The notes under the pieces were generated by a model that ran no database searches, was not told the origin of the DNA, and saw only the letters and a list, made by a program, of their open reading frames with translations. A stretch of DNA of 64,000 nt from Desulfobacterium sp. (lineage in GTDB: Bacteria > Desulfobacterota > Desulfobacteria > Desulfobacterales > Desulfobacteraceae): NCBI GenBank assembly GCA_030145245.1, contig JAQYWC010000066.1:1-64000 (forward strand), read 5' to 3'. Position numbers and translations under genes: made by a program. The number at the start of each line of letters is the position of its first letter. Position 1 is the stretch's first letter. Below are positions 1-64,000 of the stretch, one piece after another.

Positions 1-5
1 AAGAG

Positions 6-2006
6 ATGAAGCGATTCAAATCCATTGGTTTCAAACTTGTAGCCGGAGGCATCCTGGTTGTCCTGATCCCCCTCCTCATCGTGGGCCTTGTGTCCATCAA
101 CAAATCTTCTGACGCCCTGACAACCCTTTCAAAAGCCAAGGTACAGGATGCAGCCAAGGATATGGGCCAGCTCACCTACAACATCCTTGCCGCCAATCTC
201 ACCCAGGTAAAGCTCTTTTCGGAAGAAAAGCTTACTATTAAGACAGTGACCCGGATAAACGGAGGCGAGGCCGAAGACCCGTCCCTGATCCTTTCAGAGC
301 TGTACCAGGATTTCAAGGCCAAGTTTGGTCACTTGGGAAGCGAATGTTTCGGAATCTTTGTGACCGATTTAAAGGGCAACGGGCTCACCGGAGTCAAGGA
401 GGGGGGATCCGAATATAAGGGATTCAATGTGGCAGACCGGGACTACTTCAAAAGGGCGGTGAGTTCGGGTAAGGCTGCCATGGGAAATATGGTTCGCTCC
501 AAGTCCACGGGAGAACTGATCACTGTTGCCTGCGCTCCCATCCGCTCCTCCCTGGGAAATTTGGTTGGAACGGTTGCCATCGTCTCCAAGGCAAACGCAT
601 TTACAAACCTGATCCAAAGCCGGAAGATCGGCACCACCGGCTACGGATTCATGGCCGACAAGAACGGCATCATCGTGGCCCACCCCATTGAGAAGAACAT
701 CCTGACCCTCAACATAAAAACGCTCAAGGGCATGGAGAGCTTTGTCCAAAAAATGCTCTCCGGTCAAAACGGGGTGGAAGAGTACACCTATAACAAGGTA
801 GACAAAATCGCGGGCTACGCGGCCGTTGGAATCAACGACTGGTATATCGCCACCACCCAGGACGCCCATGAGTTCCTGGCTGCTGCCCACGCCATCCGTA
901 ACTCAGCCCTTCTCATCGGGAGCATCGCCATCGCCATCACCATCGCTTTGATTCTTGTTCTCTCCAAAGCTATTGTCAGCCCCCTTAACAAGGCGGTGGA
1001 GGGGCTCAAGGACATTGCAGAAGGCGAAGGGGATCTCACCATGCGCCTTGGAGTGACAAGCCAGGATGAGATCGGGGAGCTTGCCACCTGGTTCAACACC
1101 TTTATCGATAAACTCCAGACCATCATCAAGCAGATCGGAGAGAATGCCACAAGCGTGAGCGAGTCCTCCACAGAGCTGTCGGACATTGCGGCCCAGATGT
1201 CTACAGGGGCGGAAAACACGGCCACCCGGGCGACCAGTGTGGCCGCCGCAACCGAGGAGATGAGCGCCAATTTAAGCTCTGTGGCAGCTGCCATGGAAGA
1301 GTCGTCAACCAACACAACCATGGTGGCGGCAGCTTCGGAAGAGATGAGCTCCACCATCAACGAGATCGCCCAGAATGCGGAAAAGGCAAGATCCATCTCC
1401 TCAGAAGCGGTGAATAAATCCGCCAGCGCCTCCGGCAGGATGGCGGAACTGGGCAAGGCGGCCCAGGCAATCGGCAGGGTGACCGAGACCATCACCGATA
1501 TCTCCGAGCAGACCAACCTGCTGGCCCTGAACGCCACCATTGAGGCGGCAAGGGCCGGGGAGGCCGGCAGGGGGTTTGCCGTGGTGGCAAACGAGATCAA
1601 GGATCTGGCACTTCAGACGGCCAAGGCAACCCTGGATATCAAGACCCAGATCGAAGAGGTACAACAATCCACAGCACAGTCCCTCACCGAGATCACCGAG
1701 ATCGCAACCGTGATCAACGGAGTCAACGACATCGTTGGCACCATTGCCGCGGCAGTGGAGGAGCAGTCATCGGCAACAGAGGAGATCGCAAACAACATCA
1801 ACCAGGCCTCCCAGGGAATCCAGGAAGTCAACGAGAACATCAGCCAAAGCTCATCTGTGGCGGAAGAGATCACCCAGGACATCACCCAGGTGAACACCGA
1901 GGCCGCAGAGATGTCCAACAACAGTAACCAGGTGAGAACAAGTGCGGAATATTTGAACGAAATGTCCACCCAGCTCGGAGACATCGTGGGCAAGTTCAAG
2001 GTTTAG
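6..2006 (+). CDS. Methyl-accepting chemotaxis protein (dCache-type chemoreceptor)
   Basis: This is a full-length transmembrane chemoreceptor that senses a periplasmic ligand and signals to CheA/CheW. Residues about 8-31 form the first membrane segment. A periplasmic region of about 265 residues of dCache type follows, with the typical motif FNVADRDYF. The second membrane segment is at about 297-320, then a HAMP linker and a long cytoplasmic coiled coil. The conserved hairpin tip is present at about 500-525 ([20 protein letters not shown]). No C-terminal CheR-binding pentapeptide is seen. The ATG lies five bases from the window edge, so upstream signals cannot be judged. Two solute-binding protein genes follow after only 9 bp, which suggests one transcript and possibly ligand presentation to this receptor. 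The last point is inference. Confidence 0.95.
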
Positions 2007-2015
2007 GAGCCCTGT

Positions 2016-2774
2016 ATGAAAAAGATTATGCTTTTCGGAGCACTTCTTATTTTGCTACTCCCTTCAGCCCGGGCGGGAACAGAACCGCTGATATTCAACA
2101 CCCAGGATTTTAAGCCCTTTAGCTACGCGGCAAACGGTGTTGTTTCAGGACCCGGAGCCGATATCATAAGAAAGGTTTGTGAAACCATGGGCACAGCCTG
2201 TTCGCTCAGGCTGCGGCCCTGGCCCCGGGCCCAGCATGAAGTAAGGCAGGGAAAAGCAAACGCCATGTTTGTTATCGGTTGGAACCGGGAACGCTCCCAA
2301 TGGTTGCATTTCAGCACCCCCATTTTTATTGCGAGATACGGATTTTTCGTTCGGAAGGACAACCCCCTTGATTTCAAGGAGGTCAACGATATCAAGGGGT
2401 ACACCGTATGTGTCTATGGCCCGTCCAGTACTTCGAACAATCTTGACATGATAAAGAAAAAGATCAAGGATCTCACCATTGACATGACCATCCAGGATGA
2501 ATTTGCTTTCAAAAAACTGTCCGGCAGACAAAGTATCGATGCTGTTTATTCGAACAGGGATGTCGGTTATAAACTGATCAAACAACTTGGTCTCACCAAC
2601 ATCCGATACAGCGGAGACCACCTTAAAAAAGATTACTATATCGGTTTTTCAAAACAGTTCAATGATAAGGCGGTTGTGGATCTGTTTAACACTACCTATC
2701 TAAAGCTTTACAAAAACGGATCGATCCGGGAACTGCTAGAACAATACGCAATGAAACCTGTACCCATCGAGTAA
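2016..2774 (+). CDS. Periplasmic family-3 solute-binding protein, copy 1
   Basis: This is a secreted SBP_bac_3-type protein of 252 residues, the fold of amino-acid-binding proteins. A signal peptide ends at about residue 20 (PSARA/GTEP). The mature part has the usual two-lobe pattern: an N-terminal NTQDFKPFSY segment, GADIIRKVCETMG, and a C-terminal DAVYSNRDVGYKL segment. It begins 9 bp after the chemoreceptor stop codon. No permease or ATPase gene accompanies it, so a sensory or scavenging role is as likely as transport. It is a close paralogue of the next gene, and the substrate cannot be read from sequence. Confidence 0.88.
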   Translation: MKKIMLFGALLILLLPSARAGTEPLIFNTQDFKPFSYAANGVVSGPGADIIRKVCETMGTACSLRLRPWPRAQHEVRQGKANAMFVIGWNRERSQWLHFSTPIFIARYGFFVRKDNPLDFKEVNDIKGYTVCVYGPSSTSNNLDMIKKKIKDLTIDMTIQDEFAFKKLSGRQSIDAVYSNRDVGYKLIKQLGLTNIRYSGDHLKKDYYIGFSKQFNDKAVVDLFNTTYLKLYKNGSIRELLEQYAMKPVPIE

Positions 2775-2816
2775 GCCCCGGAAACGAAACCGCTTGTTGA
2801 CCCAAGGAGCCGCCAT

Positions 2817-3590
2817 ATGAAAAGAATTCTGCTTTTCGGAGCCCTTTTTATTTTGTTACTCCCTTCATCCCGGGCTGGAACTGAGCCGCTGAGATTCAAC
2901 ACCCAGGACTTTAAGCCCTACAGTTACGAGGTAAACGGGGTTGTTTCCGGCCCCGGAGCCGATATCATAAGAAAGGTTTGTGAAACCATGGGCACAGCCT
3001 GTTCGTTCAGGCTGCTGCCCTGGCCCCGGGCCCAGCATGAAGTAAGGAAGGGAGAGGCAAACGCCATGTTTGTTATCGGTTGGGACCGGGAACGCTCCCA
3101 ATGGTTGCTTTTCAGTCCCCCTGTTTTTGTTGCGGAATACGGTTTTTTCGTTCGAAACGACAACCCCCTTGACTTCAAGGAGGTCAACGATATCAAGGGA
3201 TACACCGTATGCGTCTATGGGCCCTCCAATACGTCGAACACCCTTGGAATGATCAAAAAAGAGATCAAGGATCTGACCATTGACATGACCACCCAGGATG
3301 AATCCGCCTTTAAAAAACTGTCCAGCAGAAAAAGTATCGATGCTGTTTATTCAAACAGGGATGTCGGTTATGCAATGATAAAACAGCATGCGCTCACCAA
3401 CATTCGATACAGCGGATGTCACCTCAAGGTGAAGTACTATATCGGTTTTTCAAAACAGTTCAATGATAGGGCGGTTGTAGAACTGTTTAACACTACCTAT
3501 CTAAAGCTTTATAAAAACGGATCTATCCGGGAGCTGTTAGAACAATACTCAATGGAGCCTGCGCCCATCTGGGAACAGACCTTACCATAA
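2817..3590 (+). CDS. Periplasmic family-3 solute-binding protein, copy 2
   Basis: This 257-residue paralogue of the preceding gene is alignable from end to end, with most residues identical. The signal peptide is again about 20 residues (PSSRA/GTEP). Differences are scattered, for example NNLDMIKKK versus NTLGMIKKE and GDHLKKDYY versus GCHLKVKYY, and the C-terminus carries a few extra residues. An AAGGAG ribosome site lies upstream of the ATG. The arrangement indicates a recent tandem duplication with early divergence, possibly in ligand specificity. Confidence 0.88.
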   Translation: MKRILLFGALFILLLPSSRAGTEPLRFNTQDFKPYSYEVNGVVSGPGADIIRKVCETMGTACSFRLLPWPRAQHEVRKGEANAMFVIGWDRERSQWLLFSPPVFVAEYGFFVRNDNPLDFKEVNDIKGYTVCVYGPSNTSNTLGMIKKEIKDLTIDMTTQDESAFKKLSSRKSIDAVYSNRDVGYAMIKQHALTNIRYSGCHLKVKYYIGFSKQFNDRAVVELFNTTYLKLYKNGSIRELLEQYSMEPAPIWEQTLP

Positions 3591-3666
3591 GGCGGTCCGC
3601 ACTTTTCCCGGTGGGGCTGCCAGGCAAAAAAGAGCGGACGCAACCGGATCGTAAACAATCCCTGAC

Positions 3667-4062
3667 CTATTCAACCTCCACATGGGGCTTAATGTCAAGA
3701 ATCGGGGTCCCGTCCAGCATGTCGATACCTTTTACCCGGATCGTACAACCTTCGATATCCAACACCTGAACAACGCTCATCCCCAAAGGGTTGGGCCGCT
3801 TTGGGGAGCAGGTGCTGAACAACCCTGTCCGCTCCCCTGTTTTGGGAGGCGTCTGCACCAGATACTTGGGCTCAAACCCGGGGCTCTTGTTAAACCAGAA
3901 AAACACGACGATCTTCTGGCCCGCCCGGATGTTCCTGAGCCCCTCCAGATACTGGTGGTCAATGTGAATTGTCCCCTCTTCATCTGAAACCGACCAGTGC
4001 CTGGGAACCTTGGTGGCCTGGGTTTCCATGTAACCAATGGGTGTGAAAGTTATTGTCTCCAA
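3667..4062 (-). CDS. TsaA/TrmO-family tRNA (N6-adenine-37) methyltransferase
   Basis: This 131-residue protein belongs to the TsaA-like (UPF0066) family, whose characterised member TrmO methylates N6-threonylcarbamoyladenosine in tRNA. The N-terminal FTPIGYMET start and the signature CSPKRPNPLGMSVV near residues 85-98 are clear, followed by the usual LDGTPILDIKP motif. It is shorter than E. coli TrmO because it lacks the C-terminal domain, which is normal in many bacteria. It follows hypE by 14 bp on the same strand and probably shares its transcript. The substrate of the short form is not established here. Confidence 0.85.
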   Translation of the reverse strand: METITFTPIGYMETQATKVPRHWSVSDEEGTIHIDHQYLEGLRNIRAGQKIVVFFWFNKSPGFEPKYLVQTPPKTGERTGLFSTCSPKRPNPLGMSVVQVLDIEGCTIRVKGIDMLDGTPILDIKPHVEVE

Positions 4063-4076
4063 CGGTCCCTCCTTGT

Positions 4077-5087
4077 TTAACAGATTCTCGGAAGCTGCTC
4101 TCCTGTCAACATGTCGATGATCCTCGATCCTCCGATGGTTGTCTCCAGGAACACCTTTCCGGGATCCTCGGCAACCACCTCGCCGATGATAACGGCATCG
4201 GCTCCGAACTCATCCTGCTGTATGATCTCAAGGACCTTGTCGGCATCCCCGGGTGCCACAATGGCAAGGAGCTTGCCCTCGTTGGCAAGGTAGAGGGGAT
4301 CAAATCCCAACAGCTCGCACATGCCTGCAACAGCGCCCTTCACCGGAAGGGAGTCTTCAATAATCCGCATGCCGACGCCCGACTGGGAAGCGATCTCGTT
4401 CAGGGTGGTTCCCACCCCGCCCCGGGTGGGATCCCGGAGAACATGAACGTCCCCGCCCGACCCGATGATCTTCTCCACCATGGCGTTCAGGGGTGCGCTG
4501 TCCGTCTGGATATCGGAGCCGAACTTCAGCCCCTCCCTGGAACTCATGACGGTGACGCCGTGGTCGGCAATGGTGCCGCTGACGATAATTTTGTCACCGG
4601 GCTTTGCCATCTGGCCGGACACGTTAACGCCATCGGGAATGACGCCCACCCCGGAAGTGTTGATGAATATCTTATCGGCCTTGCCCTTTGGAACGACCTT
4701 GGTATCGCCTGTGACAACCATGACACCGGCTTTTTTGGCAGCCTCGCCCATGGTGCTAAGGATGGTTTTTAAATCCTCTGTGGGAAACCCCTCCTCGATG
4801 ATGAGTCCGACACTGAGATAAAGGGGTTTTGCCCCGCACATGGCAATGTCGTTGACCGTACCGTTGACGGCAAGGTCACCAATGTTGCCCCCGGGGAAAA
4901 AGATGGGGTCCACCACATAGGAATCCGTGGAAAAGGCAAGCCTCTGGCCGTTTATTTCAAGCTCCGCCCCGTCGTCAAGCTTTTCCAGCAGGGGATTGCT
5001 AAATGCCGGGAGAATCATCTCGGAAACCATGGAGTGGGAAATCTTCCCTCCGCTTCCGTGGTCCAGTACTACTGTTTCCTCTTTCAT
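4077..5087 (-). CDS. hypE: Hydrogenase maturation protein HypE (thiocarbamate dehydratase)
   Basis: HypE receives a carbamoyl group from HypF on its C-terminal cysteine and dehydrates it to the thiocyanate used for the CN ligands of NiFe hydrogenase. The protein is 336 residues, normal for the family. It has the N-terminal LDHGSGG motif, the PurM-like ATP-binding core with DPTRGGVGTTLNEIA, and the required terminal Cys in the ending PRIC. It lies in a hypC-F-D-E order on the minus strand. A 138-bp spacer containing a large perfect hairpin separates it from hypD, which may affect transcript continuity. Confidence 0.97.
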   Translation of the reverse strand: MKEETVVLDHGSGGKISHSMVSEMILPAFSNPLLEKLDDGAELEINGQRLAFSTDSYVVDPIFFPGGNIGDLAVNGTVNDIAMCGAKPLYLSVGLIIEEGFPTEDLKTILSTMGEAAKKAGVMVVTGDTKVVPKGKADKIFINTSGVGVIPDGVNVSGQMAKPGDKIIVSGTIADHGVTVMSSREGLKFGSDIQTDSAPLNAMVEKIIGSGGDVHVLRDPTRGGVGTTLNEIASQSGVGMRIIEDSLPVKGAVAGMCELLGFDPLYLANEGKLLAIVAPGDADKVLEIIQQDEFGADAVIIGEVVAEDPGKVFLETTIGGSRIIDMLTGEQLPRIC

Positions 5088-5115
5088 ATTGATTTTAACA
5101 CCTCTTTTATTATTA

Positions 5116-5207
5116 GGGGTCAGACTTAGCTTATTACGCTTTTTTATAAAAGCGTAATAAGCTAAGTCTGACCCCGTCTGTCAATGCAATAAGCTAAGCC
5201 TGACCCC
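5116..5207. repeat. Perfect 28-bp inverted repeat plus third partial copy (REP-like)
   Basis: Positions 5116-5143 begin GGGGTCAGACTTAGC and are matched perfectly by their reverse complement at 5148-5175, with a 4-base loop. A third, imperfect copy in the orientation of the right arm lies at 5186-5207 and reads CTAAGCCTGACCCC at its end. Elements with a GGGGTCAGRC core occur in environmental Desulfobacterota genomes and are often linked to REP-associated tyrosine transposases. No transposase is present here. The hairpin sits between hypD and hypE. Confidence 0.9.
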
Positions 5208-5225
5208 AGATGTCGTGCCCCCGTT

Positions 5226-6311
5226 TTAATTGTAGCGGTAATAGGCGGCGCAGGATCCTTCGCTTGAGACCATGCAGGGGCCAACGGGATGGGCCGGGGT
5301 GCAGGTGCGCTTGTAAAGGGGGCACTGCTCCGGGGTTTTCAGGCCCATGAGAATCTCGCCGCAGGCACACCCCTTTGGTTCTCCCACATCGGGCACCGTC
5401 AGGTCAAAGCGTTCCAACGCGTCAAACGAACGGAATTCGGGTTTCAGGGCCATGCCGCTTTCCGGAATCTCGCCGATGCCCCGCCAGGTGGCATCACAGG
5501 TCTCGAACACCTGGCCCATGATCGCTATGGCCTTGGTGTTCCCCGCCTGGGAAACAGCCCTGGGATAGGCATTTTCAAGGGCAGGCTTTCCTTCGGCCGC
5601 CTGTTTTGCCAGCATGAGAACAGCCGTGAGAATGTCCACCGGCTCAAACCCGGTAATCACCGACGGCACCTGGTATTGCTCAAACACCCCCCGGTAGCCA
5701 TCGGTCCCGGTGATCACCGAAACGTGGCCTGGAAGAATAAATCCGTCAATGGCAACCCCGGGGGTCTCCATGAGGGCCCCAAGGGCCGCGGGAGTTGTCT
5801 TGTGGGCGGAATGGACGGAGAAATTGGGAATATTTCTCTGCTGTGCCATGAGAATGGAGGCCGCCACCGTGGGTGTGGTGGTCTCAAACCCGACGGCGCA
5901 GAACACCACCTCCTTGTCCGGGTTTTCTGCCGCGATCTCCACGGCATCGAACACCGAATAGACGATCCTGACATCACATCCCTTTGCCTTCTCTTTTTGA
6001 AGGGAAGAGACCGTTCCCGGCACCCGCATGAGGTCGCCAAAGGTGGCAACGATGACATTCTCAAGGGAAGTCAGCGCAATAAAGCAGTCGATATCCCGCT
6101 GGGAGGTAACGCACACGGGGCAACCCGGCCCTGACAACAGAGTGATCTCCTCCGGCAGAACCGTTCGTATTCCATGGCGGAAGATGGACATGGTGTGGGT
6201 TCCGCACACCTCCATCAGCCTGATATTTCCGGTGGTGACACTTCGGATTGCTGCGGCAAGTTCCCTTGCAAGCTCACCGTCCCTGTACTCCTGAACATGT
6301 TTAATACTCAT
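5226..6311 (-). CDS. hypD: Hydrogenase maturation protein HypD (Fe-S scaffold)
   Basis: HypD binds a 4Fe-4S cluster and, with HypC, assembles the Fe(CN)2CO group of NiFe hydrogenases. The 361-residue protein shows the invariant CGTHT motif (C36-T40), GPGCPVC with C64 and C67, and the C-terminal cysteine-rich part with CACGEILMG, QCPLYKRTC and GPCMVSSEGSC. An AGGAG ribosome site precedes the ATG, 13 bp after hypF. All features expected for an active protein are present. Confidence 0.97.
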   Translation of the reverse strand: MSIKHVQEYRDGELARELAAAIRSVTTGNIRLMEVCGTHTMSIFRHGIRTVLPEEITLLSGPGCPVCVTSQRDIDCFIALTSLENVIVATFGDLMRVPGTVSSLQKEKAKGCDVRIVYSVFDAVEIAAENPDKEVVFCAVGFETTTPTVAASILMAQQRNIPNFSVHSAHKTTPAALGALMETPGVAIDGFILPGHVSVITGTDGYRGVFEQYQVPSVITGFEPVDILTAVLMLAKQAAEGKPALENAYPRAVSQAGNTKAIAIMGQVFETCDATWRGIGEIPESGMALKPEFRSFDALERFDLTVPDVGEPKGCACGEILMGLKTPEQCPLYKRTCTPAHPVGPCMVSSEGSCAAYYRYN

Positions 6312-6324
6312 TTACGACTCCTAT

Positions 6325-8631
6325 TCATCGCTCCTGCAATTTCATAGCTCCTGCAATCACTGCCTGGCCAAGGGAGATGCCACCGTCTCCGCAGGGGACC
6401 TGGGTGTGGGTGTATACGGTGAATCCCCGTTGCTCAAGCCCGAGGGATATCCCGCTTAAAATAGTCCGGTTGTTAAAGACGCCGCCGCTCAGGACGGCCT
6501 TGCTGATCCGGGTACGCTCCATAACCCGGGTTGCCGCCTCCACAAAGCTTTGGACAACAGCCCTGTGAAAACGACCGCCAATGGTGGATATGGGCTCTCC
6601 ATACATAAGATCGGCAACCACCCTGTGAAGACAGGGTGAAAAATCGATGGTCAGCATGCCGCTCTCATTGGTTGAAAGCTCCACCCCATACCCTTTTTCG
6701 GGCAGGGTTCCGGAAACCGCCTCAAGCTCCATGGCGGCCTGGCCCTCATATGAGACCCGGTTCCTGATGCCGGCAATGGCGGCCATGGCATCAAAGAGCC
6801 GGCCGCAGCTTGAAGTCATGGGCGAGTTGATCCCCTTATCCATCATCTGGATCAGGAACTGAAGCTTTGACGGATCAATCCCCCTGATAAAGGGAATATC
6901 AAGATCAACAACCCCTGCTCCCATGGCATGATAGAGCCAGGAGATACCCATGCGCCAGGGCTCTGTCACGGCAAAATCCGCCCCCGGCATGGGCACCTGT
7001 ACCAGGTGGGCCTGCCGCTCAAAACGGTCTTCCGTGCAGGTGAGAATCTCACCGCCCCAGATGGTGCCGTCCGTGCCCAGCCCGGTTCCGTCAAGGGTGA
7101 TGGCGATCACCTCTTCCCCAAGGCCGTTTTCGGCCATGCAGGAGACGGCATGGGCGTGGTGGTGCTGGACCCCAACGGTCTCAACCCCCTTCTGTTCACC
7201 GGCAAAAGAAGTGCTCATGTAACCGGGATGGAGGTCGTGGGCCACAATCCCGGGCGCGATGTCCAGGATGGTTTGAAGGTGGTCCACACTCTTTTTATAG
7301 AACCCAAAGGTCTTCTGGTTATCAAGATCCCCGATATGCTGGCTCAGGAAGGCCCGGTCCTCCTTGACAAGGCAGACCGTGCTCTTGAGCCCGCCGCCGC
7401 AGGCAAGCATGGGGGGAAACTTCTTTTTCAGCATCACGGGAAGGGGGGCATACCCCCGGGAACGCCGCAGAAACCGGGTTCCCTCCTGATACTGAACAAT
7501 ACTGTCATCGGCCCGGAAGTAGATGTCCCGGTTATGGAGAATAAAATAGTCGGCAATGTTGGCAAAGGCGTCAAGGGCATCGTCGTTATCTATGGAAAGG
7601 GGTTCCCCGCTCCTGTTGCCGCTGGTCATCACCAGGATGCCGGGCCCGCTGTCAAGGAGCAGATGGTGCAGGGGCGTGTAGGGCAGCATGACACCGAGAC
7701 GCTGGTTGTTGAAAGAGATCGCCCTGGGTAGGGGAACGCAATCGGGGTCCGTCTCTTCGTGCTTTTCAAGGAGCACGATGGGCCTGTGAAGGGAGGTCAA
7801 CAGCTCCTGCTCGGGTCCTGCAATCTTCACATGGGGTTTGATCGCTTCAAGATCCCTGGCCATCAGGGCAAAGGGTTTGTGGGGCCTGTTCTTCCGGGTT
7901 CGAAGCAGTTCAACCGCTGCCGGGTCAAAGGCATTTGCAGCAAGATGGAATCCACCAAGCCCCTTGACCCCGACGATGGCCCCCTGTTCCAAAAGACGGC
8001 CGGCGGCCTGTATGGGATCCCCTGCATCCAGGGGCACGCCCTGGTTGTCCACAAGCACGACCCCTGGCCCGCACCGTTCACAGGCATTAGGCTGGGCATG
8101 GAACCTGCGGTCTTCCGGATCATCATACTCTTTCTGGCACTCAGGGCACATGGGAAACACAGACATGGAGGTCTTGGCCCTGTCATAGGGAACATCCTGA
8201 ATAATGGTATAGCGGGGCCCGCAATTGGTGCAGTTGATAAAGGGGTAGCCAAAGCGCCTGTCGCCGGGATCGTTCATCTCATCAAGGCAATCCTGACACA
8301 CACAGACATCCGGGGGAATAAGAGCTGACCTTGAGGCATCGACTGAGCTGCTGGTAACGATCCTGAACGAGTCATAGCCTGTCACCCCGATCTTTTGGGC
8401 ATTGAGGGACGTCACCGATGCCAGGGGGGGACAATTCTCCCGGATCTCACGGCAACAGGGGTCTATTTTGCCCGGGTCGCCTTCGATGATCAGGGTCACC
8501 CCCTGGGGCGTGTTCAGCACCTCTCCGTTGAACCCGTACCGTTTTGCAAGCTGATAAACAAAGGGCCGGAACCCCACGCCCTGGACAACTCCGCAGATCT
8601 CGATCCTGGCTGCTGATGTTACATCATCCAT
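6325..8631 (-). CDS. hypF: Carbamoyltransferase HypF
   Basis: HypF makes carbamoyl-adenylate from carbamoyl phosphate and transfers it to HypE. Domain order is complete over 768 residues. An acylphosphatase domain comes first (VQGVGFRPF near residues 16-24). Two zinc motifs with paired CxxC follow (CVCQDC/CTNCG and CPECQ/CERCG). Then come a YrdC-like domain and a Kae1-like C-terminal domain with HHHAHAVSC and DGTGLGTDGTIWGGE. It lies 9 bp after hypC. No hypA or hypB is in the window, so these must be elsewhere if maturation is complete. Confidence 0.97.
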   Translation of the reverse strand: MDDVTSAARIEICGVVQGVGFRPFVYQLAKRYGFNGEVLNTPQGVTLIIEGDPGKIDPCCREIRENCPPLASVTSLNAQKIGVTGYDSFRIVTSSSVDASRSALIPPDVCVCQDCLDEMNDPGDRRFGYPFINCTNCGPRYTIIQDVPYDRAKTSMSVFPMCPECQKEYDDPEDRRFHAQPNACERCGPGVVLVDNQGVPLDAGDPIQAAGRLLEQGAIVGVKGLGGFHLAANAFDPAAVELLRTRKNRPHKPFALMARDLEAIKPHVKIAGPEQELLTSLHRPIVLLEKHEETDPDCVPLPRAISFNNQRLGVMLPYTPLHHLLLDSGPGILVMTSGNRSGEPLSIDNDDALDAFANIADYFILHNRDIYFRADDSIVQYQEGTRFLRRSRGYAPLPVMLKKKFPPMLACGGGLKSTVCLVKEDRAFLSQHIGDLDNQKTFGFYKKSVDHLQTILDIAPGIVAHDLHPGYMSTSFAGEQKGVETVGVQHHHAHAVSCMAENGLGEEVIAITLDGTGLGTDGTIWGGEILTCTEDRFERQAHLVQVPMPGADFAVTEPWRMGISWLYHAMGAGVVDLDIPFIRGIDPSKLQFLIQMMDKGINSPMTSSCGRLFDAMAAIAGIRNRVSYEGQAAMELEAVSGTLPEKGYGVELSTNESGMLTIDFSPCLHRVVADLMYGEPISTIGGRFHRAVVQSFVEAATRVMERTRISKAVLSGGVFNNRTILSGISLGLEQRGFTVYTHTQVPCGDGGISLGQAVIAGAMKLQER

Positions 8632-8640
8632 GACAATCGA

Positions 8641-8877
8641 TCAGGCCTCGCCGTCCTTGGTGACGAACCGAACCATATCCCGCATATCCTTGAGGGTCTG
8701 TTCGGCAACTTCCTCATCGATCCGTTCAATGGCAAACCCGGCGTGAACGATCACGTAATCCCCAATGCTGACATCATCCAGGAGCATCAGGCTCGCCTCC
8801 CGGGTTACTCCGTCCACATCTACTGTTGCAACTTGATCCTTAATCTCGACTATCCTCGATGGAACTGCAAGGCACAT
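8641..8877 (-). CDS. hypC: Hydrogenase maturation chaperone HypC
   Basis: HypC is a small chaperone (78 residues) that carries the iron centre with HypD to the hydrogenase large subunit. It starts with the diagnostic MCLAVP, with the essential Cys2, and continues with GDYVIVHAGFAIERID, typical of the HypC/HupF family. It is the first gene of the hypCFDE-trmO group. The spacer to the divergent gene at 9036 should hold the operon promoter, but no convincing -35/-10 pair was seen. Confidence 0.96.
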   Translation of the reverse strand: MCLAVPSRIVEIKDQVATVDVDGVTREASLMLLDDVSIGDYVIVHAGFAIERIDEEVAEQTLKDMRDMVRFVTKDGEA

Positions 8878-9035
8878 ACTTTTTTCCTATCTGCTAAGCT
8901 AACGTTCATTCAAATCAATACGCAATCCGGGATTATAACAGCATGTCCCATATGTTCAAGGAATTAATCGTTCCATGTCCAGATGTTTACTTTGACCTTT
9001 CCACCTGGTATAGTCCCCTGCCCATGGAGGAGACC

Positions 9036-9671
9036 ATGAATAAAACAGACAATCAGGAACGCCCCCTGTGGGAACAGCGGGCAATGGCTTTTGTCACGCG
9101 GTCGTTTCGGCAGTTGTGGGGAAAAAATAACGAAGATATGCTTGCCCGGCTTTTCAACCAGGGGTTGAGCAACCCGTTTGCAAGAACCCGGTTATTGGGG
9201 TGGAACAAGCACGGCCAGGCAAGAAAGCCCGAACCCTGGGGCATGGCCCCCACGGATGACAGCCCTGCCCTGTTGTTGCCCCAGGGCCTTGTGGTTCCTT
9301 ATATTGTGGACAAACGGCTTCGGAAGATCACCATCGTGGGCAAGGAAACCGTTGAGGTTCAGGGTGGCAGCCATGAGCCCATGGTTCTGGGCAACGAAGT
9401 CAAGGTGATCGCCCTTGTGCAGGACTGCATGGACGGCCTCTTTCTCTTCCAGGAGAAGGGGGAAAATCTAAGCGTCATCATCCCCTGCAGCCCGGCAGCC
9501 GAAGAGCCCCTGGACGCTGCTGCCCGAAAAAGGCTCTCCAATGCCTGCACGGTTCTCGTTTTTCACAAGGATTCAGACCGTAAAATCAACCTTTCCGGCC
9601 AGACCGTGGATATCAAATACGGGCACCCAAGTGAGCTTCCAGGCCTGTGCGCCCCCTTTCTCAAGGGTTGA
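9036..9671 (+). CDS. Toprim-like protein related to CHC2-type primases, zinc finger absent
   Basis: This protein of about 211 residues is not a recognised housekeeping gene. The segment NPFARTRLLGWNKHGQARKPEPWGM, then LLLPQGLVVPYI and LRKITIVG, resembles the middle of CHC2 zinc-finger/toprim primases carried by mobile elements in Desulfobacterota. The later region (VKVIALVQDCMDGLFLFQEKG) looks like a toprim domain in which expected acidic residues are partly replaced. The CHC2 zinc finger is missing. A start at 9036 is preferred over 8943 because GGAGGAG lies just upstream. It overlaps the 3' end of the convergent toxin-like gene by 11 bp. Function unknown; a degenerate primase relative is the best guess. 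Confidence 0.6.
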   Translation: MNKTDNQERPLWEQRAMAFVTRSFRQLWGKNNEDMLARLFNQGLSNPFARTRLLGWNKHGQARKPEPWGMAPTDDSPALLLPQGLVVPYIVDKRLRKITIVGKETVEVQGGSHEPMVLGNEVKVIALVQDCMDGLFLFQEKGENLSVIIPCSPAAEEPLDAAARKRLSNACTVLVFHKDSDRKINLSGQTVDIKYGHPSELPGLCAPFLKG

Positions 9672-10140
9672 CAAGCCCCTGGAACACCGCCCTGAGATCC
9701 CTCTGGGAAATTGTTTCCAAAGGGACCCCATCGTAATCCTCCGATTCTGAACAGCCCATGGGTTCAGGCGCACCATTGACAGAGGGCTTTACCGGGCAGC
9801 GCTCCATGGTCTCCCTGACCCTGGAGAGCTTGAGGTTCCGGTTCTTGTCCAGCCAGGTGTCGCAGCTGTCGTGGCTCCCCGAGAAAAGGACATAGAGATC
9901 CCTGCCGTCCTTGACGCAAACAAGCCTGTACCCCTGGCCGAGATCGTACTTTAAACACTTCTTGATCCTGGCGTCCCCGTGCCGGGTGAGCCTGCCGGCC
10001 CTGGCCGGCCTCTTACCGTTCAACAGGGCCTGGATGATGGCGTCCGCCTTTTTTGCGGCAAATGCCGTGGCACTTTCCATCTCTTTGAGTTCATCAAGCT
10101 TTTTCAGGACCCTGGGATTGATATGAATATACTCGATCAT
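9661..10140 (-). CDS. RelE/ParE-superfamily toxin-like protein with C-terminal extension
   Basis: This protein of about 159 residues has a RelE-like core: an N-terminal helix pair (RVLKKLDELKEM), then RIKKCLKYDLGQGYRLVCVKDGRDLYVLFSGSHD. That pattern matches the beta-sheet and basic face of RelE-type mRNA interferases. The last 60 or so residues are a polar extension not usual in the family. The start at 10140 is chosen because GGGGAGAAG precedes that ATG, whereas the longer frame has no site. No antitoxin gene lies beside it, so it may be an orphan or may not be a toxin. Confidence 0.62.
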   Translation of the reverse strand: MIEYIHINPRVLKKLDELKEMESATAFAAKKADAIIQALLNGKRPARAGRLTRHGDARIKKCLKYDLGQGYRLVCVKDGRDLYVLFSGSHDSCDTWLDKNRNLKLSRVRETMERCPVKPSVNGAPEPMGCSESEDYDGVPLETISQRDLRAVFQGLVNP

Positions 10141-10174
10141 AGGCTTCTCCCCATTGTTCAGACGGATCATGGGA

Positions 10175-10486
10175 TTATGAGCAGCAGGACCCCTTGGTAC
10201 CGCAGGAGGAACATCCTGACGAAAGATTCAGGCTTGATTCAAGGCTGAACCCCTTACCGGAATAATCAATCCGCACCGGTTGGGCCTGCTCAAGGAGCTC
10301 CTGCTCCATGACATATTCGACACCGTTGTACTCATAGGCACGGTCATTGTCTTTTTTTTCATCCAAAGCCATGGCCAGCTGGGATCCGCCACAACCGCTG
10401 GTGACAAAGATACGCACCGGCATAATTTCCTTATCCGCAAAATAGGCCCGGACCTGTTCCTGGGCCGCAATGGTAACATCGATCAT
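10175..10486 (-). CDS. HesB/IscA-like protein, Cys form of the HesB-like selenoprotein family
   Basis: This is a 103-residue protein of the HesB-related family in which many deltaproteobacterial members carry selenocysteine. The matching segment is FVTSGCGGSQLAMALDE, with Cys32 at the position where selenoprotein members have Sec. GVEYVMEQELLEQAQPVRIDY also fits the family. The C-terminus is rich in Cys (GCSSCGTKGSCCS). A likely role is Fe-S cluster or metal handling. The ribosome site AAGGAG is good. There is no in-frame TGA, so this copy needs no Sec machinery. Confidence 0.8.
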   Translation of the reverse strand: MIDVTIAAQEQVRAYFADKEIMPVRIFVTSGCGGSQLAMALDEKKDNDRAYEYNGVEYVMEQELLEQAQPVRIDYSGKGFSLESSLNLSSGCSSCGTKGSCCS

Positions 10487-10581
10487 GATTTTCTCCTTGT
10501 TTCTCTGTTTGTCTTAACGTCACAACTTTCGTTGACTTCAATTTTTATTGAGGGGGACACAACCAGCTCCGAAAGGTTAAA

Positions 10582-11865
10582 TTAAAGTCCGTATTCCGCA
10601 AGATCCGGCCCCAGATAGGTTCGCTCGTTCTCGCCAAGGATACCGAGGCTGAGGCAGATCAGGGTCCAGAGATGAACGGTCTGGTAATCAGCCTTGTGGT
10701 GATGGGCCAGGTCCTCGATCTGGGCGTGGCAATTGTGGCAGGGGGTTACCACATAGGTGGCGCCGGTGGTCAGGATCTGGTCAAGCTTGATCTGGCCGTA
10801 ATGCCGACGCTCTTCATTGTACCCCGACTGGAGGGAACCGCCGCCCCCGCCGCAACAGAAGTTGTTGGACCGGTTAGGACTCATATCAATGAAATTTTCC
10901 TCTCCCACCACCTGTTTGACCACAAACCTCAGATCATCTGCCAGCCGGTCCCCCAGGGATTTCCGCACCACATTGCAGGGGTCCTGCACCGTGAACTTGA
11001 TCCCGTTTACGTTCCAGTCGGAGTTGACCGGAAGCTTGCCCTCCCGGATCCAGCGGGCATAGTACTCCACAATGCTCCTGAACTCGAAGTTGTGGGGAAT
11101 GTTAAACCGCCTCAAGCCCTCGTACACAGCAAAGAAGGAATGACCGCACTCGGTGTTGACAAACACCTTGCAACCGAGCTTGTCGATCTCTTCGGCCTGG
11201 GCTCTTACGATCCGCTCCCAGGAAGGATCATCTGCCAGGAACATGCAGTAGTTCTCCCCTCCCCACATTTTAGAATAGTAAGTCCAGTCCGCCCCGACCG
11301 TGTGGAGAATCTTCCACAGGGGGAGCAGCTCATCGGGTTCGGTCACAGGTTCCCTGGAATTCTGGTTCAGGGCGAAAAAGGCACCCTCCCGGTCGATATC
11401 CACGGTCAGGCCTTCGAACCCCTCCTGCTCTTCCCGGCACTCTTCGGCAAGATCCTCCACCGTGAACCTAAAATCTTCCAATGGAACCCCCATGGCTCCG
11501 CCCTGGGATTTGAGATGATGATCACAGGAGCCCAGGATCCCCTTAGGCCGCTCCTCCCGGGGCCATTGGGCACGCAGGTAATAGACGAGCTGGGGGATGT
11601 TCAGCTCCATGGGGCAGACATCCTGGCACCGTTTGCACATGGTGCAGGCCCACACCCAGGGATGGCGCCCCAGCTCTTCATCCATACCGAGAACCGCCAT
11701 TCTGACAAATTTTCTTGGATCCATGCCCATAAGGCCTGTGGCAGGACAGCCACTGGAACAGGCACCGCAGGTGAGGCAGGCGTTTAAATTTCCGTTCGGC
11801 ACAAGGGCTTTGACCCGCTCCCTGATACCCGTTTCTCTTTTTCCGATTGTTACTCCATCCAACAT
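10582..11865 (-). CDS. HdrD/TmcB-like Fe-S protein with CCG domains
   Basis: This cytoplasmic redox protein of about 427 residues resembles heterodisulfide reductase subunit D and related TmcB-type proteins of sulfate reducers. Two 4Fe-4S ferredoxin motifs lie near the N-terminus (CLTCGACSSGCP and CTMCKRCQDVCP). The C-terminal half has CCG-type signatures (QDPCNVVRKS, NNFCCGGGGG, TPCHNCHAQ). The start at 11865 has GGGAGGAGA upstream and is preferred over the longer TTG frame. No membrane or cytochrome partner is adjacent, so its electron partners are unknown. Confidence 0.82.
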   Translation of the reverse strand: MLDGVTIGKRETGIRERVKALVPNGNLNACLTCGACSSGCPATGLMGMDPRKFVRMAVLGMDEELGRHPWVWACTMCKRCQDVCPMELNIPQLVYYLRAQWPREERPKGILGSCDHHLKSQGGAMGVPLEDFRFTVEDLAEECREEQEGFEGLTVDIDREGAFFALNQNSREPVTEPDELLPLWKILHTVGADWTYYSKMWGGENYCMFLADDPSWERIVRAQAEEIDKLGCKVFVNTECGHSFFAVYEGLRRFNIPHNFEFRSIVEYYARWIREGKLPVNSDWNVNGIKFTVQDPCNVVRKSLGDRLADDLRFVVKQVVGEENFIDMSPNRSNNFCCGGGGGSLQSGYNEERRHYGQIKLDQILTTGATYVVTPCHNCHAQIEDLAHHHKADYQTVHLWTLICLSLGILGENERTYLGPDLAEYGL

Positions 11866-12272
11866 AAGCGATCTCCTCCCCAAACTGAATTGAAATGGTG
11901 CATGGATCCTGGGCCCATGCAACCAGGGAAGGGGAAAACGCTTTAGAATACGAAAGGTCTGCTCCCTTCCCAACTCTTTTGCAGCCGCCAGCCACGGGCA
12001 GCGCCGTAACTATTATGTCAGTGCCTGTTTGGAAAGGTATTCATCTTTTACTCCTAACGATTGACCACGAGGTTAACAACTCTTTTATCAAGCTTGTACA
12101 TGAAGCGTCCCCAATAGACAAATCGTTATTATGGATAGGAGCGGGCCGGGTTATTGACAGCATTGATAGCAGCCGGAAAGGGACCTGCCCATATTTCGAC
12201 TTGATTAAACACCATTGTATGATAAAAATAAGAGAGTCAACCCAACCCATACAGACCCAAAAGGGGAATAAG
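11866..12272. other. 407-bp divergent intergenic region
   Basis: This spacer lies between the divergent HdrD-like gene and the small gene at 12273. It must hold promoters for both directions. A weak -35/-10-like pair (TTGATT near 12202, then TAAAAA 16 bases later) points to the plus-strand gene. No RNA gene, repeat or conserved ORF was recognised in it. Confidence 0.4.
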
Positions 12273-12587
12273 ATGAAAAACTTTCAGAAAGCTTTTTTGG
12301 CAGTTTTGGTTACGACCCTGTTTTCCATGACAACCCTCACCCCCCAGGCGTTTGCCCTGGGCACGGACGAAGCCCCGTCCTATGAACTCATGGCCGCGGA
12401 TCTCCTCATGCTCAAGCCCCTGGGATTTGCGGCCACGGCAGTCGGGTGTGTGATCTTCACCTTTGCCCTGCCCCTTACCGTATGGTCCAAGAAGAGAATC
12501 AGCCAGGCGGGGCAACGGTTTGTCGTGGACCCCGGTGTCTACACCTTTGTCCGTCCCCTGGGACACGACATTCACGATCTGCCGTAA
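12273..12587 (+). CDS. Small membrane or exported protein of unknown function
   Basis: This is a 104-residue protein, not recognised. Residues 1-29 look like a signal peptide ending near QAFA. After a short polar stretch there is one strong hydrophobic segment at about 50-68 (GFAATAVGCVIFTFALPL), followed by a basic region and the ending PLGHDIHDLP. The start is set at the ATG preceded by AAAAGGGG; the open frame extends upstream to 11895 but without support. It is 73 bp upstream of a radical SAM gene on the same strand. A functional link is possible but not shown. Confidence 0.65.
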   Translation: MKNFQKAFLAVLVTTLFSMTTLTPQAFALGTDEAPSYELMAADLLMLKPLGFAATAVGCVIFTFALPLTVWSKKRISQAGQRFVVDPGVYTFVRPLGHDIHDLP

Positions 12588-12631
12588 GAAAAAAAGAAAC
12601 GGGTGACATCCCGGGTCCGGTCTGATATAAC

Positions 12632-12655
12632 TCCCCCCTTGAAATCAAGGAGGGA
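12632..12655 (+). promoter_or_regulatory. Hairpin enclosing the Shine-Dalgarno of the radical SAM gene
   Basis: The arm CCCCCCTTG at 12633-12641 can pair with CAAGGAGGG at 12646-12654 with one mismatch. The right arm is the very strong ribosome site AAGGAGGG, 6 bases before the ATG at 12661. Folding would hide this site, which suggests translational control. The structure is read by eye only. Confidence 0.5.
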
Positions 12656-12660
12656 ACATA

Positions 12661-13992
12661 ATGGCTAAGAAACAGATAATACAAAACAATCAACCCATGC
12701 TCATGGAACCAGTGGTGGCCAACGCCCAGGGCGAGATCTTTGAGCTGCCCGGCTTTGCTGCCGTTGCAATGGCAGGTCAGGACCCCCTGCTCATGAGCAG
12801 GTTAAATACAATAGATATGCCCTTTGGCAGCGAACTGATGATGCTGCCGGACAGGCACCCCATGGTATTCAACCTTGAAACGGACTGTTTCGAAACCCTC
12901 CGTGAGAACCCCTATGCCCCTGGAGAACCTCTCTTTGCGGTTGCCGTGTTCAACTCCCCCGGTAATGTCAATCGGTACTTCTGTGCCTATGACACGGACG
13001 AGGATAAGAACCTGCTGCCCCTGTTCTCCTACGGTGCGGTCGGTTGGGGAGGCAAAGGTTTCAGGTCCGCCGCGATCCTGGTGGATGAAGAACCCCGCCA
13101 GGACCTGAGACTCATGCCCCGGGAAGGCGTGGAAAAGGGCGTGGATAAAATGCGCACCCAATATCCGGAAAACAGGCTCATGCGCCACCTGGAACGATGC
13201 GGGCTGGAGTATGGATGCCCTGCCGCAAAGAACTTCTTCCTCGGAAGGTTCGAAGCCCCGCTGCCCACGTCAAAGACCTGCAACGCCAACTGCCTTGGCT
13301 GCATCTCCTTCCAGGAGGAGAACAACCTTGTGGCCTGCCAGGAGCGGATATCGTTCACCCCCACCCCGGAGGAGATCGCCCAGGTCTCCCTGGAGCACAT
13401 CAGGAAGACGGAAAACAGCGTGGTCAGCTTTGGCCAGGGGTGTGAAGGCGATCCTCTGACTGCATTCCACGTGATCGAACCGGCCATCCGGATGATCCGG
13501 AAAGAGACGGACCAGGGCACCATCAACATGAACACCAACGCCGGCATGCCCGACCGCCTTGAGCAACTGTTTGAGGCAGGCCTTGATTCCATGCGCGCCA
13601 GCATGAACTCGGTGAGATCCTCCTGCTACACCGCCTATTTCAGACCCAAAAGCTTCACTTACGAGGATGTGGTCAAAAGCATTGACATAGCAGGCAAAAT
13701 GGGAAAATTCGTCTCCATCAACTACCTGAACTGCCCCGGCGTCACCGATTCAGAGGCAGAGTTCACGGCATTGAAACAGTTTCTTTCCGACCATCCGGTG
13801 AAGATGATCCAGTGGCGAAACATGAACTTCGATCCCAGGGCCTACTGCAGAACCATGGAGGCCGCCGGCGGCCCAAGCCCAGCCCTTGGCATGCAGTTCA
13901 TCATAGACGAACTGAGAAACCTCTTTCCCGACCTCATCCACGGGTACTTCAATCCCCCTAAGGAACGTTTCACCGCCACGGCCAACCGCTGA
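12661..13992 (+). CDS. Radical SAM protein
   Basis: This 443-residue protein has a central radical SAM core. The cluster motif CNANCLGC occupies residues 207-214 (CxxxCxxC). It is followed by SFGQGCEGDPL, which corresponds to the glycine-rich SAM-binding strand, and INMNTNAGMPDRLEQLFEAGLDSMRASMNS, the typical beta-alpha repeats. The first 200 residues form a separate domain with no clear match by eye. No SPASM-type cysteine cluster is seen at the C-terminus. The substrate is unknown. Confidence 0.85.
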   Translation: MAKKQIIQNNQPMLMEPVVANAQGEIFELPGFAAVAMAGQDPLLMSRLNTIDMPFGSELMMLPDRHPMVFNLETDCFETLRENPYAPGEPLFAVAVFNSPGNVNRYFCAYDTDEDKNLLPLFSYGAVGWGGKGFRSAAILVDEEPRQDLRLMPREGVEKGVDKMRTQYPENRLMRHLERCGLEYGCPAAKNFFLGRFEAPLPTSKTCNANCLGCISFQEENNLVACQERISFTPTPEEIAQVSLEHIRKTENSVVSFGQGCEGDPLTAFHVIEPAIRMIRKETDQGTINMNTNAGMPDRLEQLFEAGLDSMRASMNSVRSSCYTAYFRPKSFTYEDVVKSIDIAGKMGKFVSINYLNCPGVTDSEAEFTALKQFLSDHPVKMIQWRNMNFDPRAYCRTMEAAGGPSPALGMQFIIDELRNLFPDLIHGYFNPPKERFTATANR

Positions 13993-14015
13993 TACAACCA
14001 ACTGTTTAAGGACGC

Positions 14016-14864
14016 TTAACCGGGGATACCTTTTCCGAATATCGTAGTCCACACCCCATCAGGGCATGTGGTCTCAAGGACAAGGGCTCCCCGCTTTCTG
14101 AGGCCGACAAGCACCTTTTCAGCCTCGCTCCTGAGCAGTCCCGAAAGAATAAACCACGGCTTTGCAAGAAATCCCGGGTTGTCGATGAGATCCTTCATCA
14201 CGTCATAATGGATGTTGGCCACCACAAGGTCGGCCCCAAGCTCCATGTAGTCCTGGGCCCTTGCCTGGACCGGCAGTATCTGCTCCTCAAAAGAGTTGAG
14301 CCTGACGTTATTCAGGGTTGTTTTAACAGCAAGGAGATTAAAGTCCAGGGCAAGCACCCGCCGGCACCCAAGGGCTGCGGCGCCCATGGCAAGAAGGCCC
14401 GTTCCCGTGCCGATGTCAAGCACGGTTTCAATCTTCTCAGTTGCACAGAGATGTTCAATATAGTACAGGCAGACCTCGGTGGTGGGATGCCTGCCCGTTC
14501 CAAACACCACCCCGGGATCGAGGAGAATATGCTTGATGCCGGGTTTGTTCACAAAGGGAATCTTCCAGGGCGGCGAGATACAAAGGCTTCCTGCAGTGTA
14601 GGACTCAATGGCGTCTCCGTGCCACTCTTCACAGGTCATCTGGTAGGAATCCACCAGGATCAGGCCCTCATTGGCCCTGACAAGCTGTTCCACCTCATAA
14701 TCCACAGCTGCGGAGAAGAAGAGAAACGAAAATCCATCCTCTTCCCAGTTTCCAATGAAACCCAGGCTGTGAAACCCGGCCGGGATCGCATCCGGGGTCC
14801 CCGAAAGATAGTAGATGTAAAGCTGCTCATAGGGATTGGCGGTTAAACTTGTCGGATCCATCAA
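14016..14864 (-). CDS. PrmA-like SAM-dependent methyltransferase (paralogue)
   Basis: This 282-residue protein resembles ribosomal protein L11 methyltransferase in its C-terminal half. It has LDPGVVFGTGRHPTTEVCL, VLDIGTGTGLLAMGAAALG and VVANIHYDVMKDLI, which correspond to DPGMAFGTGTHETTAMCL, LDVGTGSGILMIAAGKLG and VAANILAEVIIDIL in the true prmA at 17558. It overlaps the stop codon of the upstream histidine kinase by 4 bp (ATGA), so the two are translationally coupled. With a normal prmA next door, this copy may modify another target. Confidence 0.8.
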   Translation of the reverse strand: MMDPTSLTANPYEQLYIYYLSGTPDAIPAGFHSLGFIGNWEEDGFSFLFFSAAVDYEVEQLVRANEGLILVDSYQMTCEEWHGDAIESYTAGSLCISPPWKIPFVNKPGIKHILLDPGVVFGTGRHPTTEVCLYYIEHLCATEKIETVLDIGTGTGLLAMGAAALGCRRVLALDFNLLAVKTTLNNVRLNSFEEQILPVQARAQDYMELGADLVVANIHYDVMKDLIDNPGFLAKPWFILSGLLRSEAEKVLVGLRKRGALVLETTCPDGVWTTIFGKGIPG

Positions 14865-16555
14865 TTCTCCTCAATGTTTAGGGCTGGAAGAACCACGGAA
14901 AAGGTCGATCCCTGCCCCGGACGACTCCGGACGGTGACAACTCCGCCGTGGTTCCTTACAATGCCGTAGACAGAGGCAAGACCGAGTCCCGTACCCCTGC
15001 CCATCTGTTTGGTTGTAAAAAAGGGATCAAACACCCTGGTTCGGGTCTCGTCGTCCATGCCTTTTCCCCTGTCGGTGACTGAAAATTTCACAAACCGTCC
15101 GGGTCTCAGCCCATTGGGTTCTAAATCGTCACCATCGAGGATGATATTTTGGGTTTCAACGGAAAGAAGACTGCTCGAGGGCATGGCTTCGGATGCATTC
15201 AGAAAAAGGTTGAGCACCACCTGCTCCATCTGGGACCTGTCGGCTTCCACCTGCCAGACCTCTTCCTGGTACCGGCAATGGATCTCCAGATCCTTTCGGG
15301 TCCGGCTGAACATGTCCAGATTTCTCTCCAGAACCTCGTTGATGCTCAGGGGGGCTGGGGCGTATTTCCCCCCCCTGGCAAACCCGAGGAGCTGGCGGAC
15401 CACCCTTGCCCCTGTATCCACAAGTTCAGTGATCTTTTTAGCCTTTTGGTTGCTGACCTCCCCGGGTTCGGTCCATCGCCGGATCAGTCCGGCATTGCCC
15501 TGGATCGCCATCAACAGGTTGTTGAAATCATGGGCCACGCCGCCGGCCAGGGTTCCCAAGGCCTCGAGTTTCTGGGCGTTCAAGAGCTTCGCTTCGATCT
15601 CCTGGCGCTCAAGAATCCGCTTTTCAAGCTCGAGGTTGACCGTTTCAAGCTCCCGGGTCCTTTCAAGCACCATGGATTCAAGGGTGTCCCTGTGCTGCTC
15701 CAGCTCCTCCCAGGTGGAAACGACCATGTTCCTCAGGTTGTCAAAGGCAAGGTTAAGATTTTCCATCTCCAGGGTTGACCGGGGAATTTGATCAAAGGAA
15801 ATTTTTTCTATCCGCTGCTTCAGATCCTCTCTCCCGGGACCTGCCCGGACGGCAGTGATGGACCGGATAAAGGCCTCAAGGGGCGCCATGCTGGTCTTCA
15901 CCACAACAACGATCATGGACAGCACAACAATGAGAACAAGGAACCCCACCCCCAGGATGCTCAATCTGATATGGGTTAGCTTGTTGGTCAGAGTCTTTCT
16001 GGAAAACCCCATTCTCAAGGCGCCAAGGCTCTCCCCCATATACCGGATATCCCATAGTGTATCAAAGATCTCCTCACCCTGCTCTCCCCGGATCGCGCCA
16101 TTGAACCTGACCTCCTCTTTAAGCCGGGTCCTGTAGGCATTAAAGCTCATGGCATCATTCCCCCCCAGGGAATAAAAGATATCGTTGAAAACAGGTTCAC
16201 CCCCGGGCTGCACAAGGGGAACCCGCAACGGCTCGACCGTTCCGACCCTGGTCGTGTCATCACAGAGCAATATCTCCCCATCAGAATCAGTAATATAGAA
16301 GTAGAGCATGGAAGTGTCGTTTTGCATGTCGCTTTTGAGGGCCAGCACCATATACCGCCAGTTTGAACTGTACATGAGGTGGCCCATGCGCCGGGTAAGG
16401 GCTTCGGACTTTACGTAAATTCGTTTCAACTCACCGGCCTCGAGATCTTTTTTCTCAACCGCGGTGACGAACCAGGCCGTCGATAAAAAGGCTGTAACGA
16501 GCACCAGGCCAACGGCGACCAGGAGCCGGGTCTGTAGTTTAATCTTCTGTTTCAT
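14861..16555 (-). CDS. Membrane sensor histidine kinase, NtrB-like core, no receiver
   Basis: This 564-residue kinase has membrane segments at about 10-30 and 192-215 with a periplasmic sensor between them. A HAMP-like stretch and a coiled coil (about 265-325) follow. The phospho-acceptor region is LAGGVAHDFNNLL, with His at about residue 338. The ATPase domain has the N box (NLFLNASEAM) and G boxes (DRGKGMD, GRGTGLGLASVYGIV). There is no receiver domain, and no response regulator gene adjoins. It sits between a periplasmic protein gene and a PrmA-like gene in one operon. Confidence 0.92.
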   Translation of the reverse strand: MKQKIKLQTRLLVAVGLVLVTAFLSTAWFVTAVEKKDLEAGELKRIYVKSEALTRRMGHLMYSSNWRYMVLALKSDMQNDTSMLYFYITDSDGEILLCDDTTRVGTVEPLRVPLVQPGGEPVFNDIFYSLGGNDAMSFNAYRTRLKEEVRFNGAIRGEQGEEIFDTLWDIRYMGESLGALRMGFSRKTLTNKLTHIRLSILGVGFLVLIVVLSMIVVVVKTSMAPLEAFIRSITAVRAGPGREDLKQRIEKISFDQIPRSTLEMENLNLAFDNLRNMVVSTWEELEQHRDTLESMVLERTRELETVNLELEKRILERQEIEAKLLNAQKLEALGTLAGGVAHDFNNLLMAIQGNAGLIRRWTEPGEVSNQKAKKITELVDTGARVVRQLLGFARGGKYAPAPLSINEVLERNLDMFSRTRKDLEIHCRYQEEVWQVEADRSQMEQVVLNLFLNASEAMPSSSLLSVETQNIILDGDDLEPNGLRPGRFVKFSVTDRGKGMDDETRTRVFDPFFTTKQMGRGTGLGLASVYGIVRNHGGVVTVRSRPGQGSTFSVVLPALNIEEN

Positions 16556-16564
16556 GACAGACCA

Positions 16565-17473
16565 TCAGCGTATGGAGATTTTTTTAAGGAAAAAGAAAGC
16601 GCCCGACTCAGGGACGGTCCCTGCAAGCTCCGGATGAGCCTCAAGGGGGAACTGAATTGAGAATGGCCCCCCAAACACCGGATGAAGGGGAGCGTTTCCC
16701 ATGGCGGTAACCATGACAATGGGATAATCGAGCAGGGCCATATCCAGGGTAATAACCGGACCTGCAAAGGGGATCAGGGTGATTTTATTCCCTTTGGTGA
16801 CACCGGCCGAGCGCAGAAGACGTTTCAAGGGGATGCCCGATGCCGTGGTGAACCGGCCGGGATAATCATGGCGAAAGCCCGAGGGAATCGAGACCCTGGA
16901 AAAATCCAGATCCTGGGTCAAGGTTTCAAGGGAATCTTGAAACAAGGTTTGGGAGCTGTTCCCTGCCTCGACGATCACTCCCGGATTTTCCATGGTGCCG
17001 CTGAACATGGCTTCAACATACCAGGTATACCCGCTTCCATGGACCTTTTCCGAGGAGTCGTAAATGATCTTCAGGGGACCTCCTCCCAACCGGGAGATGC
17101 CATGGCCGTCCATGCTGAAGGAGAGGATCACCTGTTCCCTCAACACCCGCTCCCGTGGGATATATTCAACATACTGATCCCTGCCCACAACGGTCACGCC
17201 CTTGTCAAGGGGAGTCCCTGCAAGCTCAAACAGCTGTTTTACCGAGATACCGGTAAATTTAACCCGGCCGTTGTCCTTGAAGTTGGGATCAACGGTCTCG
17301 ATGGTCCTGGCAAAGGGCTTCATGGCATCCATATCCACCACAACCGATGATACCCCCCTTGATTCTGGCCTGATAATGGTGACAGAAGGAGAGCCAAGGG
17401 CACCCAAAGGCGCCAGCGCCACGCTCGCGACAACCGCCATGACCACTATTTTTTTCTTAAACCCTTTATTCAT
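16565..17473 (-). CDS. Exported protein with two sulfite-oxidase-fold-like repeats
   Basis: This 302-residue exported protein has a signal peptide ending near residue 28. Two halves share a pattern resembling the Moco-binding fold of Oxidored_molyb proteins. The first half has VKFTGISVKQLFELAG, YVEYIPRERV and GGGPLKIIYDSS; the second has PLKRLLRSAG, LDYPIVMVTAMG and FGGPFSIQFPLEAHPELAG. The cysteine that would bind the cofactor is absent. It lies 9 bp upstream of the histidine kinase on the same strand, so it may be that kinase's periplasmic partner. Fold assignment is by pattern only. Confidence 0.6.
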   Translation of the reverse strand: MNKGFKKKIVVMAVVASVALAPLGALGSPSVTIIRPESRGVSSVVVDMDAMKPFARTIETVDPNFKDNGRVKFTGISVKQLFELAGTPLDKGVTVVGRDQYVEYIPRERVLREQVILSFSMDGHGISRLGGGPLKIIYDSSEKVHGSGYTWYVEAMFSGTMENPGVIVEAGNSSQTLFQDSLETLTQDLDFSRVSIPSGFRHDYPGRFTTASGIPLKRLLRSAGVTKGNKITLIPFAGPVITLDMALLDYPIVMVTAMGNAPLHPVFGGPFSIQFPLEAHPELAGTVPESGAFFFLKKISIR

Positions 17474-17557
17474 ACAAAAGATCCTGATAGAGTTAACCGT
17501 TTTTTGCTATTTTGTTACCTAAATCCCATCAATAAATCAAGATAAGAGTGAATTACC

Positions 17558-18466
17558 ATGAAATGGATACATGTGAAAGCCTGTTTTCAATCGGACAATA
17601 TGGAGCTTGCAGAGGAGCTTGTCTCGGAAATATTTTTTGACCTTGGACTGAAAGGAGTGGTGTGCGAGGTACCGCTTCCTGAACCTGAAGAGGGGTTTGG
17701 CAGCAACGCCCTGGCCCAGCCGGAAGACCATTCCATCTCGGGTTATCTTCCCGACATCGACTCGTCCCAATCCCTTCTTGCGACAATACGCAGACAAGCT
17801 TCCGCCCTTGAAGGGATCAGCGTCACCATCACCACCCAAACCGTTGACGACGAGGATTGGGCGGAATCCTGGAAGGATTTTTTCTTTGTCACACGGGTCA
17901 CGGACACCATGGTGATCCGGCCGGAATGGCGTGAGTTCGACCCGGGCCCTGATGACGTTGTCATCGATCTCGATCCGGGCATGGCCTTTGGCACCGGAAC
18001 CCATGAGACAACGGCCATGTGTCTCGGCCTGGTGGAAGCGTATATGAAGCCCGGGCTCTCTTTCCTGGATGTGGGCACGGGATCCGGCATTCTCATGATC
18101 GCCGCAGGCAAACTTGGTGCCGGCAAACTTGAGGGACTGGACAACGACGAAGCAGCCGTGATCATCGCCCGGGAAAATCTTGAAAAGAACGGGATCGCCC
18201 CCAAAGAATTCGAAATCGCCTGCGCCACCCTTGACCGCTATCCCGAGAAAAAGTTCGATGTTGTAGCGGCCAACATCCTTGCTGAGGTGATCATCGACAT
18301 CCTGCCCGACATAAAATCACGGCTTGCCCCGGGCGGCACCGCCATCCTCTCCGGCATCATCAACCTCTGGCATGACAAGGTGACAGCAGCCCTTGCCGAC
18401 AACGGATTCACCGTTCTGAAAACCGAAATCCGGGGCGAGTGGGTGGCAATGGCCGTTACCCTTTAG
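17558..18466 (+). CDS. prmA: Ribosomal protein L11 methyltransferase PrmA
   Basis: PrmA trimethylates ribosomal protein L11. The 302-residue protein has the N-terminal substrate domain (MKWIHVKACFQSDNMELAEELV), the WAESWKDFF motif, and the methyltransferase core with DPGMAFGTGTHETTAMCL, LDVGTGSGIL, VAANILAEV and the ending SGIINLWHDK. All are classic PrmA features. Its 3' end overlaps the convergent deacetylase gene by 11 bp. Confidence 0.95.
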   Translation: MKWIHVKACFQSDNMELAEELVSEIFFDLGLKGVVCEVPLPEPEEGFGSNALAQPEDHSISGYLPDIDSSQSLLATIRRQASALEGISVTITTQTVDDEDWAESWKDFFFVTRVTDTMVIRPEWREFDPGPDDVVIDLDPGMAFGTGTHETTAMCLGLVEAYMKPGLSFLDVGTGSGILMIAAGKLGAGKLEGLDNDEAAVIIARENLEKNGIAPKEFEIACATLDRYPEKKFDVVAANILAEVIIDILPDIKSRLAPGGTAILSGIINLWHDKVTAALADNGFTVLKTEIRGEWVAMAVTL

Positions 18467-19544
18467 AAATCTCCACCAGGGTTGAGGCAGGAACGATCTT
18501 TATCCTGGACTTAAGCCTTGCCATTTCCGATTTAAGGGTTGCATAGGTAGCCTTGTAGGGGTGTCCGATACCAATGGCAGTGCCATGGCGCCTGGCCACC
18601 CTGACCAGCTGCTCAAGCTGCTTTTTGATATAAGCGGGTTCCTGGATATTGTCCAGGAACACATCCCGCTGGGCAAAGGGAATTTGAAACAGCCGTGCCG
18701 ATTGCTTGCACAGGGAATTTTTCGAGGTCATGCTGTCGATGAAAAAAAGATCCCTCTGCTTTAACACGGTGAAGATCTGGTTCATCTGGGGAGAAAGGGA
18801 GGTGATCCTCGAGCCCATGTGGTTGTTCACCCCACGGACATGGGGGATGGCGCTAAGATCCTTCCTGAGCTGCTCAAGGAGTTCGTCCGGAGTCATGGTG
18901 GAAAGAAGAGCGCCGGGCCCAGGATTGACCTTGGGATACTCCATGGGCTCCATGGGCAGGTGAAGCATGATCTCGACTCCCCTTCCATGGAGGGACGCGG
19001 CGATTGCCTTTGCATGGGGCGCTCCAGGCAGGATGGACAGGGTTATGTTCCTGTCCAGGTCTGCCAGGGCCGAGGAGATTTTCTTGTCAAACCCGATGTC
19101 GTCAATGATGATGGCCACCCTGGGCGTCAAGTCCTTGACAACGGTTTTGGGCTTTCTCTCGGGTACGGCATGGTGAGCCGTGTCGTCAAACACCTCAAAT
19201 ACCGGGCGCTGAGCCGGATGGGTCACGGCCTCGGGTTTTTTCGAGATCCGCTTCTTGACAGCCACCTGGCTTGTTTCAGAGATCTCCGGGGCAACCGGCC
19301 GGGTAACGGCGACCTTATTCCCGGAATTGTCCCTGCCGAAAAAATGATCGACCCCCATGACAGTCACCACCACCACACCCACAAGAATCGCGATTCCTGT
19401 GGCGATTTTTTTCAACTCATTGGTGATGGATGTCTTCTTCTTCGGGCGCGCCTTTTTTATCTTTTTTGTCTTTTTTGTCGACCGTTTTACAGTTTTCTTT
19501 GCTGTCTTGGCCGTCTTGGCCGTCTGCTTTTTTTTTGCTGCCAT
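18456..19544 (-). CDS. Divergent polysaccharide deacetylase family protein
   Basis: This 362-residue membrane-anchored periplasmic protein belongs to the divergent polysaccharide deacetylase (DUF610) family. The first 40 residues are extremely Lys/Thr/Ala-rich, followed by a membrane anchor at about 50-68. The catalytic-type domain has RVAIIIDDIGFD, HLPMEP, GVNNHMGSRIT, FFIDSMTS and GIGHPY. The family is commonly linked to envC-like and ctpA genes, exactly the upstream neighbours here. The substrate is not known for the family. Confidence 0.88.
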   Translation of the reverse strand: MAAKKKQTAKTAKTAKKTVKRSTKKTKKIKKARPKKKTSITNELKKIATGIAILVGVVVVTVMGVDHFFGRDNSGNKVAVTRPVAPEISETSQVAVKKRISKKPEAVTHPAQRPVFEVFDDTAHHAVPERKPKTVVKDLTPRVAIIIDDIGFDKKISSALADLDRNITLSILPGAPHAKAIAASLHGRGVEIMLHLPMEPMEYPKVNPGPGALLSTMTPDELLEQLRKDLSAIPHVRGVNNHMGSRITSLSPQMNQIFTVLKQRDLFFIDSMTSKNSLCKQSARLFQIPFAQRDVFLDNIQEPAYIKKQLEQLVRVARRHGTAIGIGHPYKATYATLKSEMARLKSRIKIVPASTLVEISKG

Positions 19545-19555
19545 CCCGTACCGAA

Positions 19556-20902
19556 TTAACCTTTGTTCAAACCGTTAAAAATGCCATAGCTTACCAGAAT
19601 ATCCAGGGCCCGCTGCACCTGGGAGTCATGCTTGAGTCTGTCAAGGCTGATCAGTCCGTGACCCGTGACTTTCTTCTCATCTTCCTTCTTTTCCCCTGGT
19701 TTCTTGCTTTCCGGTTCCAGGTGATTTTTCAGATCCTTCTCCCTGAGCATCCTGTCAAAGGCGGAATCGGTGTGTTTTTCCTTCTTATCCTCAATGAGCG
19801 CGAACTCAACTTCGATATCAGGCTTGATGCCTTCGGCCTGGATAGAGCGGCCGTTGGGGGTGTAGTACCTGGCAATGGTATACTTGAGGCCAAAACCCTC
19901 CTTCAGGGGTTTGACGCTCTGGACAGACCCCTTGCCAAAAGAGGTGGTGCCGAGGATCAGGGCCCTCTTCTGATCCTGGAGCGCCCCTGCAACGATCTCA
20001 GATGCACTGGCGCTTCCCCCGTTTATCAGGACCACGATGGGATAATCCCTGGACGTGGTGTCGGGATGGGCCTCGAACACCTCAGTGTGCTGTTCGAGCC
20101 TCCCTTTGATCGATACGATGGTTCCCTGGTCCAGGAAGATATCAGACACTTCGCTTGCCTGGTTTAAGAGCCCTCCGGGGTTGTTCCTCAGATCCATGAT
20201 CAATCCCTTGAGAGGAACGTCTCCCGATTCCAGCTCATCAAGGGCCTTTATCACGTCATCTGCCGTGTTGGCCCGGAAGTTGGTGACCCAGACATAGCCA
20301 TACCCGGGTTGAAGACTGGTACTCCTGACGCTCTCCATGGGAATGATGTCCCGTTTCAGGGTGTACTCAATGGGTTCGGGCGCCCCCTCCCTTACCACGG
20401 TCAGCACCACCTCATCCCCCCTGGGACCCCTCATCTTCTTCACGCTCTCCCACAAGGCCATATCCCGGGTGCTGGAGCCGTCTATGCTCACGATCACGTC
20501 CCCTGCCATGATACCCGCCCGGTAGGCCGGGGTTCCTTCAATGGGAGAGATGACGGTAAGAATCCCGTCCTTCATGGTGATGACAATGCCAATGCCGCCA
20601 AACTCTCCCTTGGTGTCATCCTGGAGTTCGTCAAAAGCCTCCGGCGGCATAAAGGTGGAGTGGGGATCAAGGCTTGAGACCATTCCCTTGATGGCGCTCT
20701 GGATCAGTTTCTCGCTGTCCACCTCGTCCACGTAGTTGGCCTCGATCTCTTCCAGCACATCGGAAAAGAGCTTGAGTGATTTATATGTGATTTCGTCCCC
20801 TGCGATGGTGCAGCTGTAGAAACCGGCTCCCACTGTCAGCATGAGGGCAGCTACAATCGCAGGCAGCCATAACCTGGTTATTTTTCCCAGTCGTTTTCCC
20901 AT
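19556..20902 (-). CDS. C-terminal processing peptidase, S41 family (CtpA-type)
   Basis: This 448-residue periplasmic serine protease has an N-terminal signal/anchor, a PDZ domain at about 90-175 (GGIGIVITMKDGILTVISPIEG), and the S41 catalytic domain. The Ser/Lys dyad is visible in NGGSASASEIVAGAL and TTSFGKGSVQ. Such proteases trim envelope proteins and peptidoglycan hydrolases. It follows the EnvC-like gene by 1 bp in the ftsEX cluster. The C-terminal 80 residues are charged and carry no recognised domain. Confidence 0.93.
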   Translation of the reverse strand: MGKRLGKITRLWLPAIVAALMLTVGAGFYSCTIAGDEITYKSLKLFSDVLEEIEANYVDEVDSEKLIQSAIKGMVSSLDPHSTFMPPEAFDELQDDTKGEFGGIGIVITMKDGILTVISPIEGTPAYRAGIMAGDVIVSIDGSSTRDMALWESVKKMRGPRGDEVVLTVVREGAPEPIEYTLKRDIIPMESVRSTSLQPGYGYVWVTNFRANTADDVIKALDELESGDVPLKGLIMDLRNNPGGLLNQASEVSDIFLDQGTIVSIKGRLEQHTEVFEAHPDTTSRDYPIVVLINGGSASASEIVAGALQDQKRALILGTTSFGKGSVQSVKPLKEGFGLKYTIARYYTPNGRSIQAEGIKPDIEVEFALIEDKKEKHTDSAFDRMLREKDLKNHLEPESKKPGEKKEDEKKVTGHGLISLDRLKHDSQVQRALDILVSYGIFNGLNKG

Positions 20903-20903
20903 T

Positions 20904-22310
20904 TTACGCTCCTTTTTTGAGCCATTTCATTGGATCCACGGGTTTCCCATGGTGCCGAACCTCAAAATGAAGGCAGGGCCCCTTAATGGAACCGGTATCA
21001 CCTGCCAGTGCAATCACCTCGCTGGTATCGACCCGTTCTCCCTTTTTCTTGAAAAACTCCTCAACATGGGCATAGAGAGTGTAAAAGCTCTCACCATGGT
21101 TGATAATGATCAGGTTTCCGTACCCCTTGAGCCATTCGGCATAGAGCACCTCTCCCTTGAATACCGAGCGGACAGGCTCTCCCTTATCAACACTTATATC
21201 AATTCCTGTCTGAAATGTGAAGGAGGAGTAATTACTATTCTGGGAAGGGCCATACCTTGAGATGATCTTCCCCTGCACCGGCATCCTGAGACGCCCCAGG
21301 GAGCGGGAAAAGCCCTCCTGGTCGTCTGAGTCGACGGGCCCAAAGCTTGCTATCTTGTTTTCGAGTCCCTTGGCTGCAAGCTTCAGCGACGCCACAGCCG
21401 CAAGTCCCAGCTCCTTTTTCTTCCGTATCTCCTTCAGGATAGTGCTTCGCTTCCGGCTCTCCATTGTATTCACCCGCATCTGCTCCTTGAGGGTGGCGTC
21501 CAGCCGTTTCTTCTCGGCCTCCAGGGCCTCAAGATCCCGGGAAACGGTTGCCAGGCGTTTCATGTCGCCCATCTGTCGTTCCAGAAGCTCCAGGTCCGCA
21601 GCAAGGATCCTGCCAAGGGCGTTCTGCTGAATAAAGAAATCAAACATGGAATCCGGCATGGAGGCAAGCTCCATCCGTCCGACCATTTTCACCCTGTAAA
21701 GGGCGTTGAGCCTTGCCGCAACATAGCCTTTGTTTTTGTTGATGGTGGCAGCCAGGTTCCTCTTTTTCCGGCCCACATCCGCCACCCCCTCCCGAATGGT
21801 TTCCAGCTCCCCGGTCAAGGCCGAAATCCTGGCGCGCATCCGGTTCAACGTCAGCTCAATATCGTTGAGCCCCTCAATAATTGCCGTCTCTTTTTCGGTA
21901 AACTCCCGGACCTCGCTTTCCTGGTCCGCGATTCGCTTACGAATGACTTCAGCCTCCTTTACCGCGGCCGGAGGTGAAGGCTTTGTCCGGCCACGCTCCA
22001 GCTTCCATTCAATGTACCTGGACCGGTTCCTGACAAATCCGTGAACCTTTGCCGACCGTATCTCAAGCCACCCGCCCTCACCGTCCTGGTGGTCGATGAC
22101 ACTCACAACATCGCCCTTTTTCAAGATTCCGGCAACCTTTGAGTCATTGGAGGCCTGGGTCCTGATGTTGAGCTGCCAGGCTGTAACCACACCCTTGCCG
22201 CGCACCCCATCCTCCAGGGCCAGGGAAACACCTGTCCCAACAAGAACAAACAAACAGCCCAGGGAGATGCGGCCTAATATTTTATGAACTGCTTTAACGA
22301 AAGATAGCAT
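20904..22310 (-). CDS. EnvC-like protein with SH3, coiled coil and degenerate LytM domain
   Basis: This periplasmic protein of about 468 residues has a signal peptide, a bacterial SH3 domain (VTAWQLNIRTQASNDSKVAG), a long coiled coil (about 95-315) and a C-terminal M23/LytM domain. In the LytM domain the first zinc-ligand His is replaced (FQTGIDIS) and the HxH motif reads CLH, while TLYAH is retained. It is therefore probably not an active peptidase but an EnvC-type amidase activator, as fits its place after ftsEX. The start at 22310 gives a normal signal peptide and overlaps ftsX by 37 bp; a longer frame starts at 22355. Confidence 0.85.
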   Translation of the reverse strand: MLSFVKAVHKILGRISLGCLFVLVGTGVSLALEDGVRGKGVVTAWQLNIRTQASNDSKVAGILKKGDVVSVIDHQDGEGGWLEIRSAKVHGFVRNRSRYIEWKLERGRTKPSPPAAVKEAEVIRKRIADQESEVREFTEKETAIIEGLNDIELTLNRMRARISALTGELETIREGVADVGRKKRNLAATINKNKGYVAARLNALYRVKMVGRMELASMPDSMFDFFIQQNALGRILAADLELLERQMGDMKRLATVSRDLEALEAEKKRLDATLKEQMRVNTMESRKRSTILKEIRKKKELGLAAVASLKLAAKGLENKIASFGPVDSDDQEGFSRSLGRLRMPVQGKIISRYGPSQNSNYSSFTFQTGIDISVDKGEPVRSVFKGEVLYAEWLKGYGNLIIINHGESFYTLYAHVEEFFKKKGERVDTSEVIALAGDTGSIKGPCLHFEVRHHGKPVDPMKWLKKGA

Positions 22311-23167
22311 CCAAGCCAACCTAAAAATGCACTGCCAAAAATGATGATCACCCAATATTTAACAGACAAAAATTGTATGTCAAAGAGCATATAAGAAGCA
22401 GCGCTCTCCTGAAGATTCAAAGAGATGACCAAAAAGATTATAAGAAGAATCGACAATCCCACAATTCCACCCAGGGTTCCCTGGATAAGCCCCTGGATAT
22501 AGAAAGGGGTGATGATGAACCTGTCCGTGGCCCCCACAAGGCGCATGATCTCCACCTCCTGCCGCCTGGAGTAGAGGGCCAGGCGCACGGTGTTTGCCGT
22601 GATAAAAAGGGCGATCAGAAAAAAAAGACTGCTCATGGCATAGCCGGTGACCCTGAAGAGGTTAAACAGGGAGAGGAATCGCCCGAGCCACTGCTGGCCG
22701 TACTCCACATCCGTAACCTGGGGCAGCTGTTCAACGGTCTTTGCAAACGCCGTAATCTCATCCCATTCCAGGCCTGTGCGTTTCATCCGTATCTCCAGGA
22801 CATGGGGAAGGGGGTTCTCCTCCAGGGTTTCCAGAAAGGCGCTCCTGTTCTTCATCTCCTGTTTGAGCAGTGCCAGCCCCTCCTCCTTTGGAATGAAACG
22901 AATCTCGCCTGCCTCAGCCATGGCCTGAATTTTAGCGGTGAGCTTGGGCAGCATGGAAGGGGTAAAGCTCTCACCAAGGTAGGCCACGAGCCTGAATCCC
23001 TGGTTCCAGGAATCGATCACCCGGCTTGTGTTTTCAAAAAAAAGGACAAAGGTGGAAACCACAAGGATGGACAGGGCAATGGTAACAATGGTGATAACGT
23101 TCAGGAACCGGTTGGACAGGATATCTAAAACAGCTCGCTTAAAGTAGTGAAACATGGTCCCCCGCAT
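22274..23167 (-). CDS. ftsX: Cell division protein FtsX (ABC permease)
   Basis: FtsX is the membrane part of the FtsEX complex that couples division to peptidoglycan hydrolysis. The 297-residue protein has an N-terminal membrane segment (about 22-45), an extracytoplasmic domain, and three C-terminal membrane segments (about 170-195, 225-250, 268-288). The family motif ALYSRRQEVEIMRLVGATDRFI is present between them. It begins 2 bp after ftsE. Confidence 0.95.
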   Translation of the reverse strand: MRGTMFHYFKRAVLDILSNRFLNVITIVTIALSILVVSTFVLFFENTSRVIDSWNQGFRLVAYLGESFTPSMLPKLTAKIQAMAEAGEIRFIPKEEGLALLKQEMKNRSAFLETLEENPLPHVLEIRMKRTGLEWDEITAFAKTVEQLPQVTDVEYGQQWLGRFLSLFNLFRVTGYAMSSLFFLIALFITANTVRLALYSRRQEVEIMRLVGATDRFIITPFYIQGLIQGTLGGIVGLSILLIIFLVISLNLQESAASYMLFDIQFLSVKYWVIIIFGSAFLGWLGCYLSLKQFIKY

Positions 23168-23169
23168 TT

Positions 23170-23856
23170 TTAAAGCATTGTGGCAGTTCCCACCAAAGTT
23201 CCGTCAGCCAGTGAGATGCTCCGAGCCCTGACCGTGCTGCTGATCAGTTGCATGTTGTGGCTTACGATGAGAACGGTTGCCCCCTTGTCATGGTACTGCA
23301 TGAGAAAATCGAGAACCGACTGGGCCGACTCGCTGTCCAGGCTTCCTGTGGGTTCATCCGCCAGGATGATCTTCGGGTTCCCGACAACGGCCCTTGCCAC
23401 GGCCACCCTCTGCTGTTCGCCGCCTGAGAGGGAGGGAGGAAAGGCATTGACCTTGTCCGCCATTCCCGTGGTCTCGAGCACCTGCATAACCCGTCTTCTG
23501 ATCATGGCGGACCTTTCCCCGGCAGCCTCCAGAACCAATGCCACGTTGCCGTAGACGGTCTTGTTTGGAATCAGCTTGAAATCCTGGAAGATCACACCGA
23601 TGTTCCGGCGCAGGTACGGAATCCTGGCGTGGGAGATCCTGTCAAGGTTCATGCCGTCCACAATGATCTGACCCTGGCTGGCCCGCTCCGCAAGATAGAT
23701 CATCTTCATCAGCGTGGACTTTCCAGCCCCTGAAGAGCCCGTGACAAAAATAAACTCCCCGGCATCCACATCAATGGTGATATCTTTGACGGCGTAGTGC
23801 TTGCCATAACGTTTGGATACGTTAAACAGTCTGATTATCGGATCTCGGGTCTCCAT
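23170..23856 (-). CDS. ftsE: Cell division ATP-binding protein FtsE
   Basis: This 228-residue ABC ATPase pairs with FtsX. It has Walker A (GSSGAGKST), the Q-loop (VIFQDFKL), the signature LSGGEQQRVAVARA, Walker B (IILADEPTGSLD) and the H-switch (IVSHN). The start at 23856 (METRDPIIRLFNV) is preferred because AAAGGATGAG precedes it; the open frame extends to 23925 with an atypical N-terminus. It is the first gene of the ftsE-ftsX-envC-ctpA-deacetylase group. Confidence 0.96.
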   Translation of the reverse strand: METRDPIIRLFNVSKRYGKHYAVKDITIDVDAGEFIFVTGSSGAGKSTLMKMIYLAERASQGQIIVDGMNLDRISHARIPYLRRNIGVIFQDFKLIPNKTVYGNVALVLEAAGERSAMIRRRVMQVLETTGMADKVNAFPPSLSGGEQQRVAVARAVVGNPKIILADEPTGSLDSESAQSVLDFLMQYHDKGATVLIVSHNMQLISSTVRARSISLADGTLVGTATML

Positions 23857-24001
23857 CTCATCCTTTGCATAGGTGTTGAGAAGCAGGTCAGGGGCAGCGC
23901 GCGCCCTGTCCCCACCCCATAACATAATTGACTCAGCCTGAATTTACTGGTATAAGCCCTTTGTTGTCAAGGAGTGCTGCAAAACAGTTTTCCTTACACA
24001 G

Positions 24002-24048
24002 AGCCTTCACTGAATCCCGCATGCCGGCTTCTTCCTTCAGTGAAGGCT
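24002..24048. repeat. 13-bp perfect inverted repeat upstream of ftsE
   Basis: AGCCTTCACTGAA at 24002-24014 is repeated as its reverse complement at 24036-24048, with a 21-base loop. It lacks a convincing T-run on the minus strand, so it may be an operator or leader structure for the ftsE operon rather than a terminator. Confidence 0.5.
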
Positions 24049-24079
24049 TTATAATCAAAACAGACGAATAAAATCAAAT

Positions 24080-24113
24080 AAAAAAAAGGGCAGGAGACTT
24101 TTGCCCCCTGCCC
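24080..24113 (-). terminator. Rho-independent terminator of dnaJ-queD
   Basis: On the minus strand GGGCAGG pairs with CCTGCCC (arms at 24107-24113 and 24088-24094) and is followed by a run of seven T. It lies 34 bp after the queD stop codon, in the right orientation. Confidence 0.85.
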
Positions 24114-24146
24114 TTATCGTGTCGTCGCCTGATCCAGGAGCCGGAT

Positions 24147-24536
24147 CTACTTCACTTCCGGCATGTAGGTGGCGCAGGCATTGGCCGATTCCCAGGCCGA
24201 AACCCTTGATACCCTGACCGGTTCGCCAAGCTTGTCCAGAAATGCCTGGAGCCTGTCGGCGATGTAGATGGCAATCTGCTCAGATGAGGGCTGAACATTG
24301 GAAAACGCCTCAAGCTCGTTAAGGTATTTATGATCAAGATCCTTCATGATCTCCCTCACACATCGCTTTATGTCCCCGAAATCCACCAGCACCCCTGCGG
24401 AATTGAGCTTCTCACCGGTGACATACACCTCGATATTCCAGTTATGACCGTGGAGGTTCTCGCACTTCTCTCCCACCATGGTCAATTTGTGGGCTGCTGC
24501 AAAATCGGTTTTGACCTTTAACTCAAACATTTCCAT
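24147..24536 (-). CDS. queD: 6-carboxytetrahydropterin synthase QueD
   Basis: QueD makes 6-carboxy-tetrahydropterin in queuosine precursor synthesis. The 129-residue protein has the zinc ligands H16, H29 and H31 (motif CENLHGHNW, with the catalytic Cys25), the DFGDIK motif, the LDHKYLN motif, and the C-terminal ESANACATY. Length and motifs are normal for the family. It follows dnaJ by 15 bp; no other que genes are nearby. Confidence 0.93.
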   Translation of the reverse strand: MEMFELKVKTDFAAAHKLTMVGEKCENLHGHNWNIEVYVTGEKLNSAGVLVDFGDIKRCVREIMKDLDHKYLNELEAFSNVQPSSEQIAIYIADRLQAFLDKLGEPVRVSRVSAWESANACATYMPEVK

Positions 24537-24551
24537 CCCCCTGCTACAAAG

Positions 24552-25652
24552 TTAAATACCCTTAAATAAATTTCTCAGCCTGTTGGATATTTTATTTGAG
24601 TCAAGCTTGTCAAACTCTTTGAGAAGTTTTTCCTGTTTTTTGGACAGCCGGCTCGGGGTCTTGATATCCACCTGGATGATCTGGTCGCCCCTGCGTCCGG
24701 ATCTGAGGGAGGCAATGCCCTGGCCCTTGAACTTGAACGTGGCACCATACTGGGTCCCCTTGGGAATGGTGAGGACCTTTTCGCTCTCCAGGGTCGGGAT
24801 GACAATATCGGCGCCAAGTGCCGCCTGGACAAAGGAGATATCCACCACACACAGGACGTCGTTGTTGCTGCGCTTGAACCGCTTGTGGGGTTTCACGTTT
24901 ATAAATACATAGAGATCACCGCTGGGACCGCCGGCGGCACTGGCCTCGCCCTCGGCCGTGAGCCTGAGCTTGGATCCTGTATCCACACCGGCCGGCACCT
25001 TAACAGATACCCGCTTGGAGATCTCCACCCTGCCGGCTCCCACACACTTGGGACAGGGATGGGGAATGGACTTGCCCTTTCCCCGGCAATAGGGGCAGGT
25101 GGTCTTTACCTTGAAAAAACCCTGGCTCTGGATGAACTGGCCGGTTCCCCGGCAATGGCTGCAGGTTTCAGGCTGGGTGCCCTCCTTGCATCCTGTGCCC
25201 TGGCACTCGTCACAGTTGTCAAGTTTCCGGACATCGATCTCTTTCTCAACCCCAAAGGCCGCTTCCATGAACTCAAGGTTCATGTCATAGCGAAGATCCG
25301 ATCCCCTCTGAACCCTTGAGCCCTGTCCGCCCCGGTTGCCGCCGAACCCAAAGAAATCCTCGAAAATATCTCCAAAACTTGAGAAAACATCATCGAAATT
25401 CCCGGCACCGGAATAACCGGAGTTGTCAAGTCCCTGGTGACCGTACTGGTCGTAGACCTGGCGCTTGCTGTCGTCGGAGAGGACCCCATAGGCCTCTGAG
25501 GCCTCCTTGAACATCTCCTCAGCTTCCTTGTTACCGGGATTCTTGTCCGGATGAAATTTGATGGCGAGTTTCCGGTATTTGGACTTCAGCTCATCCTTTG
25601 CAGCATCCCTTGAGACGCCAAGGATTTCATAGTAATCACGTTTTTCTGACAT
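24552..25652 (-). CDS. dnaJ: Chaperone DnaJ
   Basis: This Hsp40 co-chaperone of DnaK is 366 residues long. It has an N-terminal J domain with HPDKNPGN, a Gly/Phe-rich linker ([12 protein letters not shown]), and four CxxCxGxG zinc motifs ([32 protein letters not shown]). The usual beta-rich substrate domains complete it. No dnaK or grpE is adjacent. queD follows on the same transcript. Confidence 0.97.
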
Positions 25653-25789
25653 ACAGTTCCTATGTGTAGATGCTGCCGTTAGCTGTTAAAGGCAACCCCT
25701 GTTATAAAGATTGAAAATTATATTATAGTATGTTACCCATACCTGCTTTACAAAATTATCTTAACTTAACGCACAAATTTGGGTTGTCA

Positions 25790-26503
25790 ATGATGAATAT
25801 GGAACTTGATTTCATTCGGGATATGTTTGACAGCATTGCCCCGAAATATGATTTTTTAAATCGTTTTTTAAGCCTGCGGCAGGATGTCCGCTGGAGAAGG
25901 GAGATGGTCAAGGCGGCCACGATTCCCAAAAAGGGAACGGTCCTGGATGTTGCCTGCGGAACCTGTGATGTGGCAATGGAGGTGAGGAGCCAGACCGGCA
26001 AATCCACCACCATCATCGGCACCGATTTTTCCCCGGGCATGCTCACCCTTGGCAAAAAAAAGCTCGACAAAAGCAAGCGCTTCCAATCCATCCGCCTTGC
26101 CTGCGGCAACGCCCTTGCCCTGCCCTTTAAACACGGGCTCTTTGATGCTGTTACCATTGCCTTTGGCATCCGGAACATCATGGACCGGGAAGGCGCTCTC
26201 AAGGCCTTCCACCAGGCACTGAAACCCGGGGGAAAGGTCGTTGTGCTGGAGCTTACCGCCCCTGAAAGAGGGCTCTTCAGAAAGCTCTACCTCTTCTACT
26301 TCAAACAGATCCTCCCCGGCATCGGAAGCCTCTTTTCAAAGAACGCAGGTGCCTACCACTATCTTCCCGCCTCTGTGCTGAAGTTTCCCTCCCCAACGGA
26401 ATTTGCCGGGATCATGGGGCGTTCCGGCTTCACAGATGTGCAATGGAAGCCCATGACCCTGGGAATCGTGACGCTCTTTGTGGGAACCAAAAAAACGTCT
26501 TAA
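25790..26503 (+). CDS. UbiE/MenG-type quinone methyltransferase
   Basis: This is a SAM-dependent C-methyltransferase of about 237 residues for menaquinone or ubiquinone synthesis; menaquinone is expected in a sulfate reducer. Typical motifs are FDSIAPKYDFLNRFLS, VLDVACGTCDVAM (SAM site), AFGIRNIMDR and LKPGGKVVVLELTAP. The exact start is uncertain: ATG codons at 25790, 25793 and 25799 are all possible, and the frame is open from 25730. It converges on the SH3-protein gene. Confidence 0.9.
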   Translation: MMNMELDFIRDMFDSIAPKYDFLNRFLSLRQDVRWRREMVKAATIPKKGTVLDVACGTCDVAMEVRSQTGKSTTIIGTDFSPGMLTLGKKKLDKSKRFQSIRLACGNALALPFKHGLFDAVTIAFGIRNIMDREGALKAFHQALKPGGKVVVLELTAPERGLFRKLYLFYFKQILPGIGSLFSKNAGAYHYLPASVLKFPSPTEFAGIMGRSGFTDVQWKPMTLGIVTLFVGTKKTS

Positions 26504-26512
26504 GCAAGGGGA

Positions 26513-27142
26513 TTACAACAGGGAGCTTCTCTTTTTCTTTTTTGCGCTCATCCCCAGGAAGATCCCTGCCACAAGCACACCGGCTCCGCTCAGGAACCAC
26601 TTGATGTCCTCGTTTCCAAGGCTCTTTTCAAGGGCGGCAATGTGCTCCTGCTGCTCCTTGAATCCCTTGGTGGCCTTCTCGTACTTCTTCTCAAGGCCCA
26701 GAAAGTCGGCAGACTCCTTTTTCAACAACGCATAGGATTTTTCAAGGTTCCGAAGTTTTGTCCGGGTACCGGAAAGCTCAGCGTTCTCGGTCTTCAACCG
26801 TTCCAGCAGATCGGACAACTCTGTGTTCTTCTTCCTGAGCCCGTCCACCAGAAGCACCACGGGCACCTCAGACGTCACAAAACGGGTCAGCACCCACCCC
26901 TCCCTGCCCTTGGCAGCCCGGACATGGGACCAGGCCTCGTTACTTTCTATTATCTCCAGGCTGTCGCCCGATTTAACCATGGTAACGATCTTGTGATCCA
27001 CCCCAGGACCGGTTCGCATGGTTATCTTCATCACGCCTTTGACATAAACCGTCTCAGCCAGTGCGCTCCCGGCAAACAGTATCAAAAAAGCCGCAACAAG
27101 GGCGGAAAGTTTCGCTATGGATTTCACCGTTGTTCTCCTCAT
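26513..27142 (-). CDS. SH3-domain and coiled-coil membrane protein
   Basis: This protein of about 209 residues has a signal peptide (ending near SALA), a bacterial SH3 domain (about 30-90, with MKITMRTGPGVDHKIV and GWVLTRFV), a coiled coil of about 75 residues and a C-terminal membrane segment followed by KKKKR. The layout matches the TIGR04211-type SH3 domain proteins of proteobacteria (E. coli YgiM). It probably acts at the cell envelope; the precise role is unknown. The start at 27142 is chosen because it places the signal peptide correctly. Confidence 0.85.
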   Translation of the reverse strand: MRRTTVKSIAKLSALVAAFLILFAGSALAETVYVKGVMKITMRTGPGVDHKIVTMVKSGDSLEIIESNEAWSHVRAAKGREGWVLTRFVTSEVPVVLLVDGLRKKNTELSDLLERLKTENAELSGTRTKLRNLEKSYALLKKESADFLGLEKKYEKATKGFKEQQEHIAALEKSLGNEDIKWFLSGAGVLVAGIFLGMSAKKKKRSSLL

Positions 27143-27220
27143 TTTGTTACAGATATCTCCCCTTCCGGGAGGCTGACACCCTTCATTAGCATTGCCAGGA
27201 AAATTGATCAATACAAATAC

Positions 27221-27272
27221 CAAAATAAAAAACCGGAATAAAAACAGAGTTCACCCTGTCTTCATCCCGGTT
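27221..27272 (-). terminator. Rho-independent terminator after the PEP-CTERM gene
   Basis: On the minus strand the arm AACCGGGATGAAGACAG pairs with CTGTTTTTATTCCGGTT, using a few G-T pairs, and is followed by TTTTTTATTTT. It lies about 22 bp after the stop codon of the gene ending at 27295. Confidence 0.8.
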
Positions 27273-27294
27273 CATTTGTTTAATCGGCTTAACT

Positions 27295-28083
27295 TTATGC
27301 CGCAGTTTTTTTTCTGACGCCCATCAATCCCACCAGACCTGAACCCAGCAGCCAGACGGCAGCCGGCACCGGAACGGAGGAAGTGCCGTTCAAGGCTTCA
27401 ACATAGTTGACTTCAGTGCTGAAATTGCCGAACATACCTGCGCTATCATCAGTGGCCGTTCGGATACGAAGATAAGCAATATCGTCAAGGTTAGCCGCGT
27501 TGCCATCCAGATCAATAGCCCAGTCAATATCCATAAAATCGCCACCAACGGCCACGTCGGCATAACCAGTAACACCCTTCGACCAGTTTCCGTTGTATGG
27601 GTAACCAACACTCAGGGCATTCGTACGGGGATCACCAACCAGATCGTAGTTGCTGGGTTTAAGCAGGTAAAAGGTTTCATCTTGCCAACCGTCCGTTATA
27701 GCGCCTGTTCCTGATGATTCCATGGCAACTTCAACATAACCGGGTTCATACCAGCTTGACATAGGATTTCCCATAATTTTCAAATCATTGCCGCTGCCAT
27801 TGGCAATGGATGTGGAAAAACCGAGCATCAAGCCCACTGGACGATCATTGGTGCCCTGAGCTGCATTATCGGAATACCACCCAAGACTTACCCCATCCGT
27901 TTGATTTAATGCATTCGTAGGATCGGCCCAGGTCCCCCCATGGGTCTGAATCCCCTGTTCATAATAACAGAGAACATCGGCATAGATGGATGTGACGGTA
28001 GATGCCTCAACAGACCTTAACATCAAGCTTGACATCCCGAATGTAACCATGACCATTAAAAAAGTACAAAAACGTTTCATCAT
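27295..28083 (-). CDS. PEP-CTERM-type surface protein
   Basis: This 262-residue exported protein has a signal peptide (ending near VEAS) and a C-terminal sorting signal VPVPAAVWLLGSGLVGL followed by MGVRKK. That matches the PEP-CTERM/exosortase pattern: a Pro-containing motif, one membrane segment and a basic tail. The body is rich in Asn, Gly and Asp and has no recognised domain. It would be processed by an exosortase encoded elsewhere. It lies downstream of the DUF4465 gene, separated by 78 AT-rich bases, and probably shares its transcript. Confidence 0.85.
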   Translation of the reverse strand: MMKRFCTFLMVMVTFGMSSLMLRSVEASTVTSIYADVLCYYEQGIQTHGGTWADPTNALNQTDGVSLGWYSDNAAQGTNDRPVGLMLGFSTSIANGSGNDLKIMGNPMSSWYEPGYVEVAMESSGTGAITDGWQDETFYLLKPSNYDLVGDPRTNALSVGYPYNGNWSKGVTGYADVAVGGDFMDIDWAIDLDGNAANLDDIAYLRIRTATDDSAGMFGNFSTEVNYVEALNGTSSVPVPAAVWLLGSGLVGLMGVRKKTAA

Positions 28084-28161
28084 TATTTACCTTTTATCCT
28101 TAGTTAATTTTATATCCGAATTATTAATCATAAATCTTTTACATTCTGCCAAAATTAATTG

Positions 28162-28944
28162 TCAGACATTTCTGCGACTAGCCCCCAGAAGACCGACCAA
28201 GCCGGAACCCAGTAGCCATACGGCAGCAGGAACCGGAACCGGAGCGGCTGCGTTCAAATCATCCATGGCAACATATTTGGGTACATTGCCCACCTGGGAT
28301 CCGGAAAAGGCAAATTCAAGACCAACAACATCTCCAAGGCTCGTGAAATCGACCCAGGTCCACTCATTTACCAAATCATTTTTTCCGTCCCTGAAATCGG
28401 CAAGGTAGAAATCTACAGAGTTAGATGTATATCCGCCTTCTGTTATTCCCTTGACTGAAACCATCTGCCAGTCGCCGTCTGCAAAGGCATTTACATAGCC
28501 GTCCCCATCCTTCATAGAGAGGTAGGCAAAGGTGGTATTTGTGAAATAGGCACCGGAGATGGTGGTGTTATAATCATTGCCTGTAACAGCTCCAAAAGAG
28601 AGGTTGGCAGGAGAAGCCCCGCCGTACTGACCTGCATCATAGGCTACGCCATAGTTGGCTGATCCGTTTACGCCTGATCCAGTAACGGCGCTGAACTGAT
28701 TTCCCCAGCCGGCAGTGGTGGTGTCTGTCATGTTGGAGTATGACCACCCGTCCCAGCTGCCATAGTTTGTATTGTAACCGTTCATCAGGACGGCATCGCC
28801 GCTCATAAACATAGTTGACTCGTCGGAACCGTTCCAATAGGAACCTGACGCCAGGGAAAGATCGTCAAAACTAACGACATCAGCACTTGCAAAGGATACG
28901 GACAACAGTAAAAAACCAAGAATAAAAGGTATTGCTTTTCTCAT
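28162..28944 (-). CDS. PEP-CTERM protein of DUF4465 type
   Basis: This is an exported protein of about 260 residues. The signal peptide ends near FASA. The body has motifs of DUF4465 proteins (FDDLSLASGSYWNGSD, then WDGWSYSNMTD, and a YVAMDDL ending). The C-terminal sorting signal is VPVPAAVWLLGSGLVGL plus LGASRR. The ATG at 28944 has GGAG upstream and is preferred over 28998. The long leader contains a GEMM-like riboswitch with terminator and an AGCA-repeat promoter, so expression seems controlled at two levels. Confidence 0.85.
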   Translation of the reverse strand: MRKAIPFILGFLLLSVSFASADVVSFDDLSLASGSYWNGSDESTMFMSGDAVLMNGYNTNYGSWDGWSYSNMTDTTTAGWGNQFSAVTGSGVNGSANYGVAYDAGQYGGASPANLSFGAVTGNDYNTTISGAYFTNTTFAYLSMKDGDGYVNAFADGDWQMVSVKGITEGGYTSNSVDFYLADFRDGKNDLVNEWTWVDFTSLGDVVGLEFAFSGSQVGNVPKYVAMDDLNAAAPVPVPAAVWLLGSGLVGLLGASRRNV

Positions 28945-29067
28945 TGTTTTTCTCCTTACGTTTATAATTTCAGTTGAATCAAATTGACACTGGTACACCT
29001 ACTCAATATGGGTCTTTGCGAACCTCCTTTCAGTCATTTTTTTTTGCACCATCGGCCAAAAGACAAA

Positions 29068-29160
29068 AAGCCGGGTTACCTTATTATGGTAACCCGGCTT
29101 TCTTAATCTCTTAAGACCCTTGGCTTTCCGGCCCCGTCTCACAACGGGTGTGGCTTTTCA
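29068..29160 (-). promoter_or_regulatory. GEMM-like (cyclic dinucleotide) riboswitch with terminator
   Basis: On the minus strand the leader reads CACCCGTT-GTGA-GACGGGG, a stem closed by a GNRA loop. It continues GCCGGAAAGCCAAGGG, then TCTTAA-GAGA-TTAAGA (a second stem with a GNRA loop), and ends AGCCGGGTTACC. This order matches GEMM-I aptamers (P2 with GNRA, AAAGCCnnGGGTCT, variable P3, CCGGGTTACC). The final segment (29088-29099) is also the left arm of a 13-bp terminator hairpin (right arm 29068-29080) followed by TTTTTGTCTTTT. The 5' strand reads GCCACA rather than the usual GGCAAA, so ligand identity is uncertain. Confidence 0.6.
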
Positions 29161-29173
29161 AATTAAAACGATC

Positions 29174-29233
29174 ATACCCCGTAAAAAAAATTCATGCTCT
29201 GACTTTATTGCTCATTGCAAGCATTATTTTGCT
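29174..29233 (-). promoter_or_regulatory. AGCA triple-repeat promoter of the DUF4465 gene
   Basis: Reading the minus strand: AGCAAAATA (29233-29225), AGCAATAAA (29212-29204), AGCATGAAT (29198-29190), then GTATGAT starting at 29177. The offsets are 21, 14 and 21 bases. The third repeat covers the -35 position and TATGAT fits a -10 box. Transcription would start just before the GEMM-like aptamer. Confidence 0.7.
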
Positions 29234-29346
29234 ATGTTCTAAAACAAGTTACTTTCCAGAGTAATTGCCAAGTCCACAACGTTCAAAAACCGTATTCACT
29301 ACATGAGATTCATTCATATCCGCACAATTTCCAAAAAAACAAGAAC

Positions 29347-29410
29347 AGCAATAAAGTGCTGAAATTGAGCAATAAATTAAAAGCAAAGATGCAGAATGTA
29401 GCGTATATAT
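29347..29410 (+). promoter_or_regulatory. AGCA triple-repeat promoter of the gene at 29467
   Basis: AGCAATAAA at 29347, AGCAATAAA at 29368, AGCAAAGAT at 29382 and GTATATAT at 29403 show the same 21/14/21 spacing as three other promoters in the window. TATATA would be the -10 box, about 55 bases upstream of the ATG. Confidence 0.7.
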
Positions 29411-29466
29411 TCTACAATAAATAAACCGCATAACGAGCAAATCTAACTTTTTTAGCAAGGTGCCTT

Positions 29467-30099
29467 ATGAAAAAAAGAACAAGCATGATTGGGATCAGAT
29501 TTGTTGTTGCAACGGCTTTTATCGCAGGAACATTGGTCGCAGGCTATTACTTTATCCGGGACGACAAGCCTGCTGAACAAAATAGCATTGCTGTAAAAGC
29601 CCGGGTGCCCGAACCTGAAACCAAGCCCGCCCCCCTCCCCCCGCCAACCGTGGCCATGGAACAACCCGTGAACAAGATAAAGAGCCCCGTCCCCCAAAAG
29701 GTTGAGCCCACAGTGGAAATACCAAAGGCAGAGCCCCCTGAGGATAGTTTCCTTGATGACGATGAACTGGTGGAGATCGATGATGCCGTGAATTACGATG
29801 TTGAGGTTGAATATCAGCAAAACCAGGAATTTGAAGCCGAAGCCCTGGAGACATTCCCCGTTCATACGGTCCAAACCCATAACCCAAAGGATCCCAACGC
29901 CATTGGACCTCCAAAGGGAGAGGTGTGGATACGCATCAAACCGGAAAACGCCAGGGAGATGAATGAGATCATGGCGGAAATGGCGGATCTTTACCGGGAA
30001 ACTGCGGCAGAATACGGGGAGGAGATAACAATCATGCACTGGGTCGGAGCACAGCCCTATGCCAGGACATCATACGCTCCGGATGGTCAAATCAATTGA
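29467..30099 (+). CDS. Membrane-anchored proline-rich protein of unknown function
   Basis: This 210-residue protein is not recognised. Residues 9-29 form one membrane segment. Residues about 45-95 are rich in Pro, Glu and Lys, like a periplasmic spacer. The C-terminal 110 residues are acidic and include VWIRIKPENAREMNEIMAEMADLYRETAAEYG. No sorting motif is present. It has its own AGCA-type promoter and precedes the dockerin gene by 156 bp, so it belongs to the surface-protein group by context. The ribosome site (AAGGTG) is modest. Confidence 0.7.
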   Translation: MKKRTSMIGIRFVVATAFIAGTLVAGYYFIRDDKPAEQNSIAVKARVPEPETKPAPLPPPTVAMEQPVNKIKSPVPQKVEPTVEIPKAEPPEDSFLDDDELVEIDDAVNYDVEVEYQQNQEFEAEALETFPVHTVQTHNPKDPNAIGPPKGEVWIRIKPENAREMNEIMAEMADLYRETAAEYGEEITIMHWVGAQPYARTSYAPDGQIN

Positions 30100-30255
30100 T
30101 CAAAAGTATTCGGGTCAACCCTCCATGGTTTGACCTGCTGATAACAAACGATTCATTAGGAAGAACATAAAAAGGAGGTGAAAAAAAGATCGTCTATGGA
30201 CCCGGTTTTTGTTTTTTTTTAATTTAACCAATCAAAAAGAAGAGGTTAACAAACC

Positions 30256-31737
30256 ATGAGAAGATTACCAGGAAAAGCTCAACTTCACAAGCTCGTAGCG
30301 CTTGCCGTAGGTCTGCTCTTTATTACGACATCGGGCTGGGCAGCCAACGATTATTATCACTACGCCAAGCAGGATGCCAATGATGAGGTCACCAACAATG
30401 GTGTAGAAGCCGAGAGCTGGTGTGTTGCCATGAGCTTTCTGCCCGATACCACCAGTACAAGCTTAAGGGGCAGGTTGATTGCTGCCACGGGAACAAAGGT
30501 CTTTTTACAGGATGCTGTTGATTCAAGCTCCTGGACCCAGGTGGGATCGGTTAATGTCGCAATGGATGCAAGTTTCATTAAAGTATCGCCGGACGGCACA
30601 AAGGTCGCCCTGGGCATGGGATACGACAAGGACCTGCTGGTGTTTCCCACCACACTCCTGACCGGGGGCGGTATCACGGATCTTGACGACTCTACCAGCA
30701 CAACCACCTTTTCCACAGACGTTGTCAAATACTATGATGCAGCCTGGGCTGATGACGATCATCTGGTGATCAACGGCGGAAATTGGGACAAGGCAACCAA
30801 GATCGCATCCAATGTGGGTATCTCCTGCCTTAATATCACCAGGGCCAGGAACAAACCGGTAAATATTATTAACACGTATCCAGGAGCATCATCGGGTGTT
30901 GCCGTTGATGCGGAAAAGAACCTGATCTTTGGAAACGGGTATGACTATAATAACAACGCCACGACAGGCGAACTGGTTCTGCTGCCGTATACTGACTGGT
31001 GGGGAAACAATGCTCCCAAGACCTCGGGCCTTCCCAAGACTTACGCAACAGCCAGGAAGTTTGCCGACAATGTTCTCAGCGCAGCCCACCTTGGGTTTGA
31101 CAGCGAGAAAAACCTTCACGTGGGCGGTGGCTGGTATTGGATGCCCCCTGCGGGACAGACAAATGTAGAAAACGGCTATGCAGTATTGATCAACAAAAAA
31201 GTAATTACCGATACTGCAGCAAGTTCTACGGCAGGTGTCATTGATGAAACAGATGCAACCCAATACAGGGTATTAAGCCCTGATACCTGCAGAAACGACA
31301 CCGCAACAGGCGTCCTCAGTTACGGAAGATCCATCACGGTAAACTGGATTGACGGAGCAGGTGCCTGCACCATTGGCGGCTGTACAGACTCTTGGGGACC
31401 AGGGGTAATATCAAAGCTTACCACCTACAGGATTGACACCACCAGGGATGGCGACAGTGACGGTTTTGCAGATGTAAATGATCATTCTCCCTGGACCAAC
31501 CATGGTGATAATACAGACTATGACAGTGATGGTTATGGTAACATCATAGATGCTGATCTTAATAATGATGGTAACATTGATCTTGACGATACAGAAATTT
31601 TCGATGATGCGTATAATATATATGATCTTCAGGCCGATTTAAACGGTGACGGTAATGTTGATCTTGACGATACAGAAATTTTCGACGATTTATACTATGC
31701 TAACAAACCGTTACCATTTTACAACACAACCTTTTAA
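30256..31737 (+). CDS. Secreted protein with C-terminal dockerin-type repeats
   Basis: This 493-residue exported protein has a signal peptide ending near SGWA. Residues about 45-390 form an Asp/Gly/Thr-rich domain with short beta-propeller-like strands (KVSPDGTKVALGMGYDKDLLVF), not assigned. A calcium-binding segment DGDSDGFADVND follows. Two dockerin-like repeats follow: ADLNNDGNIDLDDTEIFDD and ADLNGDGNVDLDDTEIFDD. Each has the DxNxDGxxxxxD calcium loop, and the pair is typical of type I dockerins. The next gene encodes a cohesin-like surface protein, a candidate binding partner. Confidence 0.82.
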   Translation: MRRLPGKAQLHKLVALAVGLLFITTSGWAANDYYHYAKQDANDEVTNNGVEAESWCVAMSFLPDTTSTSLRGRLIAATGTKVFLQDAVDSSSWTQVGSVNVAMDASFIKVSPDGTKVALGMGYDKDLLVFPTTLLTGGGITDLDDSTSTTTFSTDVVKYYDAAWADDDHLVINGGNWDKATKIASNVGISCLNITRARNKPVNIINTYPGASSGVAVDAEKNLIFGNGYDYNNNATTGELVLLPYTDWWGNNAPKTSGLPKTYATARKFADNVLSAAHLGFDSEKNLHVGGGWYWMPPAGQTNVENGYAVLINKKVITDTAASSTAGVIDETDATQYRVLSPDTCRNDTATGVLSYGRSITVNWIDGAGACTIGGCTDSWGPGVISKLTTYRIDTTRDGDSDGFADVNDHSPWTNHGDNTDYDSDGYGNIIDADLNNDGNIDLDDTEIFDDAYNIYDLQADLNGDGNVDLDDTEIFDDLYYANKPLPFYNTTF

Positions 31738-31830
31738 CAAATAGGGTAATGTAATATAAAAACGATATATAGTTCCGGTTATATCAAAAGATACCTTTTC
31801 TTTTTCTTTAATCAACAAGGGGTTCATAGA

Positions 31831-32484
31831 GTGAACTTTATAAAGGGATATACAATATTAATTGCTGCAATACTTTTGTGCGTTGGAAATGCTTATGCCG
31901 CAAGTATTAATTTTGAGATCACAACTGATTATGCCGTTGGAGACGAAACTGCAACCTTTAATCTTTTTTGTACAACAGATACGGACGTACAAGTTAGAGG
32001 CTATGATTTCAGTTTTAAATATGATCAAAATGAGATAGCTTTTGAATCTCATGAAAATTTGGGGAAGTCTATTTTTCCTTCTGGGTATGAGTTCTCTACT
32101 CCAAGAGATAAGTTTTCGAATGACAACGAGAATGGCTACCTTAAGCATTTTATGGTTAAGGCAGAAAGAGGAAATTATGATTTCGAAACCCTTCAAACTG
32201 GAACAACTAAACTTGGTTCTTTCACATTTTCAATAACCGAAAATGCGATACTTGACGGTGCTGCCGATTCAGATTTCAACATGGATCTCGTCTCCTATAT
32301 GGCTCTTTATCAGAACGGATCAAAAATCAGCTCGACTAGTAGTCTCGGCCCTGCCAGTGTAGATGGAGCATTCACATTCACGACAGATGTTGGCGGGACT
32401 TCGGCGGTTCCGGTGCCTGCTGCCGCATGGCTCCTTGGCTCAGGCCTTTTGGGTCTTATTGGCATCAGAAAAAAAAGCGCCTGA
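31831..32484 (+). CDS. PEP-CTERM protein with cohesin-like domain
   Basis: This 217-residue protein starts at GTG (31831). The signal peptide ends near AYAA. The body has a cohesin-like pattern: SINFEITTDYAVGDETATFNL, then VRGYDFSFKYDQNEIAFES, and later TTKLGSFTFSITENA. The C-terminus is VPVPAAAWLLGSGLLGL with IRKK, a PEP-CTERM sorting signal. It would thus be displayed at the cell surface and could hold the dockerin protein encoded 93 bp upstream. The cohesin call is by pattern only. Base composition is more AT-rich than most neighbours. Confidence 0.65.
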   Translation: MNFIKGYTILIAAILLCVGNAYAASINFEITTDYAVGDETATFNLFCTTDTDVQVRGYDFSFKYDQNEIAFESHENLGKSIFPSGYEFSTPRDKFSNDNENGYLKHFMVKAERGNYDFETLQTGTTKLGSFTFSITENAILDGAADSDFNMDLVSYMALYQNGSKISSTSSLGPASVDGAFTFTTDVGGTSAVPVPAAAWLLGSGLLGLIGIRKKSA

Positions 32485-32518
32485 AAGATCATGCAAAGAT
32501 GTAATTGATTAACAGATG

Positions 32519-32561
32519 AAGCACCGGATTCGTAGACCAGATCTGCATCCGGTGCTTTTTT
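32519..32561 (+). terminator. Rho-independent terminator after the cohesin-like gene
   Basis: AAGCACCGGAT (32519-32529) pairs with ATCCGGTGCTT (from 32547), followed by six T. It closes the dockerin/cohesin transcript. Confidence 0.85.
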
Positions 32562-32594
32562 GGGTTTGACCATACAATTTACGGATGGAAAAAG

Positions 32595-33335
32595 ATGCTC
32601 AGGGTTTCAGGATTTGTACCGGGTTTGATATTGGTGTTCCTTGTTACAGGGGCAGGAGCTGCATTTGGCGGAAAAGATACGGCCAATACGCCTGTTCTAT
32701 CAATTGAGGAAAAGGTCTTTTATGCAGGAACAGTTGTGGAAGGGGTGGAAATCAGCCACACATTCATTATAAGGAACAGCGGCATGGCCCCCCTGAAGAT
32801 CTCAAGAGTAAAGCCCGCATGCAGTTGCACGGACGTGAAATTTGATGAACTCATTCCGCCCGGGAAGAAAGGTACCCTGCATGCTACGTTCAGAACCGAA
32901 GACGAGTCCGGTGAGCAGATCAAAGGGGTAAAGATATACTCCAATGATCCGGCAAATCCGGTTGTCAAGGTTGAGATAGCGGCCCTTGTGCTGGAGGCTT
33001 TAAGCGTGAAGCCGGACCGGATATTTTTAAACGGATTGACAGGGGTTGCCCTTGAGAAAACAATCAGGATATCCGCACCTGGAAACAGGGCGTTCGACCT
33101 GAAACTTGCAGAGAACATGCTTTCGGGCCAGGTGACTTTTTCCATTGAAAAATCAAAATCTGACAATTCATACAGTATCATCTTTAAGAACAGAGCTTCA
33201 GAACCGGAAACCTTCCGGGGCAGGGTGATTTTAAAAACAAATATAAAAGAACGGCCTTTTATTACAATTCCTGTCTATTCCAGAATCAGAGAAAAACAGC
33301 AGAATGGATTTAAAAAGGCTCAATGCAAACCTTGA
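32595..33335 (+). CDS. DUF1573-type exported protein
   Basis: This 246-residue exported protein has a signal peptide ending near AAFG. Residues about 35-120 match DUF1573: FYAGTVVEGVEISHTFIIRNSG, then LKISRVKPACSCTDV and YSNDPANPVVKVEI. The domain is Ig-like (ASPM-SPD-2-Hydin type) and often extracellular. The C-terminal half is a second, less conserved beta-rich region. It lies after a strong terminator and needs its own promoter. Confidence 0.8.
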   Translation: MLRVSGFVPGLILVFLVTGAGAAFGGKDTANTPVLSIEEKVFYAGTVVEGVEISHTFIIRNSGMAPLKISRVKPACSCTDVKFDELIPPGKKGTLHATFRTEDESGEQIKGVKIYSNDPANPVVKVEIAALVLEALSVKPDRIFLNGLTGVALEKTIRISAPGNRAFDLKLAENMLSGQVTFSIEKSKSDNSYSIIFKNRASEPETFRGRVILKTNIKERPFITIPVYSRIREKQQNGFKKAQCKP

Positions 33336-33369
33336 GATTCATTCATTTATGCCCCTGTGTGCCTTGAGA

Positions 33370-34791
33370 TCATTCAGCTGAAAGCACCAACCGTCCCAAG
33401 GCGGGGGGAACCACGGCCGGGCATGGAGGCCCGAATTTGAAATTAAAATTGTACTCTTCACGCTCGGGGCTGCTAGTACTAAACGAGATGTTTCTTGTTG
33501 AAGTAATGACCCTGAGATAATAGGGGTCAGGCGGAGAAAACATCCCTTCTTTGCCATTTTCAAAACTGAACTTCTTGCAATAAAAGTTAACGCCTTTGAG
33601 CGGATTGTTCCCCGAAGAAAAAGCAATACTTCCGGTTGACACTACTGTCAGCTGATCCGAATCAAATCCGCCCAAAGGGATGATTCCTTTATCCGGATGA
33701 AATTCCGGAATTGTAATGTTACAGGTGGCGATAAAGGTAAGAGCTCTTATTTCATTGCTCTTTGCATCGGTCTCACCGATCTGCTTCCTGCATTCAGAGC
33801 CTGGTACATTGTAGTGGATATCCATGCCGCAGGCATGGGGCGTTAAATACACCCCTGCCTGTCCAGTAGAGCCCGTGGTATCAAAAAAGATGATTTTATC
33901 ACGGCACTCGGGGTCAGACAGGTCGAAGAAATATTCTTTATTATAACCGTAATCGATTGTCCCGTAAAAAGGTCCTGCGCCACTGTCGCCAGGCGTGTAT
34001 GTCACATCCGCCAACTCCCTCATCTTTTCCACATACTTGTCCAAGGGGAAAATATGGTTCCTTATGATATCTATCTCAGGGGGAACCAAGTTCTCTGGTC
34101 TTTCAGGTGCAGGAATACCCTGAAACGAACTAGGAAGTATATCATTTATTTCAGAATAGAATTCCAGGTTTTCACCAATGACCGGCCCGAACAAATCCAT
34201 CCAGGATTTGGAATAGATATTTCCATTATTTAAAGACAGATTACCGCCACTCGATGCACTGAAAGTGCCTCCAGACACGATGCTCACCCGGGGAACATAT
34301 GCCACGGCCTGGGCCTTGACGGTTTTATCCTTATTAAATCCCGTAAGACTTTGAACCTTGTTCTCGATGGTCACCATGACTGCGTTACTGGTTTCGTCCG
34401 TAGGATAATCTGAGTCTTCATCTTCACCCGGTTCGGCAACAAAATCCTGATAGGTCTGAAAATCCGGATGTTCATCATAGGAGTCGTAAAACCCGAACTC
34501 AACCGTTACCGCATCATCAGGCAGCATGACATTACTGCCGTATGCCACGATCTCTGCGGCTTCAACGGCTCTGCCATAGCAAAAGTTTTCAGCAGCCGAC
34601 ATGGCTGCCGCCTCTGCACATCCCTGGTAGCTGTCCTTTTCCTTGACAAAATAGCCAAGGTCCAGGGCAAATGCCAGGGCCGAGATCATCAGCACAAGGC
34701 AGAGGGCCATGACAACGGCAAAACTTCCGGTTTCCGATCTTAACAGGGTCAATGCCGGGTTTGACCGGGGATGGGTCTGTTTTATTTTCAA
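33370..34791 (-). CDS. TadG-like pilus assembly protein
   Basis: This 473-residue protein has an N-terminal membrane segment (ETGSFAVVMALCLVLMISALAFALDLGYFV) typical of TadG/TadE-type pseudopilins. A long extracellular part of unknown fold follows. It is the last gene of the Tad operon, where tadG is commonly found. The ending is at 33370, convergent with the DUF1573 gene. Confidence 0.8.
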   Translation of the reverse strand: MKIKQTHPRSNPALTLLRSETGSFAVVMALCLVLMISALAFALDLGYFVKEKDSYQGCAEAAAMSAAENFCYGRAVEAAEIVAYGSNVMLPDDAVTVEFGFYDSYDEHPDFQTYQDFVAEPGEDEDSDYPTDETSNAVMVTIENKVQSLTGFNKDKTVKAQAVAYVPRVSIVSGGTFSASSGGNLSLNNGNIYSKSWMDLFGPVIGENLEFYSEINDILPSSFQGIPAPERPENLVPPEIDIIRNHIFPLDKYVEKMRELADVTYTPGDSGAGPFYGTIDYGYNKEYFFDLSDPECRDKIIFFDTTGSTGQAGVYLTPHACGMDIHYNVPGSECRKQIGETDAKSNEIRALTFIATCNITIPEFHPDKGIIPLGGFDSDQLTVVSTGSIAFSSGNNPLKGVNFYCKKFSFENGKEGMFSPPDPYYLRVITSTRNISFSTSSPEREEYNFNFKFGPPCPAVVPPALGRLVLSAE

Positions 34792-34806
34792 TGTTCCTCC
34801 TGTCTC

Positions 34807-35754
34807 CTACTTTTTTTTCTTTCCCCCGCGGGAGCTTGTAGTCTTCATTTTCTTTTCATATTTTTTCGTGTAGATAGCGTCTGCAAGCTCTCCTGTCATG
34901 CCATCCGGGGGGGTGGGATCCAAGGGGGCCCGGGGGTTAAGGACCTGGGCAGCAAACGGTTTTTCTACCACTTTCTCCCGGATATTTTTTCTCTCCCTGG
35001 CAAGTTCGAACATTTTTTTGGCTTTTCCATGCTCGCTTCGCATTTCATAGATGCATCCCATGTTGTAGAAGGCAAGATCCGGGGTGTGATGCCTCAACAG
35101 AAGTTCCATGGCCCTGTCATCTTTTTTTTCAAGGCCAAGACAGATGGCAAGGTTGTTGACGGCGTTTTCATCTCCCGGTTCCAGGGCAAGGGATTTGTTA
35201 AAGCTCTTTTCAGCATTGGAATATTGTTTCATGTTCATCTGCTGGACGCCAAGGTTGTTGAAGAATTCGGTCCTTGCCGGATCAAGGGCCACGGCGTGTT
35301 TAAAACAATCAAGGGCCGGGTCGTTCTTTTGGGTCATTGAAAACAGGATCCCGAGGTTGTTAAATGCGGAACCATTTTTTCTGTCCAGTGAGATCGCTTT
35401 TTTAAAGTCTGCCTCAGCCTGGGTAAGGTTATCGTTCTCCCGGTGGCATACGCCCCTGAGATTGTAAATTTCAGCGCTTTTGCCGCTCTGCTCCATGGCA
35501 AGGTTGAGCTGGACCAGGGCCACATCATGGAAGCCTTTATCCATCAACTCCCCTGCCAGGGCCAGGTGGTTGGGCTTTAGATTTTCGGTATCCCAGACCT
35601 GCGGCCTTGCCATGACAGGCTCTTCCGGTTCCAGGTGCTGGAGCGGATTGTTATTATTCTTTACCGAACCGATACAACCGCTACAGATGAGCGCACACAT
35701 GAAACAGGGGATGACTGTTCTGCATGCTTTAAAAAAAAAACGTTGAATACCCAT
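34807..35754 (-). CDS. tadD: TadD-like TPR protein
   Basis: This protein of about 315 residues has an N-terminal signal segment with CALICSGC, which could be a lipobox, and several tetratricopeptide repeats. Examples are AEIYNLRGVCHRENDNLTQAEADFKKAI and GSAFNNLGILFSMTQKNDPALDCFKHAV. TadD is a TPR lipoprotein needed for Flp pilus assembly. The start at 35754 has AGGAGAAG upstream and is preferred over 35790, which lies inside tadC. Confidence 0.82.
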   Translation of the reverse strand: MGIQRFFFKACRTVIPCFMCALICSGCIGSVKNNNNPLQHLEPEEPVMARPQVWDTENLKPNHLALAGELMDKGFHDVALVQLNLAMEQSGKSAEIYNLRGVCHRENDNLTQAEADFKKAISLDRKNGSAFNNLGILFSMTQKNDPALDCFKHAVALDPARTEFFNNLGVQQMNMKQYSNAEKSFNKSLALEPGDENAVNNLAICLGLEKKDDRAMELLLRHHTPDLAFYNMGCIYEMRSEHGKAKKMFELARERKNIREKVVEKPFAAQVLNPRAPLDPTPPDGMTGELADAIYTKKYEKKMKTTSSRGGKKKK

Positions 35755-35770
35755 GGTATTGATCTTCTCC

Positions 35771-36700
35771 TTAAAATCCGTCATTGACAAGTGAGATGAA
35801 GTTGATGATTACAGGCCCAAGGATGATGAGCATCAGGGCCGGAAGTATGAAAACAACCAGGGGAAGGGTGAGCTTGGTGGCAAGCTTTGCTCCCTGCTCT
35901 TCGGCCATCTGTTGCCGCTCCCTGCGCATTGTATCGGTATGATTTTTTAACGCCTGTGCCATGTCAGTTCCAATTTTAGCCGATTGCAACAGCACGTTGA
36001 CAACGCTTTTAAGGGGCTCTGAACCGTTGCGGCGGGCAAGGTTCTCAAAGGCCGTGTTTCTTTCGATCCCGCTTTTTGTCTCAAGGAAATACCTTTCAAA
36101 CTCCTGGGAGAGTGTGGGGGCAATCTCCTTCAGCTCGTTGCACACCCGGAAAAGAGCATAGTCAAGCCCCAGTCCCGCATGGAGACAAACAGCAAGAAGA
36201 TCCAGGGTATCCGGAAGTTCCTGGAATATTTTCCCAAGCCTTGTCTTTATCCTCTGCTTCAGAACCGTGTCAGGCAGAAAATAACCAACTCCAAAAGGGA
36301 TAAAGAGCATTAAAGGGGTTTTTGAAGAGACATTTTCCGTCAGGGCAACCCCTGCAAAGGCAATGGATGCAAGCATAAGCCCAAGACCGAGTTTAAACCC
36401 GTAAAAGAGTATCACAGCGCCCTCCTCCCTGTAGCCGGCAAGGGAGAGTTGCTCAGTGATTTTCGAGAATTCCTTGCCGTTTTTCGGGGCAGCCACCCGG
36501 CCAAGGGAGAGGGCTATTTTGTTCAACCTGGGAGATGCGGCTATTTTTCCATTTTTGATTGTCAGTTGTTCAGGACTGACAAATCTCTTTCCCAGGACAA
36601 ATTTCCTATAACGCCCTTCAATATACTGACAAGCCAGGAAGGTAAATCCTGAAACCGTAAAAAAGACCATACTGTCTATTATTGTCTGCAAATTTGTCAT
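35771..36700 (-). CDS. tadC: Tad pilus inner-membrane protein TadC
   Basis: This 309-residue T2SS-F-domain protein of the Flp pilus platform has membrane segments near residues 8-25, 100-150 and 275-300. The family stretch ELPDTLDLLAVCLHAGLGLDYALFRV is present. It overlaps tadB by 4 bp, and the two form the inner-membrane platform of the pilus. Confidence 0.92.
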   Translation of the reverse strand: MTNLQTIIDSMVFFTVSGFTFLACQYIEGRYRKFVLGKRFVSPEQLTIKNGKIAASPRLNKIALSLGRVAAPKNGKEFSKITEQLSLAGYREEGAVILFYGFKLGLGLMLASIAFAGVALTENVSSKTPLMLFIPFGVGYFLPDTVLKQRIKTRLGKIFQELPDTLDLLAVCLHAGLGLDYALFRVCNELKEIAPTLSQEFERYFLETKSGIERNTAFENLARRNGSEPLKSVVNVLLQSAKIGTDMAQALKNHTDTMRRERQQMAEEQGAKLATKLTLPLVVFILPALMLIILGPVIINFISLVNDGF

Positions 36701-37659
36701 ACCTTTATCTGCGCCATGCGCCTCATCAGGATAAACCCGAAAAATTCAAGGACAAATGCCGAATAGACAAGAATCCTGCCCATGGGATTATCGGTCAGCC
36801 GTGTAATATACTGGGGATTAAAAATGGATGTTACCAATACAAACAAAAGAGGCAAAAGGCCAATAACAATGGAACTCATCCTGGCTTCGGCACTGAATGT
36901 TCTAACCTGTCTTGCAAAGTGAAACCTTTCCTTAATGGTATCTGCAAGTCCTTCCAGAATAAGGGAAAGGTTGCCTCCGGTCTCCCTCTGAATGATGAAT
37001 GAGGTGCAGAATATTTTCACATCCGCCAGGTCAGGATAGCGGTTTTCAAAATTCTGCAGGGCCTGCTCAAATGGAAGCCCCATCTTTATCTCTTCATATA
37101 CAATCCTCATCTCTGTGCCCAAAGGGGGAGGCATGGATGCGGCCACATCTTTTAATGAAGCATCCACCGACTGGCCCACCTTGATGGCCCGCACGATCAT
37201 GCCGAGGGCATCGGGCATCTGCATGACAAGGGCTTCCTGGATCTGCTTTTTTTTAAAATAGAGATAGAGGAGAGGCAACACCTGGCTGACGAGGAAAAGC
37301 GCTGCTGCAGCAATAATGTTTTTTAAGAGCAACAATGCTACTAGGGAGCAGATGACTCCCACGGCAAAGAAGATCAACATGAATTTTTTAGGTGAAAGCG
37401 GGATCTCCGCCGCGATAAGAAGGTACTCCAGGGACTGGATGGGTGTGATTTTCCGGTTCCTGGCGTTACCGTTGAAATTTCTCCTGGGAGGCTTAAGGGC
37501 ACGAAGATCTTTTTTTAATCCGGATTGGGTTGTGATTCCAAAATTTCTTTTAAGGATCTTCTTTTTCTTTCTTCTGTCCAGGAATTTTATTATTTCCAGG
37601 ACAAGGAGAACCAGGAGAAAAACCGTGGTAAAAACAACTGAAAAGATCATGAGTTCCAT
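36697..37659 (-). CDS. tadB: Tad pilus inner-membrane protein TadB
   Basis: This 320-residue T2SS-F-domain protein is the partner of TadC. It has an N-terminal membrane segment, two at about 92-135 and one near the C-terminus. MPDALGMIVRAIKVGQSVDASLKDVAASM and FFGFILMRRMAQIKV are typical. It begins 3 bp after tadA. Confidence 0.92.
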   Translation of the reverse strand: MELMIFSVVFTTVFLLVLLVLEIIKFLDRRKKKKILKRNFGITTQSGLKKDLRALKPPRRNFNGNARNRKITPIQSLEYLLIAAEIPLSPKKFMLIFFAVGVICSLVALLLLKNIIAAAALFLVSQVLPLLYLYFKKKQIQEALVMQMPDALGMIVRAIKVGQSVDASLKDVAASMPPPLGTEMRIVYEEIKMGLPFEQALQNFENRYPDLADVKIFCTSFIIQRETGGNLSLILEGLADTIKERFHFARQVRTFSAEARMSSIVIGLLPLLFVLVTSIFNPQYITRLTDNPMGRILVYSAFVLEFFGFILMRRMAQIKV

Positions 37660-37662
37660 GGA

Positions 37663-39018
37663 TCAGGCGATCTCCCATGTTTTGTTGAACATGCCTTGAT
37701 CAAGCTCAATGCCAGAGGATAAGATGTGCTTAACGCTCTTGGGTATAACCGAGGTGGCCTTGAAACACCCAAGCACATTTCCGTCTTCATCGACCCCGCT
37801 TTGCTCAAATACAAATATCTCCTTCAGGGTTACCAGATCGTCTTCAACACCTGTTATCTCGGATATGGATACAACCCTGCGCTTACCGTCGGAGAGCCTT
37901 GAAAGCTGGACCAGGATGTCAAGGGCACTGGCAACCAGGGTTTGCAGGGCTTTTTCGGAAATGGCAACACTGGCCATGCTGGCCATCACCTCGATCCGTG
38001 AAAGGGCATCCTTGGGAGAGTTTGCATGGACAGTGGACATTGAACCGGGATGGCCCGTGTTCATAGCCTGGAGCATGTCCATCACCTCGCCCCCCCGGGT
38101 CTCCCCCACGATTATCCTGTCCGGTCGCATTCTCAGGCTGTTTTTCACAAGGTCGGTGAGGGTAACCTCGCCCTTGCCCTCAATATTGGGTGGACGTGAT
38201 TCAAGCCTTACAACATGGGGCAGGTTCAGCCGCAGCTCCGCACTGTCCTCAATGGTGATCACCCTCTCATTTTCAGGGATGTTCTCCCCAAGTACGTTGA
38301 GCAGGGTTGTCTTTCCGGCGCCTGTTCCACCGGATACAAGGATGTTGAGCTTGGATTTTATGGCAGCCTTTAAAAAATCGAACATTCCTTGTCCCATGGC
38401 ACCTTTTGCCATGAGATTTTCCCCTGTAAGCCTGTTTTTTCCAAACTTTCTGATGGACATGGTGGGGCCGTCCAGGGCAAGGGGGGGAATGATCACGTTT
38501 ACCCTGGAGCCGTCCGGGAGCCTTGCATCAACCATGGGAGAGGATTCATCCACCCTTCTGCCCATCCCGGATACGATCTTGTCAATGACATGCATGAGAT
38601 GCTTGTCATCCCTGAACTGACCCTGGGTCGGAAAGAGTACCCCATCCTTTTCCACAAGCACCTGGCCATGGCCGTTCACCAGGATATCCTGTACGGATTC
38701 GTCGTTAAGATACTCTTCCAGGGGACCAAACCCTGTTATCTCATTGATAAGGTCCGAGATGAGCATGGAACGTTCGTCCATATTAAGGGGAAGGTCTTCG
38801 TTAAGGGTTATCTCGTTGAGCATATTCCTGATGGCAACTTCAAGATCTTCAGCTGAAAGATCGGTGACGGTTGCAAGATCAAGGCGGTCAACAAGCAAAA
38901 GATGAATCTTTGACTTTACCCTGTTATACATTTCACGGTTTATGATCTTGGGAAAACTGTTTTTTGAGTCGTTTGCAAGCCCGCCCCCCCTGGAATTTAT
39001 CCGGCTGCTGAGCTTCAT
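37663..39018 (-). CDS. tadA: Tad/CpaF secretion ATPase TadA
   Basis: This 451-residue PilT/CpaF-type hexameric ATPase powers Flp pilus assembly. It has Walker A (VSGGTGAGKTTLLN), the Asp box (TIEDSAELRL), Walker B/His box (RPDRIIVGETRGGEVMDMLQAMNTGHPGS-type stretch) and the CpaF N-terminal segment GFGPLEEYLNDESVQDILVNG. It overlaps tadZ by 4 bp. Confidence 0.96.
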   Translation of the reverse strand: MKLSSRINSRGGGLANDSKNSFPKIINREMYNRVKSKIHLLLVDRLDLATVTDLSAEDLEVAIRNMLNEITLNEDLPLNMDERSMLISDLINEITGFGPLEEYLNDESVQDILVNGHGQVLVEKDGVLFPTQGQFRDDKHLMHVIDKIVSGMGRRVDESSPMVDARLPDGSRVNVIIPPLALDGPTMSIRKFGKNRLTGENLMAKGAMGQGMFDFLKAAIKSKLNILVSGGTGAGKTTLLNVLGENIPENERVITIEDSAELRLNLPHVVRLESRPPNIEGKGEVTLTDLVKNSLRMRPDRIIVGETRGGEVMDMLQAMNTGHPGSMSTVHANSPKDALSRIEVMASMASVAISEKALQTLVASALDILVQLSRLSDGKRRVVSISEITGVEDDLVTLKEIFVFEQSGVDEDGNVLGCFKATSVIPKSVKHILSSGIELDQGMFNKTWEIA

Positions 39019-40181
39019 CCTAGCAAGCCTCCTGAAAGGATTTTTTTCCAGTCCTTTTCTTCATGGGGTTTGATCCCGGTCAGGTTTCCTGCAATCGCCT
39101 TCATATCATTGTTGATTTTACCCTTTTTATCCGTCTGGTTCAGGGTTTCCCCCTGGTTTGAAGCCATGGAAAAAAGGGGATAATTGTTCTCTATGGTAGC
39201 AAATATTTTCTGCTGGAAAATTTTTTCAAGGTCAACATCATCCATATCGTTTTTTTTCAGATACCGGTTAATGATCACCTGGAGCTTCTTTTGCTCAAAA
39301 TTGAGTTCCCTGAAGAATTCTATCACCTTCAGGGCACTCTTTACCGTGGGAATATTCTGCTGGGTCATTACAAGCACCCTGTCTGCCTGGGTGCAGACCT
39401 CCAGGGTGCGGTCTGAAAAATCATGGGGGCAGTCGATGACGATATAGTCAAAATGCTGCTTTAACAAGGAGAGCATACCCATGATGTCATTGGCTGTTAT
39501 CCGGTCTGAATCACTTATCTCTTCCGGGGTCGTCAGGATATAAAAACCGTTTGGATGTTGAAAAAGAGAGGAAAAAAGAAGATTTTCATCCATTCTCTCC
39601 ATATCCTTTATAAGGTCATAGGGCGTATAGGAGATCTCGATGTTGAGGTAGCTGCTTATATCCCCCATGAACAGGTTCAGATCCAGGAGAAGCACCCGGT
39701 CCTGTGTGAGATCATGGATATGATCCGCAAGATTGATGGCCGTGGTGGTAACCCCGATTCCTCCCTTGAGGCTGAATACCGGGAAAATGTCAGCACCCTT
39801 GGAGAGACCGCCGGATCCGTCCAGTGCTCTTCTTACGGACCCTGCAAGTTCGGCCTTGTCAAAGGGATATGTCAGGAAATCGGTGATTCCCATCCTGAAG
39901 CCCCGGAGAAGGAGGTCAGGATCTTTTCTTGAATTTATCATGAACAGACCGGTTTGGGGCTGGATCTTTTTGATGCGTTTTGCAAGATTCATGAGATCAC
40001 TTTCCTGCATGGTGACATCGAGAAAAACAAGATCTGTCTTTTTCTCCCTTATGGTCGCGTACCCCTTGGAGATGTCGGAGATGCTGTCGGTAATATCGAC
40101 AATGGGCATGAGTTCACCGGCAAGTTCCCGGTGGAGTTTCCTGTTTTCACTGATTAGAATACCGCTTGATTTTTCCTTCAT
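39015..40181 (-). CDS. tadZ: TadZ/CpaE-like localisation ATPase
   Basis: This protein of about 388 residues has an N-terminal receiver-like domain (residues 1-120, with LVFLDVTMQE and LTYPFDKAEL). A MinD/ParA-type ATPase follows, with deviant Walker A FSLKGGIGVTTTAINLA and switch motifs LLLDLNLFMGD and YIVIDCPHD. TadZ proteins place the Tad apparatus at a cell pole. The start at 40181 follows AGGGTAT; the frame opens at 40214. Confidence 0.9.
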   Translation of the reverse strand: MKEKSSGILISENRKLHRELAGELMPIVDITDSISDISKGYATIREKKTDLVFLDVTMQESDLMNLAKRIKKIQPQTGLFMINSRKDPDLLLRGFRMGITDFLTYPFDKAELAGSVRRALDGSGGLSKGADIFPVFSLKGGIGVTTTAINLADHIHDLTQDRVLLLDLNLFMGDISSYLNIEISYTPYDLIKDMERMDENLLFSSLFQHPNGFYILTTPEEISDSDRITANDIMGMLSLLKQHFDYIVIDCPHDFSDRTLEVCTQADRVLVMTQQNIPTVKSALKVIEFFRELNFEQKKLQVIINRYLKKNDMDDVDLEKIFQQKIFATIENNYPLFSMASNQGETLNQTDKKGKINNDMKAIAGNLTGIKPHEEKDWKKILSGGLLG

Positions 40182-40217
40182 ATACCCTGTTTCCCTTAAA
40201 AGCGTTTCAATCAAATC

Positions 40218-41741
40218 CTATTTTGAAAAACCGTTTTGCCCCTTAAAGACAGGAACGCTTTTTTCTGTTTTTTTGGTCAGATCAAGATTGTTGTTTATGA
40301 AAAAATCGAAATCGCTGATCATATTTTTAAGGTCCTGGCCGGGCAGTATCGGCACCTCTCCCTTGTTCAACGGCCGTACGATCTGGGGGGTCACAATGAT
40401 AACCAATTCGGTTTCCTGGTGTTGAGTCTCCTTGCTTGTGAAGAATGAACCAAGGTAGGGAATATCCCCGACAAAGGGAAGTTTGTTTGTTGAGACAAAA
40501 CTTTCCTCCTTTAAAAGACCTGCCAGGGCAAATGTCTGTCCGTTTTTCATCTGAATGGTTGTTGAAACCTTTCTCTCGGTCAGCCCGGGAACGGTTACAC
40601 CGGCGGCTGTGACGCCAAGGGAGTAATCAGGGGCACTCACCTCAGGGGTCACCTCAAGTGTAATGGTCTCCTGATCAGTGATATAGGGAGTAAAATTGAG
40701 CTTTATGCCGTAGGAGTTGTACTCAATAGTAATTCCGCCTTCGTCGGTCTGAACCGGGATGGGGTAGGAACCTCCGACCTGGAAGCTTGCTTTTTGACCG
40801 TTCATTGTGACCAAGGTGGGCGATGCAAGGGATTTTGCAAGTTTCTGCCCTTTAAGCAGGCTTATTATACCAAGCCAGTCGTGCTTTGTGGAATTAAGGG
40901 CTATCTGAAATGCAGTGCCAAAGGGAGAGTTAAAGCTGCTGGAGGATCTCTGGGAAGAACGGGTGCTGTTTATAGGCATTCCGCCTGAAATAGTTTGTTC
41001 AAAACTATTACCGAATTCTCCGCCGATTGTTGTCTTTGTTGTTATACTCGGGGATGTATAATCCGTCGAGCTTGAGGAGGTGCTGTTTCCGGTGTAGTCT
41101 CCCCCCTTAAAGATCCCGATTCCCAGGTTTTCCTTGCTGTTCAGGAAATTGATCCCCATCTGTTTCAATCCGGACTTTGAAATTTCAGCGATCACAACCT
41201 TGAGCTGCACCTGCTGGGGGCCTGTAAGATTTATCAGGTTGAAGAATTTAATATCAAAGCTTTTTACCACGGTAAGGACTTTTTCAAGAATCGCCTGGCT
41301 TGTTACCTCGCCTTTGAGGATGATCGACCGTTTCCCGCTGGATTGCCGGACCGGCAGAATTTCGATCTCAACCTCCGGTGCAATCTCTTTTACCCTTGCT
41401 TCCATGAGTTCCAGGATGGACGGGGGCATGGGAGAATACACCTCTATATGAAACGTCTCCGCCATATTTTCATCCTTCCACAGGATCAGGGTGGTGGAGG
41501 CGGACTTCTTTGACTTGGAGACAATAAGCATCTGGGTGGGCGTTACCACACTTACATCGGCAATATTGCTATCAGCTACGGCGGCCCGGATAATGGGATA
41601 CCGGGTTTTCATGAGATAGGAGTGATGGAGCTGAATCCTGATGGGTTCCCCCTTTTCAGTTCCATCCGCCATGGCGTTATCCGGCAGGAAGATGAAAATC
41701 AGGATCAATGGGACAAAAATATTTTTTATCAGGTTCTTCAA
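40218..41741 (-). CDS. rcpA: RcpA/CpaC outer-membrane secretin of the Tad system
   Basis: This 507-residue secretin has a signal peptide (ending near NAMA), a pilus-secretin N-domain, a BON-like segment, and the C-terminal secretin domain with VGGSYPIPV, SYGIKLNFTPYI and KLPFVGDIPYLGSFF. It forms the outer-membrane channel. The start codon is TTG, preceded by AAGGAG. Confidence 0.93.
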   Translation of the reverse strand: MKNLIKNIFVPLILIFIFLPDNAMADGTEKGEPIRIQLHHSYLMKTRYPIIRAAVADSNIADVSVVTPTQMLIVSKSKKSASTTLILWKDENMAETFHIEVYSPMPPSILELMEARVKEIAPEVEIEILPVRQSSGKRSIILKGEVTSQAILEKVLTVVKSFDIKFFNLINLTGPQQVQLKVVIAEISKSGLKQMGINFLNSKENLGIGIFKGGDYTGNSTSSSSTDYTSPSITTKTTIGGEFGNSFEQTISGGMPINSTRSSQRSSSSFNSPFGTAFQIALNSTKHDWLGIISLLKGQKLAKSLASPTLVTMNGQKASFQVGGSYPIPVQTDEGGITIEYNSYGIKLNFTPYITDQETITLEVTPEVSAPDYSLGVTAAGVTVPGLTERKVSTTIQMKNGQTFALAGLLKEESFVSTNKLPFVGDIPYLGSFFTSKETQHQETELVIIVTPQIVRPLNKGEVPILPGQDLKNMISDFDFFINNNLDLTKKTEKSVPVFKGQNGFSK

Positions 41742-41776
41742 TACAAATCTCCTTATGGAATCACATGCGCTCTTTT

Positions 41777-42880
41777 TTAATCAACATAGAATTTTATCGG
41801 GTGGGTTGTAGAACCTTTCAGTACTTCAATGATCCTGAATGCTCTTTTGTCTTTTAAAAACAGGTCACTCAAGAGTTCTCCCCGGGTTGTGATCCGCTCC
41901 CTGTCCTTGGGATTTCTTGTTACGATCCTGAGATCTCCATTTGTTGAAGAGTCCGCGATTACAGCCAGTTTTTCCGCCTGGGTCGGCGTTACGACCAGGG
42001 TAACGCAAGTGGCGGCTTTATTCTTATCAAAGACGTTTTTAAGAAGCTGCTCCGTTGTCAGGACCTCAACATCCTGGAGCAGGATTTTCGAGGATTTCCT
42101 GACATTAAAGATCTCTCCCTTTGTTCCCACAGCCTGGTTGCCTCCTTCAGTAGAGAAAACCGAGGCCTTGCTCGAAAAGATCACATCCACCCGGTCCCCG
42201 GGCTTCAGGGTTCCGCAAACCCCGTCGGTGTTGTCTATCTGAAGTGTTATGGCCCGCATTCCGGATTTGATGAGAGTTGCGGGATTGGATGCAGACCGGT
42301 TAACGGTGACAACCCCGGTATCGCTTGCATATATGGTGGGCATGGTTTCAAGGATTTCATTGTCATTGGCGTTTCTCAAAAGAAGCCGCAGCTTGGTGGC
42401 CTCGCTGATTGAAGCAATGACCGCACCCTGTTCCGGCGTAACCAGCAGATGAATGGTCCATGTTTTCTTTTTCCTGGCGGCCTTATCTGTAAGTTTTTTC
42501 TTAACGGAGGTCTCCTCCAGGGTATATATTTTTATATTCTGGAGCACGATACGGGAGATCTTGCCATTGGATACCCCTTTGTAAGGTGTAACAGCCAGGA
42601 TATCCACCCGGTCGTCCTTTTCAAGCTCCCGGGTCACCCCTGAGATCTCATTCACCCCGATGGTGACAATCCTCATGCCTTTGGGAATGGCCCGGGAAAA
42701 CGCCCTCCCCTTATCAACAGGCTGTTCCGGTATTTTCTTTTCCGGTTTTTGAACAGGAACGGCCTGAATGACGGGAGCAGCCTGAACAGGCTCTCTCTTC
42801 AGCATGGAGACCCCTTTTACGGCCAGAAGCCCCATGAAAACTGAAATAAGCAGTGCAATAACGGTTTTTGCTTTAAACAT
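41777..42880 (-). CDS. rcpC: RcpC/CpaB-like Tad protein
   Basis: This 367-residue periplasmic, membrane-anchored protein has two SAF-like halves. The first has AFSRAIPKGMRIVTIGVNEISGV and DDRVDILAV; the second has KSGMRAITLQIDNTDGVCGTLKPGDRVDVIF. Family members support secretin function. It lies 36 bp upstream of rcpA in transcript order. Confidence 0.92.
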   Translation of the reverse strand: MFKAKTVIALLISVFMGLLAVKGVSMLKREPVQAAPVIQAVPVQKPEKKIPEQPVDKGRAFSRAIPKGMRIVTIGVNEISGVTRELEKDDRVDILAVTPYKGVSNGKISRIVLQNIKIYTLEETSVKKKLTDKAARKKKTWTIHLLVTPEQGAVIASISEATKLRLLLRNANDNEILETMPTIYASDTGVVTVNRSASNPATLIKSGMRAITLQIDNTDGVCGTLKPGDRVDVIFSSKASVFSTEGGNQAVGTKGEIFNVRKSSKILLQDVEVLTTEQLLKNVFDKNKAATCVTLVVTPTQAEKLAVIADSSTNGDLRIVTRNPKDRERITTRGELLSDLFLKDKRAFRIIEVLKGSTTHPIKFYVD

Positions 42881-42952
42881 AGATTATCGTCTCTCCATCA
42901 ATTGGATTCTCCAGGCAGTTATTCCTTAAAACAGGGGACAGGCTCAACATGG

Positions 42953-43411
42953 TCAGGGGAATGCCATCAGTGATACAGCGCTTATGGTGCGGGGAATCAT
43001 GCCCTCGGGCAGATAACCGGTCAAAGGAGTGTACTCATAGTCAACCACCCTGACCTCCAGGTATTTGCAGGATTCATAATCGTCCAGGGAACTATTCCCA
43101 GCGCCCTTGAAACTAACCTCAACCCCGCTACCATCCAGGGAATCATCGAGCCAGAAGCCTTGGTTTACTGCATTGATCGCAATCTGTTCAGGATCCTCGT
43201 ACTCCTCATCATCGGAATCCAGCCAGTACTTAACCTTTACCCCTGCCCTGGCACCTGAGGAAACGGCATTCTCCATGATCATCACATTGGTCAGGTACCA
43301 GGAGTAATCCAGGAGTCCGAAGAAGATCATGAACCAGATGGGCAGGAGAATCGCAAATTCCACTGCGGCCGTACCCCTGTTGTTGAGAAATCGTGCTTTG
43401 AAAATTTTCAA
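42953..43411 (-). CDS. tadE: TadE-like pseudopilin
   Basis: This 152-residue protein has the TadE N-terminal segment NRGTAAVEFAILLPIWFMIFFGLLDY, with the prepilin-type cleavage region just before it. The remainder is a short periplasmic domain. The start codon is TTG and overlaps the tadV stop by 4 bp. Confidence 0.88.
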   Translation of the reverse strand: MKIFKARFLNNRGTAAVEFAILLPIWFMIFFGLLDYSWYLTNVMIMENAVSSGARAGVKVKYWLDSDDEEYEDPEQIAINAVNQGFWLDDSLDGSGVEVSFKGAGNSSLDDYESCKYLEVRVVDYEYTPLTGYLPEGMIPRTISAVSLMAFP

Positions 43412-43926
43412 ACCGCTCCCCCCGCAATGAGATAGGCAATATATCCTGTAAGAATCGGAACCGAATAGGGAATACTCTCCCTCTTCCCAGCTGCCAAAAC
43501 GGGCGACAGGTTGAAAATCAGCACTTTCAGATCTTCAACAATACCGGTCAAGGAGCTTAACCTCTTTTTTTTCAACAACAGGAAAAGCGAAACAACTCCC
43601 CCGGCCATGGCACCGTAGAGAAATATCCAGGAAACGGCAAGGGGGCCGACAAGGGAACCGATCGCTCCCAAAAGCTTCACATCGCCACCTCCTGCCCCGC
43701 CCAGGAGAAACGGGACAATAAAGACCAACAGCCCTGCTGCCAACCCTTTCAAAGCCCAAAAGACGCCCGGCCCCATTCCCAGTTGAACTGCATTCAGCCA
43801 GATTCCAAGAACGACAAAGGGCATGGTGAGCCAGTTGGGAATCTTTCTCCACAACAGATCGGTACAGACCGCAATGCAAATCAGCACCATGGTCCCGGAA
43901 AAAGGAGTCTGTATCCAGCTTATCAC
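43408..43926 (-). CDS. tadV: TadV/CpaA-type prepilin peptidase
   Basis: This 172-residue A24-family aspartyl peptidase processes Flp pilin. Both catalytic aspartates are visible, in CTDLLWRKIPNW and in GGGDVKLLGA (GxGD motif). Several membrane segments span the protein. The start is GTG with GGAGAAA upstream. No separate GspO-type peptidase is in the window, so processing of the T2SS pseudopilins must rely on this or a distant enzyme. Confidence 0.93.
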   Translation of the reverse strand: MISWIQTPFSGTMVLICIAVCTDLLWRKIPNWLTMPFVVLGIWLNAVQLGMGPGVFWALKGLAAGLLVFIVPFLLGGAGGGDVKLLGAIGSLVGPLAVSWIFLYGAMAGGVVSLFLLLKKKRLSSLTGIVEDLKVLIFNLSPVLAAGKRESIPYSVPILTGYIAYLIAGGAV

Positions 43927-43938
43927 GACTTTCTCCTG

Positions 43939-44142
43939 CTACTCGGTGACAGTGGGGTTTTTAATTTTCTCTGTTGTCGTTTCAAGCTGGTCTGAGATGG
44001 CATCAAAAAGAAGGCCCAGCTTTTCGCTGAAACCGCCTAGTACAGTTACGAGAAGTGCCGCCATGATCCCTGCAATCAAACCGTACTCAATGGCTGTTGC
44101 ACCAGATTCATCTTTCCATAGTTTTTTTAACAATCGTTTCAT
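43939..44142 (-). CDS. flp: Flp-type pilin
   Basis: This 67-residue pilin is the major subunit of the Tad pilus. The leader ends at Gly14 (DESG/ATAIEYG), and the mature part begins with the Glu-Tyr pair diagnostic of Flp pilins, followed by one hydrophobic helix. The start at 44142 has AGGTGA upstream; an upstream in-frame ATG at 44208 has none. It is the first gene of the operon, about 80 bases after the AGCA-type promoter. Confidence 0.95.
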   Translation of the reverse strand: MKRLLKKLWKDESGATAIEYGLIAGIMAALLVTVLGGFSEKLGLLFDAISDQLETTTEKIKNPTVTE

Positions 44143-44223
44143 AGTTTCACCTGACCTTAAGTTGTGGCAAGGATTCCATGTAGGAATCCCTGCCCTGTTC
44201 TCATTCATCGTTATCCGATAGTA

Positions 44224-44287
44224 AGTAATACCCGATCAATCGATTCAATGCTTGGATTTTATTGCTAAAGAACAGCACTATTTTGCT
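44224..44287 (-). promoter_or_regulatory. AGCA triple-repeat promoter of the Tad pilus operon
   Basis: Minus strand: AGCAAAATA (44287-44279), AGCAATAAA (44266-44258), AGCATTGAA (44252-44244), GTATTACT from 44231. Spacing is 21/14/21, as in three other promoters of the window. It lies between the regulator gene and flp. Confidence 0.72.
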
Positions 44288-44329
44288 ATTAACTAAAGAC
44301 CACTGATTTATTCAGTGCCGGACCGGGCT

Positions 44330-45229
44330 CTATCTTAGAACAAGGCTCTTTTGCCCGGCCTGGCCGCAGCCGTCAATTTTCCAGTGAAGGCTGTTGAGCC
44401 AAAGATCCGGAGTCCCCTCCACATCAACGGTAACGGATTGTTTTTTCGCTAAAAGAGATTTCCGGTACAATGAGGGACTTGTGCCCTGGATCTTCTTAAA
44501 CACACGTGCAAAATAGGAGACATCGTTAAACCCCACGGCATAGCAGATCTGGGAAACGTTCATACCCTGATTTCCCATCATCCGTTTGGCCTCCTTGATC
44601 CGTGTGCGATTAAGATATTCCTTGAACGAGCAACCGAGAGTATGTTTAAAGAGACGGGAGTAATGGTACCGGCTCAATCCATTAATGGCCGAGACATCAT
44701 CCAGGGTGATGGAGCCCATATATTGGGTTTCAATGTGCTCCAGGGATCGCTGGAGTTTTTTACGGCCCTTTGGCACGATCGGTTCCCCACCGGACATTGG
44801 GGCGGAACGGGTCTGAAAATACAGGCTGCCAAGCCGGCTTAAGGCGGCGTTTTCGAAAAAGACGCTGATCTCGGGATAGGTGTTGAGCATCTCGACAAAA
44901 TCCACCGTTTCAATGGTGTAGCAGGTCGTGGGCCGGGTTGCCACAAGATCAATGATGGAGAGCCCCTTGTCCACAAGGGCCATAAGGCCGTAATACTCGC
45001 CCACGGTTAAAGAACCGTTGGAACGGATCCCCCCCTCTTTAGAACAGCGCTCAATTGCGAGGTTGCCGGAAACCACATACCCGATCTGGGCCACTGCCTG
45101 GTTTTCCTGTAAGAGGAGGGTATCTTGGGAAAAAGTGCGCAACTGGAACAAGGATTCTATCTTGTCCCTTTTCGCGGGTTCAAGGGTGCTGAAAGGGGGA
45201 ATATACTGCAGCAGGTCACAGGTTTTCAT
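44330..45229 (-). CDS. CRP/AraC hybrid transcription regulator
   Basis: This regulator of about 299 residues has an N-terminal cyclic-nucleotide-binding-like domain (about 15-130; LLQENQAVAQIGYVVSGNLAIERCS, LTVGEYYGLMALV). Its C-terminal part is an AraC-type double helix-turn-helix (about 185-285; ITLDDVSAINGLSRYHYSRLFK, VSQICYAVGFNDVSYFARVFKK). The ATG at 45229 has GGAG upstream, directly after the terminator of a cobalamin riboswitch. It lies between the Tad and T2SS promoters, both of which carry AGCA direct repeats with a 21-bp period. It is therefore a candidate regulator of those operons. Confidence 0.9.
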   Translation of the reverse strand: MKTCDLLQYIPPFSTLEPAKRDKIESLFQLRTFSQDTLLLQENQAVAQIGYVVSGNLAIERCSKEGGIRSNGSLTVGEYYGLMALVDKGLSIIDLVATRPTTCYTIETVDFVEMLNTYPEISVFFENAALSRLGSLYFQTRSAPMSGGEPIVPKGRKKLQRSLEHIETQYMGSITLDDVSAINGLSRYHYSRLFKHTLGCSFKEYLNRTRIKEAKRMMGNQGMNVSQICYAVGFNDVSYFARVFKKIQGTSPSLYRKSLLAKKQSVTVDVEGTPDLWLNSLHWKIDGCGQAGQKSLVLR

Positions 45230-45240
45230 TCTCAAGCTCC

Positions 45241-45278
45241 AAAAAACAAAAATCCCGGCAACAGTATTGCCGGGATTT
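45241..45278 (-). terminator. Riboswitch-linked terminator before the CRP/AraC gene
   Basis: On the minus strand AAATCCCGGCAA pairs with TTGCCGGGATTT (12 bp, 5-base loop) and runs into ATTTTTGTTTTTT. It ends immediately before the GGAG ribosome site of the regulator gene and follows the cobalamin aptamer, so it is the likely expression platform. Confidence 0.88.
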
Positions 45279-45334
45279 ACGTTTTTAAATCCACTTAAGG
45301 TGTCGACGTCCTTTGTCCGTAAGGATAGTCAATT

Positions 45335-45495
45335 CATGCAGGTCGGTCTTCTGACTCACGGATCATTTTACTTGTCGCGCCTTCCCGTTTTAAAAAAAAC
45401 AGTGACATAAATGCGACGTTCATCCCCGTTCACAGCGGCGGGCCCGTCATCGGTTTTCACGATGTTCCCATGCTCTATAAAATGAGCACCTGCAT
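45335..45495 (-). promoter_or_regulatory. Cobalamin (B12) riboswitch aptamer
   Basis: The minus strand carries the conserved cobalamin aptamer elements in order: GCAGGTGCTC, then ATGGGAACATCGTGAAAACC, GACGGGCCCGCCGCTGT, GTCACTG, GGGAAGGCG, and GAGTCAGAAGACCGACCTGC. This is the full set, including the B12 box and the 5' GGTGC element. The aptamer is followed by a strong terminator and a CRP/AraC-type regulator, so adenosyl- or methylcobalamin is expected to reduce regulator expression. Family match is by known consensus. Confidence 0.92.
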
Positions 45496-45564
45496 TCCAT
45501 AATTTTTTATGAAACCATCGGTTTGGTTAAGATGTATGAAACAACCCCAAACGACATGGGGTGG

Positions 45565-45592
45565 TTCTAAAAACAATCACAAAAAAAGTCAA
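45565..45592 (-). promoter_or_regulatory. Candidate promoter of the riboswitch-regulator transcript
   Basis: On the minus strand TTGACT (45592-45587) and TTAGAA (45570-45565) are separated by 16 bases, a fair sigma-70-type pair. It lies about 70 bases upstream of the aptamer. Confidence 0.4.
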
Positions 45593-45763
45593 GCAATAAA
45601 ATCGACATCACATTTTAAATAAAAACCTGCCGCAAGACCACTGTGCGCAAATCAAAACCAACGTCATCCCACCATCAAAAAAAACAGGGTTCATTCACAA
45701 TTTCCCTTGTGTTTTCCCACAAAACAGCTATCAATAACAGGGAAAGCATTAAATCATGATCCA

Positions 45764-45783
45764 TTGACGACATTTGACGACAT
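45764..45783 (+). repeat. Tandem 10-bp direct repeat TTGACGACAT
   Basis: Two perfect adjacent copies of TTGACGACAT lie about 60 bp upstream of the T2SS promoter repeats. A period of one helical turn is compatible with a protein-binding site. No binding protein is known. Confidence 0.6.
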
Positions 45784-45805
45784 TGCCGAAAAAAGGAGCT
45801 AAAAC

Positions 45806-45870
45806 CGCTAAAAAATCCTATTATTCGGCAATAAATCAATAGCAAAGATATGAAATTTATCGTATAAAAA
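45806..45870 (+). promoter_or_regulatory. AGCA triple-repeat promoter of the T2SS operon
   Basis: A degenerate first repeat CGCTAAAAA at 45806 is followed by GGCAATAAA at 45827, AGCAAAGAT at 45841 and GTATAAAA at 45862. Offsets are 21, 14 and 21, identical to the other three sites. TATAAA would be the -10 box, about 45 bases before the gspG start. Confidence 0.68.
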
Positions 45871-45915
45871 AGCAGTCTTGGATTGTTTTTCACCCATGTA
45901 AACGAATAAAGAAGG

Positions 45916-46365
45916 ATGGATATGACACTGTCTTCAAAAAATGAAAAAGGCTTTACACTGATTGAACTGATGGTGGTGGTGGTGATTCTGGGAATCCTGG
46001 CAGGACTCATCGTGCCGAGGCTCATGGGAAGAACCGACGAGGCAAAACAGGTCAAGGCCCAGGTTGATATCGCAGCCATTGAAACGGCGTTGAAACTCTA
46101 TCGCCTGGACAACGGCAACTACCCGCCCACGGAGCAGGGACTCATGGCACTTGTGGAAAAGCCTTCGTCCGAGCCCGTGCCTGCCAAATGGCATGAAGGC
46201 GGCTATCTTGAAAAAGGCAAGACACCCAAGGATCCCTGGAACAGGGAGTATCTCTACCTCTGCCCCGGCATCCACGGAGACTTTGACATCATCTCCTACG
46301 GCGGAGACGGCGCACCCGGAGGAGAAGGTAAAAACAGGGACATAAAGAGCTGGGAACTTGAGTAA
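45916..46365 (+). CDS. gspG: Type II secretion major pseudopilin GspG
   Basis: This 149-residue major pseudopilin forms the T2SS pseudopilus. The prepilin site is G12/F13 (EKG/FTLIELMVVVVILG) with Glu at mature position 5. The C-terminal part has the GspG signatures NGNYPPTEQGLMAL and PKDPWNREYLY. An AAGAAGG site precedes the ATG. It opens the gspG-to-TPR operon. Confidence 0.97.
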   Translation: MDMTLSSKNEKGFTLIELMVVVVILGILAGLIVPRLMGRTDEAKQVKAQVDIAAIETALKLYRLDNGNYPPTEQGLMALVEKPSSEPVPAKWHEGGYLEKGKTPKDPWNREYLYLCPGIHGDFDIISYGGDGAPGGEGKNRDIKSWELE

Positions 46366-46873
46366 AAAGCGTTCGGGGGAAACCGGGTTTACCATCATAG
46401 AGCTTGTTATTGTTCTAGTCATAGCAGGTATTCTCCTGTTTTTCGCCCTTCCAACGTTCCAGAATGTACACTTTTTTTCAGACCCGGAAAACGCCCTTGG
46501 AAAAACGATTCAATTGATCGACTCGTTAAAAAGAAAGGCTGTGACCGACAACAGGGATTATATGATGCATGTGGACATTACCGCAGGCCGCATATGGGTT
46601 TCGGACGATTCCATGGACCAGGAAGCAATGAAAATCGCCAGGGAAAAAGGCATTCAATTCTCGGGCAATACCATTGTCCTTGACGTGGAATTTCCCGGCG
46701 CCATGCCCCTTGCCTCGGATGACGTCCGGATAAAATTCCGCAGGCAGGGGTATTCGGACATGGCATTGATCCACATCCAGGAGGAGGAGAACGATGTCAC
46801 CCTGAGGGTCGAGCCCTTTCTTTCAAGGGTTGAACTTGAGAACAGGAGTGTCTCCTTTGACCAGTGCATGTAA
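46358..46873 (+). CDS. gspH: Minor pseudopilin GspH
   Basis: This 171-residue protein starts at TTG and overlaps gspG by 8 bp. The prepilin site is G10/F11 (GETG/FTIIELVIVLVIAG), with Glu at +5. The rest is a GspH-type beta-rich domain. It belongs to the pseudopilus tip group with GspI, J and K. Confidence 0.9.
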   Translation: MSKKRSGETGFTIIELVIVLVIAGILLFFALPTFQNVHFFSDPENALGKTIQLIDSLKRKAVTDNRDYMMHVDITAGRIWVSDDSMDQEAMKIAREKGIQFSGNTIVLDVEFPGAMPLASDDVRIKFRRQGYSDMALIHIQEEENDVTLRVEPFLSRVELENRSVSFDQCM

Positions 46874-47270
46874 ACCATCCATGGTAAGGACGATTGAAGG
46901 GTTTACCCTTCTTGAGATAATGGTGAGTCTCTCCATTGTTGCCATCGTCTTTGTCTCCCTGTTCAAGATGCAGTCCTCGAGCATTCTGCTTGCCGGGTAC
47001 GGCAAATTTCATTCAACCGCCCCCTTTCTTGCACGTCAGACCATCACCCGGATCGAAGGGGATCTTGCCGATGATTCCGACCTGTCAGGTGATTTTGGAG
47101 ACAGTTTCCCAGGGTACCAGTGGAGCGCAAGGATAACCGATTATCAGACCTTTGATTCTGCGATCATCCCGGAATCGGCAGCAGAACGACTCAAGCGGGT
47201 GGAGATCGATATCCTCCAGGGAGAAAACCAATTTACCCTGAACACCTGGAGATATCTTAGTAATGAATAG
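46857..47270 (+). CDS. gspI: Minor pseudopilin GspI
   Basis: This protein of about 137 residues has the prepilin segment EG/FTLLEIMVSLSIVAIVFVSLF. A TTG start at 46857 is proposed because AGGAG lies 8 bases upstream; 46830 (TTG) and 46881 (ATG) are alternatives. It overlaps the end of gspH and the start of gspJ. Confidence 0.88.
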   Translation: MTSACKPSMVRTIEGFTLLEIMVSLSIVAIVFVSLFKMQSSSILLAGYGKFHSTAPFLARQTITRIEGDLADDSDLSGDFGDSFPGYQWSARITDYQTFDSAIIPESAAERLKRVEIDILQGENQFTLNTWRYLSNE

Positions 47271-47928
47271 GGGATTCACGCTGATAGAGATCCTCATCGC
47301 CGTCCTGATCTTCGGGATCCTGATGACCACCCTGTTCACCTCGTTCCAGTCTTTCATCTCCTCTTCAACGGCCGTAAGCGACGGGATGGCACAGGACGAA
47401 CGGATCAGAACCCTCCTGGGGCACCTGGAAAGGGATCTTGGCGCCCTCTACATCTCCCGGCCCCCACGGTACAAAAAACCTGCATCCATTTCCGACCCGG
47501 ATCCGTTCAGGTTCGACGGCACCCAGGAGAGCGTTGGCGGCACCCTTGTCTCAAGGCTTGGGTTTGCCTCCCTCAACCACCTCTCCCTGGGAAAAAAGGA
47601 TATCCCCGGCGTGGCACGGATCGCCTACCATGCAAGGTCCAATAACGACAACGGAATCGATCTTTGCAGGTCCGACACATTAAGACCCTTTGACGAGCCC
47701 AGGGAGGGCTCCTGCGATCCCGTGCTTATCCACAACATATCGGAATTCGAATTAATTTATGTGGACCAAGAGGGGGATGAACACAGCTCCTGGGACTCTG
47801 AATCGGACACCGTCAAGTACACCTTTCCCGTTTCCGTAAAGTTCAAGATCACCCTCAACACAGGCGATGTCCCAAAGATCGTTGAGACCCAAATTGCCCT
47901 TCCCGTTTCAAGGGAGGCCCTGGATTGA
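47263..47928 (+). CDS. gspJ: Minor pseudopilin GspJ
   Basis: This 221-residue pseudopilin has a very short leader (MNRG/FTLIEILIAVLIFGI) with Glu at +5. The body has RIRTLLGHLERDLGALYISRP, typical of the GspJ family. It overlaps gspI by 8 bp and gspK by 4 bp. Confidence 0.92.
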   Translation: MNRGFTLIEILIAVLIFGILMTTLFTSFQSFISSSTAVSDGMAQDERIRTLLGHLERDLGALYISRPPRYKKPASISDPDPFRFDGTQESVGGTLVSRLGFASLNHLSLGKKDIPGVARIAYHARSNNDNGIDLCRSDTLRPFDEPREGSCDPVLIHNISEFELIYVDQEGDEHSSWDSESDTVKYTFPVSVKFKITLNTGDVPKIVETQIALPVSREALD

Positions 47929-49028
47929 CAAAGGTCGGCAACAATAAAAACGGCATGGCCCTCCTGATCTGCCTTGCCATCATTTCGGTACTTGCCGCAG
48001 CCGGTCTTGAACTGGGGAAAAGGGTGAGGAACTCAACCGACCATGCCATTGTGCTCCAGGAAAGCTTCAGGGCCGAAGAGATGGCCCTGGCAGGAATCAA
48101 CCTTGCCATGCTGCTCCTGGAAGAGGATGCAAACGCCAACGAGACCGATTCCGTTCAGGAGAACTGGGCCGACCCGGATATCCTTGGGTCGGCAATCGCC
48201 TCCCTGGGATACGACACCGGAAAGGTGACCCTCTCCATTGTTGATGAACTGGGAAAAATCCAGGTAAACGCCCTGATAACCGAATTTCCCGGCAGCACCT
48301 TCAACACTGACCAGCAAGAATTTTGGGAACGCTTTCTGGACCTGCTGATCTCGGCTGACAAATCCGAGGATGCAAGGGATCCCGTGGAGATCATCAACTG
48401 CCTCAAGGACTGGCTCGACTCAAATGATGATGACCTGGAAACAGGCACCTCCGGCGAAGAATCCTCCTATTACCAGGACCTTGACCCGCCCTACACCTGC
48501 ACCAACGGTCCCTTTGATATCCTGGACGAGATCTTTCTGGTCAAGGGCGTGTCAAAGGATATTCTGACCCATGAAACGGTTGAGGGGGCCCCGGAGGTCA
48601 CCCTTGAATTTTCAGAAGCCTTTACCGTGTTCGGGATGGATGATACTGTGTCCGAAAATGGGCGCTACCGTTTTCCTGGGACCATCAACATCAACACGGC
48701 CAATGACATGGTACTGGCGGCCCTTCTTCCTTCAGGCATGGAAGACCAGGTCCAGGAGCTGGTTGATTACAGGGTTCAGAAACAGGAAGAGACAGGGGAT
48801 TTTGTAAACACCCTTGACAAGGGATGGTACAAAACGGTAATCGACTTATCAGAAAAAGAGGGTAAACGGTTCGACCGCCTGATACGCTACTCAAGCCATA
48901 TTTTCAAGGCAGAGTGCTCAGCTACAGTGGGCAATACGGAAAAAACGATAAGAGCCTATATTAAGAGAAAGAAGGACAAAGAGACCAACAGATGGACTTG
49001 CAGAACCATCCGGTTGTTGAGGAGTTAG
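47925..49028 (+). CDS. gspK: Minor pseudopilin GspK
   Basis: This 367-residue protein starts at TTG. The leader ends at Gly10 (NKNG/MALLICLAIISVL), and no Glu is present at +5, which is normal for GspK. The large domain contains DELGKIQVNAL, SEDARDPVEIINCLKDWLDSND and a helix-hairpin-helix-like INTANDMVLAALL segment. GspK caps the pseudopilus. Confidence 0.93.
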   Translation: MTKVGNNKNGMALLICLAIISVLAAAGLELGKRVRNSTDHAIVLQESFRAEEMALAGINLAMLLLEEDANANETDSVQENWADPDILGSAIASLGYDTGKVTLSIVDELGKIQVNALITEFPGSTFNTDQQEFWERFLDLLISADKSEDARDPVEIINCLKDWLDSNDDDLETGTSGEESSYYQDLDPPYTCTNGPFDILDEIFLVKGVSKDILTHETVEGAPEVTLEFSEAFTVFGMDDTVSENGRYRFPGTININTANDMVLAALLPSGMEDQVQELVDYRVQKQEETGDFVNTLDKGWYKTVIDLSEKEGKRFDRLIRYSSHIFKAECSATVGNTEKTIRAYIKRKKDKETNRWTCRTIRLLRS

Positions 49029-49037
49029 AGGCTTTTT

Positions 49038-50468
49038 ATGAACAGAACGATCCTTGGACTTGACATAGGAAACAATTCGCTTTCGGCCGTTGTTGTGGAA
49101 AAGCCGTTAAAGGGGTTTTCCATAAAGGAAAGCGTGACCATCTCCTTTGACGACCTTGAGAGCCATGGGGATTCCACCCCGGAAGAGACGGATATCAGCC
49201 GCTTTGAGCAGGCTCTTTCCCTTCTTATGGAAAAGATCGACTGCAAAGGATTCTCCGCTGTGGCCGTGGCCATTCCCTCACCCTGGGTCTCGTTCAGGAA
49301 CATCTCCCTTCCGTTCCGCTCAGCCAAAAAGATACGGCAGGTCCTTGGGTTTGAGCTGGCCTCCCACCTTCCCCTGGCAGACGAGACCTATGTGTCGGAT
49401 TTCACCCAGCCCCCCAAAACAGGCGCAGGTGATTTCCCCCCTTTGTTGACGGCATCGGTTCCGGACACGACCCTTGGGGACTGTTTCAGCGCCCTTGCAA
49501 CAGCAGATCTGCAACCCTCCCTCATCACGGTCCAGGGCTACATAGCCGCCGATCATTTGTTAGAATCCGGCATTGACGAGGAGCACACCCTGTGGATCGA
49601 CCGTACCGAAGATCACACCACCCTGTGCCTTGGCGTAAAGGGAGCCATCGTCCAGGTCCGGTCCCTGGGAGCGAACCTTACTATACCCGCCCTGGCAAAA
49701 GCCGTACAGCAGACTGTTAAAGGAGAACACCAGCGGTCCCAGGAGGGGTTTATGCCCCAAAGATGCATCATCACTTCCCCGGAGGAAGATGCTGCCCCCC
49801 TGTGTGCCCCCCTTGAAGAGGCACTCGGGTGTCCGGTGGTCTCCATGGATCCGCAACCCATCAATGCAATCTCAGCCGCCCTTGCCAATGCGACCTCCAG
49901 ACCTGTCTTCAATTTCTGCCAGGGAGACTACTCCGAGGATTCCATCCTGAAACGCTATACAGCCAATATCGCTGTGCTGCTCATCTTTGTTGTCGTGGCA
50001 TTTTCAGCCTTTATGTTCAAGGTCCATGCCGACATCGCATTCATGGAGAACAACGCAGCAGAGCTCGAGCAGGCAAGCACTGCCATATTCAAAAAGAGCT
50101 TTCCAAAAGTAACGAGGATCGTGGATCCACTGATGCAGATGAAAATAGAGCTCAAACAGCTCAAGGAGACCTCGGGCCTTTCCGGCGAGGGAACCACCCC
50201 CCCGGATGGACTCAACCACTCTTGCGTCGACATTCTTGCTGAGCTGTCAAACAAGATACCGATGTCCATCGACGTTGAAACCAACAGGTTTATCCTGAAC
50301 CCGGGCCGTATTCTCCTGTCCGGGTCCACGGCAAACTTCAACAATGTTGACAAAATAAAGGGGCTGCTTGAAGGGTCGGCTCTGTTCAAGCAGGTGGAGA
50401 TCCAGAGCGCTGCGGCAGATAAAACTGGAAAACGGGTTCGATTTAAATTTGTCATTACCCTGGGATAA
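49038..50468 (+). CDS. gspL: Type II secretion protein GspL (PilM-like cytoplasmic domain)
   Basis: This 476-residue platform protein has an actin-like/PilM-type cytoplasmic domain beginning ILGLDIGNNSLSAVVVE. A single membrane segment lies at about 313-332 (ANIAVLLIFVVVAFSAFMF). A periplasmic ferredoxin-like domain follows. GspL links GspE to the inner-membrane platform. Confidence 0.9.
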   Translation: MNRTILGLDIGNNSLSAVVVEKPLKGFSIKESVTISFDDLESHGDSTPEETDISRFEQALSLLMEKIDCKGFSAVAVAIPSPWVSFRNISLPFRSAKKIRQVLGFELASHLPLADETYVSDFTQPPKTGAGDFPPLLTASVPDTTLGDCFSALATADLQPSLITVQGYIAADHLLESGIDEEHTLWIDRTEDHTTLCLGVKGAIVQVRSLGANLTIPALAKAVQQTVKGEHQRSQEGFMPQRCIITSPEEDAAPLCAPLEEALGCPVVSMDPQPINAISAALANATSRPVFNFCQGDYSEDSILKRYTANIAVLLIFVVVAFSAFMFKVHADIAFMENNAAELEQASTAIFKKSFPKVTRIVDPLMQMKIELKQLKETSGLSGEGTTPPDGLNHSCVDILAELSNKIPMSIDVETNRFILNPGRILLSGSTANFNNVDKIKGLLEGSALFKQVEIQSAAADKTGKRVRFKFVITLG

Positions 50469-50475
50469 TTTACGT

Positions 50476-51009
50476 ATGAACATTTCACAACGAGACAAAA
50501 AGGCGTTGATCATCTGCGCAGGATTTCTGATAACCTTTGTTGTTGTTCAGTTTATCCTGGTGCCGGCCCTGGACCGCAAAAAAGAGCTGGAACAGCGGGT
50601 TGCGGCCAATGAAACAGCCTTGAACGAAATCATCGCACTGCAGCAGGAGTATTCCAGCCTCTCCAGGATGAACATGGCTGAAACCGGTATTTTGTCCCAA
50701 CGGGCCAAGGGGTTCACCCTATTCTCCTTTCTGGACACCCTGGCTGAAAAGAGCGGCGTCAAGGACAACGTGGCCTACATGAAGCCCTCCTCCAGGACCT
50801 TCAACGACAAAAACTACGCCATCTCCATGGTCAAGATAAAACTGGACACCCTCTACCTCAAGGAGCTGGTGGATTTTCTCTACAGCGTTGAAAGCTCCCG
50901 GAACGGTGTGCACATAAGATCCCTGTCCCTCTCCAAGACGGGCAAGGAGCAAACCATGATAGACGCCATTGTCGAGGCTGAAACCCTGGTAAAAGGAGAT
51001 GCCGCCTGA
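50476..51009 (+). CDS. gspM: Type II secretion protein GspM
   Basis: This 177-residue bitopic protein has a short cytoplasmic N-terminus (MNISQRDKKAL), a membrane segment at about 10-30 and a periplasmic coiled coil plus small domain. It partners GspL. The start at 50476 lies 7 bp after gspL; the longer open frame inside gspL is not needed. Confidence 0.88.
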   Translation: MNISQRDKKALIICAGFLITFVVVQFILVPALDRKKELEQRVAANETALNEIIALQQEYSSLSRMNMAETGILSQRAKGFTLFSFLDTLAEKSGVKDNVAYMKPSSRTFNDKNYAISMVKIKLDTLYLKELVDFLYSVESSRNGVHIRSLSLSKTGKEQTMIDAIVEAETLVKGDAA

Positions 51010-51875
51010 TGGGTGCAAAAAACGTCTCCCTCTACCTGACCTACGCCATCCTGACCTTCCTCGTTTTTGCATACCTGCTCTTTCCAGGTGAAAAGGCAGG
51101 CCTTCTCATGGCGGACAGGCTGAACCGAATCAGCCAGGACCTTAAGGTGGAGCTCAACCCGGTAACCCCGGTACTGCCCATGGGATTAAAGACCCTGAAC
51201 CCGGAGCTCACCCTTTTCAACACCACCACGGTCACCCTGGATTCATTCTTTTTCTCCCCGAACATTTTTTCCCTGTTCAAATCCCAGAACTCGGCGGATT
51301 TCACAGCAGCGCTCTTCAACGGGATCGTCAAAGGCCATGTGTCAGCACCACGCTCTGCCAACCCGTCCGGAATCACCCTCACCTCGAAATTTTCAGAACT
51401 TGAGATCGCCCCCATCGAATTCAACACCGGAGAGACCGCCCTGAGTTCCCGTTTCACCCTGGGCGGCACCTTTGATTACGGCCTCAATCAGGCACCCGGG
51501 GATGCCAGGGGCACCCTTCGCCTTTCAAATCTGATCACCGAGGTCCACAACCCGCTGCTTGAAAAGCTGGGCATCTCTGAGTTTCATTTCACCACCGTTG
51601 ACATGAACTACACCATCAAGAAGAACCGGATGGATATCCTGAGTTTCAAGGCCCTGGGAAGCGAGGCAACCATAACCCTGACCGGCACAGGCGTAATCAA
51701 CGCGCCTGTTGGAAAAAGCAGATTGAACCTCAAGGGAGAAATTCGACCGGATACGGCCTATCTGACCAGCTTTGCCGGGCTATCCTCCGTTGCAATGCTG
51801 TTTGACGATTCAAAAAAAGGGGGAATTCCCTTCACCATTTCAGGAACCGTGGAGAAACCCATTTTCAGATTATGA
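51009..51875 (+). CDS. gspN: Type II secretion protein GspN
   Basis: This 288-residue protein has an N-terminal membrane segment (LTYAILTFLVFAYLLF) and an AsmA-like beta-rich periplasmic domain (FTLGGTFDYGLNQAPGDARGTLRLSNL). GspN is an accessory T2SS component found in a subset of systems. It overlaps gspM by one base and gspC by 4 bp. Confidence 0.87.
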   Translation: MGAKNVSLYLTYAILTFLVFAYLLFPGEKAGLLMADRLNRISQDLKVELNPVTPVLPMGLKTLNPELTLFNTTTVTLDSFFFSPNIFSLFKSQNSADFTAALFNGIVKGHVSAPRSANPSGITLTSKFSELEIAPIEFNTGETALSSRFTLGGTFDYGLNQAPGDARGTLRLSNLITEVHNPLLEKLGISEFHFTTVDMNYTIKKNRMDILSFKALGSEATITLTGTGVINAPVGKSRLNLKGEIRPDTAYLTSFAGLSSVAMLFDDSKKGGIPFTISGTVEKPIFRL

Positions 51876-52738
51876 AAACTCTTTTTACATGCTTAAATCT
51901 CATCTGTTTGACGGTTGCCCTCTATTTCTGCACCGGGATCATGTACAAGCGAATCGAGACCGCAACATACAGCCCTCCCGATCTCTCCCAACGCATGAAC
52001 AAGGGGGGGCAGGAACGGCAGACCCGGGATGGAAAAAAGATCTCCGCTGCTCAAACCCGGTCGATCACGGGCCGCAATCTTTTCAAGGCATCGGTGGCCC
52101 CGGACAAAAAGGAAAAGAACACCCCGGAGGTTGATCTTGAAAACCAGGAAGATCTTGAAAAAACCACCCTCAACCTGAAGCTGTGGGGAACCGTGGCAGG
52201 CATCGGCAGCGGGTCCTTTGCTGTGATCCAGGAAAAATCCAGCAGGACCCAGGCCCTGTACCACGAGGGTGACAGCGTTGCCGGCGCCGAAATAAAGAAG
52301 ATCATGCGATCCAGCGTAATCCTCAACCACAACGGCGAGAACCAGATCCTGGAGATGGAGACCACCACCCCCAAGGGGCGGGGCAGATCCCCCTCTCGAG
52401 AACCTTCGATCAGCTCTTCTAACATGACCATACAGCGGTCCGTCATTGATGAAGCCATGGGCGACATGGAAAGCCTGATGAAACAGGTCAGGGTCAGACC
52501 CCATTTTTCCAAGGGCAAACCCGACGGACTCTTGATATACGGCATAAAAAGCAATGCCCTTTTCAAAAAAATGGGATTAAGAAACGGAGACATCATCATG
52601 GGGGTTGACGGTAAAGAGATCACCTCCATCGACGATGCCCTCTCCCTGTACCAGGGACTGAGACAGGCGTCCGAAGCGAACATAAAACTGAAAAGGCGAG
52701 GTAAAGTAAAGGAGATCAACTACCATGTCCAGCAATAA
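51872..52738 (+). CDS. gspC: Type II secretion protein GspC with PDZ domain
   Basis: This 288-residue protein has a membrane segment at about 5-22, the HR domain with TLNLKLWGTVAGIGSGSFAVIQ, and a C-terminal PDZ domain (KPDGLLIYGIKSNALFKKMGLRNGD, then GKEITSIDDALSLYQ). GspC bridges the inner platform and the secretin GspD encoded next. Here gspC lies after gspN instead of at the operon start. Confidence 0.93.
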   Translation: MKTLFTCLNLICLTVALYFCTGIMYKRIETATYSPPDLSQRMNKGGQERQTRDGKKISAAQTRSITGRNLFKASVAPDKKEKNTPEVDLENQEDLEKTTLNLKLWGTVAGIGSGSFAVIQEKSSRTQALYHEGDSVAGAEIKKIMRSSVILNHNGENQILEMETTTPKGRGRSPSREPSISSSNMTIQRSVIDEAMGDMESLMKQVRVRPHFSKGKPDGLLIYGIKSNALFKKMGLRNGDIIMGVDGKEITSIDDALSLYQGLRQASEANIKLKRRGKVKEINYHVQQ

Positions 52739-54674
52739 ATTTTGGGTACTTCCCCTTTTTGCAATACTGATTATCAACTGTTTTTCCCCCCTTCCATCTG
52801 TAGTCACCCAGGCTCAGGCCGCTGATTCCAAGGTTGCTGGCAAATATATATCCATTGATTTCAACAATGTGGATATCAACGTGTTCATCAAGTTCATCAG
52901 CGAACTGACCAAAAAGAATTTTGTGGTGGATAAAAGGGTCAAGGGCAACGTGACCATCATCTCTCCGTCCAAGATATCGGTGGAAGAGGCCTATGGGGTG
53001 TTTGAATCCGTGCTTTCCATCCACGGATTCACCGCGGTTGAAGCAGGACAGGTGACCAAAATCATCCCTGCTCCTGAAGCCCGGTCCAAAAGCATCGATA
53101 CCCGGATCTCAAAGGGGAAAGAATCCCCCACAGACAGTATCGTCACCCGGATCATCCCCTTGAAATTTGCCGAGGCAAACGAGCTCAAGAAACTCTTCAC
53201 GCCGCTTATCTCCAAGGGAAGCGTCATCCTTGCCTATGCCGCCACCAACACCCTGATCATCACCGACACCCTCTCCAACATCGAGCGGCTTTTGACCATC
53301 ATCAATACCGTGGATGTTATGGGCATCGGGAAACGGATCTCCGTGATTCCCATCGAGAATGCCGATGCGGTCAAGCTTGTCAAGAACCTCTCCACCATCT
53401 TCATGGCCAGAATCAGGACCACCAAAAGCAAGCAGGCCCCGGAGATGATCGTGAAATTCGTGGCCGACGACCGCACCAACTCCATTGTGGTGCTGGCAAG
53501 CGATATCGAAACCGACCGGGTCAAGAAACTTGTGGCCCTGCTGGACAAAAAGATTCCCAGGGGAGATGAGAAGATCCGGGTCTACTATCTGGAGCATGCA
53601 TCTGCCGAAACCCTTGCCAAGGTGCTCCAGGAGATGCCGGTGAAAAAGAGCGCCCAGACCAAAAACGGAAAAAAAACCGCCCCGGTGATCTCCGACACGG
53701 TGAAGATCACGGCGGACAAGGCCACCAACAGCCTGATCATCATGGCGGAAAAAGAGGATTATCCGGTTCTCGAAGAGGTGATCCAGAAACTCGACATCCC
53801 AAGGTCCATGGTCTATATCGAGAGCCTCATCATGGAGGTAAAGGTCAACGCCGGGCTCAATATCGGCACCCAGTGGCAGGTCGGGGAAGGGTATGACCAG
53901 GACTCAGACGGCAACGACCAGGGCGCCTATTTCGGCGGATTCGGAGGAAAAGATTACGGCAATCTAATTACTGCTGCCACAAAGGGGGCACTTCCTCCTG
54001 GATTTTCCGCCGGCATCGTTGGCAAAACCATCACCATCGGTGATGTGACCTTTCCCAGTATCGGGGCGGTGATCCAGGCCTATGAAACAGACAATGACAC
54101 CCACATTCTCTCAACCCCCCAGATCCTCACCACGGACAATGAAGAGGCCACCATCACCATTGGCAAGAACGTGCCCTACCAGACCCGGTCAGCGGCCGAG
54201 AGCGGCACCGACACCTACAGCTCCTATGAGTACAAGGACGTGGGCATCACCCTGAAGATCACCCCCCAGATCAGCAAGGACCGGCTGGTTCGACTCAACG
54301 TGTTCCAGGAGATCACCTCCCTTGACAACGCCAACCCGACAACCAATGACCGCCCCACCACCCTGAAGCGCAAGATCGAGACCACCCTGATCGTGGAAGA
54401 CGGCAACACCGTGGTAATCGGAGGGCTCATCGACGAAACCCTCTCCAACATAGAGCACAAGGTGCCCTGCCTTGGAGATATTCCCGGCCTCTCCTATCTG
54501 TTTAAATCCCTCTCCACCGGCGATGACAAGACCAATCTCTACGTGTTCCTGACCCCCAGGGTAATAAAAAACCCCTTTGAGGCCACCGAACTCTACAAAT
54601 CCAAGCGCCAGGAGATCGATGAAGTGCGCCAGGGGGATGTAAAACTCTACAACGGCACAGAGGAGAGTAAATGA
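52725..54674 (+). CDS. gspD: Type II secretion secretin GspD
   Basis: This 649-residue outer-membrane secretin has a signal peptide ending near AQAA, an N0 domain (ISIDFNNVDINVFIKFISELTKKN) and three N1-N3 repeats (for example NTLIITDTLSNIERLLTII and NSIVVLASDIETDRVKKLVALLD). The secretin core has VPYQTR, YEYKDVGITLKITPQI and VPCLGDIPGLSYLF. It overlaps gspC by 14 bp. Confidence 0.97.
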   Translation: MSSNKFWVLPLFAILIINCFSPLPSVVTQAQAADSKVAGKYISIDFNNVDINVFIKFISELTKKNFVVDKRVKGNVTIISPSKISVEEAYGVFESVLSIHGFTAVEAGQVTKIIPAPEARSKSIDTRISKGKESPTDSIVTRIIPLKFAEANELKKLFTPLISKGSVILAYAATNTLIITDTLSNIERLLTIINTVDVMGIGKRISVIPIENADAVKLVKNLSTIFMARIRTTKSKQAPEMIVKFVADDRTNSIVVLASDIETDRVKKLVALLDKKIPRGDEKIRVYYLEHASAETLAKVLQEMPVKKSAQTKNGKKTAPVISDTVKITADKATNSLIIMAEKEDYPVLEEVIQKLDIPRSMVYIESLIMEVKVNAGLNIGTQWQVGEGYDQDSDGNDQGAYFGGFGGKDYGNLITAATKGALPPGFSAGIVGKTITIGDVTFPSIGAVIQAYETDNDTHILSTPQILTTDNEEATITIGKNVPYQTRSAAESGTDTYSSYEYKDVGITLKITPQISKDRLVRLNVFQEITSLDNANPTTNDRPTTLKRKIETTLIVEDGNTVVIGGLIDETLSNIEHKVPCLGDIPGLSYLFKSLSTGDDKTNLYVFLTPRVIKNPFEATELYKSKRQEIDEVRQGDVKLYNGTEESK

Positions 54675-56365
54675 GCGTTGAAACATTTATAGAACATCTC
54701 TCCCAGAAAACCTTTGTGGATGATGATGCAATAGAAACCATCAAAGATCTTTACCAGCACCAGGGAGACAATTTTTCCGAAGCCCTGGTGATGTCAAAGC
54801 TGGTGCCGGAGGATGCCATGCTCCAGGCCCTTGGATCCATCTACGGCATCCCCTTTGAACCTGAGCTTTCCGGGCCAACCACCTGGGCTGACTTTACGGA
54901 AACCGTGTCCATCCACTTTTTAAAAAAGTTCCTCCTGGTTCCCCTGAAAGCGGAGAACGGCCGGACCACCATCGCCCTCCACGATCCTTGCGACCTCCAG
55001 GCCGTGGACGATATGGCCGCCATCCTGGGCCTTGACGACTACAGCCTGGTGCTATCGTCAAAGGGCGAGATTCTATCGGCCATCAATGCCCTGTACAACC
55101 AGAGCCAGGACAACGTCCAGCAGCTGGTGGAGGACATGGAGGGGAACAGCTCCAACATCATCATGGAGATCGAAAAGACGGCCGATCTTCTGGACGACAC
55201 CAGCGACGCCCCGGTCATCCGGCTGGTGAACCACATCATATCCAGATCGGTCAAGGCCAATGCCAGCGACATCCATATCGAACCCTTCCAGGAGAGCCTC
55301 AAGGTAAGATACCGCATCGACGGCATCCTCTACGAGATGCTCACCCCCCCAAAATGGATCCAGTCGGCCCTGATCTCAAGGATCAAGGTAATGGCCAAGA
55401 TGAACATCGCCGAGAAACGGGCCCCCCAGGACGGCAGGCTCGAGGTGAGAATCGGTGAGCAAAAGATCGACATCCGTGTGTCCACGGTGCCCACCTCCTT
55501 TGGTGAACGCCTGGTAATGCGGCTGTTGAACAAGTCCGGCTCCCTGTTGAAACTTATGGAGTTTGGTTTTTCAGAAAAAGACCTCACCCTCATCAAGGAG
55601 CTGATCTGCCTCAACAACGGCATCGTCCTCGTGACCGGCCCCACGGGAAGCGGCAAGACCACCACCCTCTATGCGGCCCTGTCCGCCATCAACTCCCCGG
55701 ACAAGAACATCATCACCATTGAGGACCCCGTGGAGTACAACCTCATGGGCATCGGCCAGATCCAGGTCAACCGGAAAACAGGGGTCACCTTTGCCGCAGG
55801 CTTGAGGTCGGTCGTAAGGCAGGACCCGGATGTGATCCTGGTGGGGGAGATCCGGGATCTCGAGACGGCGGAAATCGCCATACAGTCCGCCCTCACCGGC
55901 CATCTGGTTTTTTCCACCCTCCACACCAACGACGCGGCAGGGGCTGTAACCCGGCTCACGGACCTTGGGGTGGAGCCCTATCTGATCACCTCCTCGGTCA
56001 AGGCAGTAATCGCCCAGCGCCTGGTACGAGTGCTCTGCGAAGAGTGTAAAGAGGAATATTGCCTGAGCGAGGCGGAGCTTGGCTACCTCAAGATCCAGGA
56101 CCGCACACCCGGCCAGTGCAGGGCGTTCAAGGCCAGGGGATGTGACAACTGCTTTGACACGGGGTACACGGGCAGACAGGCGATCCTGGAGATCATGGAG
56201 ATCGATGAAGAGCTCAAGTCCATGATCCTCACCACCTCCGACTCCAACCAGATCAAATCCCTGGCCCTGAAACACGGCATGGAGACCCTTCGCCAGAACG
56301 GCGTTGCCAAGGTGCTGGCCGGTATCACCACGGTGGAAGAGGTGCTGCGTGTCACCCAGGAGTAG
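54671..56365 (+). CDS. gspE: Type II secretion ATPase GspE
   Basis: This 564-residue cytoplasmic ATPase drives the T2SS. It has the N-terminal GspE-N domain, Walker A (VTGPTGSGKTTTLYAAL), the Asp box (ITIEDPVEYNL), Walker B (VILVGEIRDLETAEIA), the His box (GHLVFSTLHTNDA) and the zinc site with paired CxxC (CEEC, CDNC). It overlaps gspD by 4 bp. Confidence 0.97.
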   Translation: MSVETFIEHLSQKTFVDDDAIETIKDLYQHQGDNFSEALVMSKLVPEDAMLQALGSIYGIPFEPELSGPTTWADFTETVSIHFLKKFLLVPLKAENGRTTIALHDPCDLQAVDDMAAILGLDDYSLVLSSKGEILSAINALYNQSQDNVQQLVEDMEGNSSNIIMEIEKTADLLDDTSDAPVIRLVNHIISRSVKANASDIHIEPFQESLKVRYRIDGILYEMLTPPKWIQSALISRIKVMAKMNIAEKRAPQDGRLEVRIGEQKIDIRVSTVPTSFGERLVMRLLNKSGSLLKLMEFGFSEKDLTLIKELICLNNGIVLVTGPTGSGKTTTLYAALSAINSPDKNIITIEDPVEYNLMGIGQIQVNRKTGVTFAAGLRSVVRQDPDVILVGEIRDLETAEIAIQSALTGHLVFSTLHTNDAAGAVTRLTDLGVEPYLITSSVKAVIAQRLVRVLCEECKEEYCLSEAELGYLKIQDRTPGQCRAFKARGCDNCFDTGYTGRQAILEIMEIDEELKSMILTTSDSNQIKSLALKHGMETLRQNGVAKVLAGITTVEEVLRVTQE

Positions 56366-56708
56366 CAAAAGTAGCGCCTTTTGCCTGATTGCCCTGGCCA
56401 TCCTCCTTGCAGGCTTTGCCCAGACGGCAGAATGCCGGGAGAACAGCAATCCAATCATAAATTTCTACGGAAAGTATATCTCTCCGGCCGACGGGGACCG
56501 GTGTGCCATGACCCCCTCCTGCTCCGGCTATGCTGCCGAGGCATTCCGGAAACACGGCCCCCTCATGGGATGGATCATGACCTGTGACAGGCTGGTCCGG
56601 TGCGGCAGGGACGAAACCCGGCTCTCTCCCAATATCATTAAAGGCAACACCCGCTTGACCCTTGATCCGGTTTCAGCCAACGATTTCTGGTGGTACGACA
56701 AAAAATGA
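56349..56708 (+). CDS. YidD-like small protein with export signal
   Basis: This protein of about 119 residues starts at GTG inside the gspE end. It carries an N-terminal hydrophobic signal (FCLIALAILLAGFAQTAEC) and then the YidD signature: YGKYISPADGDRCAMTPSCSGYAAEAFRKHGPLMGWIMTCDRLVRCG. YidD assists membrane-protein insertion by YidC in E. coli. The added signal segment suggests an envelope location. It overlaps the following TPR gene by 4 bp. Its role beside a T2SS operon is unclear. Confidence 0.8.
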   Translation: MSPRSSKSSAFCLIALAILLAGFAQTAECRENSNPIINFYGKYISPADGDRCAMTPSCSGYAAEAFRKHGPLMGWIMTCDRLVRCGRDETRLSPNIIKGNTRLTLDPVSANDFWWYDKK

Positions 56709-57640
56709 ACAAAGTAAAACGCCTCGTTCAGATCACGGTCGCTCTTTTTGCGTTCATGACCATGACGCTCCAGCCCCCCTGTGCCGCCGGGAAAAACGGC
56801 CTTTATATCAACGCTGACATGCAGTATGACTATGCCCAAAAGTGCTTTAAGGAACGAGACTATTCCACAGCCATGGTGGAGTTCAAGCGCTTTGCCCACT
56901 TTTTCCCAAAAGACCAACGGACCAGGCAGGCACGATTCTACACCGGCAAGGCCCTCTACCACCTCAAGGACTATAACAAAGCAAAACAGGTATTTGACTC
57001 CTTTCTCTTTCCCTTTTCAGAGGATCCCCTGGTCACAGAAGCCTATTTCATGCTGGGCATCACCTATGAGAAAATGGGAAAAAGCGGACGGGCAGAGACC
57101 GTTCTCCAGAACCTGCTCATGCTCACCGACGACATCGCAACCAAGGACCGCATCCACGCGACCCTGGGGTGGACCCACCTGAAGCGCTCCCAGGAGATGG
57201 ACCCTGCCGCCCTTGAAAGGGCCGAAGCAAACATCGACAGTATCAGCCCCTCAGGCGCCCAGCCCTACGGCAAACAAAGACTGAAAAAGACCATCACCGC
57301 CATAAAACAAGAAAAGGAAAAGAGTCCCGCCATAGCCGGAGCAGTAGCACTGGTACCGGGCATGGGCTTCCTGTACTGCGAACGCTACAGGGATGCTGCC
57401 ATCTCATTCCTCCTGAACGCGGCCCTGATCATGGCGGCCCATGAGTCCTTTGATAATGGCAACGAAGCCCTGGGCGGGGTGATCACCTTTGTGGAGGCAG
57501 GCTTCTACTCAGGCAACATCTACGGTTCCATATCCAGCGCCCACAAATACAACCGAAACCTGCGCCAAAACGCCCTCGAATCCCTGGAACAAGAATTAAA
57601 ACATCCCGCTGCCCTTCCCCTCTTCACCGTCAAGTTCTAG
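56705..57640 (+). CDS. TPR-containing exported protein with hydrophobic C-terminal region
   Basis: This protein of about 311 residues has a signal peptide (ending near CAAG). Tetratricopeptide-like repeats follow at about 35-150 (ADMQYDYAQKCFKERDYSTAMVEFKRF, RQARFYTGKALYHLKDYNKAKQVF). The C-terminal part has PAIAGAVALVPGMGFLYCERYRDA and further hydrophobic stretches, resembling DUF5683-like membrane regions. It is the last gene of the T2SS transcript. A degenerate copy of its 3' end lies at 58625, beyond the inserted cassette. Confidence 0.8.
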   Translation: MNKVKRLVQITVALFAFMTMTLQPPCAAGKNGLYINADMQYDYAQKCFKERDYSTAMVEFKRFAHFFPKDQRTRQARFYTGKALYHLKDYNKAKQVFDSFLFPFSEDPLVTEAYFMLGITYEKMGKSGRAETVLQNLLMLTDDIATKDRIHATLGWTHLKRSQEMDPAALERAEANIDSISPSGAQPYGKQRLKKTITAIKQEKEKSPAIAGAVALVPGMGFLYCERYRDAAISFLLNAALIMAAHESFDNGNEALGGVITFVEAGFYSGNIYGSISSAHKYNRNLRQNALESLEQELKHPAALPLFTVKF

Positions 57641-57643
57641 GGT

Positions 57644-57662
57644 CAGGTCTACACTCTTGACA
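57644..57662 (+). repeat. Direct repeat CAGGTCTACACTCTTGACA, copy 1
   Basis: This 19-bp element lies 4 bp after the TPR stop codon and is repeated perfectly at 58771-58789. Together the copies bracket about 1.1 kb of sequence that is foreign in composition. GGGTCAGGTCTACACTCTTGACA-type elements look related to REP-like families of Desulfobacterota. Confidence 0.85.
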
Positions 57663-57708
57663 ACAACGGTCATAATTGACAAGCAGGTTGTCATTAGGTA
57701 ATGTTATT

Positions 57709-58592
57709 TTACGTCGATACTGGCAAACACCAAATATTTAAATTTTGAAATTATCCATCCTTTCGAATAACATTACAAACAGAGTGATATACTTCTATAA
57801 GTATATTAGAAACAGACAAAAAACGACTAAAATTACGCAGTTATATATAAGGAGATATCGTGCCAGAAGAAAATAACATATTTGAATCCGAAGAACGCAA
57901 AGTGTTAGCAAAGGGGGGTCATTAATAGTATTATTCAATCAGCTATTGCGTATGGTGCGATCGATGTTGATGGTTTATCTGACGAAGAAGCAAAGGATAA
58001 AGCAATTGATTATTTACAGCTCCTTCAGGAATCAAGAGAAGAGTTAAACTTTACGACTGATCACACAAATAGCTTACTCAATGAGGCTAAGAATTTTGTA
58101 ACATCAAACAAGTACAATTTAGCATTAGTCACATATGCTACTTGGTGGGAGCACTGGATTAATGGAATTATAAAATCAAAGCTCTACCCAAAAGATATTG
58201 CAGGAAAAGAATTTAAACAAGTAATCACTTCTCTGAATAATCGTTCGAAAACTAGTTGGTTCTTAAAATTAATTGATTTGCCACCTTTTGACACGGCCCA
58301 TTTGACTGTAATGACAAAGCTATCGGAAAAACGGAATAGCTTTGTTCATTATAAATATCCAATTGAAAATATAGATGGGGAAGACTTTGACTGGGGAACA
58401 TTCTTTGATTCAGTTGAAGAATCAATTTCATATTTTCACGAGTATGAAAATACTAATATTTATCAATCCCAAAAAGGATTAGAGTTATAATACGTAACAA
58501 ACTGTTCAAGCGGATGCAGTTACACTCGGCGTTTTTAGTTTGAAGTCCGGTGTGCTTGGTTAGTTCAATGTTATGAGTGCTTAAACAGGGCG
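57709..58592 (+). mobile_element. Lone integron-type gene cassette
   Basis: This AT-rich segment contains one gene (57860-58490) followed immediately by an attC site whose cleavage point is after G58592. The left end is set at TTACGT (57709-57714), the exact complement of ACGTAA in the R'' box at 58492-58497, as expected for the two ends of one cassette. The base before it is T rather than the canonical G, so the left boundary is less certain. No integrase or other cassette is visible, so this looks like insertion at a secondary site. Confidence 0.7.
57860..58490 (+). pseudogene. Cassette gene for HEPN-like protein, frameshifted at a G6 run
   Basis: The start is GTG with AAGGAGATATC upstream. 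The first frame stops after about 22 codons, just past six G (57913-57918). With five G the frame would read on to the stop at 58490 and give about 209 residues. The joined protein has two helical regions and the motif EKRNSFVHYKYP near residue 155; RNSFVH fits the RxxxxH motif of HEPN-domain ribonucleases. Codon use and AT content differ from the neighbours. It may be a pseudogene, a phase-variable gene or a sequencing artefact. Confidence 0.65.
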
Positions 58593-58598
58593 TTAAGC
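58492..58598 (+). other. attC recombination site, VCR-like
   Basis: R'' box ACGTAAC (58492-58498), spacer AAAC, L'' TGTTCAAG (58503-58510), variable centre, L' CTTAAACA (58580-58587), spacer GGGC, R' GTTAAGC (58592-58598). L'' and L' are complementary except for one base. The order and the AACAAAC start match Vibrio-type attC repeats. It begins one base after the cassette gene stop, as usual. Confidence 0.85.
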
Positions 58599-58624
58599 AC
58601 TCATAAATCACGACATTTGCGGGC

Positions 58625-58721
58625 GATCAGCTTTGTGAAGACAGGCTTCTACTCTGGAAACATCTACAGCGCCCGTAAGTACACAACCGAAGCCTGCTCC
58701 AAAGAGCGCTTGAATCGATAA
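58625..58721 (+). pseudogene. Remnant duplicate of the TPR gene 3' end
   Basis: This stretch reads AISFVKTGFYSGNIYSARKY and stops soon after. It corresponds to VITFVEAGFYSGNIYGSISSAHKY in the intact gene (about 57484-57560), with a 12-base deletion. No start codon or upstream part is present. It marks a duplication on the far side of the cassette. Confidence 0.75.
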
Positions 58722-58770
58722 AACAGTGATCTCAATCTCAAGCATCTTGGCCTCCCCCTCTTTTAAGGGG

Positions 58771-58789
58771 CAGGTCTACACTCTTGACA
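58771..58789 (+). repeat. Direct repeat CAGGTCTACACTCTTGACA, copy 2
   Basis: Perfect 19-bp copy of the element at 57644-57662, ending 2 bp before the gspF stop codon (which reads on the other strand). Confidence 0.85.
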
Positions 58790-58791
58790 CC

Positions 58792-60027
58792 CTACTTCAC
58801 CAGCTGGTTCATCTCAAAGATGGGCAGGCAGACGGAGAGCACGATGAAGCCCACCACGGCTCCCATGACAAGGATGATCAGGGGCTCCAGGAGCGCCGTC
58901 ATGGCGGTGACAGAAGACTCCACCTCCCGTTCATAGAGATCGGCTGTCTTTTCCAGCATCTTTTCCAGCTGGCCGCTCTTCTCCCCGATCTTGATCATCT
59001 CCACGGCAAGGGGGGGAAACACCCGTTCCGCTTCCAGGGAGACACCCAGCTCGCCGCCCTGCTCCACATCAGTGGCTGCCCGGGAGATGATGGCTGAGAT
59101 CACCCTGTTGCCGGCCGTGGCCTTGGAGATCCCCAGGGCCGTCAGCATGGGAACGCCGTTGGCCAGAAGGGAGGCAAGGATTCTTGCAAACCGTGCGGCG
59201 GCAAGTTTTTTCAGCATCTCCCCAAGCTTGGGGGTCAGGAACAGGGCATTGTCGATGAGATACGCCCCTTTTTCGGTTCTTGCCATGGCGTAGAGAATAA
59301 CGCCAATGGAGACCGGAATCATCAGCACCACCCACCAGAACCGTTTCAGAAACGAGCTCACCGAGATGAGAAACAGGGTAGGAGCGGGCAGGGTCTGGTT
59401 CATGTCTGAAAAGATCGAGATGATTCCCGGCACGATATAGGCCAGGAGAAACAAAAGCACCAGGGTCCCTACAATGGCCATGAGCACGGGATAGGCAAGG
59501 GAGGCCTGGATCTTCTTCTTTGTCTCCTCCCGCTTTTCAGTGATGTCGGCCAGGCGCTCAAGCACAATCTCAAGGGTGCCTGAGGACTCTCCAGCCCTGA
59601 TCATGTTGACATAGATGGACGAGAAGATCGACGGGTACATGGCCAGGGCCTCGGCAAAACTCTTTCCCTCCTCAATGGACCCCTTTATCTTGGAGAGGAC
59701 CTTTTTCAGCGCCTTGGACTTTGTCTGGGCAACAAGGCTTGTAACAGCGGAGATCAGCGGAAATCCTGCCGAAAGAAGGGTGGAAAGCTGGCGGGTCACC
59801 ATGGCGAGTTCCGCGTTTTTGATGCGGCCGAATAAAAAAGATCCCGGAGAGGGACCATCGGACACGTCTCCGGTCCCGGATCGCTCCGAATCGACCTCAA
59901 GGATGGAAGTGGGATAGATGCGCTTCTCCCTCAGCCGCGTCCTTGCCGAAACAAGGCTTTCGGCATCGATGATGCCTGTCTTTTTTTTCCCCCTGCTGTC
60001 AAGGGCCTTATATTCAAAAACCGGCAT
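58792..60027 (-). CDS. gspF: Type II secretion inner-membrane protein GspF
   Basis: This 411-residue platform protein has two T2SSF domains and three membrane segments (about 175-195, 225-245, 378-405). The N-terminus MPVFEYKALDSRGKKKTGIIDA and the motifs GFPLISAVTSL and ARILASLLANGVPMLTAL are diagnostic. Unusually it is on the opposite strand from the rest of the gsp operon and convergent to it, so it needs its own promoter. Confidence 0.95.
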   Translation of the reverse strand: MPVFEYKALDSRGKKKTGIIDAESLVSARTRLREKRIYPTSILEVDSERSGTGDVSDGPSPGSFLFGRIKNAELAMVTRQLSTLLSAGFPLISAVTSLVAQTKSKALKKVLSKIKGSIEEGKSFAEALAMYPSIFSSIYVNMIRAGESSGTLEIVLERLADITEKREETKKKIQASLAYPVLMAIVGTLVLLFLLAYIVPGIISIFSDMNQTLPAPTLFLISVSSFLKRFWWVVLMIPVSIGVILYAMARTEKGAYLIDNALFLTPKLGEMLKKLAAARFARILASLLANGVPMLTALGISKATAGNRVISAIISRAATDVEQGGELGVSLEAERVFPPLAVEMIKIGEKSGQLEKMLEKTADLYEREVESSVTAMTALLEPLIILVMGAVVGFIVLSVCLPIFEMNQLVK

Positions 60028-60146
60028 GGATCGTCTCTGTGCATGGTAGGGTCATGGATGGTTTTTCTCTTTTTTATAGATAAGTAATAGTTAAAGAAAA
60101 ATCTACACAATAAAAGGGGTTGTGTAAACCGCTTTCTTGTTTTTCC

Positions 60147-60175
60147 TTGACACGGGTCCCATGGAAATATAGGGA
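60147..60175 (+). promoter_or_regulatory. Candidate promoter of the epimerase gene
   Basis: TTGACA at 60147-60152 and TAGGGA at 60170-60175 are 17 bases apart. The -35 is perfect and the -10 is weak, which suggests activator help, perhaps from the AraC regulator at 62523. Confidence 0.4.
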
Positions 60176-60243
60176 ATGTGGCTGTTGCTTACGTTTAGAA
60201 GACCAGAAAAGAAGGAACTCAAAATGAAAGGATCAAGGGTCAG

Positions 60244-61311
60244 ATGAAGATAACAGCAGTTCGTTGGTGGGAGGAATCCCTTCCGTTGACAAGGCCCTAC
60301 ACCATTGCCTACCAGACAATCAGCGCCGTTGAGAACCATTTTGTCACCATTGAGACCCGGGACGGCACCATGGGGATCGGGGTGGGCTCACCGGCCGAGG
60401 AGGTTACAGGAGAGAGTGAAACGGCCTGCGGCCAGGCCCTTGACTCCGTTCTGGAGCCGCTGCTCCTGGGCAGGGATATCCGGCATCTCAACGCCATTTT
60501 AAGGGAACTGGACCGGGCACTACCCAAGGCGCCTGCGGCCAGGGCCGCCATTGACATCGCCCTCCACGATCTGGCTGCTAAGCACCTGGGCCTTCCCCTG
60601 GTGGATCTTCTGGGCCGGTGCCACACCACCCTTCCCACCTCCATCACCCTTGGGATCAGATCCCTTGAAGAGACCCTGGAGGAAGCCCGGGAGTACAGGG
60701 CAAGGGGATTCAACTACCTCAAGGTAAAGATCGGCAAATCCCTTGACGAGGATGTGGAGCGGCTGGTGCGGCTCAGGGAGGAGATGGGACCCCATGTGAA
60801 GATCCGGGTGGATGCCAACCTGGGTTACACCTATAACCAGCTGGTCGCCTTTGCCATCAAGACCCGGAACGTTGACCTTGAATTGATCGAACAGCCCCTG
60901 AAGGCCCATGACCTGGCCGGGATGCGAGCACTTTCAGACCGGACAAGGAACCTGATCGCGGCAGACGAAAGCCTTGTCACCGTCAGTGACGCACTGGCCC
61001 TGGCAGGACCATGCCCGCCATTCGGCATTTACAACATCAAGCTCATGAAATGCGGCGGCATTGCCCCGGCACTGAAGATCGCCGAGATTGCGAGACTTTC
61101 CGCCATCGATCTCATGTGGGGGTGCATGGACGAGAGCATTGTGGGCATCTCGGCCGCCCTCCATGCTGCCCTTGCCTCCCCTGCAACCCGCTATCTGGAT
61201 CTTGACGGCAGCCTGGACCTGTCAAGGGATCTTGTACAGGGCGGATTTGTTCTGGAGAACGGAATGCTGAGGGTAACGGATAAACCCGGCCTCGGGGTTG
61301 AACGCATTTGA
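60244..61311 (+). CDS. Enolase-superfamily amino-acid/dipeptide epimerase (DgcA-like)
   Basis: This 355-residue enzyme is of the muconate-lactonising/dipeptide epimerase type. The catalytic set is visible: K160-x-K162 in YLKVKIGK, metal ligands D190 (VDANLGY), E216 (LIEQPL) and D241 (ADESL), and K266 (IYNIKLMK). It is followed by a DUF1611 gene. In Pseudoalteromonas the DgcA-DgcN pair of these families converts D-Glu to L-Glu through N-acetyl-D-Glu. An L-Ala-D/L-Glu epimerase is the alternative. Confidence 0.87.
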   Translation: MKITAVRWWEESLPLTRPYTIAYQTISAVENHFVTIETRDGTMGIGVGSPAEEVTGESETACGQALDSVLEPLLLGRDIRHLNAILRELDRALPKAPAARAAIDIALHDLAAKHLGLPLVDLLGRCHTTLPTSITLGIRSLEETLEEAREYRARGFNYLKVKIGKSLDEDVERLVRLREEMGPHVKIRVDANLGYTYNQLVAFAIKTRNVDLELIEQPLKAHDLAGMRALSDRTRNLIAADESLVTVSDALALAGPCPPFGIYNIKLMKCGGIAPALKIAEIARLSAIDLMWGCMDESIVGISAALHAALASPATRYLDLDGSLDLSRDLVQGGFVLENGMLRVTDKPGLGVERI

Positions 61312-61322
61312 GAACCACATAC

Positions 61323-61388
61323 TTGAAAAAAGAACGCCACCTTGCCACCAGGGCTGAAAAAACCGGTCTTGGCGTGGAACGGATATAA
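61323..61388 (+). pseudogene. 22-codon fusion remnant between the two catabolic genes
   Basis: The intergenic region contains an in-frame TTG...TAA stretch reading MKKERHLATRAEKTGLGVERI. Its beginning resembles the start of the following gene (MKKE...LAT) and its end repeats the end of the preceding gene (KPGLGVERI). This order (downstream start joined to upstream end) is what remains of a tandem duplication after deletion. No function is proposed. Confidence 0.6.
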
Positions 61389-61399
61389 GGAGAAGTGAG

Positions 61400-62509
61400 T
61401 TGAAAAAAGAGAACGCCATCGTCCTGACAAAGGGAAGCCTTGCCACCGAAGCAGCCAAATCCGCCCACGGCCTGATCCGGGGAGGAGACAGGTTCAATAT
61501 TCTTGCCGTCATCGACCATATCGATGCCGGCAGGGATGCAGGGGAGGTGCTGGACGGCAGATCCAGGAACATCCCGGTCCATGGCTCCATCCGGGAATTC
61601 CTTGATGCAGGAACTGCCCGCCCCGCCTTTTGCATCATCGGAGTGGCCCTGGCCGGCGGCAGGCTGCCAAAAGAGTGGAACAGCCTCCTGGTTGAAGCCC
61701 TGGAGAACGGGATATCCATTGTCAATCCCATGCACCAGCGGCTAGGGCAAGTCCCGGAGCTGAAACAGGCCGCCCAAAAAAGCGGGGCCGCCATCATCGA
61801 TGTTCGGGAACCACGGCCCCTGGAAGAACTCCACTTCTGGACCGGAGAGATCTACCGGGTCAAAACGCCTAAAATCGCCGTGCTCGGTACCGATTGCGCC
61901 CTTGGCAAGCGAACCACCTGCTCCCTTCTCAAGGAGGCCTGCCAGGAAAGAGGAATCCACGGGGAGATGATCTACACCGGCCAGACCGGCTGGATGCTGG
62001 GCAACCGGTTCGGGTTCATCCTCGACTCCACCCTCAACGATTTTGTGAGCGGTGAGCTGGAACACGCCATTGTAGAGTGTGAGAAAGCCACTTCCCCGGA
62101 CTGCATCCTCATCGAAGGACAGTCAAGCCTTAGAAACCCCTCGGGTCCCTGCGGCTCTGAGTTCATCCTGTCCGGAAACGTCAAAGGGGTGATCCTCCAG
62201 CACGCCCCGTTCCGGGAGTGCTTTGATACCCTTGAAGAACCCGGGTGCATGATTCCAAGCCTGGAAGATGAGATCGAGATCATCCGGCTCATGGGTGCCA
62301 GGGTCATTGCCATCACCCTGAATCTGGGCCATGCAGAAGAGCAGGACGGTGTTGCCTGTCAGCAACGGCTGGAGGAGCAGACCGGTATCCCGGTTATCCG
62401 TCCCCTTGAACAAGGAATGGAAAGGCTGGTCTCGGTGATCGACGGGTTCATCAGGGAGGACGATCCTGAAACCACGGTCACTCAACTGAATAACAGGTCA
62501 CGGATATGA
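61400..62509 (+). CDS. DUF1611 family protein (DgcN-like)
   Basis: This 369-residue protein starts at TTG with AAGGAG upstream. The N-terminal part is Rossmann-like (RFNILAVIDHIDAGRDAG) and the C-terminal part is a P-loop domain with VLGTDCALGKRTTC. GQTGWMLGNRFGF and LIEGQSSLRNPSGP are DUF1611 signatures. DgcN, a member of this family, N-acetylates D-glutamate. Pairing with an enolase-superfamily epimerase supports the same role here. Confidence 0.82.
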   Translation: MKKENAIVLTKGSLATEAAKSAHGLIRGGDRFNILAVIDHIDAGRDAGEVLDGRSRNIPVHGSIREFLDAGTARPAFCIIGVALAGGRLPKEWNSLLVEALENGISIVNPMHQRLGQVPELKQAAQKSGAAIIDVREPRPLEELHFWTGEIYRVKTPKIAVLGTDCALGKRTTCSLLKEACQERGIHGEMIYTGQTGWMLGNRFGFILDSTLNDFVSGELEHAIVECEKATSPDCILIEGQSSLRNPSGPCGSEFILSGNVKGVILQHAPFRECFDTLEEPGCMIPSLEDEIEIIRLMGARVIAITLNLGHAEEQDGVACQQRLEEQTGIPVIRPLEQGMERLVSVIDGFIREDDPETTVTQLNNRSRI

Positions 62510-62522
62510 CAGAGGAAGAAAG

Positions 62523-63329
62523 ATGAGCCGGGAATTTTTCCACAAAGATCCCGGCCTGCCCTTTGCCGAGTGCCGCTATACCACAAACAGCGGCCGCCAC
62601 TACAAACCCCACATGCATAAGACCTTCAGCATCGGGGCCATAGATCAGGGGGAGGTGGTCTACCAGGTCAACGGCCAACCCGCCCTTCTCAAGCCCGGCA
62701 CCCTTGCCCTCATCAATCCGGAACAACTCCACGCCTGCAACCCCACCCAACCGGCCAGGCGCAGTTACTACATGCTCTACCTCACCATGGAGTGGTGCCT
62801 GAACCTCCAGCAGTCCCTGTGGAAGACAGACACCTTTATCCCGGTAACTGCCGTTGCCCTGGAAGACGAACTTCTCTACGGGCAGTATATCGACCTCATG
62901 GATTTGATGACAAGAAAGGAAGAGGTACTGGACAAGGAGCAGCTGCTGGCAGAGCTTGTGGGAACCGTTTTTACGAGGGTCTGCGAACATGGCGAAAAAC
63001 CCGGCCACCTTGCTATGGATATAAAATCGGTAAAGGGGCAGTTGGGTAAAAACCTCCACCGGGAACTGACCCTGGCCCAGCTTGCCGAAAACCTCCGGGC
63101 CAACCCCTACACCCTGCTCAGGCAGTTCAAGCGGGCAACGGGCTTAACGCCCCACGCCTACAGGATGAACTGCCGGATCGAGCGTGCCAGGCAACTCCTG
63201 CAACAGGGGATGGCGGTGTCCCAGGTGGCCCTGGAAAGCGGTTTTTTCGACCAGAGCCACTTTCACCGCCATTTCAAGGCCATGACCACGGTGACCCCAA
63301 AAGAGTACCAGGTCAATTTTATACAATAA
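62523..63329 (+). CDS. AraC-family regulator of the D-amino-acid gene set
   Basis: This 268-residue regulator has an N-terminal cupin-type sensor domain (HYKPHMHKTFSIGAIDQGEVVYQ, LALINPEQLHACNP). Its C-terminal AraC helix-turn-helix pair is ELTLAQLAENLRANPYTLLRQFKRATG and VSQVALESGFFDQSHFHRHFK. It lies 13 bp after the DUF1611 gene and probably controls the operon. Confidence 0.92.
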   Translation: MSREFFHKDPGLPFAECRYTTNSGRHYKPHMHKTFSIGAIDQGEVVYQVNGQPALLKPGTLALINPEQLHACNPTQPARRSYYMLYLTMEWCLNLQQSLWKTDTFIPVTAVALEDELLYGQYIDLMDLMTRKEEVLDKEQLLAELVGTVFTRVCEHGEKPGHLAMDIKSVKGQLGKNLHRELTLAQLAENLRANPYTLLRQFKRATGLTPHAYRMNCRIERARQLLQQGMAVSQVALESGFFDQSHFHRHFKAMTTVTPKEYQVNFIQ

Positions 63330-63381
63330 CCCTGTGACCAACAGGGGCTATGGTGTTGCTTAAAAAAAGGAGAAGCAACCC

Positions 63382-63990
63382 ATGGAATTTTTAATTATCG
63401 CATCCACCCATTTCCTGGCGCTCCTGAGCCCGGGACCCGATTTTTTTCTTATCCTGCAAACAGCCCTGAGGCTGCCCCTGCGTTACGCCTTTGCCGTGTG
63501 TGCCGGCATTGCCGCTGCAAACGCGCTTTATCTTGCCATTGCAGTGGCAGGCCTTGAAGCGGTAAAGGAGATGACCGTTTTGATGCTGGTCCTGAAATAC
63601 CTTGGCGGCGCCTACCTGGTCTACATCGGCGTGCTCCTGATCAAGGCGCCCAAACGCGCCATGGACGGGGCCGGGAAAGCAGGGTGTATCCATGCCAGAA
63701 GCATGAAACGACAGTTCACCCTTGGCTTCATGTCCGGAATACTCAACCCCAAAAATGCGGTGTTCTATCTCTCCCTCTTTACGGTGATGGTCTCGCCCAC
63801 AACCGATCTTGGCCTGCGAATCTTCTACGCCTGCTGGATGACGGCAACGGTCCTGTTCTGGGACATGGGGGTGGCGGTGATGGTGGGGAACCCGGTGGTG
63901 AAAAAAAGACTGGGACGGTGGATCTTTGGCATTGAAAAGATATCCGGCGCCGTGCTGACCCTCTTTGGCATCCTGTTGACCATCCGGTAG
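63382..63990 (+). CDS. LysE/RhtB-family amino-acid exporter
   Basis: This 202-residue membrane protein has six hydrophobic segments. The LysE motif LALLSPGPDFFLILQTAL is at the N-terminus, with KYLGGAYLVYIGVLLIK and GFMSGILNPKNAVFYLSLF further on. It follows the AraC gene by 52 bp with AAGGAG upstream. Such exporters remove excess amino acids, consistent with the adjacent catabolic genes. The stop codon is 10 bp from the window end. Confidence 0.92.
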   Translation: MEFLIIASTHFLALLSPGPDFFLILQTALRLPLRYAFAVCAGIAAANALYLAIAVAGLEAVKEMTVLMLVLKYLGGAYLVYIGVLLIKAPKRAMDGAGKAGCIHARSMKRQFTLGFMSGILNPKNAVFYLSLFTVMVSPTTDLGLRIFYACWMTATVLFWDMGVAVMVGNPVVKKRLGRWIFGIEKISGAVLTLFGILLTIR

Positions 63991-64000
63991 GAGGATCTCC

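Follow-up and report, generated by a model that had tools for sequence, protein, structure and literature searches.

Four probable AraC-type operator sites and a regulator gene behind a cobalamin riboswitch suggest a pilus, secretion and surface-protein regulon in Desulfobacterium sp.

In a window of Desulfobacterium sp. DNA (the whole 64,000-bp stretch analysed), four promoters share one arrangement of short repeats, which raises the question of which protein could command them together and in response to which signal. The four sites are real, with the coordinates, strands and repeat offsets of 0, 21 and 35 that the original prediction gave for them; in every one of them GTAT begins 21 bases past the first base of the third AGCA, and a gene start lies downstream in the correct orientation. 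The predicted operator/promoter of site A (29171–29233, minus strand) faces a DUF4465 gene start at 28998 or 28944 (−), site B (29347–29409, plus) that of an anchored protein at 29467 (+), site C (44225–44287, minus) flp at 44142 (−), and site D (45806–45868, plus) gspG at 45916 (+). The first repeat at 45806 is indeed degenerate, reading CGCTAAAAA, while two details needed correction: the second repeat at 45827 reads GGCAATAAA, and the proposed third-repeat consensus AGCAWNGAW is violated at site A, where we read AGCATGAAT. Upon scanning the 6,418,480-bp genome with GCAATAAA-N6-GCA-N18-TAT, we obtained no spread over random positions and only four exact matches, all inside the window, with none genome-wide for the pattern read backwards. 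The longer GCAATAAA-N6-GCANNGA-N13-GTAT gave 3, 1, 0 and 12 matches genome-wide at 0, 1, 2 and 3 mismatches, respectively, against 4 in total at up to 3 mismatches for its backwards control. As both patterns were built from the four window sites themselves, the weight of this result lies in the lack of close matches elsewhere and in the relatives; a looser pattern with one mismatch matched 89 of 98 genomes and was too loose for use.

We found that the sites are best read as AraC-type operators, each with two half-sites of the form AGCAAWAAnTSC placed 21 bp apart. These lie at 29233–29220 and 29212–29199 (−) in site A, 29347–29360 and 29368–29381 (+) in site B, 44287–44274 and 44266–44253 (−) in site C, and 45806–45819 (degenerate) and 45827–45840 (+) in site D. 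The −10 box follows at +57 from operator offset 0 (29176–29171, 29404–29409, 44230–44225 and 45863–45868 in sites A to D), and transcription is expected to start at +69 (predicted at 29164, ~29416, ~44218 and ~45875). The araC-araB interval of Escherichia coli, with AGC at 0 and 21 and the −10 of araBAD at 57, has the same geometry, and the likeness extends to an AGC A-box, a TCC-like B-box and an AraC-type DNA-binding domain (the araBAD half-sites are I1 and I2). The third AGCA does fall over the −35 region, as had been proposed (29198 in site A), its araBAD counterpart being CTGACG at +33. Since AG at +35/36 is all of it that persists beyond the genus (11/14), we rejected the idea that the regulator binds it as a further repeat, and the three-repeat reading gives way to an operator of two half-sites only. 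The notion of an activator-dependent promoter family, by contrast, is well supported at the level of sequence: the geometry is of the AraC type, two of the sites flank a regulator gene, and in further genera and orders the same motif occurs at homologous promoters next to homologues of the regulator.

The gene between two of the four sites (44330–45235, minus) encodes a protein with a CRP-like domain and an AraC-type double helix-turn-helix (HTH), according to Pfam and PDB profile matches. Its C-terminal double HTH matched HTH_18 at 3.8e-23, over the cut-off, and AraC (PDB 2k9s) at 9.7e-10, which assigns it to the AraC/XylS family, and its N-terminus matched cNMP_binding at 2.2e-9 and the PDB Crp family at 4.4e-4, as expected of a cNMP-binding fold. 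Pfam placed cNMP_binding where the AraC ligand-binding N-terminal domain would lie, a domain that is typical of AraC itself and is not required across the AraC/XylS family; likewise, no CRP-type winged HTH was matched in the regulator at 1e-3, the AraC HTH being found instead. Aligned to CRP, 11 of 11 full-length regulators lacked both the Glu and the Arg that contact cAMP (4 of the 11 carry Asp at the Glu position), which makes cAMP an unlikely ligand. We consider this CRP-like/AraC-type protein the likely regulator, which would bind the operators and activate from them. The original prediction included neither this gene, nor the cobalamin riboswitch, nor the c-di-GMP riboswitch at the transcription start predicted for site A.

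A cobalamin riboswitch occupies the leader of the regulator gene (45324–45508, minus; RF00174, 104.9 bits against a gathering cut-off of 31.5, model positions 1–189), and a terminator hairpin with a T-run lies just 5′ of the regulator start codon (45242–45286, minus). The regulator of genome G001 has a similar leader. Of 16 matched genomes of the order, 15 have such a riboswitch upstream of the regulator, as do 5 of 5 elsewhere in the phylum, whereas none of 20 control AraC loci has one. In only 7 of 15 regulator leaders did a simple scan detect a terminator. The riboswitch is predicted to turn the regulator OFF when its ligand binds.

Taken together, it is quite probable that the four sites are the operators of one local activator, the product of 44330–45235, which is itself B12-riboswitch-controlled and commands pilus, secretion and surface proteins. 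Two regulator subunits would bind the two direct half-sites 21 bp apart, beside a weak −35 region, and would attract RNA polymerase in the manner of AraC at araBAD. A shortage of B12 (adenosylcobalamin) would let transcription run through the leader, so that the activator would be made and would in turn switch on Tad pilus, type II secretion and several surface proteins including the DUF4465 protein, together a putative B12-starvation regulon. In this scheme, we infer the binding by the regulator, the activation, the direction (OFF or ON) in which each riboswitch acts, and the purpose of capturing B12.

The DUF4465 transcript may be subject to a second condition. Base 1 of a c-di-GMP-I riboswitch (29085–29164, minus; RF01051, 59.4 bits against a gathering cut-off of 35) coincides with the predicted start of site A at 29164, and a terminator-like hairpin with a T-run (29067–29101, minus) lies 3′ of the aptamer start. 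As the 5′ arm of the hairpin overlaps the 3′ end of the aptamer, an ON switch is predicted, and the resulting logic would be NOT-B12 AND c-di-GMP. Riboswitch and terminator partly fill the ~166–220 nt between the predicted start and the DUF4465 gene (28162–28998, minus). G001 has a site similar to A, followed by a c-di-GMP-type riboswitch, and seven c-di-GMP-type aptamers begin 65–72 bp past operator offset 0, near the expected start at +69; the c-di-GMP aptamer of G222 starts at 99, and in G570, G595 and G660, the cobalamin aptamer begins at 46–55 bp, before the expected start. The DUF4465 protein, which by eye has a PEP-CTERM-like tail, carries the domain at 5.3e-43 (Pfam PF14717) and matches PDB 9hmu at 2.8e-28. 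Vitamin B12 binding by this family is reported for eight other members in PMC13398666, and the window protein is a probable B12-binding surface protein. Both kinds of riboswitch, and their association with regulator and DUF4465 genes, are computational observations.

Past site B lie a protein that by eye is membrane-anchored, with a conserved C-terminal region and no Pfam match (29467–30099, plus), a by-eye secreted protein with dockerin-like C-terminal repeats (30256–31737, plus), a protein with a PEP-CTERM tail (31831–32484, plus; Pfam 0.0072, below the cut-off, with 8.4e-5 as the best match in its family) and a DUF1573 protein (32595–33335, plus). Dockerin_1 was matched in 5 of 8 members of the 30256–31737 family, the window member not among them, and a profile search gave mainly dockerin and thrombospondin-type chains, aligned to the C-terminal repeats. 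Its N-terminal part is possibly a beta-propeller of unproven likeness to BtuG, with weak propeller-repeat matches (0.017 and 0.048) in single family members only and a single-sequence structure model of mean pLDDT 34. A cohesin at 31831–32484 was discarded as a likeness by eye that the searches did not support. The Tad pilus genes (33370–43926, minus), presumably tadG, TPR, tadC, tadB, tadA, tadZ, rcpA, cpaB, tadE and tadV from their Pfam matches, adjoin the first gene past site C, which from its own sequence we take to be the pilin flp (67 aa; 43939–44142, minus), and type II secretion genes gspG to gspE follow site D (45916–56365, plus). Pfam scans of 40 window proteins, spanning 18456–63990, named no btu genes. 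A PEP-CTERM-wide regulon in this genome was rejected, since the pattern has no matches outside the window at up to 2 mismatches.

As for the purpose of such an island, we tentatively propose a dedicated extracellular cobamide-capture machine, in which B12 shortage would induce the activator, and Tad pilus and type II secretion would display the DUF4465 and dockerin-bearing B12-binding proteins with c-di-GMP as second gate, and B12 control would have moved from per-gene riboswitches (as in relatives and Desulfobacca acetoxidans) to the riboswitch of one activator in command of several operons. It is a serious possibility, if short of an even one, that the regulon responds to B12 as a metabolic cue without capturing it and that the island is there for adhesion, biofilm or electron transfer, which is compatible with the activator model. 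Tad pili are adhesins, and only 5 of 16 regulator-bearing genomes of the order have a DUF4465 match. It has also been suggested that conductive pili and coenzyme B12 are connected (PMC9481103), and cohesin/dockerin adhesins are reported from syntrophic sulfate reducers (PMC10553843). Against B12 as a mere cue stand the B12 binding of DUF4465 proteins, the cobalamin riboswitch that 18 of 28 DUF4465 loci of the order (in genomes without the regulator) have upstream, and the clear DUF4465 gene at 3 of 5 regulator loci of other orders (2.1e-39 to 2.9e-63). The full DUF4465 gene of G001 (L151) has neither operator nor riboswitch.

Comparison with relatives bears on whether this regulator is the one that binds. 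Sites B, C and D have counterparts in G001. A half-site-only matrix, built from 8 sites of two genomes, was applied to 397,571 bp from 13 other genomes and yielded 24 matches above a score of 12, against 5 in the reversed sequence, whose maximum of 14.9 was exceeded by 15 real matches. TA occurs at +57, a column outside the matrix, in 13 of the 14 matches scoring at least 17, and the spacing of half-site pairs peaks at 21 bp (12/36 pairs versus 0/9 in the control). Five of the 13 genomes gave no match of at least 17 (G166, a 4.4-kb contig; G107 and G005, HTH-only matches; G097; G034). In other orders, the best full-matrix match exceeded the reversed control in 5 of 5 genomes, lying before tad genes in one genome and before a cobalamin riboswitch in four, and half-sites alone exceeded it in 4, with a tie in G595. 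We left a weak site in G001:C31 (score 31.7) uncounted; its look-alike in G000:C39 scores 5.4. The cluster of seven riboswitches described for D. acetoxidans (PMC9481103) has a similar island next to it, which includes operator-like sites and a regulator behind a B12 riboswitch. Sites, rarity, geometry, conservation and the recurring island are established by computation.

That a different AraC protein or some global factor binds these operators, the CRP-AraC gene being a mere neighbour, is unlikely. The genome holds 19 AraC-domain matches (regulator included), one of them inside the window at 62523; in G002, of the same genus, a partial gspG site persists, its first half-site apparently disrupted, and the regulator was not matched at 1e-3; and an operator (score 31.4) occurs in G222, where no regulator was found at 1e-18. 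However, the operator is missing from 27 of 28 DUF4465 loci of genomes without the regulator, it lies just past the regulator gene on the same strand in nine genomes (the window, G001, G134, G213, G570, G591, G536, G595 and G660), and among the 15 cobalamin-riboswitch loci of our genome it occurs at the window's only. A core-promoter class with a special sigma factor or extended promoter and no activator, which would suit the close likeness of the G000, G001 and G002 gspG promoters from third box to GTAT, is very improbable, as conservation reaches upstream beyond the core to a pair of half-sites at 21-bp spacing, other genera keep these half-sites while box 3 and the spacer are mostly lost there, and the rest of the genome lacks the pattern at up to 2 mismatches.

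The local-activator model has parallels in known systems. In Listeria, the AraC-family regulator PocR is under a B12-riboswitch-controlled antisense RNA; a B12 riboswitch governs an AraC-family regulator in both cases, whereas in the window it lies on the regulator's own leader. Unlike E. coli AraC, the window regulator has a CRP-like sensor domain, a riboswitch-set output and a different regulon. The Bacteroides B12-scavenging loci (BtuG, BtuH and BtuJ1/J2, BtuJ being DUF4465) likewise combine a DUF4465 surface protein with B12-riboswitch regulation (PMC13398666); the Bacteroides proteins are lipoproteins beside btuB/btuCD, whereas those here carry PEP-CTERM-like tails and have Tad and type II secretion genes as neighbours. 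The tandem adenosylcobalamin/c-di-GMP gates of D. acetoxidans share both signals and the predicted logic NOT AdoCbl AND c-di-GMP, but hold both riboswitches in cis on one RNA, whereas the B12 signal of the window would act in trans via the activator; the main text of that paper contains neither PEP-CTERM nor DUF, and its consulted sections name no regulator or operator (PMC9481103). The literature, to the extent retrieved, held no report of this regulon under PEP-CTERM with Tad pili and AraC, under riboswitch with cobalamin and PEP-CTERM, or under cobalamin riboswitch with pili and AraC.

If true, sulfate reducers would place pilus formation, secretion and surface proteins under the control of vitamin B12 status, through promoters that are testable. 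The island gives context to the seven-riboswitch cluster of D. acetoxidans, for which the consulted text goes no further than a possible connection of B12 with conductive pili (PMC9481103), and it suggests that an identical B12/c-di-GMP logic may exist in both a cis and a trans form.

Scanning the whole 6.42-Mb genome, we found the core pattern GCAATAAA-N6-GCA-N18-TAT four times, each time inside the window, while the reversed core pattern had 0 occurrences in the same scan. Inspection of the sequence placed these four AGCA-type sites where the original prediction had put them: site A (29233-29171, minus strand) faces a DUF4465 gene, site B (29347-29409, plus) an anchored-protein gene, site C (44287-44225, minus) the flp/tad genes of a Tad pilus, and site D (45806-45868, plus) gspG of the type II secretion system (T2SS). 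Aligned on the first AGCA, all four indeed carry boxes at 0, 21 and 35 and GTAT at 56. A longer pattern recovered the same four sites at 0-1 mismatches and none at 2 mismatches in this genome; at 3 mismatches, 12 background matches appeared. Upstream of site D, the window holds a perfect tandem repeat (TTGACGACAT, two copies, 45764-45783), in a region that is shorter in a same-genus genome, G001.

Direct half-sites are binding targets of AraC proteins. The proposed regulator gene is located between sites C and D (44330-45235, minus), and its product matches the cNMP-binding domain at 2.2e-9 and the AraC-type HTH at 3.8e-23. The Glu and Arg with which CRP contacts cAMP were absent from the CRP-like domain in all 11 full-length regulators aligned. 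The E. coli araBAD promoter, which we located between araC and araB, has AGC at 0 and 21, CTGACG at 33 and TACTGT at 57; with TACTGT as the -10, its layout equals that of sites A-D. On this araBAD-like reading, the half-site is taken to be AGCAAWAAnTSC, clearest in the first half-site, and the third AGCA falls over the -35 region, in line with what had been proposed.

Using a matrix of the half-sites only, built from eight sites of the window's own genome and G001, we searched the regulator loci of 13 other genomes (397,571 bp; G174 excluded as a near-duplicate of G179), and 15 matches exceeded the best reversed-sequence score. The 14 matches scoring >=17 were spread over 8 of the 13 genomes and had TA at +57 in 13 cases and AG at +35 in 11, both columns lying outside the matrix. 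Half-site pairs in these loci showed a spacing peak at 21 bp (12/36 pairs vs 0/9 in reversed sequence). In G001, whose regulator is 78% identical to the window's, sites precede gspG, flp and the anchored-protein gene, a fourth lies upstream of a c-di-GMP-type riboswitch and of an ORF close to where the contig stops, and a fifth, with a weaker score of 26.6, lies upstream of a c-di-GMP-type riboswitch and a PEP-CTERM gene. An extra operator-like site was seen in G001 at L098:7597 (plus; score 31.7), and a look-alike on contig C39 of the window's genome scores only 5.4. A further same-genus genome, G002 (two contigs), gave no regulator match at 1e-3; in its fetched stretch, T2SS genes directly adjoin the genes that in the window border the opposite side of the island, Tad and PEP genes being absent, and the gspG site is retained with its first half-site apparently broken.

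We found the regulator itself to be preceded by a cobalamin riboswitch (45508-45324, minus) within its leader, with a strong terminator hairpin immediately upstream of the start codon; the G001 leader is closely similar. Regulator matches at 1e-18 occurred in 16/335 genomes of the order, and 15 of the 16 had a same-strand cobalamin riboswitch upstream, at 88-186 bp from where the match starts in 14 genomes and 732 bp in G107; none was found upstream of the HTH-only match in G005. The DNA-binding domain stands alone in frame in 3 of these 15 (G107, G134, G322). The G054 regulator gene comes as separate N- and C-terminal pieces ~1.5 kb apart (L097:9385-11852), the riboswitch still lying upstream. 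Outside the order, five genomes from a sample of 394 of the phylum had matches at 1e-25, and all five had the same-strand upstream riboswitch, although in G660 it scores weakly, at 37.7 bits, and lies at a distance of 477 bp. Further regulator matches had been fetched for 25 loci; 20 of these, all AraC-type and with a flank of <=1.5 kb each, served as controls and gave Rfam matches in 0/20. The window's genome has a large repertoire of 15 cobalamin and 15 c-di-GMP-I riboswitches, and only 1 of the 15 cobalamin riboswitches, that at the window's locus, has an operator. The regulator's contig in G322 carries corrin-synthesis genes downstream of another cobalamin riboswitch, and in G034 one precedes the tad genes (L110:4380-4590).

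The regulator, Tad, DUF1573, PEP-CTERM, dockerin-like and anchored genes co-occur wholly or partly in G156, G054, G097, G220, G229 and others. In G536, taken to be the genome of Desulfobacca acetoxidans, the riboswitches at 900580-907086 correspond to the seven-riboswitch region described in PMC9481103. The gene order there is almost the window's, with genes for DUF4465-like (a weak match, 25% identity) and dockerin-like proteins, for PEP-CTERM, anchored and DUF1573 proteins and for the Tad pilus, the regulator, again with a cobalamin riboswitch, and T2SS genes downstream of a second such riboswitch. It differs in where the anchored protein is encoded, in the strand on which the DUF4465-like gene lies and in the internal T2SS order. 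Of the three AdoCbl/c-di-GMP pairs, two have an operator upstream (scores of 32.4 and 25.2, against at most -6.1 in the control), and the first lies beyond the stretch that was fetched; a weaker operator (8.6) lies upstream of the tad genes. The best matches in the other four genomes from outside the order also exceeded their reversed controls (G570, 35.6 vs 15.1; G595, 16.7 vs -6.2; G660, 15.0 vs -5.5; G591, 10.8 vs -11.6), three lying upstream of a cobalamin riboswitch and DUF4465 gene and one of tad genes; the half-sites-only score of G595 ties its reversed control, and in G570, G595 and G660 the aptamer begins ahead of the expected transcription start. At 60244-63990, the window also holds a seemingly unrelated group of enolase-superfamily enzyme, DUF1611, AraC regulator and LysE exporter genes.

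B12 binding was recently shown for eight distant DUF4465 members (PMC13398666), and the window's DUF4465 protein matches PDB 9hmu at 2.8e-28. DUF4465 was found in 32/335 genomes of the order, 5 of them regulator-bearing. Among 28 loci from 27 genomes without the regulator, 18 had a same-strand cobalamin riboswitch upstream and 27 had no operator; in the exception, G222, operator, c-di-GMP riboswitch, cobalamin riboswitch and DUF4465 are stacked in series. The G001 DUF4465 gene (L151) has neither operator nor riboswitch. Matches to group II introns and multiple copies of ORFs are scattered through the DUF4465/PEP-CTERM region of G107 (L122), where the DUF4465 frame is short. B12 capture, as a possible function, is a weaker claim than control of the candidate operators by the predicted activator, since 11 of the 16 regulator-bearing genomes of the order gave no DUF4465 match.

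Site A is followed, ahead of DUF4465, by a c-di-GMP-I riboswitch (29164-29085, minus), whose first base, 29164, coincides with the expected transcription start 7 bases past the -10 (offset 69), a start assigned after the riboswitch had been seen. Six more c-di-GMP-I-type aptamers in G001 and G156 begin 65-72 bp after an operator, two of these operators being weak (13.3 and 17.6), and the G222 aptamer begins 99 bp after its operator. In the window, the terminator that follows the aptamer has its 5' arm in common with the aptamer 3' end, which suggests that this c-di-GMP-I riboswitch is a predicted ON switch.
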